A DNA stretch of 64,000 nt, from positions 62,001-126,000 of the forward strand of contig CALWHT010000011.1 in the NCBI GenBank assembly GCA_944380515.1, written 5' to 3'. The stretch is from an uncultured Roseburia sp. (lineage in GTDB: Bacteria > Bacillota > Clostridia > Lachnospirales > Lachnospiraceae). This document shows positions 1 to 64,000 of this stretch, piece after piece (position 1 is the first letter of the stretch; each line of letters opens with the position of its first letter). Both the position numbers and the translations under genes were made by a program. The notes under the pieces are model-generated. The model had not been told where the DNA came from. It saw only the letters and a program-made list of their open reading frames with translations, and searched no databases.

Positions 1-1
1 T

Positions 2-49
2 GACGAGAGAGAAGCGGAATTAGATGAGCGGGAGCAGGCGCTCCCATAG
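2..49 (+). CDS. 3' end of an upstream gene (partial)
   Basis: An open frame enters from the window edge and ends at TAG 47-49. Only 15 residues are visible, and they are very charged (D/E/R/Q-rich, as in a coiled-coil or disordered tail). No function can be given. It could also be a chance frame. Confidence 0.3.
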   Translation, partial: DEREAELDEREQALP

Positions 50-78
50 AGCGTCACAGATATTTCATAAATAACTGC

Positions 79-84
79 TATAAT
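79..84 (+). promoter_or_regulatory. -10 element upstream of response regulator
   Basis: A perfect TATAAT lies 69 nt before the response-regulator start. No good -35 hexamer is found 16-18 nt upstream, so the promoter may be activator-dependent, for example autoregulated by the downstream regulator. That is inference. Confidence 0.35.
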
Positions 85-152
85 CAAATCCCGAAGATGG
101 AAAGAGAGACAGTGTTCGGGGGAAAGCATGAGAGAAGGGCAGGAGGACGAGG

Positions 153-830
153 ATGGAAAAAATTAAGATTCTTGTGGTAGATGATGAGAGCAGGATGCGT
201 AAGCTGGTCAGGGACTTTCTGGTGAGGGAAGATTATGAGGTTCTGGAAGCAGGAGACGGCGAAGCGGCGCTTGATATTTTTTATAAAGAAAAAAATATTG
301 CACTGCTGATTTTGGATGTCATGATGCCGAAACTAAACGGCTGGGAGGTATGCCGCGAGATTCGTGAGACCTCCAAGGTGCCGATTATCATGCTGACTGC
401 AAAGGGAGACGAGGAGGACGAGCTGACAGGCTTTGATCTGGGAGTGGATGAGTATATCTCCAAACCGTTTTCCCCCAAAATTCTGGTTGCCCGTGTCGGG
501 GCTATTCTCAGAAGGAGCGGAAAAACAGAGGAGGGCAATATTCTTTCCATGGGCGGCATTGTGATAGACAGGACGGCCCATACCGTCACGGTGGACGGCA
601 GACAGATTGATTTAAGCTTCAAAGAATTTGAACTTTTGACCTATTTCCTTGAAAATGAAGGGATTGCTCTCTCCAGGGAAAAAATTCTCAACCATGTCTG
701 GAATTATGATTATTTTGGCGATGCCAGGACGATTGATACCCATGTCAAAAAGCTGCGGGCCAAAATCGGGGAGAAAGGGGAATATATCAAGACAATTTGG
801 GGAATGGGATATAAATTTGAGGTTGAATAA
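153..830 (+). CDS. OmpR/PhoB-family response regulator
   Basis: 225 residues: an N-terminal receiver domain (about 1-120) and a C-terminal winged-helix DNA-binding domain (about 128-225). The acidic pocket is D10/D11, the phospho-acceptor is D55 in LLILDVMMP, and the conserved Lys is in SKPFSP. The C-terminal half shows the OmpR signature (FKEFELLTYFLEN; DTHVKKLRAKIG; IKTIWGMGYKFE). An AGGAGGACGAGG-like Shine-Dalgarno precedes the ATG. The sensor kinase starts about 30 nt downstream, so the two form a two-component operon. The stimulus is unknown; the genes around it do not point to a target. Confidence 0.93.
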   Translation: MEKIKILVVDDESRMRKLVRDFLVREDYEVLEAGDGEAALDIFYKEKNIALLILDVMMPKLNGWEVCREIRETSKVPIIMLTAKGDEEDELTGFDLGVDEYISKPFSPKILVARVGAILRRSGKTEEGNILSMGGIVIDRTAHTVTVDGRQIDLSFKEFELLTYFLENEGIALSREKILNHVWNYDYFGDARTIDTHVKKLRAKIGEKGEYIKTIWGMGYKFEVE

Positions 831-861
831 TACGCAAACTCAAGATTGATAAATATTGACA

Positions 862-2400
862 ATGAAAATAAATAAAAATAAAATTTTAAATCATAATTTA
901 AAAAAAATACAGGGCAGGGTGCGCAAGGGGTCGCTGGCTACGCAGATGACGACAATTATTATCCTTCTGGTTGCCGGGACGCTTTTACTGTGCTGGTTAT
1001 TAAATACGGTGTTTTTAGAGAAATATTATATGCTTAATAAGCAAAGCACCCTGCTGGACGGCTTTGGAACCATCGACGAGGCGAGTGCCTCGGGCATGCT
1101 CGATTCCGGCAATTTTGACGTAACCTTTGACAACCTGTGTGCCAACGGTAATATTACCGTAATGATTATCAGCTCTGACCGCACAATTGTGCGGTCCTCG
1201 GTGAATGACACGCAGAAAATGCTGATTGAATTTATGGATATTATTTTCGGGGAGCGGCAGAATGAGGTCAAAATACTCATGCAGGCAAATAATTACGTCA
1301 TGCAGCAGCAGAAGGACACCAGACTTGATTCGGAGTATCTGGTGCTTTACGGCACACTGTCAAACGGTAATCTGATTCTGATGCGCACGGCGCTTGAGAG
1401 TATCCGGGAAAGCGTGATTCTGTCAAACCGTTTCCTGGTGTATGTCGGTATTTTTGCCATCACGATCAGCGCCGTTGTTATCGTGTTTGTGTCGCGTGGG
1501 ATCACAAAGCCTCTGCTGATGCTGACTGATATTTCAAAGCGGATGACGGAGCTTGATTTTGACGCGAGGTATCAGCCCCGCAGAAAACGGACGAACGAGA
1601 TTGACGAGCTCGGGCAGTATATGAATGTGATGTCTATGACGCTGGAAAAAACTATTTCGGAATTAAAAAGTGCCAATAACCAGCTTCAGATAGATATTGA
1701 TAAAAAGACGCAGATTGACGAGATGCGTAAGGAATTTCTTTCCAATGTATCGCATGAGTTAAAAACGCCGCTGGCGCTGATTCAGGGATATGCCGAGGGA
1801 CTTAAGGAATGTATCAATGACGACGCCGAAAGCCGTAATTTCTACTGTGAGGTAATTATGGACGAGGCGGATAAGATGAACCGGATGGTAAAAAAGCTGC
1901 TCACCTTAAATCAGCTTGAGTTCGGAAATGAAATGGTTGCCATGGAGCGGTTTGATTTGACCGAGCTGATTCAGGGAGTGCTGAACGCATCGGCGATTCT
2001 TTTGGAGCAGAACGGGATTACGGTTGTGTTTGCTCACAAGGAGCCGCTTTTTGCATGGGCGGATGAGTTTAAGGTAGAGGAAGTTGTGACGAACTACCTG
2101 AGCAATGCCATCCACCACGCAGAGGGCGAAAAGCGGATTGAAATTGAATATACGCTCAGGGAAAATTGTGTTCGGGTGAGTGTGTTTAACACAGGAAAAC
2201 CCATTCCCGAGGCCGATATGGATAATATCTGGATAAAATTTTATAAGGTCGATAAGGCAAGAACCAGAGAATACGGCGGAAGCGGAATCGGACTTTCCAT
2301 CGTCAAGGCGATTATGGAGTCCTTTCATCAGCAGTGTGGCGTAATCAATCATGAAAACGGGGTCGAGTTCTGGTTTGAACTGGAAACAGGGAACAGATGA
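862..2400 (+). CDS. sensor histidine kinase
   Basis: About 512 residues from ATG 862 (a TTG two codons earlier is also possible; neither has a clear ribosome site). TM1 is at about 31-54 and TM2 at about 193-213, enclosing an extracytoplasmic sensor of ~135 residues. A HAMP domain follows (about 214-265). The HisKA phospho-acceptor His is near residue 300 in NVSHELKTPL. The HATPase_c boxes are N (NYLSNAIHHA), F (KFYKVDKA) and G2 (GGSGIGLSIVKAI). It is the cognate partner of the preceding OmpR-type regulator. It is membrane-bound and passes phosphate to D55 of the regulator. The ligand is unknown. Confidence 0.92.
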   Translation: MKINKNKILNHNLKKIQGRVRKGSLATQMTTIIILLVAGTLLLCWLLNTVFLEKYYMLNKQSTLLDGFGTIDEASASGMLDSGNFDVTFDNLCANGNITVMIISSDRTIVRSSVNDTQKMLIEFMDIIFGERQNEVKILMQANNYVMQQQKDTRLDSEYLVLYGTLSNGNLILMRTALESIRESVILSNRFLVYVGIFAITISAVVIVFVSRGITKPLLMLTDISKRMTELDFDARYQPRRKRTNEIDELGQYMNVMSMTLEKTISELKSANNQLQIDIDKKTQIDEMRKEFLSNVSHELKTPLALIQGYAEGLKECINDDAESRNFYCEVIMDEADKMNRMVKKLLTLNQLEFGNEMVAMERFDLTELIQGVLNASAILLEQNGITVVFAHKEPLFAWADEFKVEEVVTNYLSNAIHHAEGEKRIEIEYTLRENCVRVSVFNTGKPIPEADMDNIWIKFYKVDKARTREYGGSGIGLSIVKAIMESFHQQCGVINHENGVEFWFELETGNR

Positions 2401-2492
2401 CAAACAGATGTGACAGAATAATTTCTGGTTGCGATATTTTCCTAAAAATGCTAACATAAGATATAGTTTACAGATATTTTGCGAGGGGACTT

Positions 2493-3206
2493 ATGAGAAT
2501 ATCAGGAATCAAAAGCATAGCAGCAGTTGTTTTCGCATCCGCATTGCTTGGCGGGTGCGGCGAAGCGCCTTATGAACTGACGCAGAGCGAACAGAATATC
2601 ATAATTGACTATTCCGCCCATGTGGTGGCAAAGCACAATACCAGCCAGAAAAAAGGGCTTGTCACCGTGGATATGGAGGAGGTAGCGCCGGAGGAGACCG
2701 AAACGCCGTCCGCGGACAGCGCGGCCGAGATTCCGGATGATGCGGGAGGAGAGACCCCGTCCGCCGGAACAGAGCAGCCTGAAACAGAAGCGGCAGTGAC
2801 GGCGACTCTGAATGATATTTTTGGCGGGGACGGGCTTTCGGTAGAATATACGGGAGCCTCCATTGCAGAGAATTATATGGAAAGCACCTACTACTCGGTA
2901 GAGGCGGAAGCGGGCAGAAATCTCCTGGTAGTCGGAATCAATTTCATCAATACCGGAACGGAGGATGTGGAGGTGGATAATCTTTCCCTGTCGCCGTCCT
3001 TCCGGATTACGGTGAACGGTGATACGAGCGCGGCGGCGGTAACTACGGTTCTGACGGAGGATTTTTCCACATATCAGGGCACCGTGGCGGCGGGCGCTAC
3101 GCAGGGGACGGTACTGCTGTTTCAGGTGCCGGATGCGGTAACGGAGGTGCAGGACCTCGAGATGACCGTCACAATGGGGGAGGCAAATTACCAAATTGCT
3201 TTGTAA
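2493..3206 (+). CDS. lipoprotein with DUF4352/telokin-like domain
   Basis: 237 residues. The signal peptide ends in a lipobox (LLGGC, Cys about 22), so it is a lipid-anchored extracellular protein. A low-complexity E/T/P/A-rich linker (about 70-105) leads into a C-terminal beta-sandwich (about 115-237) whose pattern (LLVVGINFINTGTEDVEV, FQVPDAVTEVQDLEMTV) resembles DUF4352-type immunoprotective/telokin-like domains. RBS is GAGGGGAC. It follows the kinase by 92 nt and could be a surface accessory or reporter of that system, but no direct link is shown. The family assignment is by eye. Confidence 0.7.
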   Translation: MRISGIKSIAAVVFASALLGGCGEAPYELTQSEQNIIIDYSAHVVAKHNTSQKKGLVTVDMEEVAPEETETPSADSAAEIPDDAGGETPSAGTEQPETEAAVTATLNDIFGGDGLSVEYTGASIAENYMESTYYSVEAEAGRNLLVVGINFINTGTEDVEVDNLSLSPSFRITVNGDTSAAAVTTVLTEDFSTYQGTVAAGATQGTVLLFQVPDAVTEVQDLEMTVTMGEANYQIAL

Positions 3207-3229
3207 AGAGGGCGCTGATATGCTATAAT
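3201..3229 (+). promoter_or_regulatory. SigA promoter of cheV
   Basis: TTGTAA (3201-3206), 17-nt spacer, TATAAT (3224-3229) with an extended TGC just before the -10. It overlaps the stop codon of the lipoprotein gene and lies ~50 nt before cheV. Confidence 0.65.
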
Positions 3230-3281
3230 AAAGACAGAATTTTGCGAAAGGCGTTGTGATGATACGCGGGAGGAGAGAAGA

Positions 3282-4190
3282 ATGGATACGAACATACTTT
3301 TAGAATCAGGAACGAATGAGTTAGAAGTCTTGGAATTTACTTTGGGAAATAACCATTACGGAATCAACGTGGCAAAAATCAGAGAGATTCTTACATATCA
3401 GCCCGTGACGCCGGTGCCGAACTCTCACCCGAGCGTGGAGGGGATTTTTATGCCGCGCGATACCATGATTACAGTAGTGAATCTGAAAAGATGCCTCGGC
3501 ATGCCTGAGAGTGCACAGGGAGAGGGACTGTTTATCATCACAAATTTCAATAAGCTGAATATTGCGTTTCATGTAGATACCGTGGTCGGAATTCACCGGG
3601 TATCCTGGGAAGCCATCATTAAGCCGGACTCTACGATTAATACGGAGCAGAACAGTGCTTCAACCGGAGTCATCAAGATGGATAATAAACTGATTATCAT
3701 TCTTGATTTTGAAAAAATCGTTACGGATATCAGCCCGGAAACAGGGCTTAAGGTTTCGGATATGGAACACATGACGAATCGGGAGCGCTGTGATTCCCCG
3801 ATTCTGATTGCGGAGGATTCTCCGCTTTTGAGCAGGTTGATTACCGATTGCCTCAAGAAGGCGGGCTATACCAATCTGATTGTTACGATGAATGGTCAGG
3901 AGGCATGGGATAAGCTGACACAGTATGAGAAAGAGGGCAATGTACGTGAGAAGGTTCATTGCATTATCACTGATATCGAGATGCCCCTGATGGATGGACA
4001 TCGTCTGACGAAGCTGGTTAAGACGAATGATGTGATGAAAAAGATACCGGTCATTATTTTCTCGTCGCTTGTCAATGAGGAAATGAGAGTGAAGGGAGCG
4101 CGGCTGGGAGCGGATGCCCAGTTGACAAAACCTGAAATCGGCAATCTTGTAGAGGCGGTTGACGGCCTGATTGATAAGAGCATGGATTGA
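3282..4190 (+). CDS. cheV: chemotaxis protein CheV (CheW-receiver fusion)
   Basis: 302 residues. The N-terminal CheW-like scaffold (about 15-150: VLEFTLGNNHYGINVAKIREIL, FMPRDTMITVVNLKRCLGM) couples chemoreceptors to CheA. The C-terminal receiver domain (about 172-298) has a phospho-acceptor Asp in IITDIEMPLMDG and a Lys in AQLTKPEIG. CheV is an adaptation protein in Firmicutes chemotaxis. The start is set by GGGAGGAGAG. No other che genes are in the window. It implies a motile organism and fits the FliD-like gene at 7.9 kb. Confidence 0.93.
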   Translation: MDTNILLESGTNELEVLEFTLGNNHYGINVAKIREILTYQPVTPVPNSHPSVEGIFMPRDTMITVVNLKRCLGMPESAQGEGLFIITNFNKLNIAFHVDTVVGIHRVSWEAIIKPDSTINTEQNSASTGVIKMDNKLIIILDFEKIVTDISPETGLKVSDMEHMTNRERCDSPILIAEDSPLLSRLITDCLKKAGYTNLIVTMNGQEAWDKLTQYEKEGNVREKVHCIITDIEMPLMDGHRLTKLVKTNDVMKKIPVIIFSSLVNEEMRVKGARLGADAQLTKPEIGNLVEAVDGLIDKSMD

Positions 4191-4198
4191 GCGAAGAA

Positions 4199-4225
4199 GG
4201 GGGTGTGATGTGCCATCACATCCCC
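4199..4225 (+). terminator. hairpin after cheV
   Basis: A 12-bp stem (one G-U pair) with TGC loop, GGGGGTGTGATG / CATCACATCCCC, starts 8 nt after the cheV stop. There is no clean U-tract behind it, so it may be a weak terminator or an mRNA 3'-end stabiliser. Confidence 0.5.
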
Positions 4226-4256
4226 AAATTAGATTATAGGTTGGTGGAGGTACCGG

Positions 4257-5747
4257 ATGAGCGGAACAGAAGATTACCTGGATAAGCTGTTGAATTCAGT
4301 AGTGGATAAAGAGGGCGGACCGGCGGACCCGCAGGGGGCGGCACCGGACTCTGACGATGACTTTATGAAGGGATTTGAGAATGACTTTTTATCCGGGGAT
4401 GACGCGGATGATTTTCTCAGGCAGTTCGAACAGGAATTTGCGGAGGAAAAGGAAGAACCGGGGACCGGAACTTTTTCGGCGGAGAACGGTATGCTTGACA
4501 GTCTTGACGGGATTGTAAGCAGCGTACAGCAGGAGACTGACGCGGGGCAGGTACCGGAAGAAGATGATATTATGGTAGATACGCTTGGAGATATTCCGGA
4601 GACCCGCGGCATGCAGGCAGACCAGGAGGAGGATTCTTTGGATTTTCTGGTGGACGAGGTTTCTGCGGCGGGAGAGCAGAGTGGGGCGGATACGGTGTCA
4701 TCTCCGGTGGAGAGTGACCAGGATTTGATGAAACTGCTTCAGTCGGACGAAGAAATGCAGGAGAGTGCGGAAATGGGGATGCAGAACGGCGTAAATTCTG
4801 ATTTCGGACATTCGGGGGACGGTCTGGAGGATAGTTTTTTCGGCGGGGATTCCGGCGAAAACGAGCTTTCCCTCGATGACGGAGACCAAAAAGGGAAAAA
4901 GGAAAGCTTTTTTGCAAAACTTTCCAGAATTCTTTTTGGAGAAGATGAGGATGAGCAGGAGAATACGGCAAAAAGTGTCAATAATTCCTCTGTGATAGGC
5001 CAGGAAGATATTGCCGGTGACGATTTTGGAATTTTGCAGGAGCTTGGCGCTGTGTCCGCGGCCTCTGCGGCGTCGGCTCCGGCTCCCGAGCCGGAGGAGG
5101 ACGCCGGCGGAAAGAAAAAGAAAAAAGAAAAGGTCAAAAAAGAAAAGAAGCCGAAGGAGAAAAAGCCCAGAAAAGAAAAGAAACCGAAGCCGCCGAAGGA
5201 GCCGGATAATACGCCGCCGCTGCCGAAGGTACCGGTGGTTCTGACATTTGTGATGGTTGCGTCCTTTATGGTGCTGGTTCTTTTGGCTACCAATCTGATG
5301 GGTTATTCCAACCGTGTGCGTGCCGCTTCCGACGCATATGCAATGGGAGATTATCAGGCAGCTTACCAGGAGATTGCCGGACTTTCCGCGAAAGAGAAGG
5401 ATACGGAGAACTGGGAAAAATATGAGCTGATGGCGGAGGTTGACGGAAACTACCGCGCATATCAGAGCCTTACGGAGGCGAAGGTTTACGATATGGCATT
5501 GGATGCGCTCATTACGGCAGTCGGAAAATGCAGCGATTATGCCGAGGAAGCGGAGAACTATGGATGTACGTCGGAACTGGAGCAGACAAAGAGCGAGGCG
5601 GTTGCCGCGCTTGGCAGCTTTGGAATCAGCGAGGAGACGGCATTGGAGGTATATGCTATTGATGACCGGGAGGATTATTCCATAGAGGTTTACCGGATAT
5701 TGGAGAGCGCAGGCCTAAGCGGGGGACAGGATGATAGCGATAATTGA
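4257..5747 (+). CDS. single-pass membrane protein, acidic N-terminus
   Basis: 496 residues, no recognised family. Residues 1-275 are very acidic and of low complexity (D/E/G/S). Residues about 280-320 are a Lys/Pro/Glu tract. One transmembrane helix (about 327-350, VVLTFVMVASFMVLVLLATNL) is followed by a ~145-residue C-terminal part rich in helices of TPR-like character (AYAMGDYQAAYQEIAGLS). With the positive tract before the helix, the acidic part should be cytoplasmic and the helical part outside. Its last codons overlap the hisH start (5731), so translation may be coupled. It follows cheV, but a chemotaxis role is not shown. Confidence 0.8.
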   Translation: MSGTEDYLDKLLNSVVDKEGGPADPQGAAPDSDDDFMKGFENDFLSGDDADDFLRQFEQEFAEEKEEPGTGTFSAENGMLDSLDGIVSSVQQETDAGQVPEEDDIMVDTLGDIPETRGMQADQEEDSLDFLVDEVSAAGEQSGADTVSSPVESDQDLMKLLQSDEEMQESAEMGMQNGVNSDFGHSGDGLEDSFFGGDSGENELSLDDGDQKGKKESFFAKLSRILFGEDEDEQENTAKSVNNSSVIGQEDIAGDDFGILQELGAVSAASAASAPAPEPEEDAGGKKKKKEKVKKEKKPKEKKPRKEKKPKPPKEPDNTPPLPKVPVVLTFVMVASFMVLVLLATNLMGYSNRVRAASDAYAMGDYQAAYQEIAGLSAKEKDTENWEKYELMAEVDGNYRAYQSLTEAKVYDMALDALITAVGKCSDYAEEAENYGCTSELEQTKSEAVAALGSFGISEETALEVYAIDDREDYSIEVYRILESAGLSGGQDDSDN

Positions 5748-6348
5748 TTATGACGCAGGCAATTTAAAAAGTGTGGAAAAAGCGCTGCTTTTTCTGGGAG
5801 AGGAATGTGTGGTGACCCGGAATTTCCGCGAGATTGAAGGTGCGGATAAGGTGATATTGCCGGGCGTCGGCTCCTTTGGGGAGGCGATGGCGCAGCTGAA
5901 AAAATATGAGCTGGATCGGGTGATTCGGGAGGTGACGGCTGCGGGGACTCCGTTTTTGGGAATCTGTCTGGGGCTGCAGCTTTTGTTTGAGGGCAGCGAC
6001 GAGAGCGAGGGTGTCGAAGGGCTTCGGCTGCTAAAGGGGCATATCTTAAGAATCCCCGCCGCTTCCGGTCTTAAGATTCCCCATATCGGGTGGAATTCCT
6101 TAAAGCTTTCTCATGACGGCAGTCTGTTTCGCGGCCTGCCGGAGGAGCCGTATGTTTACTTTGTACATTCTTACTATCTGAAAGCGGCAGAGGAAACGAT
6201 TGTGACAGCATCCACAGAGTACGGCGTTCATATTCATGCGTCAGTAGAAAAGGGCAATATTTTTGCATGTCAGTTCCATCCGGAAAAGAGCGGTACGGTC
6301 GGATTAACAATCTTAAAAAATTTTGCCGCGTTGAAAAGGGAGGGTTGA
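5731..6348 (+). CDS. hisH: imidazole glycerol phosphate synthase, glutaminase subunit
   Basis: 205 residues, normal length. Class I glutamine amidotransferase: the nucleophile Cys is in [12 protein letters not shown] and the His-Glu pair in CQFHPEKSG. It makes ammonia from glutamine and channels it to HisF for the fifth step of histidine synthesis, giving IGP and AICAR. The start overlaps the end of the preceding gene by 17 nt. hisF follows after 1 nt. The rest of the his pathway is not in this window. Confidence 0.95.
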
Positions 6349-6349
6349 T

Positions 6350-7111
6350 ATGTTTACCAAAAGGATTATCCCCTGTCTGGATGTAAATAACGGACGCGTG
6401 GTAAAAGGGGTTAATTTTGTAAATCTGCGGGATGCGGGAGATCCGGTTGAGATTGCCGCAGCGTACGACAAGGCTGGAGCGGATGAACTGGTATTTCTTG
6501 ACATTACGGCGACATCGGATGCCCGCGGTACGGTTGTGGATATGGTGCGCAAGGTGGCGGAGAAGGTATTTATCCCGTTTACGGTCGGCGGAGGAATCCG
6601 TACTGTCGATGATTTTAAGGCGCTGCTGCGTGAGGGCGCGGATAAAATATCCATCAATTCCTCCGCGATTAACCGGCCGGCGCTGATTGCGGAAGCGGCG
6701 GATAAGTTTGGAAGCCAGTGTGTGGTGGTCGCGATTGATGCAAGAAAAAGGCCGGACGGCACGGGCTGGAGCGTTTACCGGAACGGGGGGCGTGTGGATA
6801 CCGGGCTGGACGCGGTGGAATGGGCGATGGAGGCGGACCGCCTTGGGGCGGGCGAGATTCTGCTTACCAGCATGGACTGTGACGGAACAAAGGCGGGCTA
6901 TGATATTGCACTGACACGGACGATTGCGGAGAATGTCTCCATTCCGGTGATTGCATCCGGAGGCGCGGGTACGAAAGAGCATTTTTACGAGGCTCTGACA
7001 GAGGGAAAGGCAGATGCGGCTTTGGCGGCATCTCTGTTTCATTATAAAGAGCTGGAAATCTGTGACGTAAAGGACTATCTGGCGGGATGCGGTGTCCCGA
7101 TCAGAAGATGA
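6350..7111 (+). CDS. hisF: imidazole glycerol phosphate synthase, cyclase subunit
   Basis: 253 residues, a full (beta/alpha)8 barrel with the two half-barrel phosphate sites. The catalytic aspartates are in [12 protein letters not shown] (near residue 11) and VVAIDARK (near residue 130). The DGTKAGYD loop and the ASGGAG phosphate loop are present. It closes the imidazole ring with ammonia delivered from HisH. The start lies right behind the hisH stop with GGGAGGGTTGAT as RBS. Confidence 0.96.
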
Positions 7112-7134
7112 CGAAAGAATAGAGGGCTGCGGTT

Positions 7135-7812
7135 ATGGCAATGATTACAAATGACTGGCTTGAAGCGGTTGAGGGAGAATTTCGGAAGCCCTACTATCGC
7201 CAGCTTTACAATTTTGTAAGAGAGGAATACACGAGAACGGTGGTTTATCCGCCGGCGGACGATATTTTTAATGCGTTGCATTTCACCCCGCTCCATGAGG
7301 TGAAGGTTCTGATCCTGGGGCAGGATCCTTATCACAATGTGAATCAGGCGCATGGTTTAAGCTTTTCGGTGCCGCCGACGCAAAAAGAGATACCGCCTTC
7401 CCTGCAGAATATTTATGCGGAGCTGCACGATGATTTGGGCTGCTATATCCCGAATAACGGTTACCTGAAAAAATGGGCGGATCAGGGTGTGCTGCTTTTG
7501 AATACGGTTCTGACCGTTCGGGCGCATCAGGCAAATTCCCACCAGGGGAAGGGCTGGGAGCAGTTTACGGACGCGATTATTCAGGCAGTCAACGCGCAGG
7601 AGCGTCCGATTGTATATATGCTTTGGGGCAGACCGGCGCAGAGTAAGATTCCGATGCTCACCAATCCGAAGCATTTGATTTTAAAAGCGCCGCATCCGAG
7701 CCCTCTTTCGGCTTACCGGGGATTTTTCGGCTGCAGGCATTTCAGCCAGGCCAATGCATTTTTACAGGAGAACGGGGTTACGCCGATTGACTGGCAGATT
7801 GAGAATATTTAA
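7135..7812 (+). CDS. ung: uracil-DNA glycosylase, family 1
   Basis: 225 residues, usual for family 1. It has the water-activating GQDPYHN motif and the minor-groove loop HPSPLSAYRGF. It removes uracil from DNA and starts base-excision repair. It sits 23 nt after hisF in the same direction. ATG 7141 (third codon) is an alternative start. No partner repair gene is adjacent. Confidence 0.96.
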   Translation: MAMITNDWLEAVEGEFRKPYYRQLYNFVREEYTRTVVYPPADDIFNALHFTPLHEVKVLILGQDPYHNVNQAHGLSFSVPPTQKEIPPSLQNIYAELHDDLGCYIPNNGYLKKWADQGVLLLNTVLTVRAHQANSHQGKGWEQFTDAIIQAVNAQERPIVYMLWGRPAQSKIPMLTNPKHLILKAPHPSPLSAYRGFFGCRHFSQANAFLQENGVTPIDWQIENI

Positions 7813-7828
7813 TTTTACTTGCCGTTAT

Positions 7829-7855
7829 TAAGAATCGGGGGTAAAATGACGATAT
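7829..7855 (+). promoter_or_regulatory. SigD (sigma-28)-like flagellar promoter
   Basis: TAAG (7829-7832), 15-nt spacer, GACGATAT (7848-7855). This is close to the SigD consensus TAAA-N15-GCCGATAT. It stands 54 nt before the start of the FliD-like gene, which fits class-III flagellar expression. Confidence 0.5.
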
Positions 7856-7908
7856 AAACAAAAACGAAAGTAATGGAAACGCAAAGCACTTCGGAAAGGA
7901 GGAGGCTT

Positions 7909-8670
7909 ATGGCAGCTATTTCAGCATATGATTCATCGTCTATCGGTATATTATTTTCCAGTCTGAATACTTCAAGCACTTCAAAGACCGGAACATCGGA
8001 CTGGCTGGGTATTAGTTACGTTGATTACGCAACGATTCAGAGCGGGAGTTATTATAAGCTTTTGAGCGCTTATTATGACGAAAACAGAAACATCAGCGGC
8101 GTAACGCCGTCCACGTCCACGGCGAAGGACGACACAAAGACGCTGGCGTCGATTGAGAGTGCGGCAAACGATATGAAGGAATCCGCGGCTGCCTTGCAGA
8201 CAAAGGGCAGTAAGTCCTTGTTTAACGAGGTGACGATCACAGACGAGGACGGAAACAAGACGACCGGGTATGATACGGATGCGATTTATAAGGCTGTAGA
8301 AAGCTTTGTATCGGATTACAACAGTTTGATCGACGCGGCAGCGGAGTCGGATACTACGAACATTTTGCGGGCCGCAAGGAATATGGTGAATTATTCCAGT
8401 GTGAATGAGAGGCTTTTGAATAAGATTGGTATTACCATCGGTTCGGACAATAAGCTTTCTGTGGATGAGGAGGCGTTCCGGAAGGCGGATATGTCTCAGG
8501 TGCAGTCGTTATTCCAGGATCGCGGCGGCTATGGCTATCAGGTCATGACGCAGGCATCTCTGATTGAGACCTACGCAAAGAGTGAAGCGATGAAAGCGAA
8601 CACCTATGGAAGCACCGGAATGTATACCTACAACTATACGACGGGAGAGCTTTATAATTCTACGATTTAA
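7909..8670 (+). CDS. FliD C-terminal-like flagellar protein
   Basis: 253 residues from ATG 7909, chosen because a strong AAAGGAGGAGG stands just before it (an upstream ATG at 7873 has none). The C-terminal ~130 residues look like the FliD (hook-associated protein 2) C-terminal region: a pair of helices with [16 protein letters not shown], and [20 protein letters not shown], the usual 'IGI...G.L.+D...' pattern. The Ser/Thr/Tyr-rich N-terminal half is unlike full-length FliD, which is about twice as long. It may be a short filament-cap-related or secreted flagellar protein. A SigD-like promoter and a strong terminator make it a single-gene unit. Confidence 0.6.
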
Positions 8671-8702
8671 GCAGCAGAGAAGGTAATGGCTGCATACTAT
8701 GG

Positions 8703-8729
8703 AAAAATCGCCACGAGGTGGCGATTTTT
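8703..8729 (+). terminator. Rho-independent terminator
   Basis: A perfect 12-bp stem AAAAATCGCCAC / GTGGCGATTTTT with a GAG loop, ending in a T-run. It ends the FliD-like transcript ahead of mnmA. Confidence 0.9.
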
Positions 8730-8807
8730 CTGCTTCATGGGAAATGGTGCGGCCGGATAGCGTGTATTGGCGGCGGAATTTTTTGGCAACAGGGAATGGA
8801 GAGTAAG

Positions 8808-9890
8808 ATGGCAGGAAAAAAGGTAGTGGTCGGCATGTCCGGCGGTGTGGATTCATCGGTGGCGGCATATTTATTGAAAGAGCAAGGATATGAGGTCATC
8901 GGAGTGACCATGCAGATTTGGCAGGACGAGGATGAGGCAGTGCAGGAGGAAAACGGAGGCTGCTGTGGGCTTTCCGCGGTGGAGGACGCAAGAAGGGTGG
9001 CGGAGCGTCTCGGCATACCGTACTATGTGATGAATTTTAAGAAAGAATTCCGTGCGCACGTTATGGACTATTTTTCCGCCGAGTATTTAAAGGGAAGGAC
9101 GCCCAATCCCTGTATTGCGTGCAACCGTTATGTGAAGTGGGAGGCGCTGCTCAAACGCAGCCTTGCCATCGGTGCGGACTATATTGCGACGGGGCACTAT
9201 GCGCGGGTGGAACGTCTTGCAAACGGCAGATATGCCATTCGAAATTCGGTCACTGCTGCGAAGGATCAGACCTATGCCCTTTACAGCCTGACGCAGGAGC
9301 AGCTTTCCCGTACTCTGATGCCCGTGGGGGCTTACCGTAAGGATGAAATTCGGAAAATAGCGGAGGACATCGGACTTATGGTAGCGCATAAAAAGGACAG
9401 CCAGGAAATTTGTTTTATTCCGGACAATGATTATGTGGGCTTTATTGAGCGGGAGTGCGGCAGTATGACACCGCCACCGGGGAATTTTGTTTCGGCGGAC
9501 GGGGAAATTCTCGGACGCCATAAAGGAATTACGCACTATACGATCGGACAGCGCAAGGGACTTGGCATTGCGCTTGGGCATCCGGTATTTGTGACGGAGA
9601 TTCGGCCGGAAACCAACGAGGTGGTGCTCGGAGAAAACGAGGATGTGTTTGCAGGGGAACTGTATGCGGAGCAGTTGAACCTGATGTCTCTTGCAGACAT
9701 CAGGGATGGTATGGTGCTCAAGGCGAAAATCCGGTATTCCCATGAGGGGACGCCCTGTAAGGTGCGAAGAATCGGAGAAGACGGGCTGCACTGTGAATTT
9801 TTGGAGCCTGTCCGCGCGGTGACGCCGGGACAGGCGGTAGTCCTTTATGATGGCGAATATGTCGCGGGAGGCGGTGTCATCGTCCGCTGA
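8808..9890 (+). CDS. mnmA: tRNA-specific 2-thiouridylase
   Basis: 360 residues from ATG 8808, the normal MnmA length. The longer open frame would begin inside the preceding terminator. The PP-loop ATPase motif is [15 protein letters not shown]. The two catalytic cysteines are in [14 protein letters not shown] and [12 protein letters not shown]. The C-terminal beta-barrel region begins near residue 285. It puts the 2-thio group on U34 of Lys, Glu and Gln tRNAs, taking sulfur from a cysteine desulfurase. It is convergent with the HAD gene that follows. Confidence 0.95.
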
Positions 9891-9927
9891 CAGCGGCGGT
9901 CTTATATTTTGGAAGCGGCGTGGCTGC

Positions 9928-10776
9928 CTAAATGAGTCCGGTAAAATGACGGATGGCAAAGGCAACGCCGCTTTCTTCATTGGAGCGTGTGATAAAGTCC
10001 GCTGCTTCCCTGACACAGTCGTCCGCGTTAGCCATGGCAACCCCTATGGCCGCGGTTTTTAAAATATCCAGATCGTTTTCGCTGTCGCCGCACGCTAAGG
10101 TTTCTTCCAGCGGGATGTCAAGGAGCGTGCACAGGTGCTTCAGTCCCATACCTTTTGTAACGCCCTTTTTCGTAAATTCAAGATTACGGAAGCCCCCGGA
10201 TAAGAATGTGATATCGGGACATTTTGATAAGATGTCTTTTACCGCTTCCCGCTCCTGCATGGTACCGTCCGGCAGGGGGAGAAATTGCAGCGTCATTTTC
10301 TGAACCGCAAGCTTTTGCGCGGAGATGAAGGCGGCGAGGTCCTCCACAAAGGTACGGGTTTCCTTAATGTAGGTACGGACAGATTCCGGCACGGCCAGTC
10401 GGTCAATCAGAGGCTTGCAGGAAAGCTGGCTGAAACACCCGCCGTCAATAAAGGCATCCATATGAAGCTCCTTTTTTTGGAGTTCGCGCAGAATGGGGCA
10501 GACAAGCTCGGGTGGCATGCAGTCCTGGGCCAGACATTTTTTGTCCGCAAGGCGGTAGATGGCAGCCCCGTTGGATGTAATCGCGAAGCGGATGCCGATG
10601 TCAGTAAGCAGTTCTGCGGGAAGTCCGGCGCAGGGGCGTCCCGTGGAAACGGCAATTTCAATTCCGGCGTTGTGTGCGCTTAAGATGGCGTGTTGGTTTT
10701 CTGATGAAATACGGCTGCTGCCGTCAAATAATGTTCCGTCCATGTCGAGGGCGATAAGACTTATCTTTTTTTTCAT
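9928..10776 (-). CDS. Cof-type HAD-IIB phosphatase
   Basis: 282 residues from ATG 10776 (the frame extends upstream, but the product there is not HAD-like). Motif I is ALDMDGTLFDGS, motif II STGRP, motif III the Lys in TKKGVTKGMGLKHL, and motif IV ACGDSENDLDILKTA. The C2-type cap lies at about 80-195. It is probably a sugar-phosphate, nucleotide or flavin phosphatase; the substrate is not predictable. It is on the minus strand, convergent with mnmA (37 nt between stops) and divergent from metH. Confidence 0.92.
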   Translation of the reverse strand: MKKKISLIALDMDGTLFDGSSRISSENQHAILSAHNAGIEIAVSTGRPCAGLPAELLTDIGIRFAITSNGAAIYRLADKKCLAQDCMPPELVCPILRELQKKELHMDAFIDGGCFSQLSCKPLIDRLAVPESVRTYIKETRTFVEDLAAFISAQKLAVQKMTLQFLPLPDGTMQEREAVKDILSKCPDITFLSGGFRNLEFTKKGVTKGMGLKHLCTLLDIPLEETLACGDSENDLDILKTAAIGVAMANADDCVREAADFITRSNEESGVAFAIRHFTGLI

Positions 10777-10809
10777 GGCTGCTGTCCCTTCTTTTTCAAA
10801 CTGTTTCCT

Positions 10810-10837
10810 ATTATAGCTGAATTTGCGGAAAAGACAA
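10810..10837 (-). promoter_or_regulatory. SigA promoter of the HAD gene
   Basis: On the minus strand, TTGTCT (10837-10832), 16-nt spacer, TATAAT (10815-10810), 33 nt before the HAD start. Confidence 0.6.
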
Positions 10838-10873
10838 TCCCCGATCCTCCCACATGCCAAAAGGGAAAAACAG

Positions 10874-10902
10874 TTGCGCTCACAGGAGGAAAATGGCATA
10901 AT
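10874..10902 (+). promoter_or_regulatory. SigA promoter of metH
   Basis: TTGCGC (10874-10879), 17-nt spacer, CATAAT (10897-10902) with an extended TGG before the -10. The leader to metH is only ~50 nt, too short for a SAM or cobalamin riboswitch. Confidence 0.5.
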
Positions 10903-10959
10903 AGGAAAATAAAGCGTGCGGTTCGCCGTGCGTTTGTTTGGGGAAAGGAAGCTGACAGG

Positions 10960-13413
10960 ATGACAAGAGAGGAATTTAAAAGTCTGGTGGAAAACGGTCC
11001 GGTGCTTTTGGACGGCGCGACGGGAACAAATTTACAGAAGGCGGGGATGCCGGTTGGCGTCTGTCCGGAGCAGTGGATATTAGAGCACCCGGATGTTCTG
11101 GTGGACTTGCAGAAGCGTTATGTAGAGGCAGGAACGGACATTTTGTTTGCGCCTACCTTTACGGCAAACCGCATCAAATTGAGGGAATATGGTCTGGAGG
11201 AACAGCTTCCTGAGATGAACCGTAAGCTGACGGAGCTTTCCAGGCAGGCGGCGGGAGGGAAGGCACTGGTTGCCGGGGACCTCACGATGACCGGAGAGCA
11301 GCTTTATCCGCTGGGAGACCTGCAATTTGAAGAGCTGGTGGAGGTTTATAAGGAGCAGGCCCGTGTGATTGCGGAGGCCGGCGCGGATCTGTTTGTGGTG
11401 GAAACCATGATGAGCTTGCAGGAGTGCCGAGCGGCAGTGCTTGCCATCCGCGAAATCTGTGACCTTCCGATTATGGTATCCCTGACCTACAATGAAGACG
11501 GAAGGACGCTTTACGGTACCGACCCGGTGACGGCGGTGACCGTGCTGCAAAGTCTCGGCGCGGATGCGGTCGGAATGAATTGCTCTACAGGGCCGGAGGC
11601 AATGCTTGCGCCTGTCGCGGAAATGGCCGAATATGCCACGGTGCCGCTTTTGGTAAAGCCAAATGCCGGAATGCCGGAGCTGGTGGACGGGAAAACGGTA
11701 TTTCATGTCGGTCCGGAGGAGTTTGCCGAAGCGGGCAGGGAATTGGTGAAAGCGGGGGCTTCCATAATCGGCGGCTGCTGCGGAACCACACCGGAGCATA
11801 TCCGGGCGTTAAAGCAGGCGGTGCGGGATATTCCGGTCCGCAAGCCTTTACAGGTAAAACGACGGGTTTTGACGTCGGAGCGCAAGTTTGTGGAAATTGA
11901 CCTTTCCGGTCCGTTTATGGTGATTGGCGAGCGCATCAACCCGACCGGGAAAAAGAAGCTTCAGGCAGAGCTTCGGGAAGGCTCCTTAAGTCTCGTGCGG
12001 GAGATGGCGCTTGAGCAGGAGGAAAACGGCGCGCAGATTCTTGACATCAATATGGGAATGAACGGTATCGATGAAAAGGAAATGATGCTGCGCACAATTT
12101 ACGAGGTGACCTCAACGGTGGATTGCCCGCTCTGCATCGATTCCAGCCATGTGGATATTATTGAGGCGGCGCTGCGCATTTATCCCGGGAGGGCGCTGAT
12201 TAATTCCATTTCTCTGGAGGAGGAAAAGCTTACCAGCCTTCTTCCGATTGCCCGGAAATATGGAGCGATGTTTATCCTGCTGCCGCTGTCGGATAAGGGG
12301 CTGCCCGAAAATTCCGAGGAGAAGCATGCGATTATCCGGACCGTTTTAAAGGAAGCCCTCCATATCGGAATGCAGAAGGAGGACATCATCGTGGATGGCT
12401 TGGTGGCAACGGTCGGTGCGAATCCCAGGGCGGCGCTTGAGTGCTTTGAGACCATTTCCTACTGTAAAAACGAATTGGAGCTGCCGACCGTGTGCGGCCT
12501 TTCCAATATTTCCTTCGGCCTGCCGGAGCGCGCTTACGTCAATACGGCGTTTCTTACGATGGCGATTGCCGGCGGACTTACGATGGCGATTGCAAATCCG
12601 TCGCAGGAGCTTTTGATGAATGCGGCGTTTGCGTCGGACATGCTTTTGAATAAGAAGGAGAGTGATGTCCGTTATATTGAGCGCATGAATACGCTGGCGG
12701 AAAAATATGCGGGGATGGAACGTGTTCTTGTTCCGTCCGGCGCAAAGAGCGCGGCGCTGGCTGTAGAGAAGCAGGAAGCTGCCGCAAATCGAAGCGGCGT
12801 ATTTCTGGCGGTTTTAAAGGGCAATAAGGAGCATGTGCTGGCGGAGGTCAGGCAGATGCTGGATGCTGGGGAGGAGCCGGAGCAGATTATCAACGGCCAT
12901 CTGATTCCGGCAATCAATGAGGTCGGTGATCTGTTTGACAAAAAGAAATATTTTCTTCCGCAGCTCATTTCCTCGGCCAATACCATGAAGCTTGCGATTG
13001 AATATCTGGAACCGATGCTGAAAAGGGACGAGGGAGAACAGAAAGCTGTGATTGTGGCAGCGACTGTGGAGGGAGATATCCATGACATTGGAAAAAATCT
13101 GGTCGTACTCATGCTGAAAAATTATGGCTACCGCGTCATTGATTTGGGCAAGGACGTTCCGGCGGAGACCATCGTGGATACCGCGATGAGGGAGCATGCG
13201 AGCGTCATCGGACTTTCGGCGCTCATGACAACGACTATGATGCGCATGAAGGATGTGGTTGAGCTGGCAAAGGAGAAGGGCTGTCGCTGTAAAATTGTCA
13301 TCGGCGGCGCTGCCATTACGGAGAGCTTTGCGGAGGAAATCGGAGCGGACGGCTACTCAAAGGATGCCGCGGAATGTGTAAAGCTGGTGGAGCGTCTGCT
13401 GTCGGAGGCTTAG
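10960..13413 (+). CDS. metH: cobalamin-dependent methionine synthase
   Basis: 817 residues. In order: homocysteine S-methyltransferase barrel (about 1-290, zinc ligands in GGCCGTTPEHI), pterin/methyl-THF-binding barrel (about 315-560, GERINPTGK), B12 cap (about 600-690), and B12-binding Rossmann domain (about 695-817) whose axial His is in DIHDIGKN near residue 708. The ~330-residue C-terminal AdoMet activation domain of E. coli MetH is missing, as in many Clostridia, so reactivation of cob(II)alamin must come from a separate protein not seen here. It methylates homocysteine to methionine. It is monocistronic, with its own promoter and terminator. Confidence 0.93.
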   Translation: MTREEFKSLVENGPVLLDGATGTNLQKAGMPVGVCPEQWILEHPDVLVDLQKRYVEAGTDILFAPTFTANRIKLREYGLEEQLPEMNRKLTELSRQAAGGKALVAGDLTMTGEQLYPLGDLQFEELVEVYKEQARVIAEAGADLFVVETMMSLQECRAAVLAIREICDLPIMVSLTYNEDGRTLYGTDPVTAVTVLQSLGADAVGMNCSTGPEAMLAPVAEMAEYATVPLLVKPNAGMPELVDGKTVFHVGPEEFAEAGRELVKAGASIIGGCCGTTPEHIRALKQAVRDIPVRKPLQVKRRVLTSERKFVEIDLSGPFMVIGERINPTGKKKLQAELREGSLSLVREMALEQEENGAQILDINMGMNGIDEKEMMLRTIYEVTSTVDCPLCIDSSHVDIIEAALRIYPGRALINSISLEEEKLTSLLPIARKYGAMFILLPLSDKGLPENSEEKHAIIRTVLKEALHIGMQKEDIIVDGLVATVGANPRAALECFETISYCKNELELPTVCGLSNISFGLPERAYVNTAFLTMAIAGGLTMAIANPSQELLMNAAFASDMLLNKKESDVRYIERMNTLAEKYAGMERVLVPSGAKSAALAVEKQEAAANRSGVFLAVLKGNKEHVLAEVRQMLDAGEEPEQIINGHLIPAINEVGDLFDKKKYFLPQLISSANTMKLAIEYLEPMLKRDEGEQKAVIVAATVEGDIHDIGKNLVVLMLKNYGYRVIDLGKDVPAETIVDTAMREHASVIGLSALMTTTMMRMKDVVELAKEKGCRCKIVIGGAAITESFAEEIGADGYSKDAAECVKLVERLLSEA

Positions 13414-13425
13414 GATGACGGAAGG

Positions 13426-13467
13426 ATAACAGATGATATAAGTGATATGTCATCTGTTATTTTTTTC
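13426..13467 (+). terminator. Rho-independent terminator of metH
   Basis: An 11-bp stem ATAACAGATGA / TCATCTGTTAT (13426-13436 with 13450-13460) followed by seven T. It also shows that the next gene cannot start at 13447, which lies within this hairpin. Confidence 0.92.
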
Positions 13468-13569
13468 GCTTTATGGGAAGTTTTTTTGAATTTTTATAAA
13501 AAATCCCAACACTTTGTGTGCCTCAAACGTTATATAAGTGAAGGCGGTCAGAAAGGAGAAAGCGAACCC

Positions 13570-14028
13570 GTGGTGGAAAAACTTTATCGATTATATTATG
13601 ACGAGCTTACGGCGTGGTGTACCGGGATGACGCAGGAGGCAGCCGCGGCGGAGGATTTGGTACAGGAAGCCTATCTTCGGGCGCTTGACAGCGAAAAGCT
13701 GCTTTGCGGGCTTACACTGAACCAGTGTCGTGCCTGGCTTTACCGTACCGTCAAAAATCTGTATGTGGATAAGTTCCGCAGGAAACGTTTTGAGACGTTA
13801 ACGCAGGATTTTCCCGAGACGGCGGAAGGGCAGCCCGGTTATGAGGAGTTGGAAAATAGCGAGTTTCTCTCCTGCCTGCCCGAGGAGGAACGGACGCTTT
13901 TTACGATGCGCTATCTGGAGGGTTATAATTCCAGAGAACTCGGTGATTTGTTTTCCATGCCGGCGGCTACCGTCCGTATGAAGCTCGCTTCGGCGAGAAA
14001 ACATTTGAAAAAGGAATGGGAGGAATAA
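13570..14028 (+). CDS. ECF-type RNA polymerase sigma factor
   Basis: 152 residues from GTG 13570 (GTG 13573 is equivalent), chosen because AAAGGAG lies 11 nt upstream and the longer frame starts inside the metH terminator. Region 2 is at about 1-75 (AAAEDLVQEAYLRAL, CRAWLYRTVKNLYVDKFRR) and region 4 at about 95-150 (LPEEERTLFTMRYLEGYNSRELGDLF, VRMKLASARKHLKKEW). It overlaps or nearly abuts the next gene (3 nt), so the two form a cistron. An AAC...CGTT-like arrangement at 13508-13533 could be an autoregulated ECF promoter, but this is weak. Confidence 0.88.
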   Translation: MVEKLYRLYYDELTAWCTGMTQEAAAAEDLVQEAYLRALDSEKLLCGLTLNQCRAWLYRTVKNLYVDKFRRKRFETLTQDFPETAEGQPGYEELENSEFLSCLPEEERTLFTMRYLEGYNSRELGDLFSMPAATVRMKLASARKHLKKEWEE

Positions 14029-14031
14029 GAA

Positions 14032-15225
14032 ATGGCGGAAGAAAAGGTATTTCGGTTGAATTGTGATGTGTGTGACGCAAGAAACATGCGTGAGGATGAA
14101 TTTGAGGGCTATGACCGGGCGGAAATTTGTGCGGACATCATATTTATGAATGAAAGAAGCAGAAAATTGTTTGAGCGCTGCCGGGTTTCTTTAAGTGCGG
14201 ATTTGGCGCTTGATCTGGGTGATGAGGATGTGGATGTTCAGATAAAGAACGGGGCGGCAGAGATAAAGAGTGGGAGTGCCGGGGAGAAAAAGAGCGTTTT
14301 GATAGTCAACGGAATGCTTTCCATCGCTCCGGGAACGCAGGAGACGCTGAAACAATATGCCGCGATTATAGTCAACGGTATGTTAAGCTGTCCGAAAAGT
14401 CTGGAGCCCTGCCTCGGGAAAACGGTGGTAAACGGAAAAACGGAATACTATCCGGATGATTGTATCATATTAAAGAAACGTGCGGTGATTGACCGCTATT
14501 TTCCGGTACGTGCCGCGGAGCAGGCGAAGTATTATGCGGCCAAAAAGGTTATTATGACGGATAAGGAGCTGGACGCGCAGGCGCTGCTGCAGAAAGGCGT
14601 GCGGTTTGTGACCCCAAGGGTGCTTGTGACGGAGGCGCTTGCGCAGAGTGTCCTGCCGATGTTCGATATGGAGACGGACATTAAAGTGGTGCCCGATAGC
14701 TGCTGTTATATGGAAGGAGACGTTTGTCTGGAGGAAGCGTTGGTTCATAAGAGCGGCGGCAGACTTTACGTGGACGGCGACTTGATATTAAAAAAGGAGA
14801 GCGGATCCCTGTTGGGGCGGATGGAGTATCTTTCCGTGGACGGCAGCGCGAAGCTGCCGGAGTGCTTAAGGGCGGCGTTCCTGGAATCGGATGCGGAATA
14901 TGAGCGTATTCTGGTGCAGAAGGAAAACCGTGTTGAGCGAAAGCTGAGCATTACCGTAGATCAGGAAATGCTGAAAGGCTATACCGGCGGAATCTGTTTT
15001 GAGCAGTGTGTCAAGGTGCGCATTGGGGAGACGGTGAGCGCCGCGCAGATCAGAGAGCTTTTGCAGTTTGTCAACTGTGCGGAGGTTTCCTGTACGGGAG
15101 AACAGCGGAGCGCTGTGGAATTGGTCAGTGAAAATGTGGCAAAAATTTCGGTGCCGGATGATGCAGCAGAAAAGGCTTTGGAGGAGAACGGCGTGAATAT
15201 CTGCGTGGACGTGTATCATTTATAA
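14032..15225 (+). CDS. unknown protein co-transcribed with ECF sigma
   Basis: 397 residues, not recognised. No signal peptide or membrane helix. The N-terminus has a CDVC pair (about 11-14). The protein contains recurring short beta-strand units ending in a polar turn: VNGMLSI, VNGMLSCP, VNGKTEYYP, VDGDLILKK, VDGSAKLP. This suggests a beta-solenoid or bactofilin-like fold. Its place right after an ECF sigma gene would suit an anti-sigma or sensor, but it lacks the usual zinc-binding anti-sigma motif and membrane span. Function open. Confidence 0.75.
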   Translation: MAEEKVFRLNCDVCDARNMREDEFEGYDRAEICADIIFMNERSRKLFERCRVSLSADLALDLGDEDVDVQIKNGAAEIKSGSAGEKKSVLIVNGMLSIAPGTQETLKQYAAIIVNGMLSCPKSLEPCLGKTVVNGKTEYYPDDCIILKKRAVIDRYFPVRAAEQAKYYAAKKVIMTDKELDAQALLQKGVRFVTPRVLVTEALAQSVLPMFDMETDIKVVPDSCCYMEGDVCLEEALVHKSGGRLYVDGDLILKKESGSLLGRMEYLSVDGSAKLPECLRAAFLESDAEYERILVQKENRVERKLSITVDQEMLKGYTGGICFEQCVKVRIGETVSAAQIRELLQFVNCAEVSCTGEQRSAVELVSENVAKISVPDDAAEKALEENGVNICVDVYHL

Positions 15226-15253
15226 GCGCGGAGCTTGAGAAAGGAGGTGTCGT

Positions 15254-15391
15254 ATGAACTGTGTAGAATGGGGAATATTGGGTCTGCGCAGCAAAAGGCA
15301 GGGACAATATTGGAGAGGGCTGCCGGCGGCATGGCTTCGTGGGGAGCAGGTGTGGAATTGTGAATCGGCATCCTTAAAATATTTCAGATAG
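15254..15391 (+). CDS. small protein, 45 residues
   Basis: ATG 15254 follows a near-perfect ribosome site (AAAGGAGGTG, 6 nt spacing) and is followed by 45 codons to TAG. The product is rich in Trp, Arg and Gly, with two Cys. No family recognised. It is the third gene of the ECF sigma unit (28 nt after the 397-residue protein) and precedes a terminator. The strong RBS is the main support. Confidence 0.5.
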   Translation: MNCVEWGILGLRSKRQGQYWRGLPAAWLRGEQVWNCESASLKYFR

Positions 15392-15429
15392 CGGTATTGC
15401 TTGTCAGGAACAACATGGTATTACCAACA

Positions 15430-15468
15430 GGTCTTCTATGATGAAATTTGAATCATAGGAGGCCTTTT
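15430..15468 (+). terminator. terminator of the ECF sigma unit
   Basis: A 13-bp stem with two G-U pairs, GGTCTTCTATGAT / ATCATAGGAGGCC (15430-15442 with 15452-15464), followed by TTTTA. Confidence 0.7.
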
Positions 15469-15515
15469 ACTTCTGTGCGAACCGTCGAAAAACAGGCGGA
15501 AAGCTCTGCATGCCC

Positions 15516-15544
15516 TTGACATGCATTGGCAGTGTTGTTATAAC
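15516..15544 (+). promoter_or_regulatory. SigA promoter of surface protein
   Basis: TTGACA (15516-15521), 17-nt spacer, TATAAC (15539-15544), 36 nt before the start codon. Confidence 0.75.
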
Positions 15545-15580
15545 TAAATTAGAGTCTAAAAATTAGTTAAAAGGCAGAGT

Positions 15581-18478
15581 ATGAAGAGAAGGAACAGCTG
15601 GAAGAAGGATATAGCGGCCGTGTTTATTCTGACGATAGTCTTCGAATTGATGCATCTGATGGGCTGCCCCATGACGTTAAGAGCAGAAGAAAGTACAGAA
15701 AAAACCATAGCCGGTCTTGGCACGTCCGTGATTGCCAATCCTCAAGAACCGAAGAGTACAACAGATAACTGGCAGGGGAGTTATGTGTACTTTGGAAACT
15801 ACGAACATAATCCAATAAAGTACCGTGTACTTACCGGCAGTACAACGGACTTTGGCGGAACCACCATGCTGTTAGACTGTGACAGCATACTATGTTCCAG
15901 TGTGTTTGATGATAGCATTGATGGTACATACTCGAATATATGGAAAAGCAGCAGTATAAAAAGTTATCTGAACAGTACATTTTTTACATCCTGTTTTTCA
16001 GTTGTGGAACAGGAAGCCATAGCACCAAGTACAAAAGCCGGCCATCTGCTGTCTTCGGATAAAGTAACATCCTGGACACAAGAGGCGTTTAAAGAATATG
16101 TGGCCTTAGAGGGAGAGAAAATATTTTTGCTGGATGCAGAAGATGTGTCAAATGAAAGTTATGGATACAGTAAGGCTGATACGTCTGCGGCAAACAAAGT
16201 AAAAATGAATGCAGACGGCAAAGCTGCCTATTGGTGGCTGCGTTCGGCGTATAGCAGCCAGGATAACATTGCCGGTGTCGTTGACGATGTCGGTGAGATT
16301 TATATCTTTAATTATGTCAATTATGATTACGTTGGTGTGGCACCCGCGTTAAATGTTAATTTGTCGTCTGTCCTCTTTTCTTCAGTCATCCAGGGAACGG
16401 AGGGAGAGATTGGTGCTGAGTATAAGCTGACGCTGCTGGATAAAGATAAGGCGGTGCAGGTGACGGAAGGGCAGAGCATTTCGATAGCGGGCAGCACTGT
16501 CACTGTACCTTATACCTATACAGACAACAATACAGCGAATCCGGTTAATCGGATTTCTGTCATGATTACGGACAAGGTATATACAGAGTCGGATGCACAG
16601 ATCTTATACTATGGGGCATTGCAGGGGGCAGATGTCAATCATACGACAGGAACGGCAGCCTTTACACTTCCGGATAGTCTGACAGATAAGACCTGTGGAA
16701 CAGATTATTACGCCTATCTTATTGCGGAAAATGTGAACGGTGAAAAGGAAACAGATTATGCGAGTACACCGCAGAATATTATCATTCCGGCGGCACTGAC
16801 CTCTATAAGCAATGTAGCTGTAAGTATTACCGAACCGAAAGCAGGAACGGCATTGGCGCAGACTGCTTTATCGGATACAGCAGGACTTGCCGCAGGATCA
16901 AAAGCGCCTTCCATTGTATGGAAACAGGGGGAAAATATAGTTACAGCCGATGCGGCCTATAACACAGTATATACGGCAGAAGTGGCGTTCGTGGCAGATA
17001 TGGGTCATGTTTTTGCTGATAATGTGACGGTAACGGTAAACGGAAAATCTGAGGGAGTCGCTGTTTCAGTGCTGCAGGACGGGACGCTGCTGATAAGCTG
17101 TTCCTTTACTACAGCGAAGGCAAAGCTGATAAGTATAGCCGGGACGCAGGAGTGTATTTGTGTAGCCAATGGTACAGCGGTTGAGGATTTCAACCTTCCC
17201 GACACGGTATCGGTCGTCACGGAAGACAGCAATATCACTGCGATGCCGGTATCGTGGAATACAGACGAAGTGACAGAAGCTGTGTATGACCCGTCGCTTT
17301 TAACAGAGCAGAGCTTTACGTTAAGCGGGACTGTGGTCTGTCCTGATATCATTGACCGGAATAATGTTTCACTGTCGGTGAGCATAGATGTAACCGTCAA
17401 TGCCGCAGGCGTTGTCGGAATGCCGACAGCCAGCCCGATTGCGGGTACTTACACGGAAAATCAGATGGTAGAGCTTTCCAGCACGACAGAGGGAGCGGTT
17501 ATCTATTACACCACCGATGGCAGTGTCCCGAGCAGGACAAACGGAACACAGTACACCGGGGCGATTGTTGTGGAGGGAACGCCGGGGCAGACTGCAGAAA
17601 CAATGATTAAGGCAGTTGCGGTAAAAGACGGTATGCAGGATAGCAGGATAGGAGTATTTCTTTATATTATCAATCTTTCTGGCACTATCCCGAATCTTCC
17701 GACACCGCCGGTGGTAACGGTGCAGCCTTGCGATGTGACAACAGAGGCTGGCGACACAGCCGCCTTTTTCATAGAGGCAGCCGGAACAGCGCCCCTTTCC
17801 TATCAGTGGAAGATTGACAGGAATGACGGAAACGGCTGGGTAGATATCAATGGAGCGACGCAGCATACCTATATAACACAGGCGGTGGATAAGGACTGCA
17901 ATGGGTTCCGGTATAAGTGTGTTGTTTCAAACAGTGCCGGAAGTGTGGAAAGCAATGCTGCAGTCTTGTGTGTAAGAGAAAGTGAAATACAGTATTTCCC
18001 GAATTACCGGATCATAGCAGGGGCGAATAGCAGCTGGACTCAGGGAAGCAGCACCGGTCTTATTATTATAGGAAGTGGTGATTATTCAAAGTTTACGGCG
18101 GTAAAGGTAGATGGCAGCCTGTTAGATCAAAGCGCATATGGGGCACAAACAGGCTCTACTGTCATTGTATTGAAGGCAGAGTACCTGAATACATTGCCGC
18201 TGGGAATACATACCTTTGAAATCCTGTGGGCAGACGGTTCTGCGGGTACTGTCTTTACAATCAATGCGAAAGCAATTGATGCCGACAGCAATAGCAATAA
18301 TCATAGCATTCACAGCCCTGCAGCCAGCAATGCTTCCACGCATTCCGGGGATAAAAAGGATGATGTGCCAAAGACCGGGGATGATACCCCACCGGTTGTA
18401 TGGATGTTTTTACTGATGATAATATCGGGAGCCGGAGTTGCGGTAACCGGGAAAAGACGGGATATTGACAAAAAATAA
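15581..18478 (+). CDS. sortase-anchored multidomain surface protein
   Basis: 965 residues. Signal peptide (about 1-35). DUF6273-like domain (about 65-265: VYFGNY, YWWLRSAY, VAPALNVN). Two to three Ig-like/beta-sandwich repeats (about 270-600). A chitobiase/hexosaminidase C-terminal-like domain (about 610-705: VIYYTTDGSVPS). An Ig domain (about 710-800, AAGTAPLSYQWKID). A further beta domain (about 805-895). The sortase signal is VPKTGD, a hydrophobic helix and a KRR tail. It is a cell-wall-anchored adhesin-like protein; the ligand is unknown. Its composition is more AT-rich and Thr/Ala-rich than its neighbours and it sits beside tRNA genes, so it may be acquired. Confidence 0.85.
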   Translation: MKRRNSWKKDIAAVFILTIVFELMHLMGCPMTLRAEESTEKTIAGLGTSVIANPQEPKSTTDNWQGSYVYFGNYEHNPIKYRVLTGSTTDFGGTTMLLDCDSILCSSVFDDSIDGTYSNIWKSSSIKSYLNSTFFTSCFSVVEQEAIAPSTKAGHLLSSDKVTSWTQEAFKEYVALEGEKIFLLDAEDVSNESYGYSKADTSAANKVKMNADGKAAYWWLRSAYSSQDNIAGVVDDVGEIYIFNYVNYDYVGVAPALNVNLSSVLFSSVIQGTEGEIGAEYKLTLLDKDKAVQVTEGQSISIAGSTVTVPYTYTDNNTANPVNRISVMITDKVYTESDAQILYYGALQGADVNHTTGTAAFTLPDSLTDKTCGTDYYAYLIAENVNGEKETDYASTPQNIIIPAALTSISNVAVSITEPKAGTALAQTALSDTAGLAAGSKAPSIVWKQGENIVTADAAYNTVYTAEVAFVADMGHVFADNVTVTVNGKSEGVAVSVLQDGTLLISCSFTTAKAKLISIAGTQECICVANGTAVEDFNLPDTVSVVTEDSNITAMPVSWNTDEVTEAVYDPSLLTEQSFTLSGTVVCPDIIDRNNVSLSVSIDVTVNAAGVVGMPTASPIAGTYTENQMVELSSTTEGAVIYYTTDGSVPSRTNGTQYTGAIVVEGTPGQTAETMIKAVAVKDGMQDSRIGVFLYIINLSGTIPNLPTPPVVTVQPCDVTTEAGDTAAFFIEAAGTAPLSYQWKIDRNDGNGWVDINGATQHTYITQAVDKDCNGFRYKCVVSNSAGSVESNAAVLCVRESEIQYFPNYRIIAGANSSWTQGSSTGLIIIGSGDYSKFTAVKVDGSLLDQSAYGAQTGSTVIVLKAEYLNTLPLGIHTFEILWADGSAGTVFTINAKAIDADSNSNNHSIHSPAASNASTHSGDKKDDVPKTGDDTPPVVWMFLLMIISGAGVAVTGKRRDIDKK

Positions 18479-18480
18479 AT

Positions 18481-18505
18481 CCCCTAAAATCAAAGATTTT
18501 AGGGG
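18481..18505 (-). terminator. terminator of the tRNA transcript
   Basis: An 11-bp perfect stem CCCCTAAAATC / GATTTTAGGGG with AAA loop. On the minus strand it is followed by ATTTATTTTTT, a good U-rich tail for the two tRNA genes. On the plus strand it may also trim the 3' end of the surface-protein mRNA. Confidence 0.8.
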
Positions 18506-18512
18506 GTCGCAG

Positions 18513-18586
18513 TAGCGGAAGGGAGATTCGAACTCTCGACACCACGGGTATGAACCGTGTGCTCTGGCCAACTGAGCTATTCCGCC
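18513..18586 (-). tRNA. tRNA-Met (CAT), elongator
   Basis: 74 nt, cloverleaf complete. Acceptor GGCGGAA / TTCCGCT with the G1-U72 pair typical of Firmicutes elongator tRNA-Met. Anticodon loop TTCATAC with CAT. T-loop TTCGAAT. There is no C1-A72 mismatch, so it is not the initiator. The 3' CCA is not encoded (the sequence continues CTG after the discriminator A), so it needs CCA-adding enzyme. Confidence 0.93.
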
Positions 18587-18614
18587 ATATCATTTACCAT
18601 CTCTTTTGATGGAA

Positions 18615-18687
18615 TGGGACCTATAGGGCTCGAACCTATGACCCTCTGCTTGTAAGGCAGATGCTCTCCCAGCTGAGCTAAGATCCC
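18615..18687 (-). tRNA. tRNA-Val (TAC)
   Basis: 73 nt. Acceptor GGGATCT / AGGTCCC with one G-U pair. Anticodon stem TCTGC / GCAGA holds anticodon TAC. D-loop AGCTGGGA and T-loop TTCGAGC are standard. CCA is not encoded. It is the first gene of a two-tRNA minus-strand unit. Confidence 0.94.
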
Positions 18688-18722
18688 ATATTTGACGGTT
18701 ACTTACCGCAACCGACTTGTAC

Positions 18723-18751
18723 AGTATACTATTCCATGAAAAAATTGTCAA
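18723..18751 (-). promoter_or_regulatory. SigA promoter of the tRNA pair
   Basis: Minus strand: perfect TTGACA (18751-18746), 17-nt spacer, TATACT (18728-18723), 35 nt before tRNA-Val. A strong promoter, as expected for stable RNA. Confidence 0.85.
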
Positions 18752-18906
18752 CTGTTTTTTGCATTTTTTTCAAATAATCGCTTCAGACGTAATGGAATGG
18801 GGCATATGAGAATGGCTGCGAAGGAAAGGGATATTGTCAAAAAAATAACGTTAAAATTTTAGCAGGCTGTTTCTTATTTTGTACAAGAAAACTGCCACAA
18901 AATGGC

Positions 18907-18935
18907 TTGTATCAAAAGGTTTGGAGGCGTATACT
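18907..18935 (+). promoter_or_regulatory. candidate promoter of ackA
   Basis: TTGTAT (18907-18912), 17-nt spacer, TATACT (18930-18935), 59 nt before ackA. The rest of 18752-18906 shows nothing I recognise. Confidence 0.45.
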
Positions 18936-18994
18936 AAAGCTATATGCGGTTCGGATGAGTTGTTCCGCTGCAAAACAGTAAATGGAGGGAAAAC

Positions 18995-20185
18995 ATGAAC
19001 GTATTGGTTATTAATTGTGGAAGTTCTTCACTTAAATATCAGTTGATTGATTCAGAAAGTGAAGCAGTACTGGCAAAAGGACTTTGCGAGAGAATCGGCA
19101 TTGACGGGAGGTTGGTATACCAGAAAGCCGGACAGGACAAAGAGATAACGGAGGCGGCTATGCCGACGCACAAGCAGGCAATCCAGATGGTGCTGGAAGC
19201 CTTGGTCAACGAGAAGACGGGCGCGATCAAAAGCCTTTCGGAGATAGATGCAGTGGGACATCGCGTCGTGCACGGCGGAGAGAAGTTTGCTTCTTCTACA
19301 CTTCTGACACCGGAGGTTTTAAAGACCGTTGAGGAGTGCAACGAGCTTGCGCCGCTTCACAATCCGGCGAACCTGATTGGTATTGATGCCTGCAGGGAGC
19401 TGATGCCCAACGTGCCGATGGTGGGCGTTTTTGATACGGCATTTCATCAGACGATGCCGAAAAAAGCGTATCTTTACGGGCTTCCGTATGAGTATTATGA
19501 AAAATATAAAATAAGAAGATACGGTTTCCACGGAACCAGCCACAGCTTTGTTTCGAAACGCACGGCGGAGTATCTGGGACTCGATTTAAACAATTCCAAA
19601 ATTATTGTTGCACATCTCGGAAACGGCGCATCCATCAGTGCGGTATTAAACGGAAAATGTGTGGATACCTCCATGGGTCTTACGCCGCTCGAGGGACTTG
19701 TCATGGGAACGCGTTCCGGTGACATTGATCCGGCGATTATGGAGTTTATTGCCAAAAAAGAGAATCTTGACATCGATGGTGTGATGGATGTATTGAATAA
19801 GAAATCCGGTGTGCAGGGCTTATCTAAGCTTTCAAGCGATTTCCGTGATTTGGAGGCGGCGTACGACGAGGGAAATGAGCTCGCCATCAATGCGATTGAG
19901 GTGTTCAGCTATCGTGTTGCAAAATATATCGGCGCTTATGTTGCGGCGATGAACGGTGTTGATGCGATTGCGTTTACGGCGGGTATCGGCGAAAATACGG
20001 AGATTGTCAGAGAAAAGGTTTTAGAGTATCTTGGCTATCTTGGAATTACGCTTGACAAAGAGGCAAACAAGGTGCACGGGGAGGAGCGGGTGATATCGAA
20101 TCCGGAATCCAGGGTTAAGGTATGCGTCATTCCGACCAACGAGGAGCTTGCGATTGCCAGAGAGACCGTTGCACTTGTAAAATAA
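18995..20185 (+). CDS. ackA: acetate kinase
   Basis: 396 residues, standard length. ASKHA fold: N-terminal VINCGSSSLKYQL, the VGHRVVHGGEKF motif, RRYGFHGTSH, adenosine loop HLGNGAS and TPLEGLVMGTRSGDIDP, and the C-terminal FTAGIGENTEIVR. It makes ATP and acetate from acetyl phosphate, the last step of the main ATP-yielding fermentation branch. No pta is adjacent. RBS ATGGAGGG. The yceD-rpmF unit follows from its own promoter. Confidence 0.97.
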   Translation: MNVLVINCGSSSLKYQLIDSESEAVLAKGLCERIGIDGRLVYQKAGQDKEITEAAMPTHKQAIQMVLEALVNEKTGAIKSLSEIDAVGHRVVHGGEKFASSTLLTPEVLKTVEECNELAPLHNPANLIGIDACRELMPNVPMVGVFDTAFHQTMPKKAYLYGLPYEYYEKYKIRRYGFHGTSHSFVSKRTAEYLGLDLNNSKIIVAHLGNGASISAVLNGKCVDTSMGLTPLEGLVMGTRSGDIDPAIMEFIAKKENLDIDGVMDVLNKKSGVQGLSKLSSDFRDLEAAYDEGNELAINAIEVFSYRVAKYIGAYVAAMNGVDAIAFTAGIGENTEIVREKVLEYLGYLGITLDKEANKVHGEERVISNPESRVKVCVIPTNEELAIARETVALVK

Positions 20186-20208
20186 AAAGAAAAAAGGCGA
20201 TAAAAATA

Positions 20209-20237
20209 TTGACAAACCCATGCCGCATATGTATAAT
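20209..20237 (+). promoter_or_regulatory. consensus SigA promoter of yceD-rpmF
   Basis: TTGACA (20209-20214), 17-nt spacer, TATAAT (20232-20237): both hexamers perfect, spacing optimal. It gives a ~55-nt leader before yceD. Confidence 0.9.
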
Positions 20238-20297
20238 CATTTAGGTGTGGAAACCTCGGGCAAGGCCTGATTTCGCAGAAAGATATGGGAGAGCACT

Positions 20298-20822
20298 GTG
20301 ATTATTGATATTTCAGACATTGTATCTTGTGAGAACAAGGAAATAACCAAAGAAGTTCAAATCGAGTTTACGTCTTTTGTGTCAAGGCTGGGTGATTTCC
20401 CTATCGTAGACGCACCGCCGATGGAACTGCGCATTGCGAACCGGGAGAACAAGCGCCTGCTTATCCGTGGGGAAGCTGATTTGCGTGTGTTGATACCGTG
20501 CAGCCGTTGTCTGGAGGAGGTTCCGACGAATATCCATTTAACCATTGATAAGGAATGGAAGCTTCAAAATTCCAAAGTCAGTGAGGAAGAAATGGAAGAT
20601 AACGACTACCTGATTGGATTGAATCTGGATATAGATAGGCTTATCTATGGAGAGATTTTGGTGAACTGGCCGATGAAAGTTCTGTGCAGGGAAGATTGCA
20701 AAGGAATTTGCAGGGTGTGCGGAATGAACCTGAATCAAGGGGAATGTAACTGCCAGAGAACAGAACTGGATCCAAGAATGGCAGCAATCCAAGATGTCTT
20801 TAATAAATTTAAGGAGGTGTAA
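20298..20822 (+). CDS. yceD: YceD/DUF177-family protein
   Basis: 174 residues. It has the DUF177 layout: an N-terminal beta region, a CSRC pair near residue 66 (PCSRCLEEV), an acidic middle, and a C-terminal CREDCKGICRVCGMNLN with four Cys, probably a zinc site. The family is linked to 23S rRNA/50S accumulation and is nearly always next to rpmF, as here (4 nt between stop and start). The start is probably GTG 20298. Confidence 0.88.
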   Translation: MIIDISDIVSCENKEITKEVQIEFTSFVSRLGDFPIVDAPPMELRIANRENKRLLIRGEADLRVLIPCSRCLEEVPTNIHLTIDKEWKLQNSKVSEEEMEDNDYLIGLNLDIDRLIYGEILVNWPMKVLCREDCKGICRVCGMNLNQGECNCQRTELDPRMAAIQDVFNKFKEV

Positions 20823-20826
20823 GAAA

Positions 20827-21006
20827 ATGTCAATTTGTCCAAAGAATAAATCTTCCAAGGGAAGACGCGATAAAAGAAGAGCAAACTGGAAAATGACTGC
20901 TCCGGCATTGGTAAAGTGCAGCAAATGCGGAGAGTTAATGATGCCTCATAGAGTATGCAAAAACTGTGGCTCATACAACAAAAAAGAAATCATTCCGCAG
21001 GACTAA
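20827..21006 (+). CDS. rpmF: 50S ribosomal protein L32
   Basis: 59 residues from ATG 20827, set by AAGGAGGTG. The N-terminus (MSICPKNKSSKGRRDKRRAN) is typical, and the zinc ribbon has its four Cys in CSKCGELM...CKNCGSYN. A long terminator follows. In related genomes plsX normally comes next; here the tail island intervenes. Confidence 0.96.
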   Translation: MSICPKNKSSKGRRDKRRANWKMTAPALVKCSKCGELMMPHRVCKNCGSYNKKEIIPQD

Positions 21007-21021
21007 GCCGGAAGGATGCAG

Positions 21022-21063
21022 AAAAATCAAGAGTTTGTTGAATTGCAAACTCTTGATTTTTTT
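21022..21063 (+). terminator. Rho-independent terminator of rpmF
   Basis: A 16-bp stem, AAAAATCAAGAGTTTG / CAAACTCTTGATTTTT, with an 8-nt loop and T-tail. The stop codon of the minus-strand fibre gene (21062) lies in its tail. Read on the minus strand, the same hairpin also ends in a T-run (from the A-run at 21022-21026), so it can serve both converging transcripts. Confidence 0.92.
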
Positions 21064-23272
21064 ATTCTGCTTGTTCCAGGTTGTTTATCCGCTCTTCTAA
21101 AGCAGCATTCTTTTCCCAAAGCCTTTGAACCATGTGGGTGTTAAGTGCGATAAATTCTTCGTATCGCAGGGAATAAATATAAACAGGATTTCCGTCATCA
21201 TCTAAGACGGCTGTTTCTCCCTTGATATTTCCGTCATCATCCAAGACATCCTGTATAAGTACATCTTTACAAAACCCGGCAAAATCCAAATCTGTCAATC
21301 CGGCTTCTTCCATTGCCGTTTCTACATCCTGAGAAATAAAACCGATATGTGTTCTTCCGGAATCGCCGTTCTTAAACAAAAACGACACGGGCTGCAGCAG
21401 CAGGAAAAAGTTCTCATATTGCTCCGTTAAGGAAGCGATATCCTTTTTTATATTTCTGTCGGAGGTAGAAATAGTTGTGTTTGCAGCATATATCTGTTTC
21501 CACCGTGCGCCTGGCGTTCCAAGTACGATAGTATTTGTATAGTCAGTAACCGGGCGAAATTGATTCGAATAGAGACAACATTTTACTAAATCATTTCTTA
21601 TTTCAGGCGATGTCGGAGAGTATATATTATAAGCCTGTCCTGTTATAAAGTTGGACGGATTCCAAACATAGCAGTTTACTCCGTCATTGCTTCCCCACAG
21701 CCAGGCAGGTTGTCCGCTTTGGCCGGAATAAACCCAGTTTTTGTTGCAGGATGCGGATGTAGGTATGTAATCGTGTGCATGTGAAGATGGTGGAAAGGTG
21801 CTGGGTTTTCCAGTTACATCGCCCCATGCAACAGATCCTGCACTTTTGGCGTAATTTACACTTTTATTAGCGTCGGCGGTATTATTCACATTTCCCAAGC
21901 CGATATTTGCCGGTGTTATATTGACATTACCGGTACGGTATGCGCTTTCTGCATTTCCTTTGACAGCGACTGTGGCGGGAATGGAGGGCTTATTGGTCAG
22001 GTCATTATAGCTCCCGGTGAATGCCACGGTCTTTAAATCTGCAAACCATTTCATGATTTTTCCAAGCAATGTAGACATCTTTTCTCCACTTGCAAGATTC
22101 TCTCTTACGGAAGCCTGTGTAAATGTTGGTGTCTGGTCGTTTGTCGTTACATTCGGTACATTTCCTAAGCCGATATTTGCCGGCGTTATATTGATGTTTC
22201 CATGCCTGTAGTCCGTTTCTGCCGCACCCTTGACTCCTGTGACGGAGCTGGCGGATAAATTGTCCAATGTAATTTTATCTTCTTTTGACATCAGACCGTC
22301 GATGTCAGCGGTCGCTTTGGGAATCGCATTCGCAGAAATAGCAACCCATTCCAAACCGTTATAGCGGTAGGTGTAGTCGGTGTCCTTTACATTTACTGTC
22401 CAGCCGTCCTGTGGATTCGGGTAGGCAGCGGCAATGTCATCATAGGTATTTACGCTTTCTTTCCAGTCAATATTTGTTTCCAGGGTGGAAAACTTGTTAT
22501 CCACCTCATTTTTGGTGTATTTATCGTTCCAATTGGAAACGGAAGCAGAAGAAATACCGTCTAAAACACTTTGATTGCTATGCGTATGCTTTTGCTGGCT
22601 GGCGGAGTTCCAGGCGGTTCTTTCTTCATCTGTGATATGTATGAATTTATTCGAGAGATGTGAGATCAGTTCCGCGACAGCTTTTGCAAGCTTTCCAAAA
22701 GCGGCGGATAATGTTTCCCCGCTGGTGAGCGGCGTAAGCTCCGCCGCTTCCGCATAGGTCGGTGTCTGGTCATTCGTCGTTACGTTTGGCACATTTCCAA
22801 GTCCGACCTGTTCGGCATCTGTTTTATGCGGGTTATTGTAATCTGTCAGATGGCTTTCCATCTCATCCAGAATGTCGGATTCTGATTCCGAGATCAGTTC
22901 ATCATTCCCGACGACGGCTTTTTCCACGATAATATGAAACGGCAGGGTAGATATTTTATCCGGTCCCTCCTGTATTCTTAATGCGGATTTGGCAATGCCT
23001 GTAATGGCAAGCGCCTGATCGGACAAATCAACCGTTACGGTTCCGTCATCGTTTATGGTTACGCCTGTTTTGTTCCATACATAGTGGCTGTCGGGTTTAC
23101 AGACTTTATAGGAAATAATCATTGTCTCTGGATTCAAGGGAAAGGGTTCTCCGTTGTTTGTCACAACAATACGAACCAATCTTGTGTTTTGATCATCCTG
23201 TACACATCGGACATTTTGAATCCTGGGTATTGTTAAATCCAAAGTAATTTGTTGTGTTGTTGATAAACTCAT
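21062..23272 (-). CDS. tail fibre / receptor-binding protein (BppU-like N-terminus, S74 chaperone)
   Basis: 736 residues from ATG 23272 (AAGGAG just upstream; the frame extends 8 codons further). The N-terminal ~130 residues resemble the baseplate upper protein (BppU) N-terminal domain, which attaches to the tail tip. The middle has modular repeats (NITPANIGLGNV, PNVTTNDQTPT occur twice or more) typical of trimeric fibres. The C-terminal ~110 residues form a peptidase S74 intramolecular chaperone: SDRNIKKDI with the catalytic Ser-Lys region, GFISQDVE, then a coiled coil. It should self-cleave after folding. This is the likely target-specificity protein of the particle and the last gene of the minus-strand cluster. 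Confidence 0.85.
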   Translation of the reverse strand: MSLSTTQQITLDLTIPRIQNVRCVQDDQNTRLVRIVVTNNGEPFPLNPETMIISYKVCKPDSHYVWNKTGVTINDDGTVTVDLSDQALAITGIAKSALRIQEGPDKISTLPFHIIVEKAVVGNDELISESESDILDEMESHLTDYNNPHKTDAEQVGLGNVPNVTTNDQTPTYAEAAELTPLTSGETLSAAFGKLAKAVAELISHLSNKFIHITDEERTAWNSASQQKHTHSNQSVLDGISSASVSNWNDKYTKNEVDNKFSTLETNIDWKESVNTYDDIAAAYPNPQDGWTVNVKDTDYTYRYNGLEWVAISANAIPKATADIDGLMSKEDKITLDNLSASSVTGVKGAAETDYRHGNINITPANIGLGNVPNVTTNDQTPTFTQASVRENLASGEKMSTLLGKIMKWFADLKTVAFTGSYNDLTNKPSIPATVAVKGNAESAYRTGNVNITPANIGLGNVNNTADANKSVNYAKSAGSVAWGDVTGKPSTFPPSSHAHDYIPTSASCNKNWVYSGQSGQPAWLWGSNDGVNCYVWNPSNFITGQAYNIYSPTSPEIRNDLVKCCLYSNQFRPVTDYTNTIVLGTPGARWKQIYAANTTISTSDRNIKKDIASLTEQYENFFLLLQPVSFLFKNGDSGRTHIGFISQDVETAMEEAGLTDLDFAGFCKDVLIQDVLDDDGNIKGETAVLDDDGNPVYIYSLRYEEFIALNTHMVQRLWEKNAALEERINNLEQAE

Positions 23273-23285
23273 TTGCGTCTCCTTC

Positions 23286-24113
23286 CTATAATCCAATCTT
23301 CCGAATGGGAGAGTAGATTATTTTTATGCCGCAGTCCAGATTTGGCGTAAAGGTATTGCAGCGTGTTTCGTAAGTATTTATAATTCGGGGAAAAAAGTAG
23401 TTGAAATCGTTTGCCAGGTCGTGAGACGGGAGAGAGGAACTTATGATCTGATTCTTTCCGTCAATTGATATGATTTCATTTGCCTTGCAGTGATTCAGTT
23501 TCATGATTTTGTGATCCATGGAATTTTCCAGTTTAAAATCCCCGTCGGTTAACAGGGTGATTTCCATATCCGGGAAAAGCGGGTGGTTTAAGTCCGTAAT
23601 CTCATCGGAATTATCATAGAAATCAAAGGGAGTATCTGCCGTACAGTGATATTCCACAGATACTTCGTCCATATACGCAAACGGCGCGTCGGTATACAGT
23701 GTCAGTTCCAGGCCTATGATTTGCCCGTTCAGGGCAATCTGCCTGCTGCTGAAGGTTCCGTTCCAGTAAATATGTTCGAAGCCTTCCTGGTTGATTTTAA
23801 AACGGTGATACCTGTCTTTTCTGCACAGCCAACGCTGCAAAGCGGATACCTCTTCGACAGAAAGAAAAGGTTCCGCCTGTTTTTCCGCAAAAAACGGATT
23901 TTTGCAGATTTGGAAGGCGGCGGACAAGGCAGTTTCGTAAGTAGAAGCATAAAGCAGGAAGCGATTGGAGCCGCCGGGACGGATTTGCTGAAACGTCACA
24001 TCCGCCCCGGAGGAAACGGTTTCCAGTCCGCCGCTGCTGTCAAATTTGCAGACCATCATTTTATAGTCGGAGAGTTTTTCTCCTGCGTATTCAAAATTTG
24101 TAAAATATCCCAT
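23286..24113 (-). CDS. distal tail protein (Dit-like)
   Basis: 275 residues. The start MGYFTNFEYAGEKLSDYKMMVCKFDS, the DVTFQQIRPGG segment and the long beta-rich region fit the siphophage distal tail / tail-component family (gp19.1/Dit) that joins tube to tip. GAGGAGTAGCTT precedes the ATG. Its start lies 3 nt after the upstream 129-residue gene. In most siphophages Dit precedes the tip protein; here the order is tip, small protein, Dit. Confidence 0.78.
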   Translation of the reverse strand: MGYFTNFEYAGEKLSDYKMMVCKFDSSGGLETVSSGADVTFQQIRPGGSNRFLLYASTYETALSAAFQICKNPFFAEKQAEPFLSVEEVSALQRWLCRKDRYHRFKINQEGFEHIYWNGTFSSRQIALNGQIIGLELTLYTDAPFAYMDEVSVEYHCTADTPFDFYDNSDEITDLNHPLFPDMEITLLTDGDFKLENSMDHKIMKLNHCKANEIISIDGKNQIISSSLPSHDLANDFNYFFPRIINTYETRCNTFTPNLDCGIKIIYSPIRKIGL

Positions 24114-24116
24114 AAG

Positions 24117-24506
24117 CTACTCCTCGTCTAAAAGATTGCTCTGTAAAAGTACCAGCAGTGCCTGAGGAGAAATTTTTATATCGGATAAAGCGTTCTTTGC
24201 TATGGCATTCATATTGTCAACATCCACGTCAGACAGAAATAAATCATTCAGCTTCTGATTTAAGGCCTCTTTATCTGTAAAGCTTTTTACGGCCCCGTTT
24301 TCATCGGTAATAATTTCTCCTTGGCTGTCTTTTACAGCGTAATCGGAAATCAATCGGTTTCTTTTTTCATCTATGACTTTTTTTGCCACGGATAATATAT
24401 TTATGTTTTTTGCAATCGTGCAGGCGGTGTTTAAGTCCAGTTCTTTCCCGGATAGGTTGGCGAAAGCGTCGTATAGATTTAAAATGTCAATTGCTTTTAA
24501 TTTCAT
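24117..24506 (-). CDS. small phage protein, DUF1617-like
   Basis: 129 residues, helical, acidic, soluble. The pattern (KAIDILNLYDAFANL, CTIAKNINIL, EALNQKLNDLF) resembles DUF1617-type proteins found beside tail genes of Gram-positive phages. Its role there is unknown. GGAGGAATGAATAA gives a strong start. It sits between the tip and distal tail genes. Confidence 0.65.
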   Translation of the reverse strand: MKLKAIDILNLYDAFANLSGKELDLNTACTIAKNINILSVAKKVIDEKRNRLISDYAVKDSQGEIITDENGAVKSFTDKEALNQKLNDLFLSDVDVDNMNAIAKNALSDIKISPQALLVLLQSNLLDEE

Positions 24507-24545
24507 TTATTCATTCCTCCAGATTAATTTGATGATAACTGTATT

Positions 24546-27500
24546 TTACAGTATTTTATTTTCCAGCAGCAGAACTCTGCTGCTCAAGTCTTGAACTCTG
24601 GCAATTAAGGCGGAAAGAGAATCCCCATTAATAATTGCTTCCGAGGCGGTCAAAATTCCTTTTATTGTCATTCCGGATTCATCTACGGTTATGTTGGTTT
24701 TTCCTTGCGGTTGGAAGCGGATTGTACCGAGTTTCGAGCGAAGATATAAATTATTGCCACTGTTTACATATGTATTTGCATCTACCGAATTATCGTAAAG
24801 GCCGCTGCCTAAATGCAGATTATTGGAAGAGCTATAACCCAATATATTATATGTTGTAAAAACAGAAGTCTCAATTTTAATATATTTAGTTGAATCAAGA
24901 ATGATATTTCCATGAAATTCCGGTTCACAATTAAAACTAACTCCATTTATACAATTCAAGTGTGCATCAACTGTTATTCCTGAAAATCCACCATGTAAAT
25001 ATATATGAGAGATATCGTCACCGTCTTCAACATATTCTAAAATTTTTACATAATCATTCCATGAAGCTGACATAGTTTTCATATATAGTGCATCAGAAAC
25101 AATAAAAGAACTTGCTTTCAATGAACCGGACAAAGTAGCATCAGTACATGTCATTTTTCCATTGGCATCTACTGTGAAAGTTCCATTTCCAACATTGATG
25201 GTCCCGCCGTCTATCGTTGCTCCTGATATGACACCACCATTTAAAGTTCCCTCACAAATAATATTACCGGAAAATTTACCTCCACTGGCATTAATATATC
25301 CTTTTACAGACATTCCGTTTGCCGGATCATACGTCAGCGCCCCGTTTCCGAAGCTGACCGAGGATTTTGAAGAGATTTTCCCGGTGTTATCTACGGTGAA
25401 ATTTCCATTCCCGATATTAATCGTGCCCCCGTCAAAGGAGCAGCCATTGATATTTCCCGTCAGATTCAAAGAGCCATTATCGTCCACATAAAAAATATCA
25501 GTATCGCCGTTTGTAATGCAGAGCAGTTTATCCGTGTCGTTCGGGTTTACGGAGAAGGTGTTCCTGCCGTTTGTAATGGCGAGTCCGTCGCCGTTGAATT
25601 GTAAGTTACCGGAAGCATTGTGGATGGAAAGCTTTTCTCCGAGTAAAAGTTCTCCGACGATGGTCTCACCAAGGACACCCATGGCGGTGTGTTTTCCGGA
25701 AGCATCTGCATAGATATATTTTCCGATGGCCGCTTTTACGGTTTTCCAGTCGTCATCCGTGCAATAGAGTCCGTTTCCGAATACACGGATTTGGCAGTTA
25801 TCGTAGGCATCGGTGATATCATCGTACTGTCTGCACCAGATTCCGTTCTTATCAATTACGATGTCCTGTGAGTAAGGATTGTTGATGATTCCTGCCGTTG
25901 CGTAAAATCCTTCCTTTACCCAATTCTGGACGAAGTCAGATGACGCGGCGGATTTGTTTACCTGTTGAGTCAGGCTTGAATAAGAACCGGAAATTGCGGC
26001 GGCGCTGTTTAAAATACTCTGTATGTCGCTTGTTCCGTTTCCGGTTTCTTTTACTGTGGAAAACGCTACGCTGAGGCTTTCCAGGCTGTCAAAGGATAAT
26101 TCATACGATATAAGACGCAGTCTGTATACCGCATCGTCAATTTTGGCCCGAATCCAGTTTCCGCAAGCAAAGGAATCATGCAAAGGTGCAAAGTCCGGTA
26201 TGTTTAATAAATTATTTATTGTGGCGGTCATGGAGTATTGAGGGTGAGAGGCTTTCGAGAGTTCCCTTTGTGCCGTATCGTACAATTCCTGCGCACGGGC
26301 AAGGACTTCTGCATTATTGAGACCATCGGAAATATAGTTATCGTTTTGATATTTATCCTCTCTTCGGTAGGAACAGAATATTTTCCATAAATCGGACCCT
26401 AAATAGGTTTGCAGATTTAAAGAAGTTTTTACCGTATTCATTTCTTCGTTTATAAAATCTGCCATAGACTGAATATAGGAATATTGCCGGTTTCTTACTG
26501 TCAATTCGGCGTCAATATATGTTTTTCTTTTGGAATAGAAATCGTACATGTTCTGATATGCAGTTTCTTCAAAATCCGATTTGGCATTCACAATAATGTT
26601 GATACATGACACAAATTCTTTGCTCAGTGATGTGAGGGGAGTGATTCCGTACAGGTGCAGGCGGTTTTGAAACGTCGTTTCATCCATATCCATACTTGTG
26701 ATGTTTAAGGCATCATTTAAACTGGATTTGTTCATTGCCCTTTGGATTTGCTGCCGGATATAATTTACCTCGTCATCATTGAATACAATGGTCAGTTCGT
26801 CTGTTTCTCTGGTCTCGGTTTTATCCGCAATCGAGGTTAATTTAATTTTTCCTTTCCATGTACCGGTTTGGCCTTTTGTGTAGGACGAATCGACAATCGA
26901 AATATCGTACAGTGCGGTATTGATCAGAACCTTTACCATACCGGTAACCGCATTGTCGGCACTTGTTTTTATCAGTGTGGAGGGGGTGGAAACGGAAATT
27001 GGAGACAAATTGGAAACAGTCAGCAGCTTCATAGCGTCGTCTATGGTCTGATGATCCGTCTCGACGGTTGGGAGCATGGCGGATGACAGGAATAAATCAG
27101 CGTCCACCGTGTCGTAGTATGCGGCCGTCAGATTCTGATAGCCGTTGATGGGAGCACTCAGCTCCTGAAATTCACTGTCCGGGAAATAATTTTTGATATA
27201 GGAAATTACAGAATTATAATTCGACAGGACAGAAGCAGGAACAGAAAATTGCTGCTCATATTTGTATTTGTTAAATAACGCATTGTAAGAAGCCAGTTTA
27301 TCGGCAAGCGTTTGCGGCATATGCCTGGTTGATTCGCTGTGGAACGCGTAGATATATTCGCTTCCGTTCGGATTGATATTGCGGACAGCGGCAGTGATTG
27401 TTTCATCACCTCCCTCGATTTTAAAGCAGTTTTTTAAAGAAGAGGCATCGCTTTCTAATTTCAGCTCTGAGGCGAGATTCTGGCAGGAAATAAAAACCGC

Positions 27501-28271
27501 AGTGTCTGTCCCGTACTGTCCGCTGAAGTTTTTAGTTCCGCATTTGGGACAGGCATCCTGAAAATCTCCACGGTAGCCGCAGTTCTGGCACGTATTGTAT
27601 AAATCATATGCAAAAACAGTTCTTGTTATGGAATCAAACAGGAATAATACGCCGTATTCCTCTGCGATTTCTCCGGTTAATACGCTGTAAATATCCGTAT
27701 CGTTGACGGTGAACTGCTTGACGCTGGTAAGTTTTGCGAGAGATTCGTCCACATGGCCGATTTCGTAGTTGGATGCTTTCTCCAACAGGCGGTGAAGAAG
27801 TGAAGAACCCCGGAGCTTTTCGTATATTTCGCTCCCTTTCTCATAGCCTGACAAATCCCTGTAAAACAGGGTAGGGTAGTTTTCATCGTAATCGGGTCTT
27901 GCAATATCATTTTCGGTGTTGATTTCGATGTCATATAATTTTGTCTGAGACAATTCCGATTCGCAAAGAGAAGTTCCAGTCACCGTTTTTTGGACAGAGC
28001 CGTTTTCGGATTTTGATACGGTAATTTCAAAACGTTCCTCAAGCTCCGGAACATACAGAACTGCTGTATCAACGATAGAATCCCATATGTCGCAGGCTTT
28101 TCCGTTTACATATTTATAAATCAGGAAAGATATTTCGTCTGCGGCATTGAAATTTTCTTTATAGGTTAATTCGGAAGCATTTGTAATGCTTCCGATAGTA
28201 TCAAAATTTTTATTCTGTAATATGAGCGTCGGCATATCCAGATGTTGTTGATGAAACAGATTTTTTATCAT
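24546..28271 (-). CDS. tail tip / tail-associated structural protein (Tal-like)
   Basis: 1241 residues from ATG 28271 (AGGAGG upstream; the frame reaches 28286). The N-terminal ~400 residues show the gp27/Tal-like tail-hub pattern of Gram-positive phages. A four-Cys zinc ribbon is inserted at about 240-262 (CQNCGYRGDF...CPKCGTKNF), with a further Cys nearby. The middle is helical. The C-terminal ~400 residues hold beta-helix repeats (DGGTINIGNGNFTVD, DGGTINVGNGTFTVD), a fibre-like extension, and end in a short coiled coil (LIARVQDLSSRVLLLE). No peptidase motif was seen. It probably forms the tip that contacts the fibre. Confidence 0.8.
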   Translation of the reverse strand: MIKNLFHQQHLDMPTLILQNKNFDTIGSITNASELTYKENFNAADEISFLIYKYVNGKACDIWDSIVDTAVLYVPELEERFEITVSKSENGSVQKTVTGTSLCESELSQTKLYDIEINTENDIARPDYDENYPTLFYRDLSGYEKGSEIYEKLRGSSLLHRLLEKASNYEIGHVDESLAKLTSVKQFTVNDTDIYSVLTGEIAEEYGVLFLFDSITRTVFAYDLYNTCQNCGYRGDFQDACPKCGTKNFSGQYGTDTAVFISCQNLASELKLESDASSLKNCFKIEGGDETITAAVRNINPNGSEYIYAFHSESTRHMPQTLADKLASYNALFNKYKYEQQFSVPASVLSNYNSVISYIKNYFPDSEFQELSAPINGYQNLTAAYYDTVDADLFLSSAMLPTVETDHQTIDDAMKLLTVSNLSPISVSTPSTLIKTSADNAVTGMVKVLINTALYDISIVDSSYTKGQTGTWKGKIKLTSIADKTETRETDELTIVFNDDEVNYIRQQIQRAMNKSSLNDALNITSMDMDETTFQNRLHLYGITPLTSLSKEFVSCINIIVNAKSDFEETAYQNMYDFYSKRKTYIDAELTVRNRQYSYIQSMADFINEEMNTVKTSLNLQTYLGSDLWKIFCSYRREDKYQNDNYISDGLNNAEVLARAQELYDTAQRELSKASHPQYSMTATINNLLNIPDFAPLHDSFACGNWIRAKIDDAVYRLRLISYELSFDSLESLSVAFSTVKETGNGTSDIQSILNSAAAISGSYSSLTQQVNKSAASSDFVQNWVKEGFYATAGIINNPYSQDIVIDKNGIWCRQYDDITDAYDNCQIRVFGNGLYCTDDDWKTVKAAIGKYIYADASGKHTAMGVLGETIVGELLLGEKLSIHNASGNLQFNGDGLAITNGRNTFSVNPNDTDKLLCITNGDTDIFYVDDNGSLNLTGNINGCSFDGGTINIGNGNFTVDNTGKISSKSSVSFGNGALTYDPANGMSVKGYINASGGKFSGNIICEGTLNGGVISGATIDGGTINVGNGTFTVDANGKMTCTDATLSGSLKASSFIVSDALYMKTMSASWNDYVKILEYVEDGDDISHIYLHGGFSGITVDAHLNCINGVSFNCEPEFHGNIILDSTKYIKIETSVFTTYNILGYSSSNNLHLGSGLYDNSVDANTYVNSGNNLYLRSKLGTIRFQPQGKTNITVDESGMTIKGILTASEAIINGDSLSALIARVQDLSSRVLLLENKIL

Positions 28272-28282
28272 TCCAGACCTCC

Positions 28283-28540
28283 TCACAGCCGCTTTTTCAT
28301 GGCATGAATGTCGTTTGCCATATCTAAAAGCAGCTCGTCATATTTTGTTTTCCGGCGGTTTAAGTCTTCAATCAAAGTCTGATAGGTTTTTCTCAGATTG
28401 CTGATTGCCGTAATGCTTTCTTTCGCGTGTATGTTTTCATAGATCGCGAGCTGCTGTTTTAAACAGGTATTTTCCTCGCGCAGCTGCTGATTTTCTCTGG
28501 TTAATCGCTGAAGTTTTAATTCTTTTGGGTGTAGATACAT
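28283..28540 (-). CDS. small coiled-coil protein in tail cluster
   Basis: 85 residues, almost wholly heptad-like (LQRLTRENQQLREENTCLKQ). Located between tape measure and tip genes; 12 nt before the tip start. Function unknown. Position and coiled coil suggest an assembly or tip-complex part. Confidence 0.7.
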   Translation of the reverse strand: MYLHPKELKLQRLTRENQQLREENTCLKQQLAIYENIHAKESITAISNLRKTYQTLIEDLNRRKTKYDELLLDMANDIHAMKKRL

Positions 28541-28568
28541 GGTTTTTACCTTTTCCTTTTTGGTTTTG

Positions 28569-31500
28569 CTATTGATACAGTCTGGCGTTTCCGATTCCGT
28601 TGTGTACTATTTTGGAAGCCACGGCTTCGGTAAGGCATTGTGTTGTTTTTCCGTTTTTGCAGATTTCTTCCCGAAGCTGCCGGCCGAAGGTTTCCACATC
28701 GTTGACACCGTTCATGATAATGTCCCCGACTGCGACTGATACCGGCTGCGTCTGCGTATTTACCTCAAAAGTCGGAGCTTTTACAGTAATTGGGATTTGT
28801 CGGCTATTCCATAAATCCGGGTTCATCTGAGCCAGCCGCCAGAGATTTTCTGTCATTTCTTCGGTAAATATTTTATCTCCCTGTCCTACCTCGCGCAGAA
28901 CGCCGCGGCTTTTGTCAAATTGAAGCTCTTTTCCACCCTCTGCAAGAATGGCAAGCTGGCCGTAGGAAACATTTTTTGAACCGACGCGGAATCCGTTAAT
29001 GCCGAGTTCCTTAAGTTTCGTATACAAATCGCCGGTTGAGGATTGATTGGTTGAAGAGATGTCCAGAAGCTTTGCCAGCTCTTTGACTTCGGTGGCATCA
29101 AGCACTCTCATTCCGTAGGTGTCGTACAGCGCCTTGTTGAGATCCGAAAGGTCGCTGCGCGAGCCGGAAGCGATGCCAAGATGCTCGGAAAGAAATGCCA
29201 TGACTTCTGATTTCAGTCTGGCGTTGTTGTAATTCTCCTTTAAAGATAAATAGTAATCGTTGATGGCGCTGTAGTTCGCCTTGGCCGCATTGTAAGCCTC
29301 CAGCGCTTTTCTGGTTTTTGTATGATTGGCGCCGTACTTTTCTTTTGCAGTTTGGTATTTTTCTTTCGCTTCTTTTTTTTCACTGGCCGCATTTGTTCTC
29401 TGAACTGTGACGGCGCTGTATTCATCTCTGAAACTGTCGGCCTTTGAAGCGGCAGAGTTTGCATCGGCTTTCAGCGCGTTTGCGCCGTCCGACTGGATTT
29501 TCTGGTTTACCTCATCCTTTGCGGTCAATACAGAAAGGGACGCTGCGATAGAATTGGCGTAGGCAGTCATTTTTGCCTGGAGTTCCTTTGTCGTGGTGAT
29601 GGCTTCCTCTGTTCCCTCAACGACGCTTTTGTTCGCAAGTATGGCAGAAAATACATCGGTTGGAGTGTAGCCAACCTCTGCCATGTAATCGGTAATCAGG
29701 CTGGCGGAATTTGTGGAAGCCTCGTTGATATTTGAAATCAGCTGCCCAAAGTTATCGGACATCGCATCTACAACATCCTGAATGAGGTCGTTAAAATTGC
29801 TTTGTAAATCGGAAAGAAGATCTTTGGTGTCAGAAATATATTTGTCATATTGCGTATCCTGCAAGTCTTTCTCCGCCTCGTTTAAGGAAACGGAAATCGA
29901 CTGTATTTTAGCTCTGGCTTCCTCCGACAAATCTCCTTCATATGCCATAAGCTGCTTTCTTAGCTGCGCGATTTTTTCTGTTTTTTCCGAAATCTGGTTT
30001 TGGTAGTCGTATGCGTTTTTCTCAGCATCCAGCAAGGCCTCGTATTCGCTGATTAAATCCGAGATTTTATCGGACATGGCTTCATAGCCCTGTTCGTACA
30101 AATCGATAATGGCATACTTTTCCTCCTGAGCCGCTGAAATGGATTCCTGATATGCGCTTACCAGTTCTTCCTTACGGGAGATTAAGTTTTCGTTGTAGGG
30201 ATCTTTTGCGAGTTCAGTTCCGATTTTCGCAAGCTCATTTTCATAATCTCTTGCCTGCTGTAAATATACCTGATAGTTGGCGGCATGCAGATAAGCAGTG
30301 GCTTTTCCGGCATCGGTGAGGCCGCCGGTTTCGCTGTCGGACAGTTCTTCGTTTGACAGCAGGTTTGCTATGAAATCGGTCTCCGACGTGATATTTTTGA
30401 TTTTATTCTGAAGGGCATCAAAATTGTCCCAGGAGAGCTGGCGCATCTGATTCTGATATTCTACCAGAGCCAAATCTGATTCGTTGATGGCGTTTGTGAC
30501 ATCGTCAATCTGTTGGCATAATTCGTACCACTCATCCGAGTACCGTTTGACAGATCCGTTTTCCACGGATTTCGCAAGGGCATTCACTAATTTTTGACGT
30601 TCTTCGGAAAGTGAGGCATTGTTATTCTGTTCCTGTTTTATGAGCTGCTGGTAATATTTTGCGCTTTCCCGATACCCCTTTGCCGTAGTGAGATTTATGG
30701 CGGCATCAATCTGGTTTTTCCGCTGCGTATATACTCCCTGACGATTTTCGTAATACTGCGCGATATTGGCCTGCTTTTGTGATGCCAAATCCGCTTTTTC
30801 CTGACGGGAGGTCTGTCTGTACAAATCAGCGGCAGCCTTGTCTGTTTCATAAGCCGCGAGATAGGCGTTGTATAACACGCATTTATTGTACAGAGAGCCG
30901 TTGTCATCTAATTGTGCGGCGCTCGTCAAAACAGAGGAAGGGATTTCCTTTTGTGACTTTACGTAAGATTTGATTTTCTTCAGCAGGCCTTTATTGCCCT
31001 TCGTGGCCTTTGTTTTGGTCAGGGTTCTGGAGGCAGATTTTAAACCGCTTTTATCTGTTTTGACGGCTGCGTCATAGGCTGACTGGCGTTTCCCGATGTT
31101 TTTGATTTCGCTGTCGATATAGCTGTTTTGGTTTGCATAGTGATTGGAATTTTCCGCTTTGGCTTGCAGCAGTTCATCCGAAGCATCATATTTTTCTATT
31201 TTGGAAGCGGCTTTTTCGCCGGCAATCGCTGCGAGTGCGGATGCGTTTTCCGCCATGGACTGTGTCAGGCTCTGGATGGAGGCATTATTGCTGTCGATGG
31301 ACTGCTGGTAGTCCTGCCATGCTTCCGATCCTTTTCCCACCAGCTTTTGCTGTTGTTTTATCAGTGTATTCTGCTCATTTAAATTTGCCATCTGCTTTGA
31401 CAGATTGGCGTTCATTTTTGTGTAGTCTTTTACAGAAGCCTGAAAACCCCATGTTTCTTTTAAATCGATTTTTCCCTGTATTTTGTCGAGGGCAGATTCC

Positions 31501-34500
31501 AGACGGGTGAGCTTATCCGCTTTGACATCAATTTCCAACTGGATTTTTTCAAGCTTTAGTTCTGTGAGCTGGATTTTTAATTCTTCGATTTGATCCAGGC
31601 AGTCCTGTGCTTTATCGTACCAGCTTTCATAGTCCTGAATCTGCTGCTTTACGTTGTCATCGGTGATGTCTGTGATGTCGCTGCTGCCTCCACGTACTGC
31701 GGCGGCAAGGTTTTCGTCAAGGCCGACGGCGTTTGCCTTTGTCATATAGGTTTCGTAGTCTTTCTGGAGGAGCTGGATTCCGAACGCCGTGCCGTCGATT
31801 TCGTCTTTATAGGCTTTTGCGCGTTTCGTCAATGACAGATAGGTGTTTTCGGCTACCTGCTTGATGCGGTTCATGTTCCGCTCCCACAAATCAAGACCGT
31901 TTTGGATGAAGTCGAAGGTCTGGGCGACGGCTTCCTGTACCGTTTCGGCGGCGTCTTTGGCTGCCTGGGCGGCATCGTTTACTGCGTCATTTGTGGCAGA
32001 GCCGCCGTTATAATGCAACGGGATATCGGTATCTCCGAATGAATTCAGTACATTGTCTATTTCTTTCTGTGCATCTTCTTCGAAAGACGAAACACCATAC
32101 AGTCCTTCAAGATAAACATGGTTATTTCCAGTATGCTTTTTTTGAAAATTTGGATTTTTGATTTCTATGGGTGTCCCATTTTTGACAGCCTGGAATCTGG
32201 TCAGGGCATCTGTAGCGCCGCCAAGTGCCCGGACAAGCGATATGATATTTGCTATGTCACCGTTTGTGGTCAGCGTAACGCCGTTTGCCAGCTCTTTTTT
32301 CAGGGCATATCTTAAAATATAATTGGAGGCTTGCTCAGAAATATTTCCTTCTTGAATTAATGCCTGAATTTCATCGATTGTTGCGGTTGTAAGGTCGAAG
32401 GTCTTTATAGCTGCAATCTCTTTTGCCGCTGAAAGCTGCTGCATGACGATTACATGTGCATTTTCAAGGCCCATTTCAGTGAGGTTATTTGCGATGAGGT
32501 CCGCATTTTCGTCATTTACATTATCCAGAATGCCGGTTTGATTGATATAGGCAGAAATCAGGCCGGACATTGCATTTTTTACAGCTTCTTCATTTTGTCC
32601 GGCTTCCTGCAGCTTTTGGATATAGGTATCTATGCCGCTTAAATCCCGGAATGCTTCACTGATGGAGGAGTAGTCTTCAAAACTGATTTTTTCATTCGAA
32701 TTTTGGAGTTTTGCAAAAGTTTTGTCCAAAACGTCAAATTTGTCTTTCAGGGTATTGAGTTCGGAGATGGTGTCGGTGAGAGACATATCTGATTGATTGG
32801 CATTTGAGGCGGAAAGCAGTGCTTTTTCATATTTTGCAATAGCGTCCGCTGCATTTTCTGTTCCGAGTGTTGCATTGTTCCAAAGTTCAATTTGTTCTTC
32901 GTTGAAATTTTTGGTGTATTCCTGCAACAGTTTATAATCATCTGCATCAACTTTTGTTCCGGAAGAAGTGGTGAAATCAGAACTGCCTCCCTCTGCAATC
33001 GCTTCAATAGAGTTTTGTAATTTGTCTTTTGCTTCCTGCTCATTTGCAATGATTGGGGTTATGTCTATTTCGATGCCAAGTTCCTTAAGCCGAGCCTGTA
33101 ATTGTTGTGCGAATTGTAATATATCCAAATCCCCGTCCTCAAAAGACAGTAATTGTTGAAACATTGTATCAATTTCCGGCTTATGTTTGTTGGGTATTTC
33201 CAACAAAGGGTTTAGAATATTTTTTTCTACATAATTCTGATAATCGAAGCCGGTCATGAGGGGTTCTTCTACTTCGCTCCAATTGATTTGTGGGATTAAA
33301 GCATCTGCCATTGCAGCAGATGAATCAGACAAATGCTCATAGTTATAATTATCTTTTACCCATGCCTGAAGGTTTGGAGTCATTTTGGAATAAAATGTAT
33401 CAATTTCATTCCTTTTTGTTTCAATATCCTGTTTTAAGCCATTTTCGGATGCATGAAAATATTCATTTTCCGCTTCCATCCAGGCATCATAAAATTCTTG
33501 CGCCTGTGCCAATTGATGCGGTGAGGCTGACTCTAATTCAATAGAAGTGTGATATAAACCGGCAGCTGCATTTTTTTTGAATTCAATACCGGCAGAGGTG
33601 AGGGCATCTTCCATTGCCTTGCCATATTTTGAATAATCATCATCATTAAAGGTGATAACACCATCTGAATTTGCAAGATCGATATTATACTTTTTATATT
33701 TTTGTTGTAATGAATTTAATTCAGTTTCCATACCGGAAATGGAATTCTCTGCATCTTCAACCTCAAAGTAGATTCCGTTTGCAACGTCATTCATGTTGTC
33801 GATTAATGTCTGTTGTGCGGCCGCCTGCTGTGTTTCTAATAAAGATTGCAGTTTTTTATTGGTTTCGTCAGCGTTGGAACCAATAGCAAGCAAGGCATTT
33901 CCCTCTTTATCATAGCCGGACACTAAACTTGGAAATAATTCCGCCAACTGATTTGAAATTGATAAATACTCCGCATAATCTTCGCTTGATAATCGAAGAT
34001 TATTTGAAAATTTGTCTACTCCCTGAGACAATTCTAAAAACCTGTCTTTATTTTCCGATAAGACAGAGGACATTTCTTTTAACTTATTTTGAGAATCGTT
34101 AATTTCCTGTTGTGCCTCTTCCATAGCTTCAGCAGCGTATTTGGACCGGTTTACATAGTGGTCTATGGCATCGGAAGCTAACTGAACGCCTTTGGCAATC
34201 AGTGCAAATGCAATCATATTGCCAACAGCAGATAATGCATTCATGGCAACTGTGGCAGCTTTGGCACTGAGGGTCTGCTGTTTCAGTGTTGCATTGTGAG
34301 CAATAGCGGCCTCACGGGCTTGTTGGTTGGCTGTGACCAAATCTTTACCTGTGAGTTTGGAGAGGTCGTCAGTGTTTTTGATAAGATTTACAACAAAATC
34401 TTCACCATCATGCAATGTTTTATAATAAGCATTCCATGAACCTTTAGCTTTATTTACCGCATTTATTTCTGTTATTATTTCTTCAACACGATTTGAATCT

Positions 34501-34781
34501 AATTGAGGAATAAAGGAATCAATATTTTCTTTATTAACGATTTCACCAAGACTATTTTTTATCCAGTGATTATCTTTTTGTACAGGAACAGTAAAAACGG
34601 TTTTTAATACATTCTTAAAACTGTTTATAACACCTTCCGATTCTTTAAATGAAGTAGATATTTGTTTGCCCCATTCTGCAAAACTTCTTTTACTAAAACC
34701 TATTTTATTACTAATACCATCTAAATCTGATTGAAATGTTTTGAATATCGTACTATAATTAGATTCGCGATATGTGGAGTA
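28569..34781 (-). CDS. tape measure protein, 3' part (second exon)
   Basis: An open frame of 2070 codons from just after TGA 34784-34782 to the stop at 28569. No good start codon or RBS lies at its 5' end (first in-frame start-like codon TTG 34415, without RBS), so this is a continuation and not an independent gene. It contains a hydrophobic segment (MNALSAVGNMIAFALIAKGVQLASD) followed by ~1700 residues of heptad/alpha-helical sequence. Its C-terminus (VGDIIMNGVNDVETFGRQL) is typical of tape measures. The N-terminal TP901-type part is the reading frame 36.4-37.6 kb on the same strand. The 1.6 kb between them hold a group I intron core and two small genes. Confidence 0.85.
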   Translation of the reverse strand, partial: YSTYRESNYSTIFKTFQSDLDGISNKIGFSKRSFAEWGKQISTSFKESEGVINSFKNVLKTVFTVPVQKDNHWIKNSLGEIVNKENIDSFIPQLDSNRVEEIITEINAVNKAKGSWNAYYKTLHDGEDFVVNLIKNTDDLSKLTGKDLVTANQQAREAAIAHNATLKQQTLSAKAATVAMNALSAVGNMIAFALIAKGVQLASDAIDHYVNRSKYAAEAMEEAQQEINDSQNKLKEMSSVLSENKDRFLELSQGVDKFSNNLRLSSEDYAEYLSISNQLAELFPSLVSGYDKEGNALLAIGSNADETNKKLQSLLETQQAAAQQTLIDNMNDVANGIYFEVEDAENSISGMETELNSLQQKYKKYNIDLANSDGVITFNDDDYSKYGKAMEDALTSAGIEFKKNAAAGLYHTSIELESASPHQLAQAQEFYDAWMEAENEYFHASENGLKQDIETKRNEIDTFYSKMTPNLQAWVKDNYNYEHLSDSSAAMADALIPQINWSEVEEPLMTGFDYQNYVEKNILNPLLEIPNKHKPEIDTMFQQLLSFEDGDLDILQFAQQLQARLKELGIEIDITPIIANEQEAKDKLQNSIEAIAEGGSSDFTTSSGTKVDADDYKLLQEYTKNFNEEQIELWNNATLGTENAADAIAKYEKALLSASNANQSDMSLTDTISELNTLKDKFDVLDKTFAKLQNSNEKISFEDYSSISEAFRDLSGIDTYIQKLQEAGQNEEAVKNAMSGLISAYINQTGILDNVNDENADLIANNLTEMGLENAHVIVMQQLSAAKEIAAIKTFDLTTATIDEIQALIQEGNISEQASNYILRYALKKELANGVTLTTNGDIANIISLVRALGGATDALTRFQAVKNGTPIEIKNPNFQKKHTGNNHVYLEGLYGVSSFEEDAQKEIDNVLNSFGDTDIPLHYNGGSATNDAVNDAAQAAKDAAETVQEAVAQTFDFIQNGLDLWERNMNRIKQVAENTYLSLTKRAKAYKDEIDGTAFGIQLLQKDYETYMTKANAVGLDENLAAAVRGGSSDITDITDDNVKQQIQDYESWYDKAQDCLDQIEELKIQLTELKLEKIQLEIDVKADKLTRLESALDKIQGKIDLKETWGFQASVKDYTKMNANLSKQMANLNEQNTLIKQQQKLVGKGSEAWQDYQQSIDSNNASIQSLTQSMAENASALAAIAGEKAASKIEKYDASDELLQAKAENSNHYANQNSYIDSEIKNIGKRQSAYDAAVKTDKSGLKSASRTLTKTKATKGNKGLLKKIKSYVKSQKEIPSSVLTSAAQLDDNGSLYNKCVLYNAYLAAYETDKAAADLYRQTSRQEKADLASQKQANIAQYYENRQGVYTQRKNQIDAAINLTTAKGYRESAKYYQQLIKQEQNNNASLSEERQKLVNALAKSVENGSVKRYSDEWYELCQQIDDVTNAINESDLALVEYQNQMRQLSWDNFDALQNKIKNITSETDFIANLLSNEELSDSETGGLTDAGKATAYLHAANYQVYLQQARDYENELAKIGTELAKDPYNENLISRKEELVSAYQESISAAQEEKYAIIDLYEQGYEAMSDKISDLISEYEALLDAEKNAYDYQNQISEKTEKIAQLRKQLMAYEGDLSEEARAKIQSISVSLNEAEKDLQDTQYDKYISDTKDLLSDLQSNFNDLIQDVVDAMSDNFGQLISNINEASTNSASLITDYMAEVGYTPTDVFSAILANKSVVEGTEEAITTTKELQAKMTAYANSIAASLSVLTAKDEVNQKIQSDGANALKADANSAASKADSFRDEYSAVTVQRTNAASEKKEAKEKYQTAKEKYGANHTKTRKALEAYNAAKANYSAINDYYLSLKENYNNARLKSEVMAFLSEHLGIASGSRSDLSDLNKALYDTYGMRVLDATEVKELAKLLDISSTNQSSTGDLYTKLKELGINGFRVGSKNVSYGQLAILAEGGKELQFDKSRGVLREVGQGDKIFTEEMTENLWRLAQMNPDLWNSRQIPITVKAPTFEVNTQTQPVSVAVGDIIMNGVNDVETFGRQLREEICKNGKTTQCLTEAVASKIVHNGIGNARLYQ

Positions 34782-34875
34782 TCACCTTTATCTGGTTTGT
34801 GGAGAACCACGAAAGCATTGTGGAGATGTTTAAATTTTTATAAACTATAATATTCTTAAAAAAGGAAATAGTAAA

Positions 34876-35307
34876 ATGGGTAAATTATATTATTGTACTA
34901 AATGTGGTAACACAAAAACAGGAGAAAAACAATGTTTAATGTGCCAAAGCTGTGATATATCACCTATTCCCGAAAAATATATATCTTATATTGCAGAAAC
35001 AATTCCTATATTGAACAAAGACCTTGAAAATGATTTTATCAAAAATGTCATAAAATCCTCTCCCAATTTCGACCAATCAGCTTGGGATAGGAGAGTAGGT
35101 TATCAAGAAACTAGAAAACATTATGATGATATATTGAGGAATGAAATGGAAGCGCAATCGCATCAACCAGAGTGTCCAACCTGTCATAGCAAAAATGTAC
35201 AACGTATTTCAGGTTTGGAACGTGGTGCAAGTATTGCCGTGCTGGGTTTATTCAGCAAGAAAATAAATAAGTCTTTTAAATGCAATAATTGTGGATATAC
35301 ATGGTAA
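34876..35307 (+). CDS. zinc-ribbon protein inside tape-measure insert
   Basis: 143 residues, two zinc ribbons: an N-terminal CTKCGNTKTG...CLMCQSC and a split C-terminal one (CPTCHSKNVQRIS ... FKCNNCGYTW). The C-terminal 40 residues resemble zinc-ribbon tails common in Clostridial and phage small proteins. It is antisense to the tail cluster, AT-rich, with AAAGGAAATAG as RBS and TATAAT at 34846-34851, so it is expressed on its own. It could be a cargo (moron) gene. Function unknown. Confidence 0.7.
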   Translation: MGKLYYCTKCGNTKTGEKQCLMCQSCDISPIPEKYISYIAETIPILNKDLENDFIKNVIKSSPNFDQSAWDRRVGYQETRKHYDDILRNEMEAQSHQPECPTCHSKNVQRISGLERGASIAVLGLFSKKINKSFKCNNCGYTW

Positions 35308-35409
35308 CATTTTATAAAAAATATAAAAGTTCATTTGGTAATGTTTGTACGTAATTTTTCACATAGTAGGGGTGCTGCTATGCAACACCTGTTTTGAAAA
35401 GTTCCCCCA

Positions 35410-35432
35410 GGGCCGGCGATTCACGCCGGCCC
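35410..35432 (-). terminator. GC-rich hairpin after the 68-residue gene
   Basis: A perfect 9-bp stem GGGCCGGCG / CGCCGGCCC with 5-nt loop, 10 nt after the stop of the small minus-strand gene. No U-tract on either side, so terminator function is uncertain. Confidence 0.45.
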
Positions 35433-35442
35433 TTCCTGCCGG

Positions 35443-35649
35443 TCACATCTGAGTTTCCACAATGATACAGTTACTTTCATTCTCATATTTCGAGCGGAAT
35501 CTTTTGATTCCTTCCGCATCGTCTTTTGCAAAATTCTGTTCATCCACAACAAAAGAAATAAAATCTGTAACCTGCAGGATGACAACCTTTACATAGGGGC
35601 GTATTTGTAAGGTTATCATTGTTTGATTTTCGTTTATTTTTTGCATCAT
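35443..35649 (-). CDS. 68-residue protein in tape-measure insert
   Basis: From ATG 35649 (second codon also Met) with GGAATGGAGG as RBS supplied by the repeat directly upstream. 68 residues, soluble, with hydrophobic strands in the middle (PYVKVVILQVTDFISFVVDE). No family recognised. The longer open frame to 35760 runs through the repeat and is not likely the true start. Same strand as the tape measure. Confidence 0.55.
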   Translation of the reverse strand: MMQKINENQTMITLQIRPYVKVVILQVTDFISFVVDEQNFAKDDAEGIKRFRSKYENESNCIIVETQM

Positions 35650-35799
35650 ATTAACCTCCATTCCGGAGCGTTTTACGCGAGGGGGCAGATTTTCTTTCAG
35701 AAAATCGCAAGTCTTCAATTTGCGTCTGCCATCAGGGGGATTGGTGACGCCCCGGCACAAATCCCCGTGTGAAAAATAAGCTATCGAGCTTATTTTTCA
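35650..35799 (-). repeat. structured leader-peptide repeat, copy 2
   Basis: ~150 nt matching the element at 62.1 kb. From its 5' end: a 13-bp hairpin TGAAAAATAAGCT / AGCTTATTTTTCA with CGAT loop; a short ORF of 22 codons (starts MKNKLDSLFFTR, ends VPGRHQSP) preceded by GAGGTGATGAT; an outer pairing CCGGGGCG / CGCTCCGG; an inner GCAAATTGAAGACTTGC stem; an extra hairpin GATTTTCT / AGAAAATC absent from the other copy; and a 3' end GGAATGGAGGTTAAT that is the RBS of the next gene. Three of these are shared with the copy at 62 kb; changes keep the pairing (G-U in the outer stem). Confidence 0.8.
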
Positions 35800-35829
35800 T
35801 ATCATCACCTCGCAGGTAATAATAGCATA

Positions 35830-36420
35830 TCCCATGTCCCATAAACGGGACATCATGAGAATTGATTGTATTTTGTGATTTCAGCTCCACACTTTCGGCT
35901 CACAACACCGTCTTTCTCCATGGTTACCGATGTGCTATGTAACCATGGAAGAGCAGTAGGGCTCTTTGCAATTTTTATCCAGTCACGGAACAGATTTGCC
36001 ACTGCGTTTGGACTGTCTCTTACAAGCCTTTCGACTCAAAACCGTTTACAGTCTCTGAACACTTCCATATCTGAATCATCAGACTTAGGGGATCCGCTGC
36101 TGATAGGAGGTTTAGCTTTTAAAAAGCGCGTTACTTAGGCTTTTGCCATATAACCAATCACACGTTTTTCTGCCGTTGCCGGCATCCGTTTCGGAGTACA
36201 TTCACGCTCACCGTTTCCGGTCACGTTGTAGTGTGTGATACTATGTATTCTCTATATTTTCTTTCTTCCCAGCACTGGCGCATAGCAGGCGCCAATTACG
36301 GTTTATTTTAAAGAACCACGTCAGCTGACCGGGCTGACACATCTCTGGCGTTGATTGGGAATCTCCGTCATAGAGGGCATATTCAAAACAAATGAACAGA
36401 TGATGAATTGATTATGCGTA
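35830..36420 (-). ncRNA. group I intron ribozyme core in tape measure gene
   Basis: Minus strand. The group I R element GTTCAGAGACTGTAAACGG is at 36060-36042 and the S element AAGAGACAGTCC at 36021-36010; GACTGT (36053-36048) pairs with ACAGTC (36016-36011) to make P7. A P3/P4-like GTAATTGGCG at 36299-36290 is shared word for word with the intron at 43 kb. Further hairpins follow (CCATGGTTAC / GTAACCATGG; ATGTCCC / GGGACAT). I could not find the P1 pairing, so the splice sites are open. The region has no protein-coding frame of its own. Confidence 0.75.
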
Positions 36421-37569
36421 CTCACGCACAATACCGAGGTTCTTAGCACTCAGGGCGGCTCCCAGGCCAATCCCCAGTGTGGGTAAGGCGCCGATTTTGT
36501 CACTGACCGCCGTAACGGTATCAAGCAGATTTGTCAGTCCGTTGATGCCGGTGATGACGGCATCCTGCTCTGTCAGGGAATCGATGAACGCTGTCCACGC
36601 ATTTCCAAGCTGGTTTAAGGAGCCTTTCCAGTTATCGGCGCTTTGGGCTGCCGACTCCATTGCGGAGCCGCTGCCGGAGGCATACAAACCGGTCAGTTCT
36701 TCATAGGATGACCAGTTGTTCAGGATGGCGGAGAGGGTATCCGCGTCATCGCCCCCAATCCCGGTTAAAACAGAGCTCTTAAGAGCGGAGCCGTCGTCTA
36801 AGGCTGCATATGCTTCCGATAATTCACGCAGCAGCTCCACAGGTGTTTTTAAATGTTCGGCGCCGTTTTCGATTTCCGTCATCGAAATGCCGAGGGAGTC
36901 AAGCAGAGTGGTAACGGATGTGTGATCGACATCCTGCAAGGCATCAAAAATGGAGGCTAAAGCAGCACCGGTTTCGGCGCCGGATGCTCCTGTCTTAGAG
37001 AGGGCGGCTGCAATGAGAGCGGACAATTCCTCCATTTGTACGCCGTACCTTGCGGCAGTCCCTGCGGCTTCATCGGTTGCCGCAGCCATGTCTTCCAGTC
37101 CCACCGCGGCGCGGGAAGCGATATAGTTTTGTCCGTCGAGGATGTCGGTTAAGGCTCCGACATTTCCCTTTAAATCATAGGCGGCGTTTGCCGCGGTAAG
37201 ATAGCTGTCTGCCGTATCGGCGGAGAGTCCTCCGGCGCTTTGGGCCAAAAGAGATAATTCCGCTAATTCCTCGGCATTGTCAAAGCCGGCACGGTACATG
37301 TCCCGGACGCATGTTAAATAATCTGTGGCCGTTTTTCCGTATTTGGCCGCCGTATCGAAGGCCTGGCTGCCAAGCTCCTCTAACTGAGCCTGTGTGAGTT
37401 TGGAGGTTTTGCCGATATCGGTCAGAATATCGTTTAAATCGATTAATTCCGAGACGGCGTTTTTGATTTGCGTTGTCAGAAAGGTAAGGGCTTTTCCTGT
37501 AAGGATGGATCCTCCGGAGCCGGCAGATGACTGTGTGTCGGTTGGTGTATTGAGTTGGTCGTTTTCCAT
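36412..37569 (-). CDS. tape measure protein, 5' part (first exon)
   Basis: 385 residues as read, ending at a TAA inside the intron; the true exon ends shortly before (about codon 380). The N-terminal domain is a TP901-type tape measure: LNDILTDIGKTSKLTQAQLEELG, a Gly/Ala-rich helical region, and NWKGSLNQLGNAWTAFIDSL before the hydrophobic LPTLGIGLGAAL. AAAAAGGAGGAATC is the RBS. Together with the second exon it gives ~2450 residues, which by the usual ~1.5 angstrom per residue would set a tail of roughly 370 nm. Confidence 0.85.
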   Translation of the reverse strand: MENDQLNTPTDTQSSAGSGGSILTGKALTFLTTQIKNAVSELIDLNDILTDIGKTSKLTQAQLEELGSQAFDTAAKYGKTATDYLTCVRDMYRAGFDNAEELAELSLLAQSAGGLSADTADSYLTAANAAYDLKGNVGALTDILDGQNYIASRAAVGLEDMAAATDEAAGTAARYGVQMEELSALIAAALSKTGASGAETGAALASIFDALQDVDHTSVTTLLDSLGISMTEIENGAEHLKTPVELLRELSEAYAALDDGSALKSSVLTGIGGDDADTLSAILNNWSSYEELTGLYASGSGSAMESAAQSADNWKGSLNQLGNAWTAFIDSLTEQDAVITGINGLTNLLDTVTAVSDKIGALPTLGIGLGAALSAKNLGIVREYA

Positions 37570-37604
37570 AGATGATTCCTCCTTTTTCTGTTCTGCTTTT
37601 TGGG

Positions 37605-38120
37605 CTATTCCGACTGCTTTTGCGGCAGCTTTGTCTCATCGGGAATGACGGGAAGGTGTTCGATGACATAACGGTATTTGGCGTCACCGTGATGGTTGCC
37701 GCCGCAGGAATTGTAAGCTCTGTGCAATGAGGTAAATTCGTCTAATTCGTCGGCGGGGATGCCCCCAAGCGAGATATAATTTTTATATTTTTGATTGATT
37801 TTATCGGCGAGCAGTTCTCTGTTCGCATTCCTGAGCGTTTCGATTTGAACGTTCAGCTTTTCCATGCTTTCCTCCTGGATTTTCTGAAAGCCGGACAAAT
37901 CCGCCTCGTGTTTTTTCTCCAGCCTTTTGAGATTTTCGGAGGTCTTTCGCAGCAAATCGTGTTCCTCTTTCTTTTTCCGCATATGCCGGAACTCAATTCC
38001 GAATTTTTCGCAAAACCACTCAAAGACGGAGGTGCAGGCCTTTGCGCCCAAAATAATCGTCAGTACGCTGGTAAAGACAGAAATGAAATCAATCTCAAAC
38101 ATTTTTAGTATGGTTTCCAT
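37605..38120 (-). CDS. membrane-anchored coiled-coil phage protein
   Basis: 171 residues: one N-terminal membrane helix (about 10-33), a Lys/Glu-rich coiled coil (about 45-110), and a C-terminal module (YKNYISLGGIPADELDEFTSLHRAYNSCGGN...) that recurs in phage lysis-module proteins of Clostridia. It lies right after the holin gene. Probably part of the lysis or export step; unproven. Confidence 0.7.
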   Translation of the reverse strand: METILKMFEIDFISVFTSVLTIILGAKACTSVFEWFCEKFGIEFRHMRKKKEEHDLLRKTSENLKRLEKKHEADLSGFQKIQEESMEKLNVQIETLRNANRELLADKINQKYKNYISLGGIPADELDEFTSLHRAYNSCGGNHHGDAKYRYVIEHLPVIPDETKLPQKQSE

Positions 38121-38140
38121 TTATCGGGTATCAGTCCTTT

Positions 38141-38449
38141 CTATGGGGTCTTGCCAAACAGGGAACCGATGAAACTTTTTACGAGATCATAAGAAGTGGT
38201 TGCTCCGACGGCATTGGCGAGACCCATGCAGACGGCGTATAAAACGGTAGCGCCGGTGATTGCCAGGCCGTTTTTTCCATAATAGAGAAAGATTTCAGCA
38301 ATTCCAACGGCCATAGAAGTGATCAGTGCGATGAGAACGCTGTTGTATGTAAGCTTTGCGGCGGCAAGAATGGTTTTTATAAGCTGTATGGCCGCGGATG
38401 TGGCGGCGGCGGATGTAACTAAAATAGTAATAAATAATTCGAAGGTCAT
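38141..38449 (-). CDS. holin-like membrane protein
   Basis: 102 residues, three predicted membrane helices (about 4-27, 37-59, 62-86) and a short C-terminal tail. AAAAAGGAGAAACC precedes the ATG. It lies between lysin and the coiled-coil membrane protein. Size, topology and place fit a holin, which makes membrane lesions for lysin release. No family named with certainty. Confidence 0.75.
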   Translation of the reverse strand: MTFELFITILVTSAAATSAAIQLIKTILAAAKLTYNSVLIALITSMAVGIAEIFLYYGKNGLAITGATVLYAVCMGLANAVGATTSYDLVKSFIGSLFGKTP

Positions 38450-38472
38450 ATGGTTTCTCCTTTTTGTTGCGT

Positions 38473-39330
38473 CTATGCCAGTTTGAGCAATTTTTTCCAG
38501 GTTTTGTTTCGGGCGGTAATCACGCCGTCGATCACACAGCAGTTTGCCTTCTGAAATGTCTTAACGGCGGAGGTGAATTTCGGTCCGGCGATCCCGTCGA
38601 CGTTTCCGCACGGGCAGCCAATCGTATTCAGATACTTCTGAAGCGGCGTTACCACTGCGTGGCGCCTGTTGCAGGAGGCGGATACCGTGATGGTTTTTGA
38701 TAAGGTTTCCGGTCCAGGAATGCCGTCCACGGCGGCTCCAAGCGCGGCCTGAATATCTTTTACAAAATCCTGAAAAGAATAAGACACGGCAGATGCGCCG
38801 GCATTTGCCATACTGCCGTTTTCCAAAGCCATAACAGTATGGGAGCCGGGCTTTACCAAAATATCTCCGCGCTTTAACCAGGCGTCGCCGGTGACATATT
38901 TCGAAGCAGTCAATACTTCAAACATTCCAGTTGCGGTAAACGCCGTTTTCATCGTGGAGGTTGTGGGGGCATTTGTGCCGTTGTAGGGAATAGCAATGCC
39001 GGCCGCTTCGGCGCATACGCACATAAAGGCGCTGCAGTCTGTTTCGCAGGGCGTGGTAATCCGGCTCAGGTCATAGCCGGCCTGTTTGGCCTGTGTATGC
39101 AGGGTGTTTCTCTGATTTTGGTCATAGCCGATATTGGGGTTGCCGCAGCCGGCTTCACAGGCAGCCGCCATTTTTTCGGCCTTTGCCTCATCCGTGCATC
39201 TTAATACAAAAGACCAGGGCTTTGCGTACCATGTCCGGATGCAGACCTCCCTTCCGGTCTGGTCGCCTGAGGCGCCGTTTTTTATTCCGGCGTTTTCGTT
39301 GATAGAAGCATGTCCGATTTTGATTGCCAT
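38473..39330 (-). CDS. endolysin (NlpC/P60-CHAP-like with peptidoglycan-binding domain)
   Basis: 285 residues from ATG 39330 (ATGGAGGAATC upstream; the frame extends 16 codons further). The N-terminal ~195 residues are a papain-like fold: catalytic Cys in CETDCSAFMCV, His in GSHTVMAL. The C-terminal part (about 205-285) has a PG_binding_1-type repeat (PLQKYLNTIG, VDGIAGPKFTSAVKTFQKAN). It cleaves the cell wall to release particles. No signal peptide, so it depends on the holin. Confidence 0.82.
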   Translation of the reverse strand: MAIKIGHASINENAGIKNGASGDQTGREVCIRTWYAKPWSFVLRCTDEAKAEKMAAACEAGCGNPNIGYDQNQRNTLHTQAKQAGYDLSRITTPCETDCSAFMCVCAEAAGIAIPYNGTNAPTTSTMKTAFTATGMFEVLTASKYVTGDAWLKRGDILVKPGSHTVMALENGSMANAGASAVSYSFQDFVKDIQAALGAAVDGIPGPETLSKTITVSASCNRRHAVVTPLQKYLNTIGCPCGNVDGIAGPKFTSAVKTFQKANCCVIDGVITARNKTWKKLLKLA

Positions 39331-39380
39331 ATATGATTCCTCCATTGCATTGTTATAAACGTGAGTCATAAGACGCACGC

Positions 39381-39407
39381 AAAAAAAGGGGACAGCAGGT
39401 GTCCCCC
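39381..39407 (-). terminator. Rho-independent terminator within the tail cluster
   Basis: Minus strand: GGGGACA / TGTCCCC-type stem (7-8 bp, 5-nt loop) followed by seven T, 28 nt after the tube gene. It separates the tube gene from the lysis genes and tape measure. Confidence 0.88.
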
Positions 39408-39434
39408 ATAAGGTAGTTTTTGAACGGTCCGGCC

Positions 39435-40166
39435 TTATTCCTCCTCAAGAATCAAATCAAGAATGTTGTCATCCTGGTCAGCCATAAGGTCACAGGTTAC
39501 CGTGATGGTACCCGGGTCGCCGTTGTTTGAAAAGCTTAATGATAATGTACTCTGCGGTGCGCATTTGTAGGCGATCAGGCGGTACGGCAGAATCTCGTCG
39601 TTTTCCGTCTTCATGACGGTATCACCGTAAACAATAAAGTTTTTCGGGAAGCTTGTAGATTTGATATTGACGCGCTCCACGCCACTGGCTACTTCCTTCA
39701 TGTAATAGACAATGACCTTGTCGCCGGCACTCAGCGCGGAAGTAAGCGTAATGTTTTTGCCCTCGACGTTGCACGCAAGCTCTGTTCCGCAGTCATCACC
39801 GTCGGCGTAAACGACAACGGTGTCGGTCACCGGCGTATCCTCCAGAGCAACAGTCGTGCCGTCCGCAGTGGAAAGCTCCTTGCGCACTACGTATTTTGCG
39901 GACTTGTCGGTATCGCCTCCGGTAATCAGCTGCCACAGCTTCACAGACTGCATCTGCGTCTCAATCGTAAGAGTGCCGCTGCGCTCGCCGGAGAACTGTA
40001 CTCTTTTCGGATGTCCCTTACCGCCGTAGGCAAAAACGCTTTCACCTGTCAGCTCCGTTGTGCTGACGTTTGCATAATCCATGTTTAAAAAAGGCTTTTT
40101 GGTGGCATAGTCCACAAAAATTAAGTCGCAAACTTCTCTGTTTGCCATATTAGAATCGAATCCCAT
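39435..40166 (-). CDS. major tail tube protein
   Basis: 243 residues, beta-rich. The start (MGFDSNMANREVCDLIFVDY), the GERSGTLTIETQMQSVKLWQLI segment and the C-terminal PQSTLSLSFSNNGDPGTITVTCDLM fit phage major tail/tube proteins. GCGAGGAAATC precedes the ATG. No sheath protein is present, so the tail should be non-contractile. A strong terminator follows directly. Confidence 0.8.
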   Translation of the reverse strand: MGFDSNMANREVCDLIFVDYATKKPFLNMDYANVSTTELTGESVFAYGGKGHPKRVQFSGERSGTLTIETQMQSVKLWQLITGGDTDKSAKYVVRKELSTADGTTVALEDTPVTDTVVVYADGDDCGTELACNVEGKNITLTSALSAGDKVIVYYMKEVASGVERVNIKSTSFPKNFIVYGDTVMKTENDEILPYRLIAYKCAPQSTLSLSFSNNGDPGTITVTCDLMADQDDNILDLILEEE

Positions 40167-40214
40167 TTAGATTTCCTCGCTTTCTTTGCAAAGGACTCAT
40201 GATTTGAGTCCCCG

Positions 40215-40982
40215 TTATTGGTTATTGTGATTAAAGTTTTGAAACCACGCGTTTGCGTCAAAATGATGATCCTTGTCTCCGTATGCGGCGACGCTCATCG
40301 ACTGGATATCGTAAATGCTGTTGCTGCAGGTACGGTAAAAGGCGTCCCATAGTTGATAAACTGTAATATCCCAGATATTATAGATGTTTAACGACGGGCT
40401 TTTATTCGCGACAGCGGAAATAATATTTCCGATTTCCATATTTTTGTCCGCCTTCGCATGCAGCTTTTTATTTTCCCTGCCCTTCTGCAATTTCTGCATA
40501 ATAGACAAGGCGCGTTTGCTTTTAATCTTTGACAAATCATCATTTTTCGGTTTCAGGTAATTGCGCTGTAAAATAATATCACAGAGCTGTGACCATAGTT
40601 CCCTGGAAACAAAGCCCGAACATTCAGACTGCTTTTCGTCCTCATACAGCAAAAAAGCCCGGTGCTCTTTGTTGTATTTCGGAGCTGCCGTTAAAAAGAA
40701 ATCGAGCATTGCCTCGAGCGTGGGAAGCATGCCGGAATCCGAAGTCAGTAAATCGAATATGTCAAGCGATGCCTGCTCCTGGTGAGAGAGACGCTCATAA
40801 ATACCGGTCTGCTGTACGAGTGTATAGTAGGATTCCGGTGTCATTGACAGAATAGACAGATACATCTGGTAGACAGGATAGGACAATCTGCTGATTTCCC
40901 GCAGCGTAGGGCATTTTACGCCGCCGATATAATCAAAGTACATCGGCTCCGGAGATAATAAATGAAAATAGTCCAGTTTCAA
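40215..40982 (-). CDS. tail-cluster protein, possible tail assembly chaperone
   Basis: 255 residues from TTG 40982, which is preceded by CAGGAGGTTACATA. Helical, soluble, no clear family. N-terminus (FDYIGGVKCPTLREISRL) and place directly before the tube gene suggest the gpG-like tape-measure chaperone role, but in most phages that gene lies between tube and tape measure, and no frameshift site was found. Confidence 0.55.
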   Translation of the reverse strand: MKLDYFHLLSPEPMYFDYIGGVKCPTLREISRLSYPVYQMYLSILSMTPESYYTLVQQTGIYERLSHQEQASLDIFDLLTSDSGMLPTLEAMLDFFLTAAPKYNKEHRAFLLYEDEKQSECSGFVSRELWSQLCDIILQRNYLKPKNDDLSKIKSKRALSIMQKLQKGRENKKLHAKADKNMEIGNIISAVANKSPSLNIYNIWDITVYQLWDAFYRTCSNSIYDIQSMSVAAYGDKDHHFDANAWFQNFNHNNQ

Positions 40983-41025
40983 TATGTAACCTCCTGTAGG
41001 TCCACAAAATATCTCTTTTTAGAAA

Positions 41026-41066
41026 GCCGAAGACCATGCTGTCAGAACGGCAGCGCAGTCCTCGGC
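41026..41066 (-). terminator. hairpin after the 296-residue gene
   Basis: Minus strand: GCCGAGGAC / GTCTTCGGC (9 bp, one G-U) with an inner GCTG / CAGC, followed by TTTCT. It lies ~120 nt after the stop of the zinc-ribbon gene and 45 nt before the 255-residue gene. Probably a terminator or attenuator. Confidence 0.6.
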
Positions 41067-41185
41067 AGAGCGAAGTGAGAAATGTTTGTGAAGGGTTTGA
41101 TGGCGACGTGGCGTTTGCCGTGTCTGATTTTCGGTGTTTCCATACGTGATATATACACACGGGGAAATTGCGGAATTGATTGAAT

Positions 41186-42076
41186 TTAAGCGGAAAATGA
41201 AGTATTTCTATTTGTGGCTGACCTTTTTTGATTGTATTTTCGGTAGGTCTGTAATCGGTGCAGGGCCAGGCAGGAGCTGCAATACATTTTTTTATTGCCG
41301 GTGTTTTCAATCAATGCGCCGCATTGTTTGCAGCGCTTATAACCCTTTCTGGAATTTTGGGGCAGGCCGCACGCCCGTTTCTGCCATTTCCGGATTTCCC
41401 CGTCCAGACAGCGGTTTATGTAGCCGCCGTAGAAGTGGTCCTCCAGCATAAAATTAAACCGCGTGGAAATACAGGACTTATCCTCGTATTCCTCAATGCG
41501 CCTGCAATTTTCGAAGCATTTATATAAGAAGCCTTCGACTGTTTTTTTATAATCCTTCCACGGCAGCGTCATTTTTTCCATTTGGAGCCGCTTTTTCGCT
41601 GCCTGGGCTTCTTCCATTGCCTTAAGAATCGCATCGGTTACGGCGGAGGCATCCATAGCAGTTCCCAAAGCCCATTTATAATACAGCCGTTTTGGTGTTT
41701 TCAGGCATTCCAGATATGTTTCCCCGAGAATCACTTCCCTGTCAAAATATCTGGTATAAAGGTTATTGATTTTCTGTCGGATTACAGAGCACCAGTGGTC
41801 ATCCGTCGTTTTTGACTTATAATAGGTGTATGGAATGTCGGACCACTGCCGGAAAATCCGTCCGATTTCGGTGTCGGCCAAATCCTTTCTCACTTTAAAA
41901 TGGATTGTTTTCGTGTAGGTTTTGCGTTTGTTGCCGGAGGCCCAAAGTGCAGCGCAGAAAGAACGGAAAATTTCATCCTTTTCTTCCCGTGATGCCGCAT
42001 CCTTGTAATCCTCGATGATTTCATATAAGTACAGTTCGTTACATTCGTATATTGTTATCCCCCTCCCTAAGCTCAT
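41186..42076 (-). CDS. unknown zinc-ribbon protein downstream of the RNA polymerase
   Basis: About 296 residues from ATG 42076, overlapping the polymerase 3' end by 38 nt. The start is uncertain: GGGAGGGGG (42066-42058) would suit a start near an ATA codon a few residues further on. The body is helical with several Trp/Tyr. The C-terminus is a four-Cys zinc ribbon (CKQCGALIENTGNKKMYCSSC) followed by a basic tail (HRLQTYRKYNQKR). Likely DNA/RNA-binding; overlap with the polymerase gene suggests a linked job (for example promoter recognition). No family recognised. Confidence 0.7.
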   Translation of the reverse strand: MSLGRGITIYECNELYLYEIIEDYKDAASREEKDEIFRSFCAALWASGNKRKTYTKTIHFKVRKDLADTEIGRIFRQWSDIPYTYYKSKTTDDHWCSVIRQKINNLYTRYFDREVILGETYLECLKTPKRLYYKWALGTAMDASAVTDAILKAMEEAQAAKKRLQMEKMTLPWKDYKKTVEGFLYKCFENCRRIEEYEDKSCISTRFNFMLEDHFYGGYINRCLDGEIRKWQKRACGLPQNSRKGYKRCKQCGALIENTGNKKMYCSSCLALHRLQTYRKYNQKRSATNRNTSFSA

Positions 42077-43034
42077 AATATTTCCCGAGATACTCATAGG
42101 AGCCCTTCGTGTTGCCCGGGACCTCCTGTATCGACAGCCTTTTTGCCGCGCCGCTGTGTTCTCTAAGGTTTTGCAGTAAATAGTCTCCGTATGCCGCCCA
42201 TGCGAAGGACTTGCTGATGGAGACGGAAGCATAGGAGGCCTTGATTACGTAATTTGCGATCAGCGCTTCGTCCATGGAAAGCTCCCGTTTTAGCGCAGCC
42301 TTATACTCATTGACAATCAGTTCGTAGTGAAAGCTGCCGCCCGCGGTTTTGCCGTCTTTCTTTTGAGATAAATGCGTTTTCAGGTTGGCCGCATAGTGAT
42401 TGATGTATCTTCTGCAGATGCGCAGTACATTTTTGTCGGTCAGATCGAGGCCGTCCTTTACGACCAGGCGGGCGGTATCCGCTAAATCGCCGATGCCTTT
42501 GTCCCACAAAATATGTTTTTTCTCCCAGGTACAGATATAATCACACAATTCATTCATGGGAGAAGGAGAGTGGTACGCGTTTGGCGTTACCGTTTCATCC
42601 GTATCTGCACATTGCTTTTTTTTGCCGAGAAGGGCTTTGTAGGTATCCATTTTGTCCGGATAATGATACAGCAAAAAATAAGGAAGTTGCTTTAAGTGCT
42701 TTTTTAAAGCACTGTTCATGTGCCAGCGAACGCCTGTTTTTAAGAAGTCGATTTCCTTCCCCTGAAAAACCCGCAGGAGGGAGGCTGCATCCTCATACCG
42801 CTTCCGGACAGCTTCCTCTGTCGTGTAGCGGTTTTCTATGCTGGTCGCGGCATTGGTAATTTCGCCAATCCGGCTGTCCCTGGTCATAATTTCATATTCA
42901 ATTAAGTTTTCTTTTGTGTAAGGCTTCGGCCGGGCGGCAGTCTTGTCCTCGATGTCAAGGATGATAGGCTTGTCAATTCTGGAGGCTGCGACCAACGGAT
43001 CGTCACACAAAAAGAATATGTCCCCGTCAAAATC
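42039..43034 (-). CDS. two-barrel (YonO/QDE-1-type) RNA polymerase, exon 2
   Basis: 331 codons plus stop, read on from exon 1 without a start of its own (TTG 43010 in the frame has no RBS). It begins with GAT TTT GAC GGG GAC, giving DFDGD, the metal-binding signature of two-barrel RNA polymerases, then IFFLCDDP. The remaining ~320 residues are helical with a conserved-looking HIL/KKH region. In the spliced protein DFDGD is residues 545-549 of 875, close to the size of SPbeta YonO (~900). Confidence 0.75.
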   Translation of the reverse strand, partial: DFDGDIFFLCDDPLVAASRIDKPIILDIEDKTAARPKPYTKENLIEYEIMTRDSRIGEITNAATSIENRYTTEEAVRKRYEDAASLLRVFQGKEIDFLKTGVRWHMNSALKKHLKQLPYFLLYHYPDKMDTYKALLGKKKQCADTDETVTPNAYHSPSPMNELCDYICTWEKKHILWDKGIGDLADTARLVVKDGLDLTDKNVLRICRRYINHYAANLKTHLSQKKDGKTAGGSFHYELIVNEYKAALKRELSMDEALIANYVIKASYASVSISKSFAWAAYGDYLLQNLREHSGAAKRLSIQEVPGNTKGSYEYLGKYYELREGDNNIRM

Positions 43035-43414
43035 CCGCTTTGGAGGTTTCCAAAGCCTGACTATATCTTCATCCGTTTTACTGTCACCGCAAAACGGAGT
43101 TCTGCGCTACCCGTCCATGAATTTCACATGGATGGTCTTTGAGCCCGATTTTGCGTATTTCGCGCGTAAATCAGAACTCAGGTTAGTCGATGAACCTTTT
43201 TCTATACGAAAGCAGGACTTCGTACAGAAACTTGGCACAGAGATTGGCTGCGTGCGCACAGCTTCCCCTGTCAGCATAATTGTTAATTACCCATTTCCTG
43301 GTAAAAACGAACGCCAATTACACACCCTGTAGGTACAGGTTCACAGAATATCAACTGCCCGTAACGGACAGAAGCTATACATTACTGTATAGGGAGCCGA
43401 TGAGAAAAGGGGCC
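43035..43414 (-). ncRNA. group I intron (380 nt) in the RNA polymerase gene
   Basis: Minus strand. The 5' splice site is set by P1: exon GGAGCU pairs with intron GGCUCC (43398-43393), leaving the last exon U opposite a G, as group I introns need. P10: ATC (43401-43399) next to that guide pairs with GAT, the first exon-2 codon. P7: GACTA (43188-43184) with TAGTC inside AAGATATAGTC (43069-43059), the S element. GTAATTGGCG (43321-43312) is the P3/P4 strand. The last intron base is G (43035). Splicing restores the frame as ...GGA GCT | GAT TTT GAC..., i.e. GGADFDGD. No ORF, so not self-homing. Confidence 0.88.
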
Positions 43415-45046
43415 AGCTCCGCCTTGCTGGGGCGCCGAGATATCGTGCATATTGAACATGACGATATCCTGGTCTTTGAAATAGGAAAACCATTTGTCAA
43501 TAAACGTATTCCGCACATTTTTCAGTTGGTTGACCTCCGAGGGGTCAACCAGCGGAGAGCGGAAGGAAATGCAATCTCCCGGAGAAAAATTTCCGCTGTA
43601 TATTTCCCGCTCGCCAAGGCATCCCTCGGGGGTCTGCCCGACTGCGTATTGCAGATAGCCTGCCATATCGCCAACGCCGGTATGATAAAACCCGGAACAG
43701 TAGATTTTGCCGACCTTTGCCTCATCAATGGATTTTTTTAATTTTCGGTAAATGAACTGTTTTACGGCAGGATCCTTTAGCATTTTCGGATTGATGAGCG
43801 CAGCTTTCAGATAGCAGCTTTCCGGCTCTGAATGTTCCGTGTCGGTGATGCCCATAAATTTGCAGGTGTAAAAGGGCTCCCCTTTGATAATTTTTTCAAA
43901 TAAATCGGTCGTGTATCGGGCAAGCTTTACGATTTTTCCGTCATTGGCACAATCCAGAATATCGTAATCCGCAAGTGTGTGGTTTTCGTAACTGTCGATA
44001 TAGTTTGGATTCCATAAATCCAGGCACTGTAAATACTGGAAATTCATGCGCGTATATTTGTTCAGATGCCGGATATGGTGGCTGTATTTACTGATGCCGA
44101 GCTTGAAATCGTACTTCTTTAAGGTATTCATGTATGCCAGCCAGGCATCGCTGCCGTAGTTTTCCTGAAATAATTTGTGTCCCTTGAACATCGAGGTATT
44201 CCAGATACAGTCGATGGTATCGATGGGATGCACCTGACCGTAAATGTCCGTGATGGACTCGTAGCCCCATTCCTTTAAAATCCGGCGGAAGGGGACATAG
44301 ACGGAATATCCCTTGATGAATGGCAGGCGTATCTGGCTGCCGACGGCAGGATAATCGAGTCCAAGCTGGGCGCTTGTGATTTCCATAAACTCTTTTTCGT
44401 GACAGCCGCATCCGTCAAAGGGGGATAGATGAATGTCGCGATAGCCCTCCTCAATTTCCCTGGATTTATATTTTTTTCGTTCTCCCGTCTCTTTGTCCTC
44501 ATATTCCCTTTCTTTTTCCACGACATATTTGATGAACTGATGGGGAAGCGTTTTTTCGTACTCTCCGATAATGACGATGTTCGGCATATAATTCCGGATT
44601 AGTGTGCAGGTACTGAATACCAGGCATCGCTGCGCTTCATATTTGGATATGATGCATTCGTCAATCGGCAGATCCATCTGTGTAATCCGGTACAGCTCGT
44701 CAAAAAGGGCGTCGCATACAAAGGCGGTAATGCCGTCCTTGGCCTGTGAAGCTGACTTGCCGAAGCGCGAATAATGAATTCCGTTATAGAAAAATCCATG
44801 CTCCAAAATATGGCGAAGCGCCGCCTCCTGTTTTGGATTCTTTTTCGCAACGACAAGAATCAATTCTTCGATATGGCTGGAAATGGAGCCGCGCAGCCGT
44901 TGGATCTGGTCGAACAGAAGCGAATCGCCCTGTGCGATCAGGTATTCATTTTTGATTTCTTCCTGCCTGTCCATTGTGACATTATATTCCTGCCGGATGA
45001 GTTCCTTGATTGGAATTTTGATTAATGTATATTGTATCTGTTTCAC
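43415..45046 (-). CDS. two-barrel (YonO/QDE-1-type) RNA polymerase, exon 1
   Basis: 544 codons from GTG 45046 (GGAGGTGATTTCC upstream). Without splicing it reads on 11 codons into the intron and stops at 43382. The C-terminal 100 residues hold the block expected before the catalytic loop: CISFRSPLVDPSEVNQLKNV, then MFNMHDISAPQQGGA, which runs into DFDGD of exon 2. The family includes SPbeta YonO, a single-chain DNA-dependent RNA polymerase, and eukaryotic RNA-dependent polymerases; genome context favours the phage type. Its likely job is transcription of the tail cluster downstream. Confidence 0.78.
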
Positions 45047-45215
45047 TGGAAATCACCTCCGTTTGTCTTTCCCTTGCTTCGATTGCCCTGCGGCAGCGTT
45101 CATCAAATCTCCAGTCGGAGAGAATTCTTCCCGCGATGTCGGACGAGTGCAGGCGGGCGTCCGTGTTATAATCCGATTGGAAAATGAGGCCGCCAAAAGT
45201 ATTTGCTTTTTTCAT
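44982..45215 (-). CDS. small protein preceding the RNA polymerase
   Basis: 77 residues from ATG 45215, preceded by AAAAGGAGAAGTG. Its 3' end overlaps the polymerase start by 65 nt in another frame. The middle is helical and charged (ILSDWRFDERCRRAIEARE). No family. The strong RBS supports it; the C-terminal part inside the polymerase gene is less convincing. Confidence 0.45.
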   Translation of the reverse strand: MKKANTFGGLIFQSDYNTDARLHSSDIAGRILSDWRFDERCRRAIEARERQTEVISSETDTIYINQNSNQGTHPAGI

Positions 45216-45392
45216 TCTGAAATCACTTCTCCTTTTTGTCTTTGCAGAAAGCTGTTTGCTTTGTCACTTGGGTTACACTGTATCTTTCTCCGTTTGGGAT
45301 GGAGTTTTTTTAAAAATGAATCAAGCCGAAAAATTGTTTTTTTATGAGTCAGTGAAAGCAAGCTCCTATAATATAGAAGAAACTCAAAAAAC

Positions 45393-45406
45393 AAAACAAA
45401 TGTTCG
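45393..45406. promoter_or_regulatory. LexA-box-like site 1
   Basis: AAAAC-AAAT-GTTCG: the right half is perfect, the left half has two mismatches to the Gram-positive LexA box CGAAC-N4-GTTCG. It lies upstream of the plus-strand -35 and over the likely minus-strand promoter region toward the polymerase. Confidence 0.5.
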
Positions 45407-45416
45407 ATTTTTTCTA

Positions 45417-45445
45417 TTGACACGAACAAATGTTTGGATTATAAT
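45417..45445 (+). promoter_or_regulatory. consensus SigA promoter of the sigma/DUF262 genes
   Basis: TTGACA (45417-45422), 17-nt spacer, TATAAT (45440-45445), both perfect. The spacer is filled by a LexA-like box, so repression would be expected to be tight and release strong. An inverted repeat AATTGTT / AACAATT follows at 45449-45469. Confidence 0.88.
45423..45436. promoter_or_regulatory. LexA-box-like site 2 (SOS operator)
   Basis: CGAACAAATGTTTG fits CGAACRNRYGTTYG, the Gram-positive LexA box pattern, at every position. It lies between -35 and -10 of the strong plus-strand promoter. SOS control is typical of prophage and tailocin switches. Confidence 0.75.
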
Positions 45446-45506
45446 CAGAATTGTTCCGGACAAACAATTGTAATCAGGACGTATCGATATAAGGGGAGAG
45501 TTACCA

Positions 45507-46064
45507 ATGAAAACAGAAGAATATTTATATGCCTATTATCAGAATGGGGCGAAGAAGCTCTGCCGTGTGGTAGACCGTATTTTAGCAAGGTTCGGCGGCG
45601 TCAGTGATATGGATAGGGACGATTTTTATTCGGCGGCCAATGAAGTCATGGCGAATATATGCCGTACCTATGATAATGTTCAGAATTTCGACGGATATGT
45701 CTATTCGTGCCTGTCAAATAAAATCAAGACGGAAATGACAAAGAGAAACAGGGAAAAAAGAAAATCGGACCGGCAGGCCGTTTCCATCGACACTCCGCTG
45801 GGAGAGGACGAAGCGACGCTTCAGGACCTGTTGGTATCGGACTTCGATATCGAAAAGGAGGTATTCGGTGAAGAAGCGGCGGAGGGCGGCAGGCTGGAAG
45901 CATACTTAAGCAGGCTTTCGGACCTTCAAAGGGGAATCGTGGAGCTTTTGGCAGCCGGCTATAAGGCGGGTGAGATTCAGAGAAAGCTGCAAATTACCGG
46001 TCGGAAATATCACGATTGTATGCAGGCAATCCAGTCTTATGAGAATGTTCGGATATTAATGTAA
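45507..46064 (+). CDS. phage-type sigma factor
   Basis: 185 residues. Sigma70 region-2-like part at about 30-95 (DDFYSAANEVMANICRTYDNVQNFDGYVYSCLSNKIK), a linker with a D/E stretch, and a region-4-like helix-turn-helix at about 130-180 (LSDLQRGIVELLAAGYKAGEIQRKL). No region 1 or 3. It is the first gene of the SOS-type transcript and diverges from the polymerase gene, so it could direct host RNA polymerase to the minus-strand cluster. GGGGAGAGTTACC precedes the ATG. Confidence 0.8.
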   Translation: MKTEEYLYAYYQNGAKKLCRVVDRILARFGGVSDMDRDDFYSAANEVMANICRTYDNVQNFDGYVYSCLSNKIKTEMTKRNREKRKSDRQAVSIDTPLGEDEATLQDLLVSDFDIEKEVFGEEAAEGGRLEAYLSRLSDLQRGIVELLAAGYKAGEIQRKLQITGRKYHDCMQAIQSYENVRILM

Positions 46065-46081
46065 GAGGAATAGGGGTTATT

Positions 46082-47548
46082 ATGTCAATAAGGAAAATCA
46101 GAAAACAGACGCTTTCCCTGAGTTCTTATTTGGATAAGGTGAGGGAGGAGGATGTCAGAAGCGACCAGGAGGTTCAGCGTTTATCCGGTGCATGGGACGC
46201 CGGGATGGTGAACGAGCTGGTGGCGACCGTCCTCACCGACGACTACATACCACCGATTATCCTGGGAGAGGAACAGTTGACCGATGCGGTGCAGCAGTGG
46301 ATTATTGACGGTCTTCAGCGAAGCTCGTCGCTTTTGCGGTTCCGATACGGAAACTGCCGGATTACGTCGGCCATTGAGAACAGCAGGATTGAATATCAGA
46401 AAAAGAAGCTCGACGCGTCGGGAAAAATATGCAGGGATGAGGACGACAATATCATTTGGGAGTCCATGCAGTTTGACATCAGAGGGAAGACCTTCGATGA
46501 GCTTCCGGCGGAATTAAAAAAGAATTTTGATGACTATCAGATTGAAATGGTCATTCATCAGGACTGCACGATGGATATGATTTCAAAATTAGTGCGCAGA
46601 TACAATAACCATAAGCCCATGAATGCGGCGCAGAGGGCGTTTACCTATCTGGACAAATACGCAAGGAAGATTCGGGGCATTACGGAGCACCGTTTTTTTA
46701 AAGACTGCGGGGAATACACGGAGACGGAAAAGAAAAACGGAGTATATGAGAGAATCGTGGCCGAATCGGTCATGGCGATGTTTCATCTGGACCACTGGCA
46801 GAAAAACGGAAAGAAAATGGGAATGTATCTGAATGAGAACGCTTCGGAGAAAGAATTTGACGCGTTTGAGAAGGTGCTCGATGGCCTGTCACAGGTGGTC
46901 GGAGGGCGTTTTTCGGAAATATTTACGAGCAAGGATTCCTTTCTGTGGTTTACGCTGTATCACAGATTTCTTGCGCTTGGCGTAAGGGAGGATAAATTTG
47001 CGGAGTTCCTCGGTGCGTTCCGGGAAAGTTTGCACGACCGAAGCTTTGCGGAGTACGGCAACGAGACATTTGACAGTCTGGATGCCAATAAATCGACGAA
47101 GGATAAGAAGGTAATCATGCAAAAGCTGGATATGCTCGAAAAGCTGATGCTGGAATTTTTGCATCTGCATGGGGATGGGCCGTTGTCGAAAGCAAAGGAG
47201 GAGGAAACGGACGCTGATGTGTCTGTCCTTGATTTTGTGCGGGAGCACGTGAAGCCTGATGCAACGGAGGAAGATATCGATATGTATTATGATATGCTCG
47301 ACGGGTACAGGGTGGATAAGCGCTCTGCGCTGCTTTGCTGGCGCAATGAGCCTTCGATGATCGGCATTGTGGCGTATTCGGTGGAAAATGATATGGATTT
47401 GGATGACTGGATGGTCCGGTACTTTGCGAAAAACCGTACCTATAAGCAAAACCAGGCAGAGAATTACAGAGATATGAAGGAGGATTTGCAAAAATATATG
47501 GAGCAAAACAGGGCCGCCAAAGATAAATCGGTAACTTGTGTGTTGTAG
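46082..47548 (+). CDS. DUF262/ParB-like protein
   Basis: 488 residues, 17 nt after the sigma gene. Residues ~30-130 have the DUF262 (GmrSD N-terminal, ParB/Srx fold) layout with the IIDGLQRSSSLLRF motif; the DGxQR core binds or hydrolyses nucleotides in relatives. The rest is helical. No HNH nuclease motif was seen in the C-terminal half, so it is not a complete GmrSD restriction enzyme. Co-transcription with the sigma factor under the SOS-like operator suggests a regulatory part in the island. Confidence 0.7.
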   Translation: MSIRKIRKQTLSLSSYLDKVREEDVRSDQEVQRLSGAWDAGMVNELVATVLTDDYIPPIILGEEQLTDAVQQWIIDGLQRSSSLLRFRYGNCRITSAIENSRIEYQKKKLDASGKICRDEDDNIIWESMQFDIRGKTFDELPAELKKNFDDYQIEMVIHQDCTMDMISKLVRRYNNHKPMNAAQRAFTYLDKYARKIRGITEHRFFKDCGEYTETEKKNGVYERIVAESVMAMFHLDHWQKNGKKMGMYLNENASEKEFDAFEKVLDGLSQVVGGRFSEIFTSKDSFLWFTLYHRFLALGVREDKFAEFLGAFRESLHDRSFAEYGNETFDSLDANKSTKDKKVIMQKLDMLEKLMLEFLHLHGDGPLSKAKEEETDADVSVLDFVREHVKPDATEEDIDMYYDMLDGYRVDKRSALLCWRNEPSMIGIVAYSVENDMDLDDWMVRYFAKNRTYKQNQAENYRDMKEDLQKYMEQNRAAKDKSVTCVL

Positions 47549-47571
47549 GGAAGATTTTTTTGTGATATGAT
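47543..47571 (+). promoter_or_regulatory. candidate promoter of yesL-like gene
   Basis: TTGTAG (47543-47548), 17-nt spacer, TATGAT (47566-47571), overlapping the stop codon of the DUF262 gene. It would restart transcription at the island's right edge. Confidence 0.45.
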
Positions 47572-47650
47572 ACCTTAAGTATACCAAAGGGGTATTCCGG
47601 CGCGGATGTCCGTCTGGGAGCCGGCGAAAGAGGAGTTGGAAGGAGCGGTA

Positions 47651-48373
47651 ATGGGAGAATTTTTTAATCTGGACAATAAGTTTTTTCAGGGATTGAATAA
47701 GGCGGTGGACTGTGTATGCTTAAGCCTGCTCTGGGTGCTGTGCTGTGTGCCGCTTGCAATCGTATTATATTTGGGATTAGTGTCAAAGGTCATCGTAATG
47801 CTGATTCCGTGTATTCCGCTGGCGGTGCCTGCGGGAGTTGCGTCGACGGCGCTGTATTATACGGTCAATAAGGTAATCCGTCACAGCAGAGGCTACATAT
47901 GGAAGGAGTTCTGGCAAGCCTTTCGGAGTAATTTCAAGCAGACGGGGATCGTCACTCTGATTGTAGCTGCTGTAGCGTTTGTCATTGCGATTGACGGCTA
48001 TATCATGCTGCAATTCGCGCAGGCGGGCCAGCAGGGAGGCGTTTTGTATATCGTATTCTTCGTGATGCTTATTTTTGAAGCCGCGTGGGCGATTTATCTG
48101 TTCCCTTATATGGCGAGGTTTGAGAACACTACGAAACAGGTGCTGAAGAATACGGCGCTGATGGCAATCGGCAATCTGCCGAAAACGCTTCTGATGCTTT
48201 TGATACTTGCGTTGGTTTGTCTGGGAACCTATATCATCCCGCTTTTCATTTTCTTTATACCGGCAGTCTATACGCTGGTGATTAACTTTATTATGGAAAA
48301 GATATTTATGCGTTATATGTCCGAGGAAGATATCGCGGCGGAGCAGGAGAGAAACCGCGAATTTTATCAGTAA
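47651..48373 (+). CDS. YesL-family (DUF624) membrane protein
   Basis: 240 residues from ATG 47651 (GGAAGGAGCGG upstream; the frame extends 15 codons further). Five to six membrane helices; the start MGEFFNLDNKFFQGLNKAVDCVCLSLLW fits DUF624/YesL, often near carbohydrate ABC transporters. None is here. It is either the native neighbour of plsX or the last island gene; its composition fits the chromosome better. Confidence 0.8.
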   Translation: MGEFFNLDNKFFQGLNKAVDCVCLSLLWVLCCVPLAIVLYLGLVSKVIVMLIPCIPLAVPAGVASTALYYTVNKVIRHSRGYIWKEFWQAFRSNFKQTGIVTLIVAAVAFVIAIDGYIMLQFAQAGQQGGVLYIVFFVMLIFEAAWAIYLFPYMARFENTTKQVLKNTALMAIGNLPKTLLMLLILALVCLGTYIIPLFIFFIPAVYTLVINFIMEKIFMRYMSEEDIAAEQERNREFYQ

Positions 48374-48381
48374 AGTTTATA

Positions 48382-48410
48382 TTGATTTATAGAAAAACTT
48401 ATAGTATATT
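48382..48410 (+). promoter_or_regulatory. SigA promoter of plsX
   Basis: TTGATT (48382-48387), 17-nt spacer, TATATT (48405-48410), 54 nt before plsX. The surrounding AT-rich leader may contain a FapR-like site, but none is clear. Confidence 0.65.
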
Positions 48411-48463
48411 TCTTTATAGACGTGCAGGGGGTCTTTAAAACGCGTGAGAATGGAGAGCTAGGT

Positions 48464-49504
48464 ATGCAGCAGAATGATTCGCTTGGAATTACAAAAATTG
48501 CGTTGGATGCAATGGGCGGAGACAATGCTCCTGTGGAACCGGTAAAGGGAGCGGTCGATGCGGTTGCCGCGAGAAAGGACATCAAAGTTTTTCTTGTCGG
48601 TCAGAAAGATGTGATTCAAAAAGAACTGGAAAAATATACTTACCCCGCCGGGCAGATTGAGGTAGTACATGCGGAGGAAGTGATAGAAACGGCTGAGCCG
48701 CCGGTTCAGGCAATCCGCAAGAAAAAGCAGTCATCAATCGTTGTGGGAATGAATATGGTGAAACAAAAGGAGGCAGATGCCTTTGTCTCGGCGGGAAGTT
48801 CCGGCGCGATTCTGGTCGGAGGACAGGTCATTGTCGGAAGGATCAAGGGAATTGAGCGGCCGCCTCTTGCGCCGCTGATACCGACGGAAAAGGGTGTTTC
48901 CCTTTTGATTGACTGTGGGGCAAATGTGGATGCAAGGCCGTCGCATCTGGTACAGTTTGCAAAGATGGGCTCGATTTATATGGAGCATGTGGTCGGAATC
49001 AAAAATCCGAGGGTTGCAATCGTCAACATCGGCGCGGAGGAGGAAAAGGGCAATGCGCTTGTCAAGGAGACCTTTCCGCTGCTGAAGGAGTGCGGGGATA
49101 TTAACTTTGTCGGCAGTATCGAAGCAAGGGAGATTCCGCACGGCGAGGCGGATGTCATTGTGTGTGAGGCGTTTGTCGGAAATGTCATCTTAAAGCTCTA
49201 TGAGGGCCTGGGCGGTATGCTCATGAGCGTGGTAAAGAAAGGTCTGATGAGCACCTTAAGAAGCAAGATTGGCGCCGCATTGGCGCTTCCGGCGTTAAAA
49301 TCAACCTTAAAGGCGTTTGATGCCTCACAGTATGGCGGCGCGCCGCTTTTGGGACTGAACGGGCTTGTTGTAAAGACGCATGGCAGCTCAAAGGCAAACG
49401 AGATTACCAATTCTATTTATCAGTGCGTGACCTTTAAGGAAGAAGACATTAACGGAAAAATAAGAAACAATATTAACAGTTCAGCGGAACGGGAAGGAAT
49501 GTAG
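48464..49504 (+). CDS. plsX: phosphate acyltransferase
   Basis: 346 residues from ATG 48464 (GGAGAGCTAGG upstream). N-terminal IALDAMGGDNAP, AFVSAGSSGAIL, LIDCGANVDARP and FVGSIEAREIPHG are standard PlsX. It turns acyl-ACP into acyl-phosphate, the donor for PlsY in phosphatidic acid synthesis. acpP follows at once. In related genomes plsX directly follows rpmF. Confidence 0.95.
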   Translation: MQQNDSLGITKIALDAMGGDNAPVEPVKGAVDAVAARKDIKVFLVGQKDVIQKELEKYTYPAGQIEVVHAEEVIETAEPPVQAIRKKKQSSIVVGMNMVKQKEADAFVSAGSSGAILVGGQVIVGRIKGIERPPLAPLIPTEKGVSLLIDCGANVDARPSHLVQFAKMGSIYMEHVVGIKNPRVAIVNIGAEEEKGNALVKETFPLLKECGDINFVGSIEAREIPHGEADVIVCEAFVGNVILKLYEGLGGMLMSVVKKGLMSTLRSKIGAALALPALKSTLKAFDASQYGGAPLLGLNGLVVKTHGSSKANEITNSIYQCVTFKEEDINGKIRNNINSSAEREGM

Positions 49505-49507
49505 GTT

Positions 49508-49738
49508 ATGGAATTTGAAAAACTGAAAAAAATCATTGCGGAAGTATTGAATGTCGATGAGGAAGAAATTACAATGGAAACAACCTTTGTGGATGACCTT
49601 GGAGCGGATTCACTTGATATTTTTCAGATTATCATGGGAATTGAGGAAGAATTTGATATCGAGATTGCAAACGAGAAGGCCGAGCATATCGTGACGGTTG
49701 CGGATGCGGTGGAAGAAATCAAAAACGCTTTAAATTAA
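49508..49738 (+). CDS. acpP: acyl carrier protein
   Basis: 76 residues, acidic, with the phosphopantetheine Ser in [20 protein letters not shown]. It carries the growing acyl chain in fatty acid synthesis and feeds PlsX. 3 nt after plsX. Confidence 0.96.
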
Positions 49739-49756
49739 TCAGGAAAAATGACACAG

Positions 49757-49818
49757 GCCCTTGTCCCCGGCATGGGAGTGGCGCATACGGCGCTGCCCGT
49801 TGTCTGGCAAGGGCTTTT
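49757..49818 (+). terminator. possible attenuator between acpP and rnc
   Basis: GCCCTTG (49757-49763) pairs with CAAGGGC (49808-49814), followed by TTTT, with a long GC-rich loop. It might partly separate acpP from rnc transcription. The short stem makes it uncertain. Confidence 0.4.
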
Positions 49819-49925
49819 GCGTTATTTGTCATAACAAAAGGACTGACCAGGGTTTTTTTCCTGTTTTACAAAGAACGACAGACACGGTAAACCGGGAAAA
49901 AGCCCCTGAAGAACTGGGAGGAAAC

Positions 49926-50612
49926 ATGTCTAAATTAACGGAATTGGAAAGCCGTATCGGTTACGGGTTTCAACAACAGGGGCTGCTGCGCCAGGCGTTG
50001 ACACACAGCTCCTATGCGAACGAAAAGCATATGAAAAGGCTGTCGGACAATGAGCGGCTGGAGTTTTTGGGAGATGCTGTCTTAGAGATTGTATCGAGTG
50101 AATTTTTATACCAGAACTATCCTAAGCTGCCGGAGGGAGATCTCACGAAACTGCGCGCCAGCATTGTCTGTGAGCCGACGCTGGCTCTCTGTGCAAAGGA
50201 GCTGGATTTGGGTAGCTACCTGTTTTTGGGAAAGGGGGAGGATTTAACCGGCGGAAGAAAGCGCAAATCCATTCTTTCGGACGCCATGGAGGCGGTTATC
50301 GGCGCTATTTATCTGGATGGCGGCTTCGAGAGCGCAAAGGCATTTATCTGCCGGTTTATCCTGACGGATATTGAGCATAAAAAGCTGTTTTATGACAGCA
50401 AGACCATTCTCCAGGAGGTGGTGCAGGGCAATTACGAGGAGACGCTGCATTATGAATTGATTTCGGAGGAAGGACCTGACCATGACAAGCAGTTTTCGGT
50501 CGAGGCGAAAATCGGTGACCGGGTCATCGGGGAGGGCACCGGTCATACCAAAAAGGCGGCGGAGCAGGAGGCGGCTTACCGGGCACTTTTACTGTTAAAG
50601 CCGAAGCTTTGA
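49926..50612 (+). CDS. rnc: ribonuclease III
   Basis: 228 residues from ATG 49926 (GGGAGGAAAC upstream; the frame reaches 49761 through the attenuator). The signature NERLEFLGDAVLEIV lies in the catalytic domain, with the second acidic site in SDAMEAVIGAIYLDGG, and the dsRNA-binding domain is at about 158-226 (TKKAAEQEAAYRALLLL). It processes rRNA precursors and degrades dsRNA. Confidence 0.96.
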   Translation: MSKLTELESRIGYGFQQQGLLRQALTHSSYANEKHMKRLSDNERLEFLGDAVLEIVSSEFLYQNYPKLPEGDLTKLRASIVCEPTLALCAKELDLGSYLFLGKGEDLTGGRKRKSILSDAMEAVIGAIYLDGGFESAKAFICRFILTDIEHKKLFYDSKTILQEVVQGNYEETLHYELISEEGPDHDKQFSVEAKIGDRVIGEGTGHTKKAAEQEAAYRALLLLKPKL

Positions 50613-50625
50613 ATGAGAGGTTTTT

Positions 50626-53600
50626 ATGTATCTGAAAAGTATTGAAGTGCAGGGCTTTAAGTCGTTTGCAAATAAAATCGTATTTGAATTTCACAACGGA
50701 ATTACGGGAATCGTCGGCCCGAACGGAAGCGGCAAGAGCAACGTCGGGGATGCGGTGCGCTGGGTGCTTGGTGAGCAGAGCGCAAAACAGCTTCGCGGTG
50801 CGAGCATGCAGGACGTTATTTTTTCCGGAACCGAAAACCGCAAGCCCTTAAGCTACGCTTATGTGGCAATTACGTTGGATAACTCCGATCATCAGCTGGC
50901 GGTGGATTTTGAGGAGGTGACGGTGGCGCGGCGCGTCTACCGTTCCGGAGAGAGTGAGTATTTAATGAACGGCAATACCTGCCGCCTGAAGGACGTTACG
51001 GAGCTGTTTTACGATACGGGTATCGGAAAAGAGGGCTATTCCATTATCGGGCAGGGTCAGATTGAGCGTATCTTAAGCGGGAAGCCGGAGGAACGCCGCG
51101 AGCTTTTTGACGAGGCGGCTGGAATCGTAAAATATAAAAAGCGCAAGGCGACCGCACAGAAGAAGCTGGAGAGTGAGCGGGAAAATCTGGTGCGCGTAAA
51201 TGACATTCTTTCCGAACTGGAGCGTCAGGTCGGGCCGCTGGAGCGTCAGGCGGAGAAGGCCCGCATTTATTTAAAGAAAAAGGAAGAATTAAAGAATTAT
51301 GATGTAAATCTGTTCCTGATGGAAGTGGAGCGCATCGAAGGCCAGCTTAAGGACACGGAGGAAAAGCACCGTATTGCGGAGGGACAGCTTCAGGCATCGA
51401 ATGAGTCCTATGAGAATATCAGGACAGAATACGAGCGCATGGAGGCGGAACTGGCGCAGATGGAGGAAGATATCGCCTCCGTGCGGGAAAACCTGAACAA
51501 TTCCACTGTTTTAAAGGGCAAGCTTGAGGGGCAGATTAATGTCTTAAAAGAACAGATACATACGGCAGAGCTTACGGACGAGCATTTAAAGAGCCGGCTT
51601 TCATCGATTGAGCGGGAGAAAGCGGAACGTCTCGCGTCTAAGGAGCGATACGATGAGGAAAAGGAAAGTCTGCTTTTACTGCTTTCGGAAATCGGACAGA
51701 AAAAGGAGACGGCGCAGAGCCGTTTAAACGGGCTGCTGGAGAAAATAAAAAGCTGCACCGAGGGCATAGAAAAAGGGAAGAGCGAAGTCATTGAGCTTTT
51801 GAACCAAAAGGCATCCGTCAAGGCGAGGCAGCAGCGTTATGACACGATGGCGGAGCAGGTAAATATCCGCAAGGCGCAGCTTACCCAGCGGCTGATTGCG
51901 GGAAAAACGGAAGAGAGCAATCTGGATGAGGCGCTTTCGGGCTATCAGAAGGAGCTGGACGAGGTCAATCGGAGTATTGACGAACTTAAGACATCCGCGG
52001 CCCGGATGGAAGAAAAGAGCCGGGAGTGGAAAAATAAGTCCGCGGAGACGAGACAGGGCCTGGAGCAGCAGCTTGCGGACTATCACAAGGAGCGTTCCAG
52101 GCTGGAATCACTTCGCAATATCGCGGAGCGTTATGACGGCTACGGAAACAGCATCCGGCGCGTGATGGAGCAGAAGGCTGCCAACAAAGGGATTCTCGGC
52201 GTAGTCTCCGATTTGATCCAGGTGGAGAAAAAATATGAGACCGCCATCGAGACTGCCCTGGGAGGAAGCATTCAGAACATCGTGACGGAGGACGAGGAAA
52301 CTGCCAAAACGATGATTGCCTATTTAAAGCAGAACCGATACGGGCGGGCAACGTTTCTTCCGCTGACCAGCGTAAACGGAAGCGGCGGCTTTAAGAATAC
52401 GGAAGCGCTGCGGGAGCCGGGGGTTATCGGTCTTGCCAGTACTCTGGTGCAGGCAGAGCAGAAGTATAAGGGGGTCATTGCGTATCTGCTGGGGCGGACC
52501 GTCGTGACGGAAACGGTGGACGACGCCATTTCCCTGGCGCGTAAATACCGCTATTCCTTCCGGATTGTAACACTGGAGGGGGAATGTTTAAATCCCGGCG
52601 GTTCCATGACGGGCGGTGCTTTTAAAAACACCAGCAATCTTCTGGCGCGCAGGCGTGAAATTGAGGAGCTGGAAGCGACGGTGACAGGACTGGCGGCCAA
52701 AATCAAGGAGACGAGAAACCGGCTTGAGGAAATCAAAACGGCACAGGCGCTCCTTTCCGAGGATATCGAGGCCGGCAGGGTAAAGCTTCAGCAGCAGTAT
52801 ATTTTGCAGAATACGGCCAAAATGAATGTGGAGCGCGCCGCCGAGCAGAAGAACGAGAGCGAGAGCCTGTATGCGGGGCTTCGCGCGGAGAGTGCCGAAA
52901 TAGAAGGGCAGCTTCGGGAGATTTTGGAAAACAAAGAAAAAATTACGCTCGAAATCGAGGCTGCGGGGCTTCGTGAGAAGGAGCTGGAGGAAGAAAACAG
53001 GCGGCTTCAGGAGCTGCTGGACGTTGCGTCCGGCGAGGAGGCCGGGGCTCAGAAGGAGGTCTCCGACATCGTGATGGAGGAAGCGAATATCCGCCAGAAG
53101 GCAGAGTTCGTGCAGGTCAATTTAGACCGACTCACCGGGGAGATACGGCGTTACGAGGAGGATCGGGAGACCATTTTAAAGGAGGCCGAAGAGGCCAGGA
53201 AGGATGTTTTAAAAAAGCGCGGGGATATTGAAGAAATTCAGAAAACAATTCTCGCGGCGGGAGACAGTCATACGGATTTGGAGCGCGAGCTTAGGGAAAA
53301 GAGTGCGCGCAGGGAGGAATTGTCCGGCGTTTATAAAGGCTTTTTCCAGAAGCGGGAGGAAGTATCCGCTCAGATTTCACAGCTCGACAAAGAGGTGTTT
53401 CGTCTGGAAAGTCAGAAGGAAAAGCTCGAGGAAGCCAGGGAGACCCAGAAGAATTATATGTGGGAGGAATATGAGCTGACGCTTCACGCCGCGATGGAGC
53501 TGCGCAGCGGGGAATACGATGACCTTCCGGCGCTTAAAAAGCTGATTGCGGACGTGCGGGACGAGATTCGAAAGCTTGGGGACGTCAATGTCAATGCCAT

Positions 53601-54186
53601 CGAGGATTACAGGGAACTATCGGAACGATACGGGTTTTTAAAAACCCAGCGCGATGACCTTGTGGAGGCGGAAAAAACGCTGGTCGGCATCATCGAGGAG
53701 CTTGACGAAGGCATGCGCAAACAGTTCCTGGAAAAGTTTGTCCAGATTCAAAAGGAATTTGACCAGGTATTTAAAGAATTGTTCGGCGGTGGAAAGGGTA
53801 CGCTGGAGCTTGTGGAGGATGAGGATATTTTGGAGTGCGGTATCCGCATCATCGCGCAGCCGCCCGGAAAGAAGCTGCAGAATATGATGCAGATGTCCGG
53901 CGGGGAAAAATCCCTGACGGCAATCGCACTGCTGTTTGCAATTCAGAATTTAAAGCCTTCTCCCTTCTGTCTTCTGGATGAGATTGAGGCGGCGCTGGAT
54001 GATTCCAATGTCGGGCGCTTTGCGAAATATCTCCATAAGCTGACGAAAAATACGCAGTTTATCGTGATTACCCACAGGCGCGGTACAATGGCGGCGGCGG
54101 ACAGGCTGTACGGAATTACAATGCAGGAAAAGGGCGTATCCACGCTGGTGTCGGTCAATCTGATTGAGAATGAACTGGATAAGTAA
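50626..54186 (+). CDS. smc: chromosome partition protein SMC
   Basis: 1186 residues, full length. Walker [17 protein letters not shown] near residue 32, a first coiled coil (about 170-500), the hinge (about 510-680), a second coiled coil (about 680-1010), then the ABC signature [16 protein letters not shown] and Walker [14 protein letters not shown]. With ScpA/ScpB it condenses and separates chromosomes. 13 nt after rnc and 15 nt before ftsY. Confidence 0.98.
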
Positions 54187-54201
54187 AGAGGGAGGATTTG
54201 T

Positions 54202-55158
54202 ATGAGCGAAGAAAAAAAGGGCTTTTGGAGCCGCCTGGTTTCGGGCTTAAGCAAAACGAGAGACAATATCGTATCGGGCATCGATTCCATTTTCAACGGC
54301 TTTTCGAGTATTGACGATGAATTTTATGAGGAAATCGAAGAAATTCTGATTATGGGAGATATCGGCGTCAACGCGACGGAAGCCATAATAGAGAATCTCA
54401 AAGCAAAGGTAAAGGAGCAGAAAATCAAGGACCCGTCAGAGTGCAAGGAGCTTTTGATCCGCAGCATCAAGGAGCAGATGGATGTCGGGGAGACGGCCTA
54501 CCGGTTTGAAACGGAAAAATCGGTGGTGCTGGTAATCGGCGTCAACGGCGTCGGAAAGACTACCTCCGTGGGAAAACTGGCAGGGAAGCTCAAAGACCAG
54601 GGCAAGCGTGTGGTGCTGGCGGCTGCGGATACTTTCCGTGCTGCGGCGGGAAACCAGCTTTTGGAGTGGGCAAACCGTGCCGGAGTCGAGATGATTGGAG
54701 GACAGGAGGGGGCTGACCCGGCTGCCGTCGTCTATGATGCGGTGGCGGCCGCAAAGGCGAGAAACGCGGATGTGCTGCTCTGTGACACGGCGGGACGGCT
54801 CCACAATAAAAAGAACCTGATGGAAGAACTTAAAAAAATCAACCGGATTTTGGAGCGGGAATACCCGGATGCCTACCGTGAGACACTTGTGGTGCTGGAT
54901 GCCACGACGGGGCAGAATGCGCTCGCGCAGGCGAGAGAGTTCTCCGAGGTGGCGGATATTACGGGAATCATCTTAACAAAGATGGACGGAACGGCAAAGG
55001 GAGGAATCGCCGTGGCGATCCATTCCGAGCTTGGAATCCCGGTGAAATATATCGGGGTTGGGGAAACGATTGAGGATTTGCAGAAATTTGATTCCAACGA
55101 GTTTGTAAACGCATTGTTTGACAGGGAGGAAAGAGAAGAAGATGTTGACGCTGGATAA
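54202..55158 (+). CDS. ftsY: signal recognition particle receptor FtsY
   Basis: 318 residues: short N-terminal amphipathic part, N domain (about 20-95), SRP GTPase G domain with GVNGVGKTTSVGKLA, DTAGRLHNK and TKMDGTAKGG. No long acidic A domain, as usual in Firmicutes. It docks Ffh-bound ribosomes at the membrane. Its 3' end overlaps the ilvA start by 17 nt. Confidence 0.97.
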   Translation: MSEEKKGFWSRLVSGLSKTRDNIVSGIDSIFNGFSSIDDEFYEEIEEILIMGDIGVNATEAIIENLKAKVKEQKIKDPSECKELLIRSIKEQMDVGETAYRFETEKSVVLVIGVNGVGKTTSVGKLAGKLKDQGKRVVLAAADTFRAAAGNQLLEWANRAGVEMIGGQEGADPAAVVYDAVAAAKARNADVLLCDTAGRLHNKKNLMEELKKINRILEREYPDAYRETLVVLDATTGQNALAQAREFSEVADITGIILTKMDGTAKGGIAVAIHSELGIPVKYIGVGETIEDLQKFDSNEFVNALFDREEREEDVDAG

Positions 55159-56353
55159 GTTTGAGGAAGCAAGTGAAAAGGTAAAAGAGGTAACCCTTGA
55201 GACAAAGCTGGTTTATTCGGATTACCTGAGTGACCAGACCGGGAACAAGGTTTATTTAAAGCCGGAAAATATGCAGTTTACCGGGGCGTACAAGGTGCGC
55301 GGCGCATACTATAAAATCAGCACGCTGACCGAAGAAGAACGGGAAAAGGGACTGATTACCGCCTCCGCGGGCAATCACGCGCAGGGTGTTGCTTACGCGG
55401 CAAAATGCTATGGCTGCAAGGCGGTGATTGTTATGCCGACCACGACGCCTTTGATTAAGGTGAACCGCACGAAAAGCTACGGGGCTGAGGTCGTGCTCTA
55501 CGGAGATGTTTATGACGAGGCATGTAGAAAGGCCTATGAGCTGGCGGAGGAGCACGGCTATACCTTCATTCATCCGTTTGACGACCTTGCGGTGGCCACG
55601 GGACAGGGCACCATTGCCATGGAGATTTTCAAAGAGCTTCCGCTTGTGGAATATATTCTGGTTCCCATCGGCGGCGGCGGACTTGCAACCGGCGTATCCA
55701 CGCTGGCAAAGCTGCTGAATCCGAAAATCAAGGTTATCGGCGTGGAGCCGGCAGGCGCGAACTGTATGCAGGCTTCGTTTGCGGCGGGGAAGGTCACGAC
55801 GCTGCCGGAGGTCAACACGATTGCGGACGGTACGGCGGTAAAAACGCCGGGAACTAAGATTTTCCCGTATATCAAAAAGAATATCGACGACATCATCACC
55901 GTAACGGACGATGAATTAGTGGTTGCGTTCTTAGATATGGTCGAAAATCACAAAATGATCGTGGAGAATTCCGGCCTTCTTACGGTGGCGGCACTCAAGC
56001 ATCTGGACGTGAAGGACAAACGGGTGGTTTCTATTTTAAGCGGAGGAAATATGGATGTCATTACGATGTCTTCGGTGGTGCAGCAGGGGCTGATTTTCCG
56101 CGACCGAATTTTTACCGTGTCTGTGCTCCTGCCGGATAAGCCGGGTGAGCTGTGCAAAATTGCAGGAACGATTGCCAAGGAGCAGGGAAATGTCATTAAG
56201 CTGGAGCATAATCAGTTTGTAACGACAAACCGCAATGCGGCGGTGGAGCTGCGCATAACGCTTGAGAGCTTCGGAACGGAGCACAAAAAGCAGATTATGA
56301 AGGCGCTTGAAAAGAACGGCTATAAGCCCAAGCTGGTGAGGACAAGTCTGTAA
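55142..56353 (+). CDS. ilvA: threonine ammonia-lyase with ACT domain
   Basis: 403 residues from ATG 55142 (GGAGGAAAGAG upstream). PLP fold type II with the Lys in [13 protein letters not shown], the Gly-rich phosphate loop in [12 protein letters not shown], and a C-terminal ACT-like domain (about 330-400). It deaminates threonine to 2-oxobutanoate. The short form with one ACT domain may be biosynthetic or catabolic; the symbol could also be tdcB. It is unusual that it overlaps ftsY, between two SRP genes. Confidence 0.92.
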
Positions 56354-56370
56354 AGAAAAAATACTTGACA

Positions 56371-56376
56371 CCGGTT
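56371..56376 (+). promoter_or_regulatory. -35 element upstream of ylxM-ffh
   Basis: A perfect TTGACA 34 nt before ylxM. The matching -10 is poor (TGATAAC region, 56389-56396). Possible weak promoter. Confidence 0.35.
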
Positions 56377-56409
56377 TTCTTTTATGATAACCTAACCAAG
56401 GTGATTGGA

Positions 56410-56754
56410 ATGGAAGAAAAGATCGAGCTTGCATATCTCTATGATTTTTACGGAGAGCTGCTGAATGAACACCAGAGAAGAATATATGAGGCTTTCATTT
56501 TTCATGATCTGTCGCTCGCGGAGATTGCGGATGAAGAAGGCATCAGCCGTCAGGGTGTACACGATATGGTAAAGCGGTGCACGAAGACGCTCGAGGGTTA
56601 TGAGGAAAAGCTTCATCTGATAGCAAAGTTCCAGGCGGCAAAGCGGATGGTGGCACAGATTCAGGAGCAGGCGCAGAGGTTCCATGAAAGTCACGACGAG
56701 GCGGTTTTGGAGGAAATCAAACGGATTTCCAATCAGATATTAGAGGAACTGTAG
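56410..56754 (+). CDS. ylxM: YlxM-family helix-turn-helix protein
   Basis: 114 residues from ATG 56410. The family pattern is clear: [19 protein letters not shown], then the [26 protein letters not shown]. YlxM lies before ffh in Firmicutes and stimulates SRP in streptococci. The upstream 15 codons of the frame overlap the -35-like element and are not likely translated. Confidence 0.93.
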
Positions 56755-56794
56755 ACAGAATTTCGCAGAAAGCCGCTTCGGCTTGGAGGAGAGC

Positions 56795-58144
56795 ATGGCA
56801 TTTGACAGTTTGTCTGAAAAACTTCAAAATGTATTTAAAAATCTCAGAAGCAAGGGACGTCTGACGGAGGCTGATGTCAAGACCGCGTTAAAAGAGGTCA
56901 AGATGGCGCTGCTGGAAGCGGATGTCAATTTTAAGGTCGTTAAGCAGTTCGTCAAGGATGTGCAGGAGCGCGCAATCGGACAGGACGTTATGAACGGACT
57001 GAATCCGGGACAGATGGTCATTAAGATTGTAAACGAAGAGCTGGTGCGTCTCATGGGCTCAGAGACGACGGAGATAGCGCTTCGTCCGGGCAAAGAGCTG
57101 ACGATTATCATGATGGTCGGCCTTCAGGGCGCGGGTAAGACGACAACCACCGCCAAGCTTGCCGGAAAGCTTAAGGCAAAGGGCAAAAAGGTACTGCTTG
57201 CCGCATGCGACGTGTACCGGCCGGCGGCGATTGAGCAGCTTCAGATTAACGGTGAAAAGCAGGGCGTCGAGGTTTTCTCCATGGGAGACAAACATAAGCC
57301 TGCGGACATTGCAAAGGCTGCGGTAGAGCATGCGGGAAAAAATGACGTACAGGTGCTGATACTCGATACCGCCGGACGTCTTCATATTGATGAAGAAATG
57401 ATGGCGGAATTGGTTCAGATAAAAGAGCAGGTCGCGGTGTTCCAGACCATTCTTGTGGTGGATGCCATGACAGGACAGGATGCGGTCAATGTCGCAAAGA
57501 TGTTCGATGAAAAAATCGGCATTGACGGTGTGGTGCTGACAAAGCTTGACGGTGATACCAGAGGCGGCGCAGCGCTTTCCATCCGGGCGGTAACCGGCAA
57601 ACCGATTCTCTATGCAGGCATGGGGGAGAAGCTTTCCGACCTGGAGCAGTTTTATCCCGATCGCATGGCTTCCCGAATCCTCGGTATGGGAGACGTGCTG
57701 ACGTTGATAGAAAAGGCGCAGGAGGAGTTCGACGAGGAAAAGGCGAAAAAGCTGGAGCAGAAGATGAAAAAAGCGGAGTTTGACTTCGAAGATTATCTTG
57801 ACTCCATGAGCCAGATGAAGAAAATGGGAGGGCTTTCCAGTATCCTTGCCATGATGCCTGGACTCGGCGGCGCTAAGATGCCGGACATTGACGATGCGGC
57901 GGCAGAAAAGAATATGGCGCGCACGGAGGCGATCATTTATTCCATGACGCTGGCAGAGCGGAGAAATCCGTCGCTGTTAAATCCCAGCAGAAAACGCAGA
58001 ATCGCACAGGGTGCGGGCGTCGACATTGCGGAAGTCAACCGTCTGGTCAAGCAGTTTGAGCAGGCCAGAAAGATGATGAAGCAGATGCCCGGTATGATGA
58101 AAAAAGGCAGAAAGGGAATGTTTCAAGGCTTTCCTTTTTCATAA
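56795..58144 (+). CDS. ffh: signal recognition particle protein Ffh
   Basis: 449 residues from ATG 56795 (TTGGAGGAGAGC upstream). N domain (1-90), G domain with GLQGAGKTTTTAKLAGKL, DTAGRLHIDEEM, TKLDGDTRGG, and a Met-rich M domain (about 300-449; MPGMMKKG, MMKQMP). It binds signal peptides and SRP RNA and pairs with FtsY. The SRP RNA gene is not in the window. Confidence 0.97.
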   Translation: MAFDSLSEKLQNVFKNLRSKGRLTEADVKTALKEVKMALLEADVNFKVVKQFVKDVQERAIGQDVMNGLNPGQMVIKIVNEELVRLMGSETTEIALRPGKELTIIMMVGLQGAGKTTTTAKLAGKLKAKGKKVLLAACDVYRPAAIEQLQINGEKQGVEVFSMGDKHKPADIAKAAVEHAGKNDVQVLILDTAGRLHIDEEMMAELVQIKEQVAVFQTILVVDAMTGQDAVNVAKMFDEKIGIDGVVLTKLDGDTRGGAALSIRAVTGKPILYAGMGEKLSDLEQFYPDRMASRILGMGDVLTLIEKAQEEFDEEKAKKLEQKMKKAEFDFEDYLDSMSQMKKMGGLSSILAMMPGLGGAKMPDIDDAAAEKNMARTEAIIYSMTLAERRNPSLLNPSRKRRIAQGAGVDIAEVNRLVKQFEQARKMMKQMPGMMKKGRKGMFQGFPFS

Positions 58145-58176
58145 AGCAGCAGTAACATTTTAAGGAGGTGAAAATA

Positions 58177-58422
58177 ATGGCAGTAAAAATCAGATTAAGA
58201 AGAATGGGACAGAAGAAGGCTCCTTTCTATAGAATCGTGGTTTCCGATTCCAGATCTCCGAGAGACGGAAAGTTCATCGAAGAAATCGGAACTTATGACC
58301 CGACGAAGGATCCGAGCGAGTACCATGTAAATGAGGAGTTAGCGAAGAAGTGGTTAGCTAACGGAGCTCAGCCAACCGATACCGTAGCGAGAATTTTCAA
58401 AAATGCAGGTATTGAGAAATAG
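58177..58422 (+). CDS. rpsP: 30S ribosomal protein S16
   Basis: 81 residues from ATG 58177 (AAGGAGGTG upstream). Typical [20 protein letters not shown] start and [17 protein letters not shown]. It is needed for 30S assembly and is followed by khpA, rimM and trmD as in most bacteria. Confidence 0.97.
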
Positions 58423-58440
58423 GATTCGTGAGGTGAACCT

Positions 58441-58671
58441 ATGAAAGAATTAGTAGAGGTAATCGCCAGGGCATTGGTGGATTGTCCCGACGAGGTCGTT
58501 GTGACTGAGACCGAGAATGAGAGAGCCATTATTCTGGAATTACGTGTAGCGCAGTCTGACATGGGCAAGGTAATCGGCAAACAGGGCCGTATCGCGAAAG
58601 CAATCCGCGCCGTTGTGAAGGCTGCTGCCTCAAAAGAAGAAAAAAAAGTCATCGTGGAAATCATGCAGTAG
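58441..58671 (+). CDS. khpA: KH-domain RNA-binding protein KhpA
   Basis: 76 residues, one KH domain with the GxxG loop in VIGKQGRIAKAIR. The partner KhpB is not here. It links to cell elongation control in Gram-positives. 18 nt after rpsP. Confidence 0.93.
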   Translation: MKELVEVIARALVDCPDEVVVTETENERAIILELRVAQSDMGKVIGKQGRIAKAIRAVVKAAASKEEKKVIVEIMQ

Positions 58672-58686
58672 ATGATTTCGCGACAT

Positions 58687-58728
58687 AATACCGGGTATGT
58701 CATTTCGTGTGATGTATCCGGTATTTTT
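58687..58728 (+). terminator. possible attenuator before rimM
   Basis: AATACCGG (58687-58694) pairs with CCGGTATT (58718-58725) followed by TTT. The 23-nt loop makes it a modest terminator. It lies in the 118-nt gap between khpA and rimM. Confidence 0.4.
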
Positions 58729-58789
58729 GACAGTAAACTTGTAAGACATTTATGGCTTTGTGCAAAGCAGGGCAGAAATGAGGTAAAAT

Positions 58790-59311
58790 ATGGAAGATTT
58801 GCTTCAAGTTGGAGTGATTACGTCTACCCATGGCGTGCGCGGCGAGGTCAAGGTCTTTCCGACGACGGACGACGCGGCGCGCTTTAAAAAATTAAAGCAG
58901 GTGATATTAGACACCGGAAAAGAAAAAGTGGAACTGGAAATAGCCGGTGTAAAGTTTTTTAAAAACATGGTGATTTTAAAATTCCGGGGGATTGACAATA
59001 TCAACGATGTGGAACAGTACCGCAAAAAGCCCCTCTATGTCACAAGGGAAAATGCGGTGAAACTGAAAAAGGACGAATATTTTATCGCGGACTTGATCGG
59101 TCTTCGGGCAGTCTCCGATGAAGGGGAGGAGCTCGGAAACATCAGCGACGTTTTACAGACCGGAGCAAACGATGTTTATGTAATCAGCAGGGACGGGAGC
59201 GATGATATTCTGCTTCCCGCAATCAAAGACTGCGTCAAAGCGGTGGATATTGAAGGGGGAACCATGCAGGTGCATCTGCTGGACGGATTAAGAGAATTGA
59301 ACCGTAAATAA
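58790..59311 (+). CDS. rimM: ribosome maturation factor RimM
   Basis: 173 residues: N-terminal RimM barrel ([22 protein letters not shown]) and C-terminal PRC-barrel (about 98-170, [32 protein letters not shown]). It binds S19 and helps fold the 30S head. 30 nt before trmD. Confidence 0.95.
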
Positions 59312-59341
59312 CCCCGGAAATACGAAAAGGAGTGCCACAAC

Positions 59342-60787
59342 ATGAATTTTTATATACTCACACTGTTTCCTGATATGGTGCGGCAGGGTTTAAGCACCAG
59401 CATTATCGGACGCGCAGCGGAGCGCGGGCTGATTTCTGTTGAGGCGGTCGATATCAGGGATTACACGAAGGACAGGCACAGAAAGGTAGATGATTATCCC
59501 TACGGCGGAGGGGCCGGAATGCTGATGCAGGCGCAGCCGGTTTACGATGCGTGGAAATCCGTGGCGGATAAGCTTGGTCGTAAACCAAGGACTGTTTACC
59601 TGACCCCACAGGGAGGTGTGTTTACACAGCAGAAAGCGAAGGAGCTGGCCGCGGAGGAAGAGCTGGTACTGCTTTGCGGGCATTATGAGGGGATTGACGA
59701 GCGTGTGCTTGAGGAGATTGTCACGGATTATGTTTCCATCGGTGATTATGTTTTGACCGGAGGGGAGCTTGCGGCGATGGTCGTGGCGGACGCTGTTTCC
59801 CGCATGGTTCCCGGCGTGCTCACCAATGGGGAGTCCGGCATGACGGAATCCTTTGAGGGAGAACTGCTCGAATATCCGCAGTACAGCCGTCCGGAAGAAT
59901 GGATGGGAAAACGGGTTCCGGAGGTTTTGCTCTCCGGTAATCAGAAAAAAATCAAAGAATGGCGGTTGTGGCAGTCGGAGGAGAGGACGAAGCGAAGACG
60001 CCCGGATTTGTATCAGAAATATAAAAAGCTTCAGACATGCAGGGAGGCATTCATGAAGCAGAAGCTGCTTCATATGGATATGATTGAGCTGATTACGCGC
60101 GGTCAGGCCGGACTGGTGTATGCCGAGGGCAACAATATCTGTCTGAAGCAGCCGGAAACCGGTTTTTATTTTCTTACGGCAGAGGATAGAGAGGGCGGCG
60201 CCAGGATGCTGGATGCGCTTGCCGATGCCGGGGAGGAAATGGAAATTGTGGTACTGCATCAGGAGTTTATGGTGGAGCCGACCCGGGAACGGTATGGATT
60301 GCAGGGAGTAATGCCCTGTGCGCAGGCAGTCTACACCAGAAAAGAAAAGCTGCCCATCCGCGGATTATACCGTGCGGATGGCGGGTACGAGGAAGGGAAG
60401 CCGCAAATCAGGCGGCTGGATGAAAACGATCTTGATACGGCGGCCCGTTATTATGCCGAAACGGACAGCGCCATTGAAAAGACGAGGGCATATCTGAAGG
60501 AGCGCATGGAAAAGGGCTGGCTTTTCGGCGCTTTTCTGGGGGAAGAACTGGCAGGTTTTGTCGGAATGCATGCGGAGGGAAGCATCGGAATGCTTACCGT
60601 GCTGCCGGAATACAGGAGAAAGGGAATCGGAAAGGCGCTGGAAACCTATGCCGTCAATGCACTCCTCGAGCATGGCTATACACCGTACGGTCAGGTGAAG
60701 CAGGGAAACGAGGCGTCATTACGCCTGCAGGAAGCGCTCGGACTTTGCGTTGCAAAGCAGATGGTGTACTGGCTGGAAAAAAACTGA
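59342..60787 (+). CDS. trmD: tRNA (guanine-N1)-methyltransferase fused to a GNAT domain
   Basis: 481 residues; plain TrmD has ~240. Residues 1-235 are TrmD: MNFYILTLFPDM, YGGGAGMLMQ, the trefoil-knot SAM site GHYEGIDERV and YVLTGGELA. It makes m1G37 in tRNA. Residues ~240-350 are a linker-like domain. Residues ~350-481 are GNAT acetyltransferase-like with the acetyl-CoA loop PEYRRKGIGKALE and the following helix. The join has no stop or frameshift. A Met at about residue 239 could allow separate translation, but no RBS is clear there. The acetyl acceptor is unknown. Confidence 0.92.
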   Translation: MNFYILTLFPDMVRQGLSTSIIGRAAERGLISVEAVDIRDYTKDRHRKVDDYPYGGGAGMLMQAQPVYDAWKSVADKLGRKPRTVYLTPQGGVFTQQKAKELAAEEELVLLCGHYEGIDERVLEEIVTDYVSIGDYVLTGGELAAMVVADAVSRMVPGVLTNGESGMTESFEGELLEYPQYSRPEEWMGKRVPEVLLSGNQKKIKEWRLWQSEERTKRRRPDLYQKYKKLQTCREAFMKQKLLHMDMIELITRGQAGLVYAEGNNICLKQPETGFYFLTAEDREGGARMLDALADAGEEMEIVVLHQEFMVEPTRERYGLQGVMPCAQAVYTRKEKLPIRGLYRADGGYEEGKPQIRRLDENDLDTAARYYAETDSAIEKTRAYLKERMEKGWLFGAFLGEELAGFVGMHAEGSIGMLTVLPEYRRKGIGKALETYAVNALLEHGYTPYGQVKQGNEASLRLQEALGLCVAKQMVYWLEKN

Positions 60788-60797
60788 CAAAATATTC

Positions 60798-60826
60798 TTT
60801 ACATTTTGGGTAAGCTGTGATAGAAT
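60798..60826 (+). promoter_or_regulatory. SigA promoter of rplS
   Basis: TTTACA (60798-60803), 17-nt spacer, TAGAAT (60821-60826). It gives a ~70-nt leader with AGGAGG near its end. The leader may hold the known Firmicutes L19 autoregulatory structure, but I could not fold it convincingly by eye. Confidence 0.65.
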
Positions 60827-60904
60827 ACAACAGTTGTGAGTAAATAGATGGTCCTCTGTTACGAATCGCGTATTAAGAACATCCAAATCATAGGAGGTCA
60901 CAAA

Positions 60905-61258
60905 ATGAACGCAAACGAAATTATTAAGAGCATTGAGGCAGAGCAGTTAAAGTCAGAAGTACCGGAGTTCCGTGTCGGCGATACCGTAAAGGTTTACGGA
61001 AAAATCAAAGAGGGAAACCGTGAAAGAATCCAGGTATTTGAGGGAATCGTTCTCAAAAAGCAGGGCGGAAGCAACCGCGAGACCTTTACCGTAAGAAAGA
61101 TTTCCAACGGTGTCGGTGTAGAGAAGACCTGGCCGCTGCATTCCCCGAACGTGGAGAAGGTAGAAGTAGTTCGTCAGGGTAAGGTAAGACGTGCGAAATT
61201 ATTCTACTTAAGAGACCGCGTTGGTAAGAAGGCGAAGGTAAAAGAGTTAGTAAAATAG
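60905..61258 (+). CDS. rplS: 50S ribosomal protein L19
   Basis: 117 residues from ATG 60905 (AGGAGGTCAC upstream). The motifs [26 protein letters not shown] and [26 protein letters not shown] are standard. It sits at the 30S-50S interface. Confidence 0.97.
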
Positions 61259-61271
61259 CGTATGCGAAAAG

Positions 61272-61311
61272 AAACTGTCCTACAGGCAAGATTGCGGTAG
61301 GGCAGTTTTTT
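61272..61311 (+). terminator. Rho-independent terminator of rplS
   Basis: A 12-bp stem AAACTGTCCTAC / GTAGGGCAGTTT (one G-U) and six T. It ends the rplS transcript. Confidence 0.9.
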
Positions 61312-61466
61312 ATAATATAAGATTCGGACTGCCATAAAGTTGCAGTTTGCATGAAGACATGCTTTATGATAAAGTAGAAGCACGGGCGCACAAAAGTGGC
61401 TGCGCGTTCGAGCAAAGGAAAACATGCAGGACGGAGACACAGATTTTTGGCGGAAAGGGAAGAAAT

Positions 61467-62051
61467 GTGAGAAGAGGCAGAAGAAGCGGATTAAATTTTG
61501 GGAGACAGAAGAAAAAAGTAAACATGGCGGTGGTAAAGGAGATTTTTGTCTGGACGGCAGAGATTTTGATTACCCTGATGATTGCCTTTACCTTCGTTTA
61601 TTTTATCGGTCTTCGGACCAGCGTGGTAGGACAGTCGATGGCCCCTACTTTAAACGGCGGGGATGAAATCCTTGTGAACCGTTTTATTTATAAAATTACG
61701 GATCCGAAGCAGAATGACATTATTGTGTTTCTGCCGAACGGCAATGAAAAGTCTCATTACTATGTAAAACGGGTGGTTGCGGTGCCGGGCGATACCGTAC
61801 AGATCAAAAACGGAGCCGTATATGTGAACGGAGAGCTTTTTTCCGAGGAGGTGGATGCCGCGGCAATCGAGGATGCGGGGCTTGCGGCCGAGGAAATGAC
61901 GCTGGGAGCCGACGAGTATTTTGTGTTGGGCGACAATCGCAATAACAGTGAGGACAGCCGGTTTGCAAATATCGGTAATATCAAGAAGGAATATATTATA
62001 GGAAAAGCATGGTTTCGGGTAGCGCCGTTTTCGGAGTTCGGATTTATCTGA
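61467..62051 (+). CDS. lepB: signal peptidase I
   Basis: 194 residues from GTG 61467 (AAAGGGA, 6-7 nt upstream); ATG 61524 is the alternative. A basic cytoplasmic N-terminus, one membrane helix (about 30-50, AEILITLMIAFTFVYFIGL), the catalytic Ser in VGQSMAPTL and the Lys in YYVKRVVAVPGD, then box E GDNRNNSEDSR. It cleaves Sec/SRP-exported preproteins and is placed near the SRP genes. The frame further upstream reaches 61347 but lacks an RBS. Confidence 0.93.
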   Translation: MRRGRRSGLNFGRQKKKVNMAVVKEIFVWTAEILITLMIAFTFVYFIGLRTSVVGQSMAPTLNGGDEILVNRFIYKITDPKQNDIIVFLPNGNEKSHYYVKRVVAVPGDTVQIKNGAVYVNGELFSEEVDAAAIEDAGLAAEEMTLGADEYFVLGDNRNNSEDSRFANIGNIKKEYIIGKAWFRVAPFSEFGFI

Positions 62052-62072
62052 CGAAGCACGGCTGCCCGGAAA

Positions 62073-62239
62073 GGAATGGAGATAGTGTGAAAAATAAGCT
62101 CGATAGCTTATTTTTCACACGCAAACTTGTTTGCGTTGGCTATATTGTGCCGGAGCGTCACAAATAAGCCCTGATGGCAGACGCAAATTGAAGATTTGCG
62201 TCGCCCCGTCGCGTAAAACGCTCCGGAATGGAGATTAGT
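62073..62239 (+). repeat. structured leader-peptide repeat, copy 1 (upstream of rbgA)
   Basis: ~165 nt between lepB and rbgA. GGAATGGAGATAGT then GTG starts a 26-codon ORF (MKNKLDSLFFTR ... VPERHK). The ORF start folds as a 16-bp hairpin (62085-62120, loop CGAT), then GCAAA / TTTGC. CCGGAGCG (62150-62157) pairs with CGCTCCGG (62219-62226), enclosing GACGCAAAT / ATTTGCGTC. The 3' end GGAATGGAGATTAGT is the rbgA RBS and nearly repeats the RBS of the small ORF. The same element is at 35.65-35.80 kb on the minus strand. Confidence 0.82.
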
Positions 62240-63094
62240 ATGCAGTTTCAATGGTACCCGGGGCATATGACGAAAGCAAAGCGTCAGATGCAGGAGGATA
62301 TAAAATTAATTGATTTGGTGATAGAGCTTTTGGACGCAAGGATTCCACTCAGCAGCAGAAATCCTGATATTGACGAGCTTGGAAAGAATAAAGCGCGCCT
62401 TATTTTGATGAACAAATCGGACTTGTCCGATGAAAAGCAGAATCGGGCGTGGACGCAGTATTTTGAAAAAAAAGGATATTTCGTCATCTGCCTGGATGCG
62501 AGAAGTAAGGCGGGCATGAAGAATGTAACCGATGTCGTGATGAAGGCGTGCCGGGAAAAGATAGAGCGCGACCGCAGGCGGGGGATTTTAAACCGTCCGG
62601 TCCGGGCGATGGTTGTGGGGATTCCCAATGTGGGAAAGTCCACCTTTATCAATTCCTACGCGGGAAGGGCCTGCGCCAAAACGGGGAACAAGCCGGGAGT
62701 TACGAAAGGAAAGCAGTGGATCCGGCTGAATAAAAATGTGGAGCTTTTGGATACGCCGGGGATTCTCTGGCCCAAATTCGAGGATCAGACGGTCGGTCTG
62801 CGGCTTGCGCTGATAGGCGCGATCAAGGATGAGATTCTTAACGTTGATGAGCTGTCGCTGGAGCTGATTAAAATATTGACGGCGGATTATCCGGGCGTGC
62901 TTACGGAACGTTATGGCGTGGACGAGCAGTGTAAGCCGGCAGAGCTGCTGGCGCAGATTGCGGAAAACCGGAAATGTATTTCCAGAGGAAACGAACTGGA
63001 TTATGCAAAGGCAGCAGCGCTGCTGCTCGACGAATTCCGGGCAGGAAAGCTCGGACGGCTGTCGCTGGAGCGTCCAAACGAGGAAACGCCCTGA
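62240..63094 (+). CDS. rbgA: ribosome biogenesis GTPase RbgA (YlqF)
   Basis: 284 residues from ATG 62240. Circularly permuted GTPase: G4 MNKSDLSD comes before G1 GIPNVGKSTF and G3 DTPGILWP. The N-terminal WYPGHMTKAKRQM is a hallmark. It is needed for late 50S assembly. Its RBS lies at the end of the repeat upstream, so its translation may depend on that element. Four-nucleotide-scale spacing to the next gene. Confidence 0.96.
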   Translation: MQFQWYPGHMTKAKRQMQEDIKLIDLVIELLDARIPLSSRNPDIDELGKNKARLILMNKSDLSDEKQNRAWTQYFEKKGYFVICLDARSKAGMKNVTDVVMKACREKIERDRRRGILNRPVRAMVVGIPNVGKSTFINSYAGRACAKTGNKPGVTKGKQWIRLNKNVELLDTPGILWPKFEDQTVGLRLALIGAIKDEILNVDELSLELIKILTADYPGVLTERYGVDEQCKPAELLAQIAENRKCISRGNELDYAKAAALLLDEFRAGKLGRLSLERPNEETP

Positions 63095-63117
63095 TGGCGG
63101 CGGATAGGAGGAATACA

Positions 63118-63879
63118 ATGCAGGAGAAAACAATCGGGCAGATTCGGGAGGAGTATAAGGCAGCAGGCGACGGAATGCTGCCTTCTTTTATCGAAACCTA
63201 TGAGACAGACAGACGCAGCGGTGTGGAAAAGCTTGTAGAGCAGGCCAGAAAGCGTCTCGAAAAGCTTGCGGCGGAGCGTGCCCGGATTGAGGAACTGAAA
63301 AAATATGAAAGAGAATATGATACATACGACTATATCTGCGGAATCGACGAAGCAGGCAGAGGACCGCTTGCAGGGCCTGTCGTGGCAGGCGCGGTGATTC
63401 TTCCGAAGGACTGCGGCATTTTATATATCAATGACTCCAAAAAGCTTTCCGCCTCAAAGAGGGAGGAGCTTTATGAAGAGATCATGGAGAAGGCCGTCGC
63501 CGTGGGTGTCGGAATGGCGTCCCCGGCACGGATTGACGAAATCAATATTTTACAGGCTACTTATGAAGCCATGCGTGAGGCTATAAGCAAATTAAGCGTA
63601 AAACCCGATATATTATTAAATGATGCGGTGACGATACCTGAAGTTCCCATCCGCCAGGTTCCGATTATCAAAGGGGACGCGAAAAGCATTTCCATCGGTG
63701 CGGCGAGTATTATTGCGAAGGTCACAAGGGACAGGCTGATGGTGGAGTATGATAAAATAATGCCGGAGTATGGCTTTGCGTCCAATAAGGGCTACGGCTC
63801 CGCAGAGCATATCGCGGCGCTTAAGGTTTACGGGCCGTCGCCGATTCACAGAGCGAGCTTTATCAAAAATTTTGTATAG
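63118..63879 (+). CDS. rnhB: ribonuclease HII
   Basis: 253 residues from ATG 63118 (AGGAGGAATAC upstream; ATG 63094 overlapping the rbgA stop is possible). The N-terminal ~70 residues are a helical extension; the RNase HII fold starts at CGIDEAGRGPLAGPVV, with the NDSKKLS motif, the LLNDAV Asp and the C-terminal YGPSPIHRASF. It removes RNA primers and single ribonucleotides from DNA. Confidence 0.96.
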   Translation: MQEKTIGQIREEYKAAGDGMLPSFIETYETDRRSGVEKLVEQARKRLEKLAAERARIEELKKYEREYDTYDYICGIDEAGRGPLAGPVVAGAVILPKDCGILYINDSKKLSASKREELYEEIMEKAVAVGVGMASPARIDEINILQATYEAMREAISKLSVKPDILLNDAVTIPEVPIRQVPIIKGDAKSISIGAASIIAKVTRDRLMVEYDKIMPEYGFASNKGYGSAEHIAALKVYGPSPIHRASFIKNFV

Positions 63880-63900
63880 CGGGGATTGTGAGGAATGGTC

Positions 63901-64000
63901 ATGCAGATTACGGATAAGCTGGGACAATATAACCAGAACGTGAAAAACGGAACAGAGGAGCTTATGAGCGCGCAGGGAGCCCAGAAGCTGGTGTCAACGA
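63901..64000 (+). CDS. start of an unknown gene (cut by window end)
   Basis: ATG 63901 (or 63895) with GTGAGGA upstream, open to the window edge: 33 residues visible, polar and Gln/Asn/Glu-rich (MQITDKLGQYNQNVKNG). No family recognised. Confidence 0.55.
   Translation, partial: MQITDKLGQYNQNVKNGTEELMSAQGAQKLVST

Follow-up and report, generated by a model that had tools for sequence, protein, structure and literature searches.

A candidate head-less F-type tailocin with its own two-barrel RNA polymerase in an uncultured Roseburia sp.

Our analysis indicates that positions 21062-47548 of the window (the whole 64,000-nucleotide stretch of DNA analysed) probably encode a domesticated head-less F-type tailocin, which would derive from an SPbeta-like temperate phage and be driven by LexA and then by its own polymerase. 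By Pfam and PHROGs, the region holds a siphophage tail and lysis set with no head and no sheath, and a YonO/QDE-1-type two-barrel RNA polymerase comes first in it. Genes for a sigma factor and a DUF262 protein on the plus strand diverge from this minus-strand set. The source genome is 3.07 Mb and 99.85% complete. The island lies between rpmF and DUF624-plsX, as originally predicted, with the end of rpmF corrected to 21006; the rpmF-plsX site was empty in 16 of the 18 further same-genus loci fetched.

The 18 island proteins were searched against Pfam and PHROGs, and two flanking proteins against Pfam as well. The features are as follows.

21062..23296, minus: receptor-binding fibre (BppU_N, PF10651, and Peptidase_S74 chaperone, PF13884; phrog_7121)
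23286..24113, minus: distal tail protein (Dit, DUF6558; PF20195, E 2e-29; PF20753, E 1e-31)
24117..24506, minus: phrog_1401 protein, no function assigned (E 1e-12)
24546..28286, minus: tail tip or minor tail protein (phrog_6211, E 3.9e-25)
28283..28540, minus: 85-aa ORF, coiled-coil-like, weak matches only
28569..34750, minus: tape measure C-terminal exon (phrog_4211, E 7.8e-12; homologues in relatives)
34750..36429 (ends approximate), minus: putative tape measure insert of group I topology (P3/P7 pseudoknot)
34876-35307, strand opposite to the insert: 143-aa zinc-ribbon ORF inside the tape measure insert
36430..37569, minus: tape measure N-terminal exon (PF10145, PhageMin_Tail, E 5e-19; phrog_4211, E 4.5e-50)
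37605..38120, minus: p171, small conserved protein preceding the tape measure gene in phages and tailocins (phrog_4105/phrog_4257)
38141..38449, minus: holin-like membrane protein, from place and sequence (61% identical to its homologue in G218)
38473..39378, minus: lysin, ELLD (PF25309, E 6.7e-66) and peptidoglycan-binding (PF01471)
39435..40166, minus: tail tube protein (phrog_2729, E 2.7e-49; dN/dS 0.035)
40215..40982, minus: tail assembly chaperone-like protein, role suggested by place (phrog_4051, unknown function, E 1.9e-33)
41137..41166, minus: candidate polymerase promoter TTCCCCGTGTGTATATATCACGTATGGAAA, a 30-bp motif that directly follows the polymerase module
41186..42073, minus: p296Zn, C-terminal zinc ribbon (26-row alignment), next after the polymerase in tailocins and phages
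42039..43034, minus: RNA polymerase exon 2, starting DFDGDIFFLC (by alignment)
43035..43414, minus: probable group I intron of 380 nt in phase 0 (RF00028, 48.8 bits, E 2.5e-11)
43415..45046, minus: RNA polymerase exon 1, residues 1-544, ending QQGGA (phrog_8308, E 2e-51)
44982..45215, minus: small ORF p77, head of the polymerase operon (dN/dS 0.26)
45393..45406, plus: second LexA-like box AAAACAAATGTTCG, 30 bp from the first
45423..45436, plus: LexA box CGAACAAATGTTTG, pattern shared with the promoters of the genome's recA and lexA
45507..46064, plus: sigma-70-like factor, 185 aa (TIGR02937, sigma70-ECF superfamily; phrog_1740, E 1.4e-5)
46082..47548, plus: DUF262/GmrSD_N-type protein, 488 aa (PF03235, E 4.2e-9, over the cut-off)

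These searches bore out the minus-strand tube, tape measure, tip, distal tail protein, S74 fibre and lysin of the original prediction. Tube, tape measure, tip and fibre without a sheath, together with the ELLD lysin and a holin assigned from its place, are features of F-type tailocins. No matched family gives the holin its name. PHROGs classes the tube family, phrog_2729, as head and packaging (virion structural protein), and its member in phage PJN02 carries the name tail tube protein. The earlier gene set stood, but the polymerase and tape measure genes proved to be interrupted, each by a group I or group I-like insert; introns, derivation from phages and the promoter motif had been absent from that reading. 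In the tape measure gene the group I-like insert is about 1.7 kb long, and its P3/P7 pseudoknot is supported by compensatory changes in three homologues. It had no Rfam match, and Rfam searches of stretches of relatives returned tRNA only.

That a two-barrel RNA polymerase heads the tail set agrees with the phrog_8308 match, the DFDGD loop and the QDE-1-like fold of a relative; the match to PF05183 was weak (E 0.0037, 16.5 bits against a cut-off of 23.8). The fold comes from a model (pLDDT 80) built for the intact protein of locus L047 in place of the window protein; this model resembled QDE-1 with E 2.7e-17 and a TM score of about 0.5. A search of solved structures by sequence with the polymerase profile gave nothing relevant. 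The DxDGD loop is present, and D545, D547, G548 and D549 are invariant in 27 intact relatives. The intron sits exactly before the first catalytic Asp codon of DFDGD, and the boundary of exon 1 was set by alignment with four intronless relatives; the gene is uninterrupted in relatives. The RF00028 gathering score is 50, against which the window intron scores 48.8 bits and its copy in locus L046 scores 50.1. Frameshift decay of the polymerase gene was rejected because the break, a probable group I intron, falls between two codons and the relatives are intact.

Upstream of the polymerase, many loci of tailocins and phages have a p77 homologue. The AF2 model of p296Zn (pLDDT 88) matched no PDB fold below E 0.8. 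p296Zn and the C-terminus of the SPR polymerase have in common a 30-residue zinc ribbon (hhalign E 2.8e-5, probability 74), and a comparison of p296Zn with TR-TP1 gp4 found them not related. SPbeta YonO is reported to carry out DNA-dependent transcription of late genes, reading the structural and lysis genes as one operon; its promoter sequence and any extra factors are given there as still to be determined (PMC5467207).

The 19-nt core of the candidate promoter motif has one exact match in the genome. In 34 of 38 loci the motif scored better than each of 200 shuffles, and these include 17 of the 18 loci that were unseen when it was picked. Its signal was weak in two loci (L058, L064) and its position shifted in two others (L062, L066), and no convincing site was found after the SPR, TR-TP1 and CB457P1 polymerases.

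On the other side of the operon, the sigma and DUF262 genes diverge under the two LexA-like boxes, as had been predicted. The sigma-70-like factor matched TIGR02937 with E 1.1e-9 and 38.1 bits, under the cut-off of 42.9. Of the 20 tailocin-type loci tested, 18 have predicted LexA boxes no more than 1.5 kb upstream of the polymerase, against 0 of the 16 phage-type loci (nominal Fisher p 4e-8), and 13 of the 20 have box pairs 28-33 bp apart. The exceptions are L059, without a LexA box, and L052, with its box at -1588; L066, L067 and L068 have single LexA boxes elsewhere in the locus. Genome-wide, the LexA patterns were fewer (3+2 strand matches, at four places) than those of a reversed-pattern control (7+4), so the evidence is which genes carry the patterns and not their number. 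The boxes are of the same type as those of the host recA and lexA, which predicts control by DNA damage.

Two collection scans gave 45 loci, of which 18 are head-less and 20 phage-type, with polymerases 60-77% identical to that of the window; L100 and L057 are one organism. Relatives with such loci include the cultured Clostridium sp. chh4-2 (L060), Clostridium sp. MCC353 (L069) and Bacterium C-53 (L063), whose records carry no MAG label. The gene set, which the original prediction had proposed to seek in related genomes, thus recurs in head-less form in 18 of 45 loci, other species among them, and these loci agree in which functional subset they retain and which they have lost. In five large phages, sigma-DUF262 and the polymerase are separate, 20-43 kb from each other and divergent, and DUF262 homologues occur in five of the seven related phage records of at least 97 kb. 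Since large phages carry the pair, the idea that sigma-DUF262 is a tailocin invention was rejected. The island looks like such a large phage minus its early block and its head block, and may have descended from one by two deletions. In the tree, the tailocin-type polymerases are scattered at several places among phages. A single origin of all of them was rejected (AU p 1.3e-5, for a group named after the tree was seen); they are not one clade, so that either this type has had more than one origin or there has been gene exchange.

No island protein had a Pfam or PHROGs match better than E 0.03 to a sheath, capsid, portal, terminase, protease or integrase family, and no packaging or replication family was matched either. 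The families that mark a complete SPbeta-like phage (head, packaging, replication, integration) were thus not matched on the island. Stray sub-threshold matches were to a terminase (phrog_34048, E 0.059), a scaffold (phrog_206, E 0.088), an integrase (phrog_7685, E 0.038, on the lysin) and a transposase (phrog_2199, E 0.061). A split prophage carrying head, terminase or integrase genes had been named as evidence against the prediction; a search of the own genome limited to PF05135, PF03237, PF04860 and the terminase of the related phage G325 gave no match.

We considered whether the island is a decaying, functionless remnant, left by chance deletions of an SPbeta-like phage. The tailocin-type polymerases found in several places among phages would fit this, as would locus L054, a stump with the polymerase, p296Zn and 77 aa of the tube followed by host genes, and the island of L057, which is cut by an unrelated prophage. 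In G299, pieces of fibre and tape measure genes are found, along with several paralogous fibre cassettes. However, between the window and L046, the one genome pair compared, each of the 12 island genes or exons tested had a dN/dS within 0.035-0.26, with no gaps and one stop, which lies within the DUF262 gene of L046. The island genes are under purifying selection against this one relative, on the sequence data. The recurrence of one kept and one lost subset, and the restriction of LexA boxes upstream of the polymerase to the head-less type, also argue against decay, which we regard as quite improbable. Equally little weight, or slightly less, falls to a phage satellite or split prophage, in which the tails would be given to, or completed by, the heads of a co-resident or infecting relative. 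Tail parts and the promoter motif are common to phages (the tube is 63-65% identical to those of G305 and G327), which makes it conceivable that a superinfecting relative takes part in mixed assembly, and in two islands, G253 and G273, a tyrosine recombinase lies close to the fibre end. Against this, known phage satellites usually retain packaging or capsid-altering genes, and the island matched no terminase, packaging or replication family. The G325 terminase had no relative in any of the 10 tailocin-type host genomes searched, while other portal or terminase genes occur elsewhere in some such hosts (G273, G299, G306, G301 and G302).

A tail particle could also serve something besides killing, such as prophage exclusion, export or lysis-mediated release of cargo. 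Particle function is not readable from sequence, and no toxin cargo was identified on the island, which would suit such a purpose; but the receptor-binding fibre with its S74 chaperone, the paralogous fibre cassettes of G299 and the SOS and lysis layout all resemble bactericidal tailocins, and we consider the idea unlikely. It concerns purpose only and is compatible with the rest of the preferred explanation. A domesticated long-tail particle with its own transcription system, as originally proposed, is thus the best-supported reading, in view of the recurrence in 18 of 45 loci, purifying selection, the LexA boxes in the divergent promoter and the lack of the related phage's terminase in the host genome.

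The gene set, the absence of head genes on the island, the intron position, the LexA boxes, the conserved motif with its place and the purifying selection are read from the sequence, and we infer from these LexA binding, splicing, promoter use, roles of sigma and DUF262, particle assembly and killing. The ancestor would be an SPbeta-like temperate phage whose late genes were read by a phage-encoded two-barrel RNA polymerase. Upon DNA damage, LexA would leave the paired boxes in the divergent promoter, and the host polymerase would then express sigma-DUF262 and the polymerase operon. Group I splicing would complete the DFDGD loop of the phage-type polymerase, which, probably with p296Zn, would start at the TATATATCA..TATGGAAA element and read the operon of about 20 kb in order: chaperone, tube, lysin, holin, tape measure, tip and fibre. 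Tails would assemble without heads, the holin and lysin would free them, and the fibre would pick related target cells.

F-type tailocins such as F-pyocin, rhizoviticin and the listerial monocin have a non-contractile tail, fibre, regulators and lysis genes, have lost the head genes and are under SOS-type control. The island is like them in its genes for a non-contractile tail, fibre and lysis and in its lost head genes, and would share their SOS-type control. Unlike them, it adds the two-barrel phage RNA polymerase, the zinc-ribbon partner and sigma-DUF262; its polymerase operon has LexA boxes upstream, and the tail genes are preceded by a promoter-like motif. Rhizoviticin is described in PMC10811719. 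As in SPbeta, TR-TP1, CB457P1 and the IMG/VR phages L094 and L098, the polymerase heads late genes; the tail gene order is that of phage G325, and some SPbeta-like phages also have group I introns in the polymerase gene. Unlike SPbeta-like phages, the island has LexA boxes at its polymerase operon and is without early/replication and head/packaging blocks. R-type diffocins and clostridial R-type tailocins are also phage-tail bacteriocins of Clostridia, but these are contractile, whereas the island has no sheath or capsid match; capsid genes appear conserved in Gram-positive R-type tailocins according to a review (PMC10538166). In the literature searched, at the level of titles and listings, we found no link of YonO or a phage RNA polymerase to tailocins, which agrees with the original statement that such a dedicated transcription system is undescribed for them.

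More tentatively, the islands might form a recurrent, undescribed tailocin class, in which an identical pair of losses several times turned SPbeta-like Lachnospiraceae phages into a two-stage SOS amplifier. Its input could be the paired LexA boxes and sigma-DUF262, joined directly to the polymerase, and its output may be the two-barrel RNA polymerase with a private promoter, reading only tail and lysis genes; we hold both parts to be plausible but short of probable. Group I splicing at the catalytic codon of the polymerase is a possible extra gate in the window lineage.

If the preferred explanation is true, a private transcription system can be part of a tailocin, and the promoter of a YonO-type RNA polymerase becomes a directly testable question. 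The phage and tailocin pairs suggest a stepwise conversion of phage into weapon, and the gut Lachnospiraceae would possess a recurring antibacterial weapon of which we found no report in the literature searched.

Profile searches of the proteins encoded in the island (21062-47548) matched siphophage tail and lysis families, namely a BppU_N/S74 fibre, a DUF6558 Dit, a minor tail protein, tape measure, lysin, tube and a phrog_4051 protein, followed by family matches for the polymerase, sigma and DUF262. No sheath, capsid, portal, terminase, protease or integrase match better than E 0.03 was found among the island proteins submitted. This bears out the original prediction of a tail and lysis set without head or sheath, with sigma and DUF262 genes alongside the polymerase. 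On its gene content, the island is an F-type-tailocin-like system with private transcription and putative tailocin activity. In the library searched, no paper joined tailocin, RNA polymerase and Lachnospiraceae; the three that paired phage tail-like with Lachnospiraceae were, by their titles, dietary or clinical.

The island is flanked by rpmF (end 21006) and DUF624-plsX. A sample of 30 genomes of the genus gave plsX matches in 26, and 20 of the loci were retrieved. The expected occupation of the rpmF-plsX site was seen in the own locus and in G338 (apparently the same assembly as the relative L046), where the island is present and rpmF is not near plsX, but not in 16 of the 18 other loci, where rpmF is close to plsX; a DUF624 match lies between them in 9. 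In the other two (L130, L134), the stretch fetched contained no rpmF.

Relatives of the polymerase were found at 26 loci in genome_contigs. Sixteen (L046, L047, L049-L053, L057, L058, L060-L064, L069, L071) have tail genes with no head genes seen after p296Zn, the zinc-ribbon protein gene that follows the polymerase. One is a stump (L054), three show only the sigma-DUF262 neighbour (L055, L059, L065), two are unclassed (L048, L070), and four were taken as phage-type (L056, L066, L067, L068), the class of L067 and L068 resting on upstream genes because both loci end at p296Zn. The 19 viral_contigs loci comprised 16 phage-type, two tailocin-type (L100, from the same organism as L057, and L101) and one unclassed (L096). 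Of the 20 phage-type loci, 8 show a terminase match in the locus itself or in its record (L066, L091, L097, L098, L102, L103, L104, L107), and phage record G323 shows a portal match; most of the remaining loci owe their class to phosphatase, exonuclease or HU genes that follow p296Zn, or to genes upstream. In a family sample, exon 1 of the polymerase matched 21 of 299 genomes, with at least 65% identity in five: the own genome and the organisms of L047, L053, L063 and L069.

Decay of the reading frames, which would have counted against the original prediction, was not seen relative to L046 in the 12 island genes or exons compared: they align without gaps and with one stop, in the L046 DUF262 gene, whose ORF still spans 483 of 488 aa. 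The dN/dS values of these 12, obtained against L046 alone, were 0.035-0.26 (plsX, 0.007); tip, Dit and fibre fall outside this set because the L046 sequence stops within the tape measure gene.

The AF2 model of the intact L047 polymerase (pLDDT 80) matched fungal QDE-1 (E 2.7e-17) and plant RDR2. Judging from this relative's model, the polymerase is a two-barrel enzyme, as had been proposed, and of the YonO kind. Exon 1 in the window has 544 codons and ends ...QQGGA, and exon 2 starts DFDGD; the alignment shows this motif region unbroken in four relatives. The intron and related breaks are:

43035-43414, 380 nt: polymerase intron, RF00028 48.8 bits, E 2.5e-11, just below the cut-off of 50
L066:11642-12016 (phage-type): related intron at the same insertion point as in the window, 33.7 bits
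CB457P1 (L044), ~1745-3053: polymerase gene breaks, one just inside the motif and a group I intron further on, 46.8 bits
SPR (L136), 5799-6078: weak group I match downstream of the motif, 19.7 bits

The L046 copy of the intron reaches 50.1 bits (cut-off 50), and the expected splice junction, GCT to GAT, falls between codons. The CB457P1 break inside the catalytic motif had no Rfam match. YonO-type phage polymerase genes repeatedly contain group I introns or breaks that resemble them, either at or close to the catalytic DxDGD codons or downstream of these. In L089, L095 and L096, an extra reading frame of 230-268 aa splits the gene elsewhere, with an intein or a homing-endonuclease intron as candidates.

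The tape measure gene carries an insert of ~1.7 kb, of which ~450 nt show 72% identity with L057 island 17677-18147 and with a stretch of L042. The three copies share a P3/P7 pseudoknot and P8, and the P7 helix, chosen by eye, is paired in all 18 cells and shows two double-sided changes; sliding it by 1-3 columns leaves 5-10 of the 18 paired. An Rfam search of the insert gave no match. In G253, G273 and G306, too, the tape measure frame is interrupted a short way past a KN[LV]G motif; in G302 and G303 the break lies nearby, without the exact motif. A small zinc-ribbon protein gene (34876-35307, opposite strand) lies inside the insert, and its relatives lie near tape measure genes in L051, L053, L064 and G302.

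The fibre regions of some relatives have further features. L075 (G299:66001-82000) has several paralogous fibre cassettes, long direct repeats and inverted repeats of up to 112 nt, which suggests fibre switching by recombination. Tyrosine recombinases adjoining fibre genes in two islands (G253:C56:58173-59186, G273:C46:57371-58360) may be either a leftover integrase or a fibre-switch enzyme. In L080 (G306), where island gene order is rearranged, two genes at 9038-10884 are situated between fibre and tape measure genes: one matches a glycosyltransferase in Pfam, and the other resembles one by eye.

A TTTTnnnnTnnTATATATCAnGTATGGAAA-like sequence, with TATATATACAGTATAGGA as second form, was found 16-61 nt past the p296Zn stop, and was picked by eye from 20 of 38 loci. 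A leave-one-out matrix outscored every one of 200 shuffles in 16 of the 19 tailocin-type loci and in 18 of the 19 of phage type; among the 18 loci that had not been seen before, some of them near copies of seen ones, it did so in 17. The motif is weak but correctly placed in L058 and L064, and sites lie further on in L062 and L066. Mean pairwise identity, with 7 of 38 rows dropped (five near copies, two displaced), was 0.63 within the motif, against 0.40 in the upstream flank and 0.28 in the downstream flank. In the own genome the 19-nt core is matched exactly at a single place, which is in the island, and with two mismatches at one more. The motif is a candidate promoter for the polymerase, and its position may parallel that of the SPbeta late promoter, yonK being the gene that follows yonO. 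PMC5467207 reports that 37 SPbeta late genes are silent without YonO and that YonO transcription begins upstream of yonK, and states that the promoter sequence was undetermined.

Regulation was addressed through LexA boxes. The pattern CGAACNNNYGTTYG occurs at four places in the own genome: one is the island promoter, where LexA-like boxes had been claimed, two are at recA and lexA, and the fourth is unexplained. The reversed pattern matched more often (7+4), and the evidence therefore lies in which genes carry the boxes. A second scan used a regular expression set with knowledge of the window and G218 boxes; 18 of 20 tailocin-type loci (L054, L055, L059 and L065 included) had boxes in the 1.5 kb upstream of the polymerase, versus 0 of 16 phage-type loci (Fisher p 4e-8, nominal because the rows are related), with 0.01-0.09 expected per locus from shuffles. 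The two misses were L052 (box at -1588) and L059 (no box). The scan left out the window, a near copy of L046, and L100, a near copy of L057, as well as L090 (a copy of L091) and, for too little upstream sequence, L050, L093, L095 and L106. Over whole loci, L066, L067 and L068 carry one box each elsewhere. Paired boxes 28-33 bp apart were found in 13 of the 20 loci (30 in the window), wider pairs in L064 (44) and L071 (261), and single boxes in L053, L057 and L061, L057 having a relaxed second one at 33. A perfect LexA-type palindrome also lies near response-regulator-like and hydrolase-like genes in L088 (G000:C65:6231).

The polymerase tree intersperses 23 tailocin rows with 21 phage rows (6 more are unclassed), and well-supported branches force at least three changes. 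A single tailocin clade was rejected (AU test p 1.3e-5, on 21 vs 18 rows after removal of 10 that were far, short or copied). The window tube is 63-65% identical to the tubes of two phages, G305 and G327; the p251/p271 tube type of phage G323 occurs in other tailocins. Repeated conversion and module exchange fit the tree and the split tube types alike.

The island's modules are also present in complete-looking phages; in G325 the order is terminase, portal, capsid-like protein, p159, tube, p171, tape measure. DUF262 homologues were found in five of seven phage records of at least 97 kb (G323, G325, G326, G328, G332), each adjoining or fused with a sigma homologue, and a weak one in CB457P1; none was found in G329, G330 or TR-TP1. 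Sigma and DUF262 form a single protein in five tailocin-type loci (L051, L055, L058, L063, L071) and probably, judging by length, in L065 and L101, and the fusion suggests that the two act together. The phage unit is divergent from the polymerase at about 43 kb (G323), 28 kb (G325), 21 kb (G332), 20 kb (G328) and, only if the record is circular, 21 kb (G326), versus 461 bp in the window; the island thus looks like such a phage after inferred loss of the early and head blocks. Three of the five phage units each have one LexA box nearby, at about 380 bp in G325 and G326 and 1.3 kb in G323, so the island may have joined the SOS input of the phage directly to its output enzyme, the polymerase.
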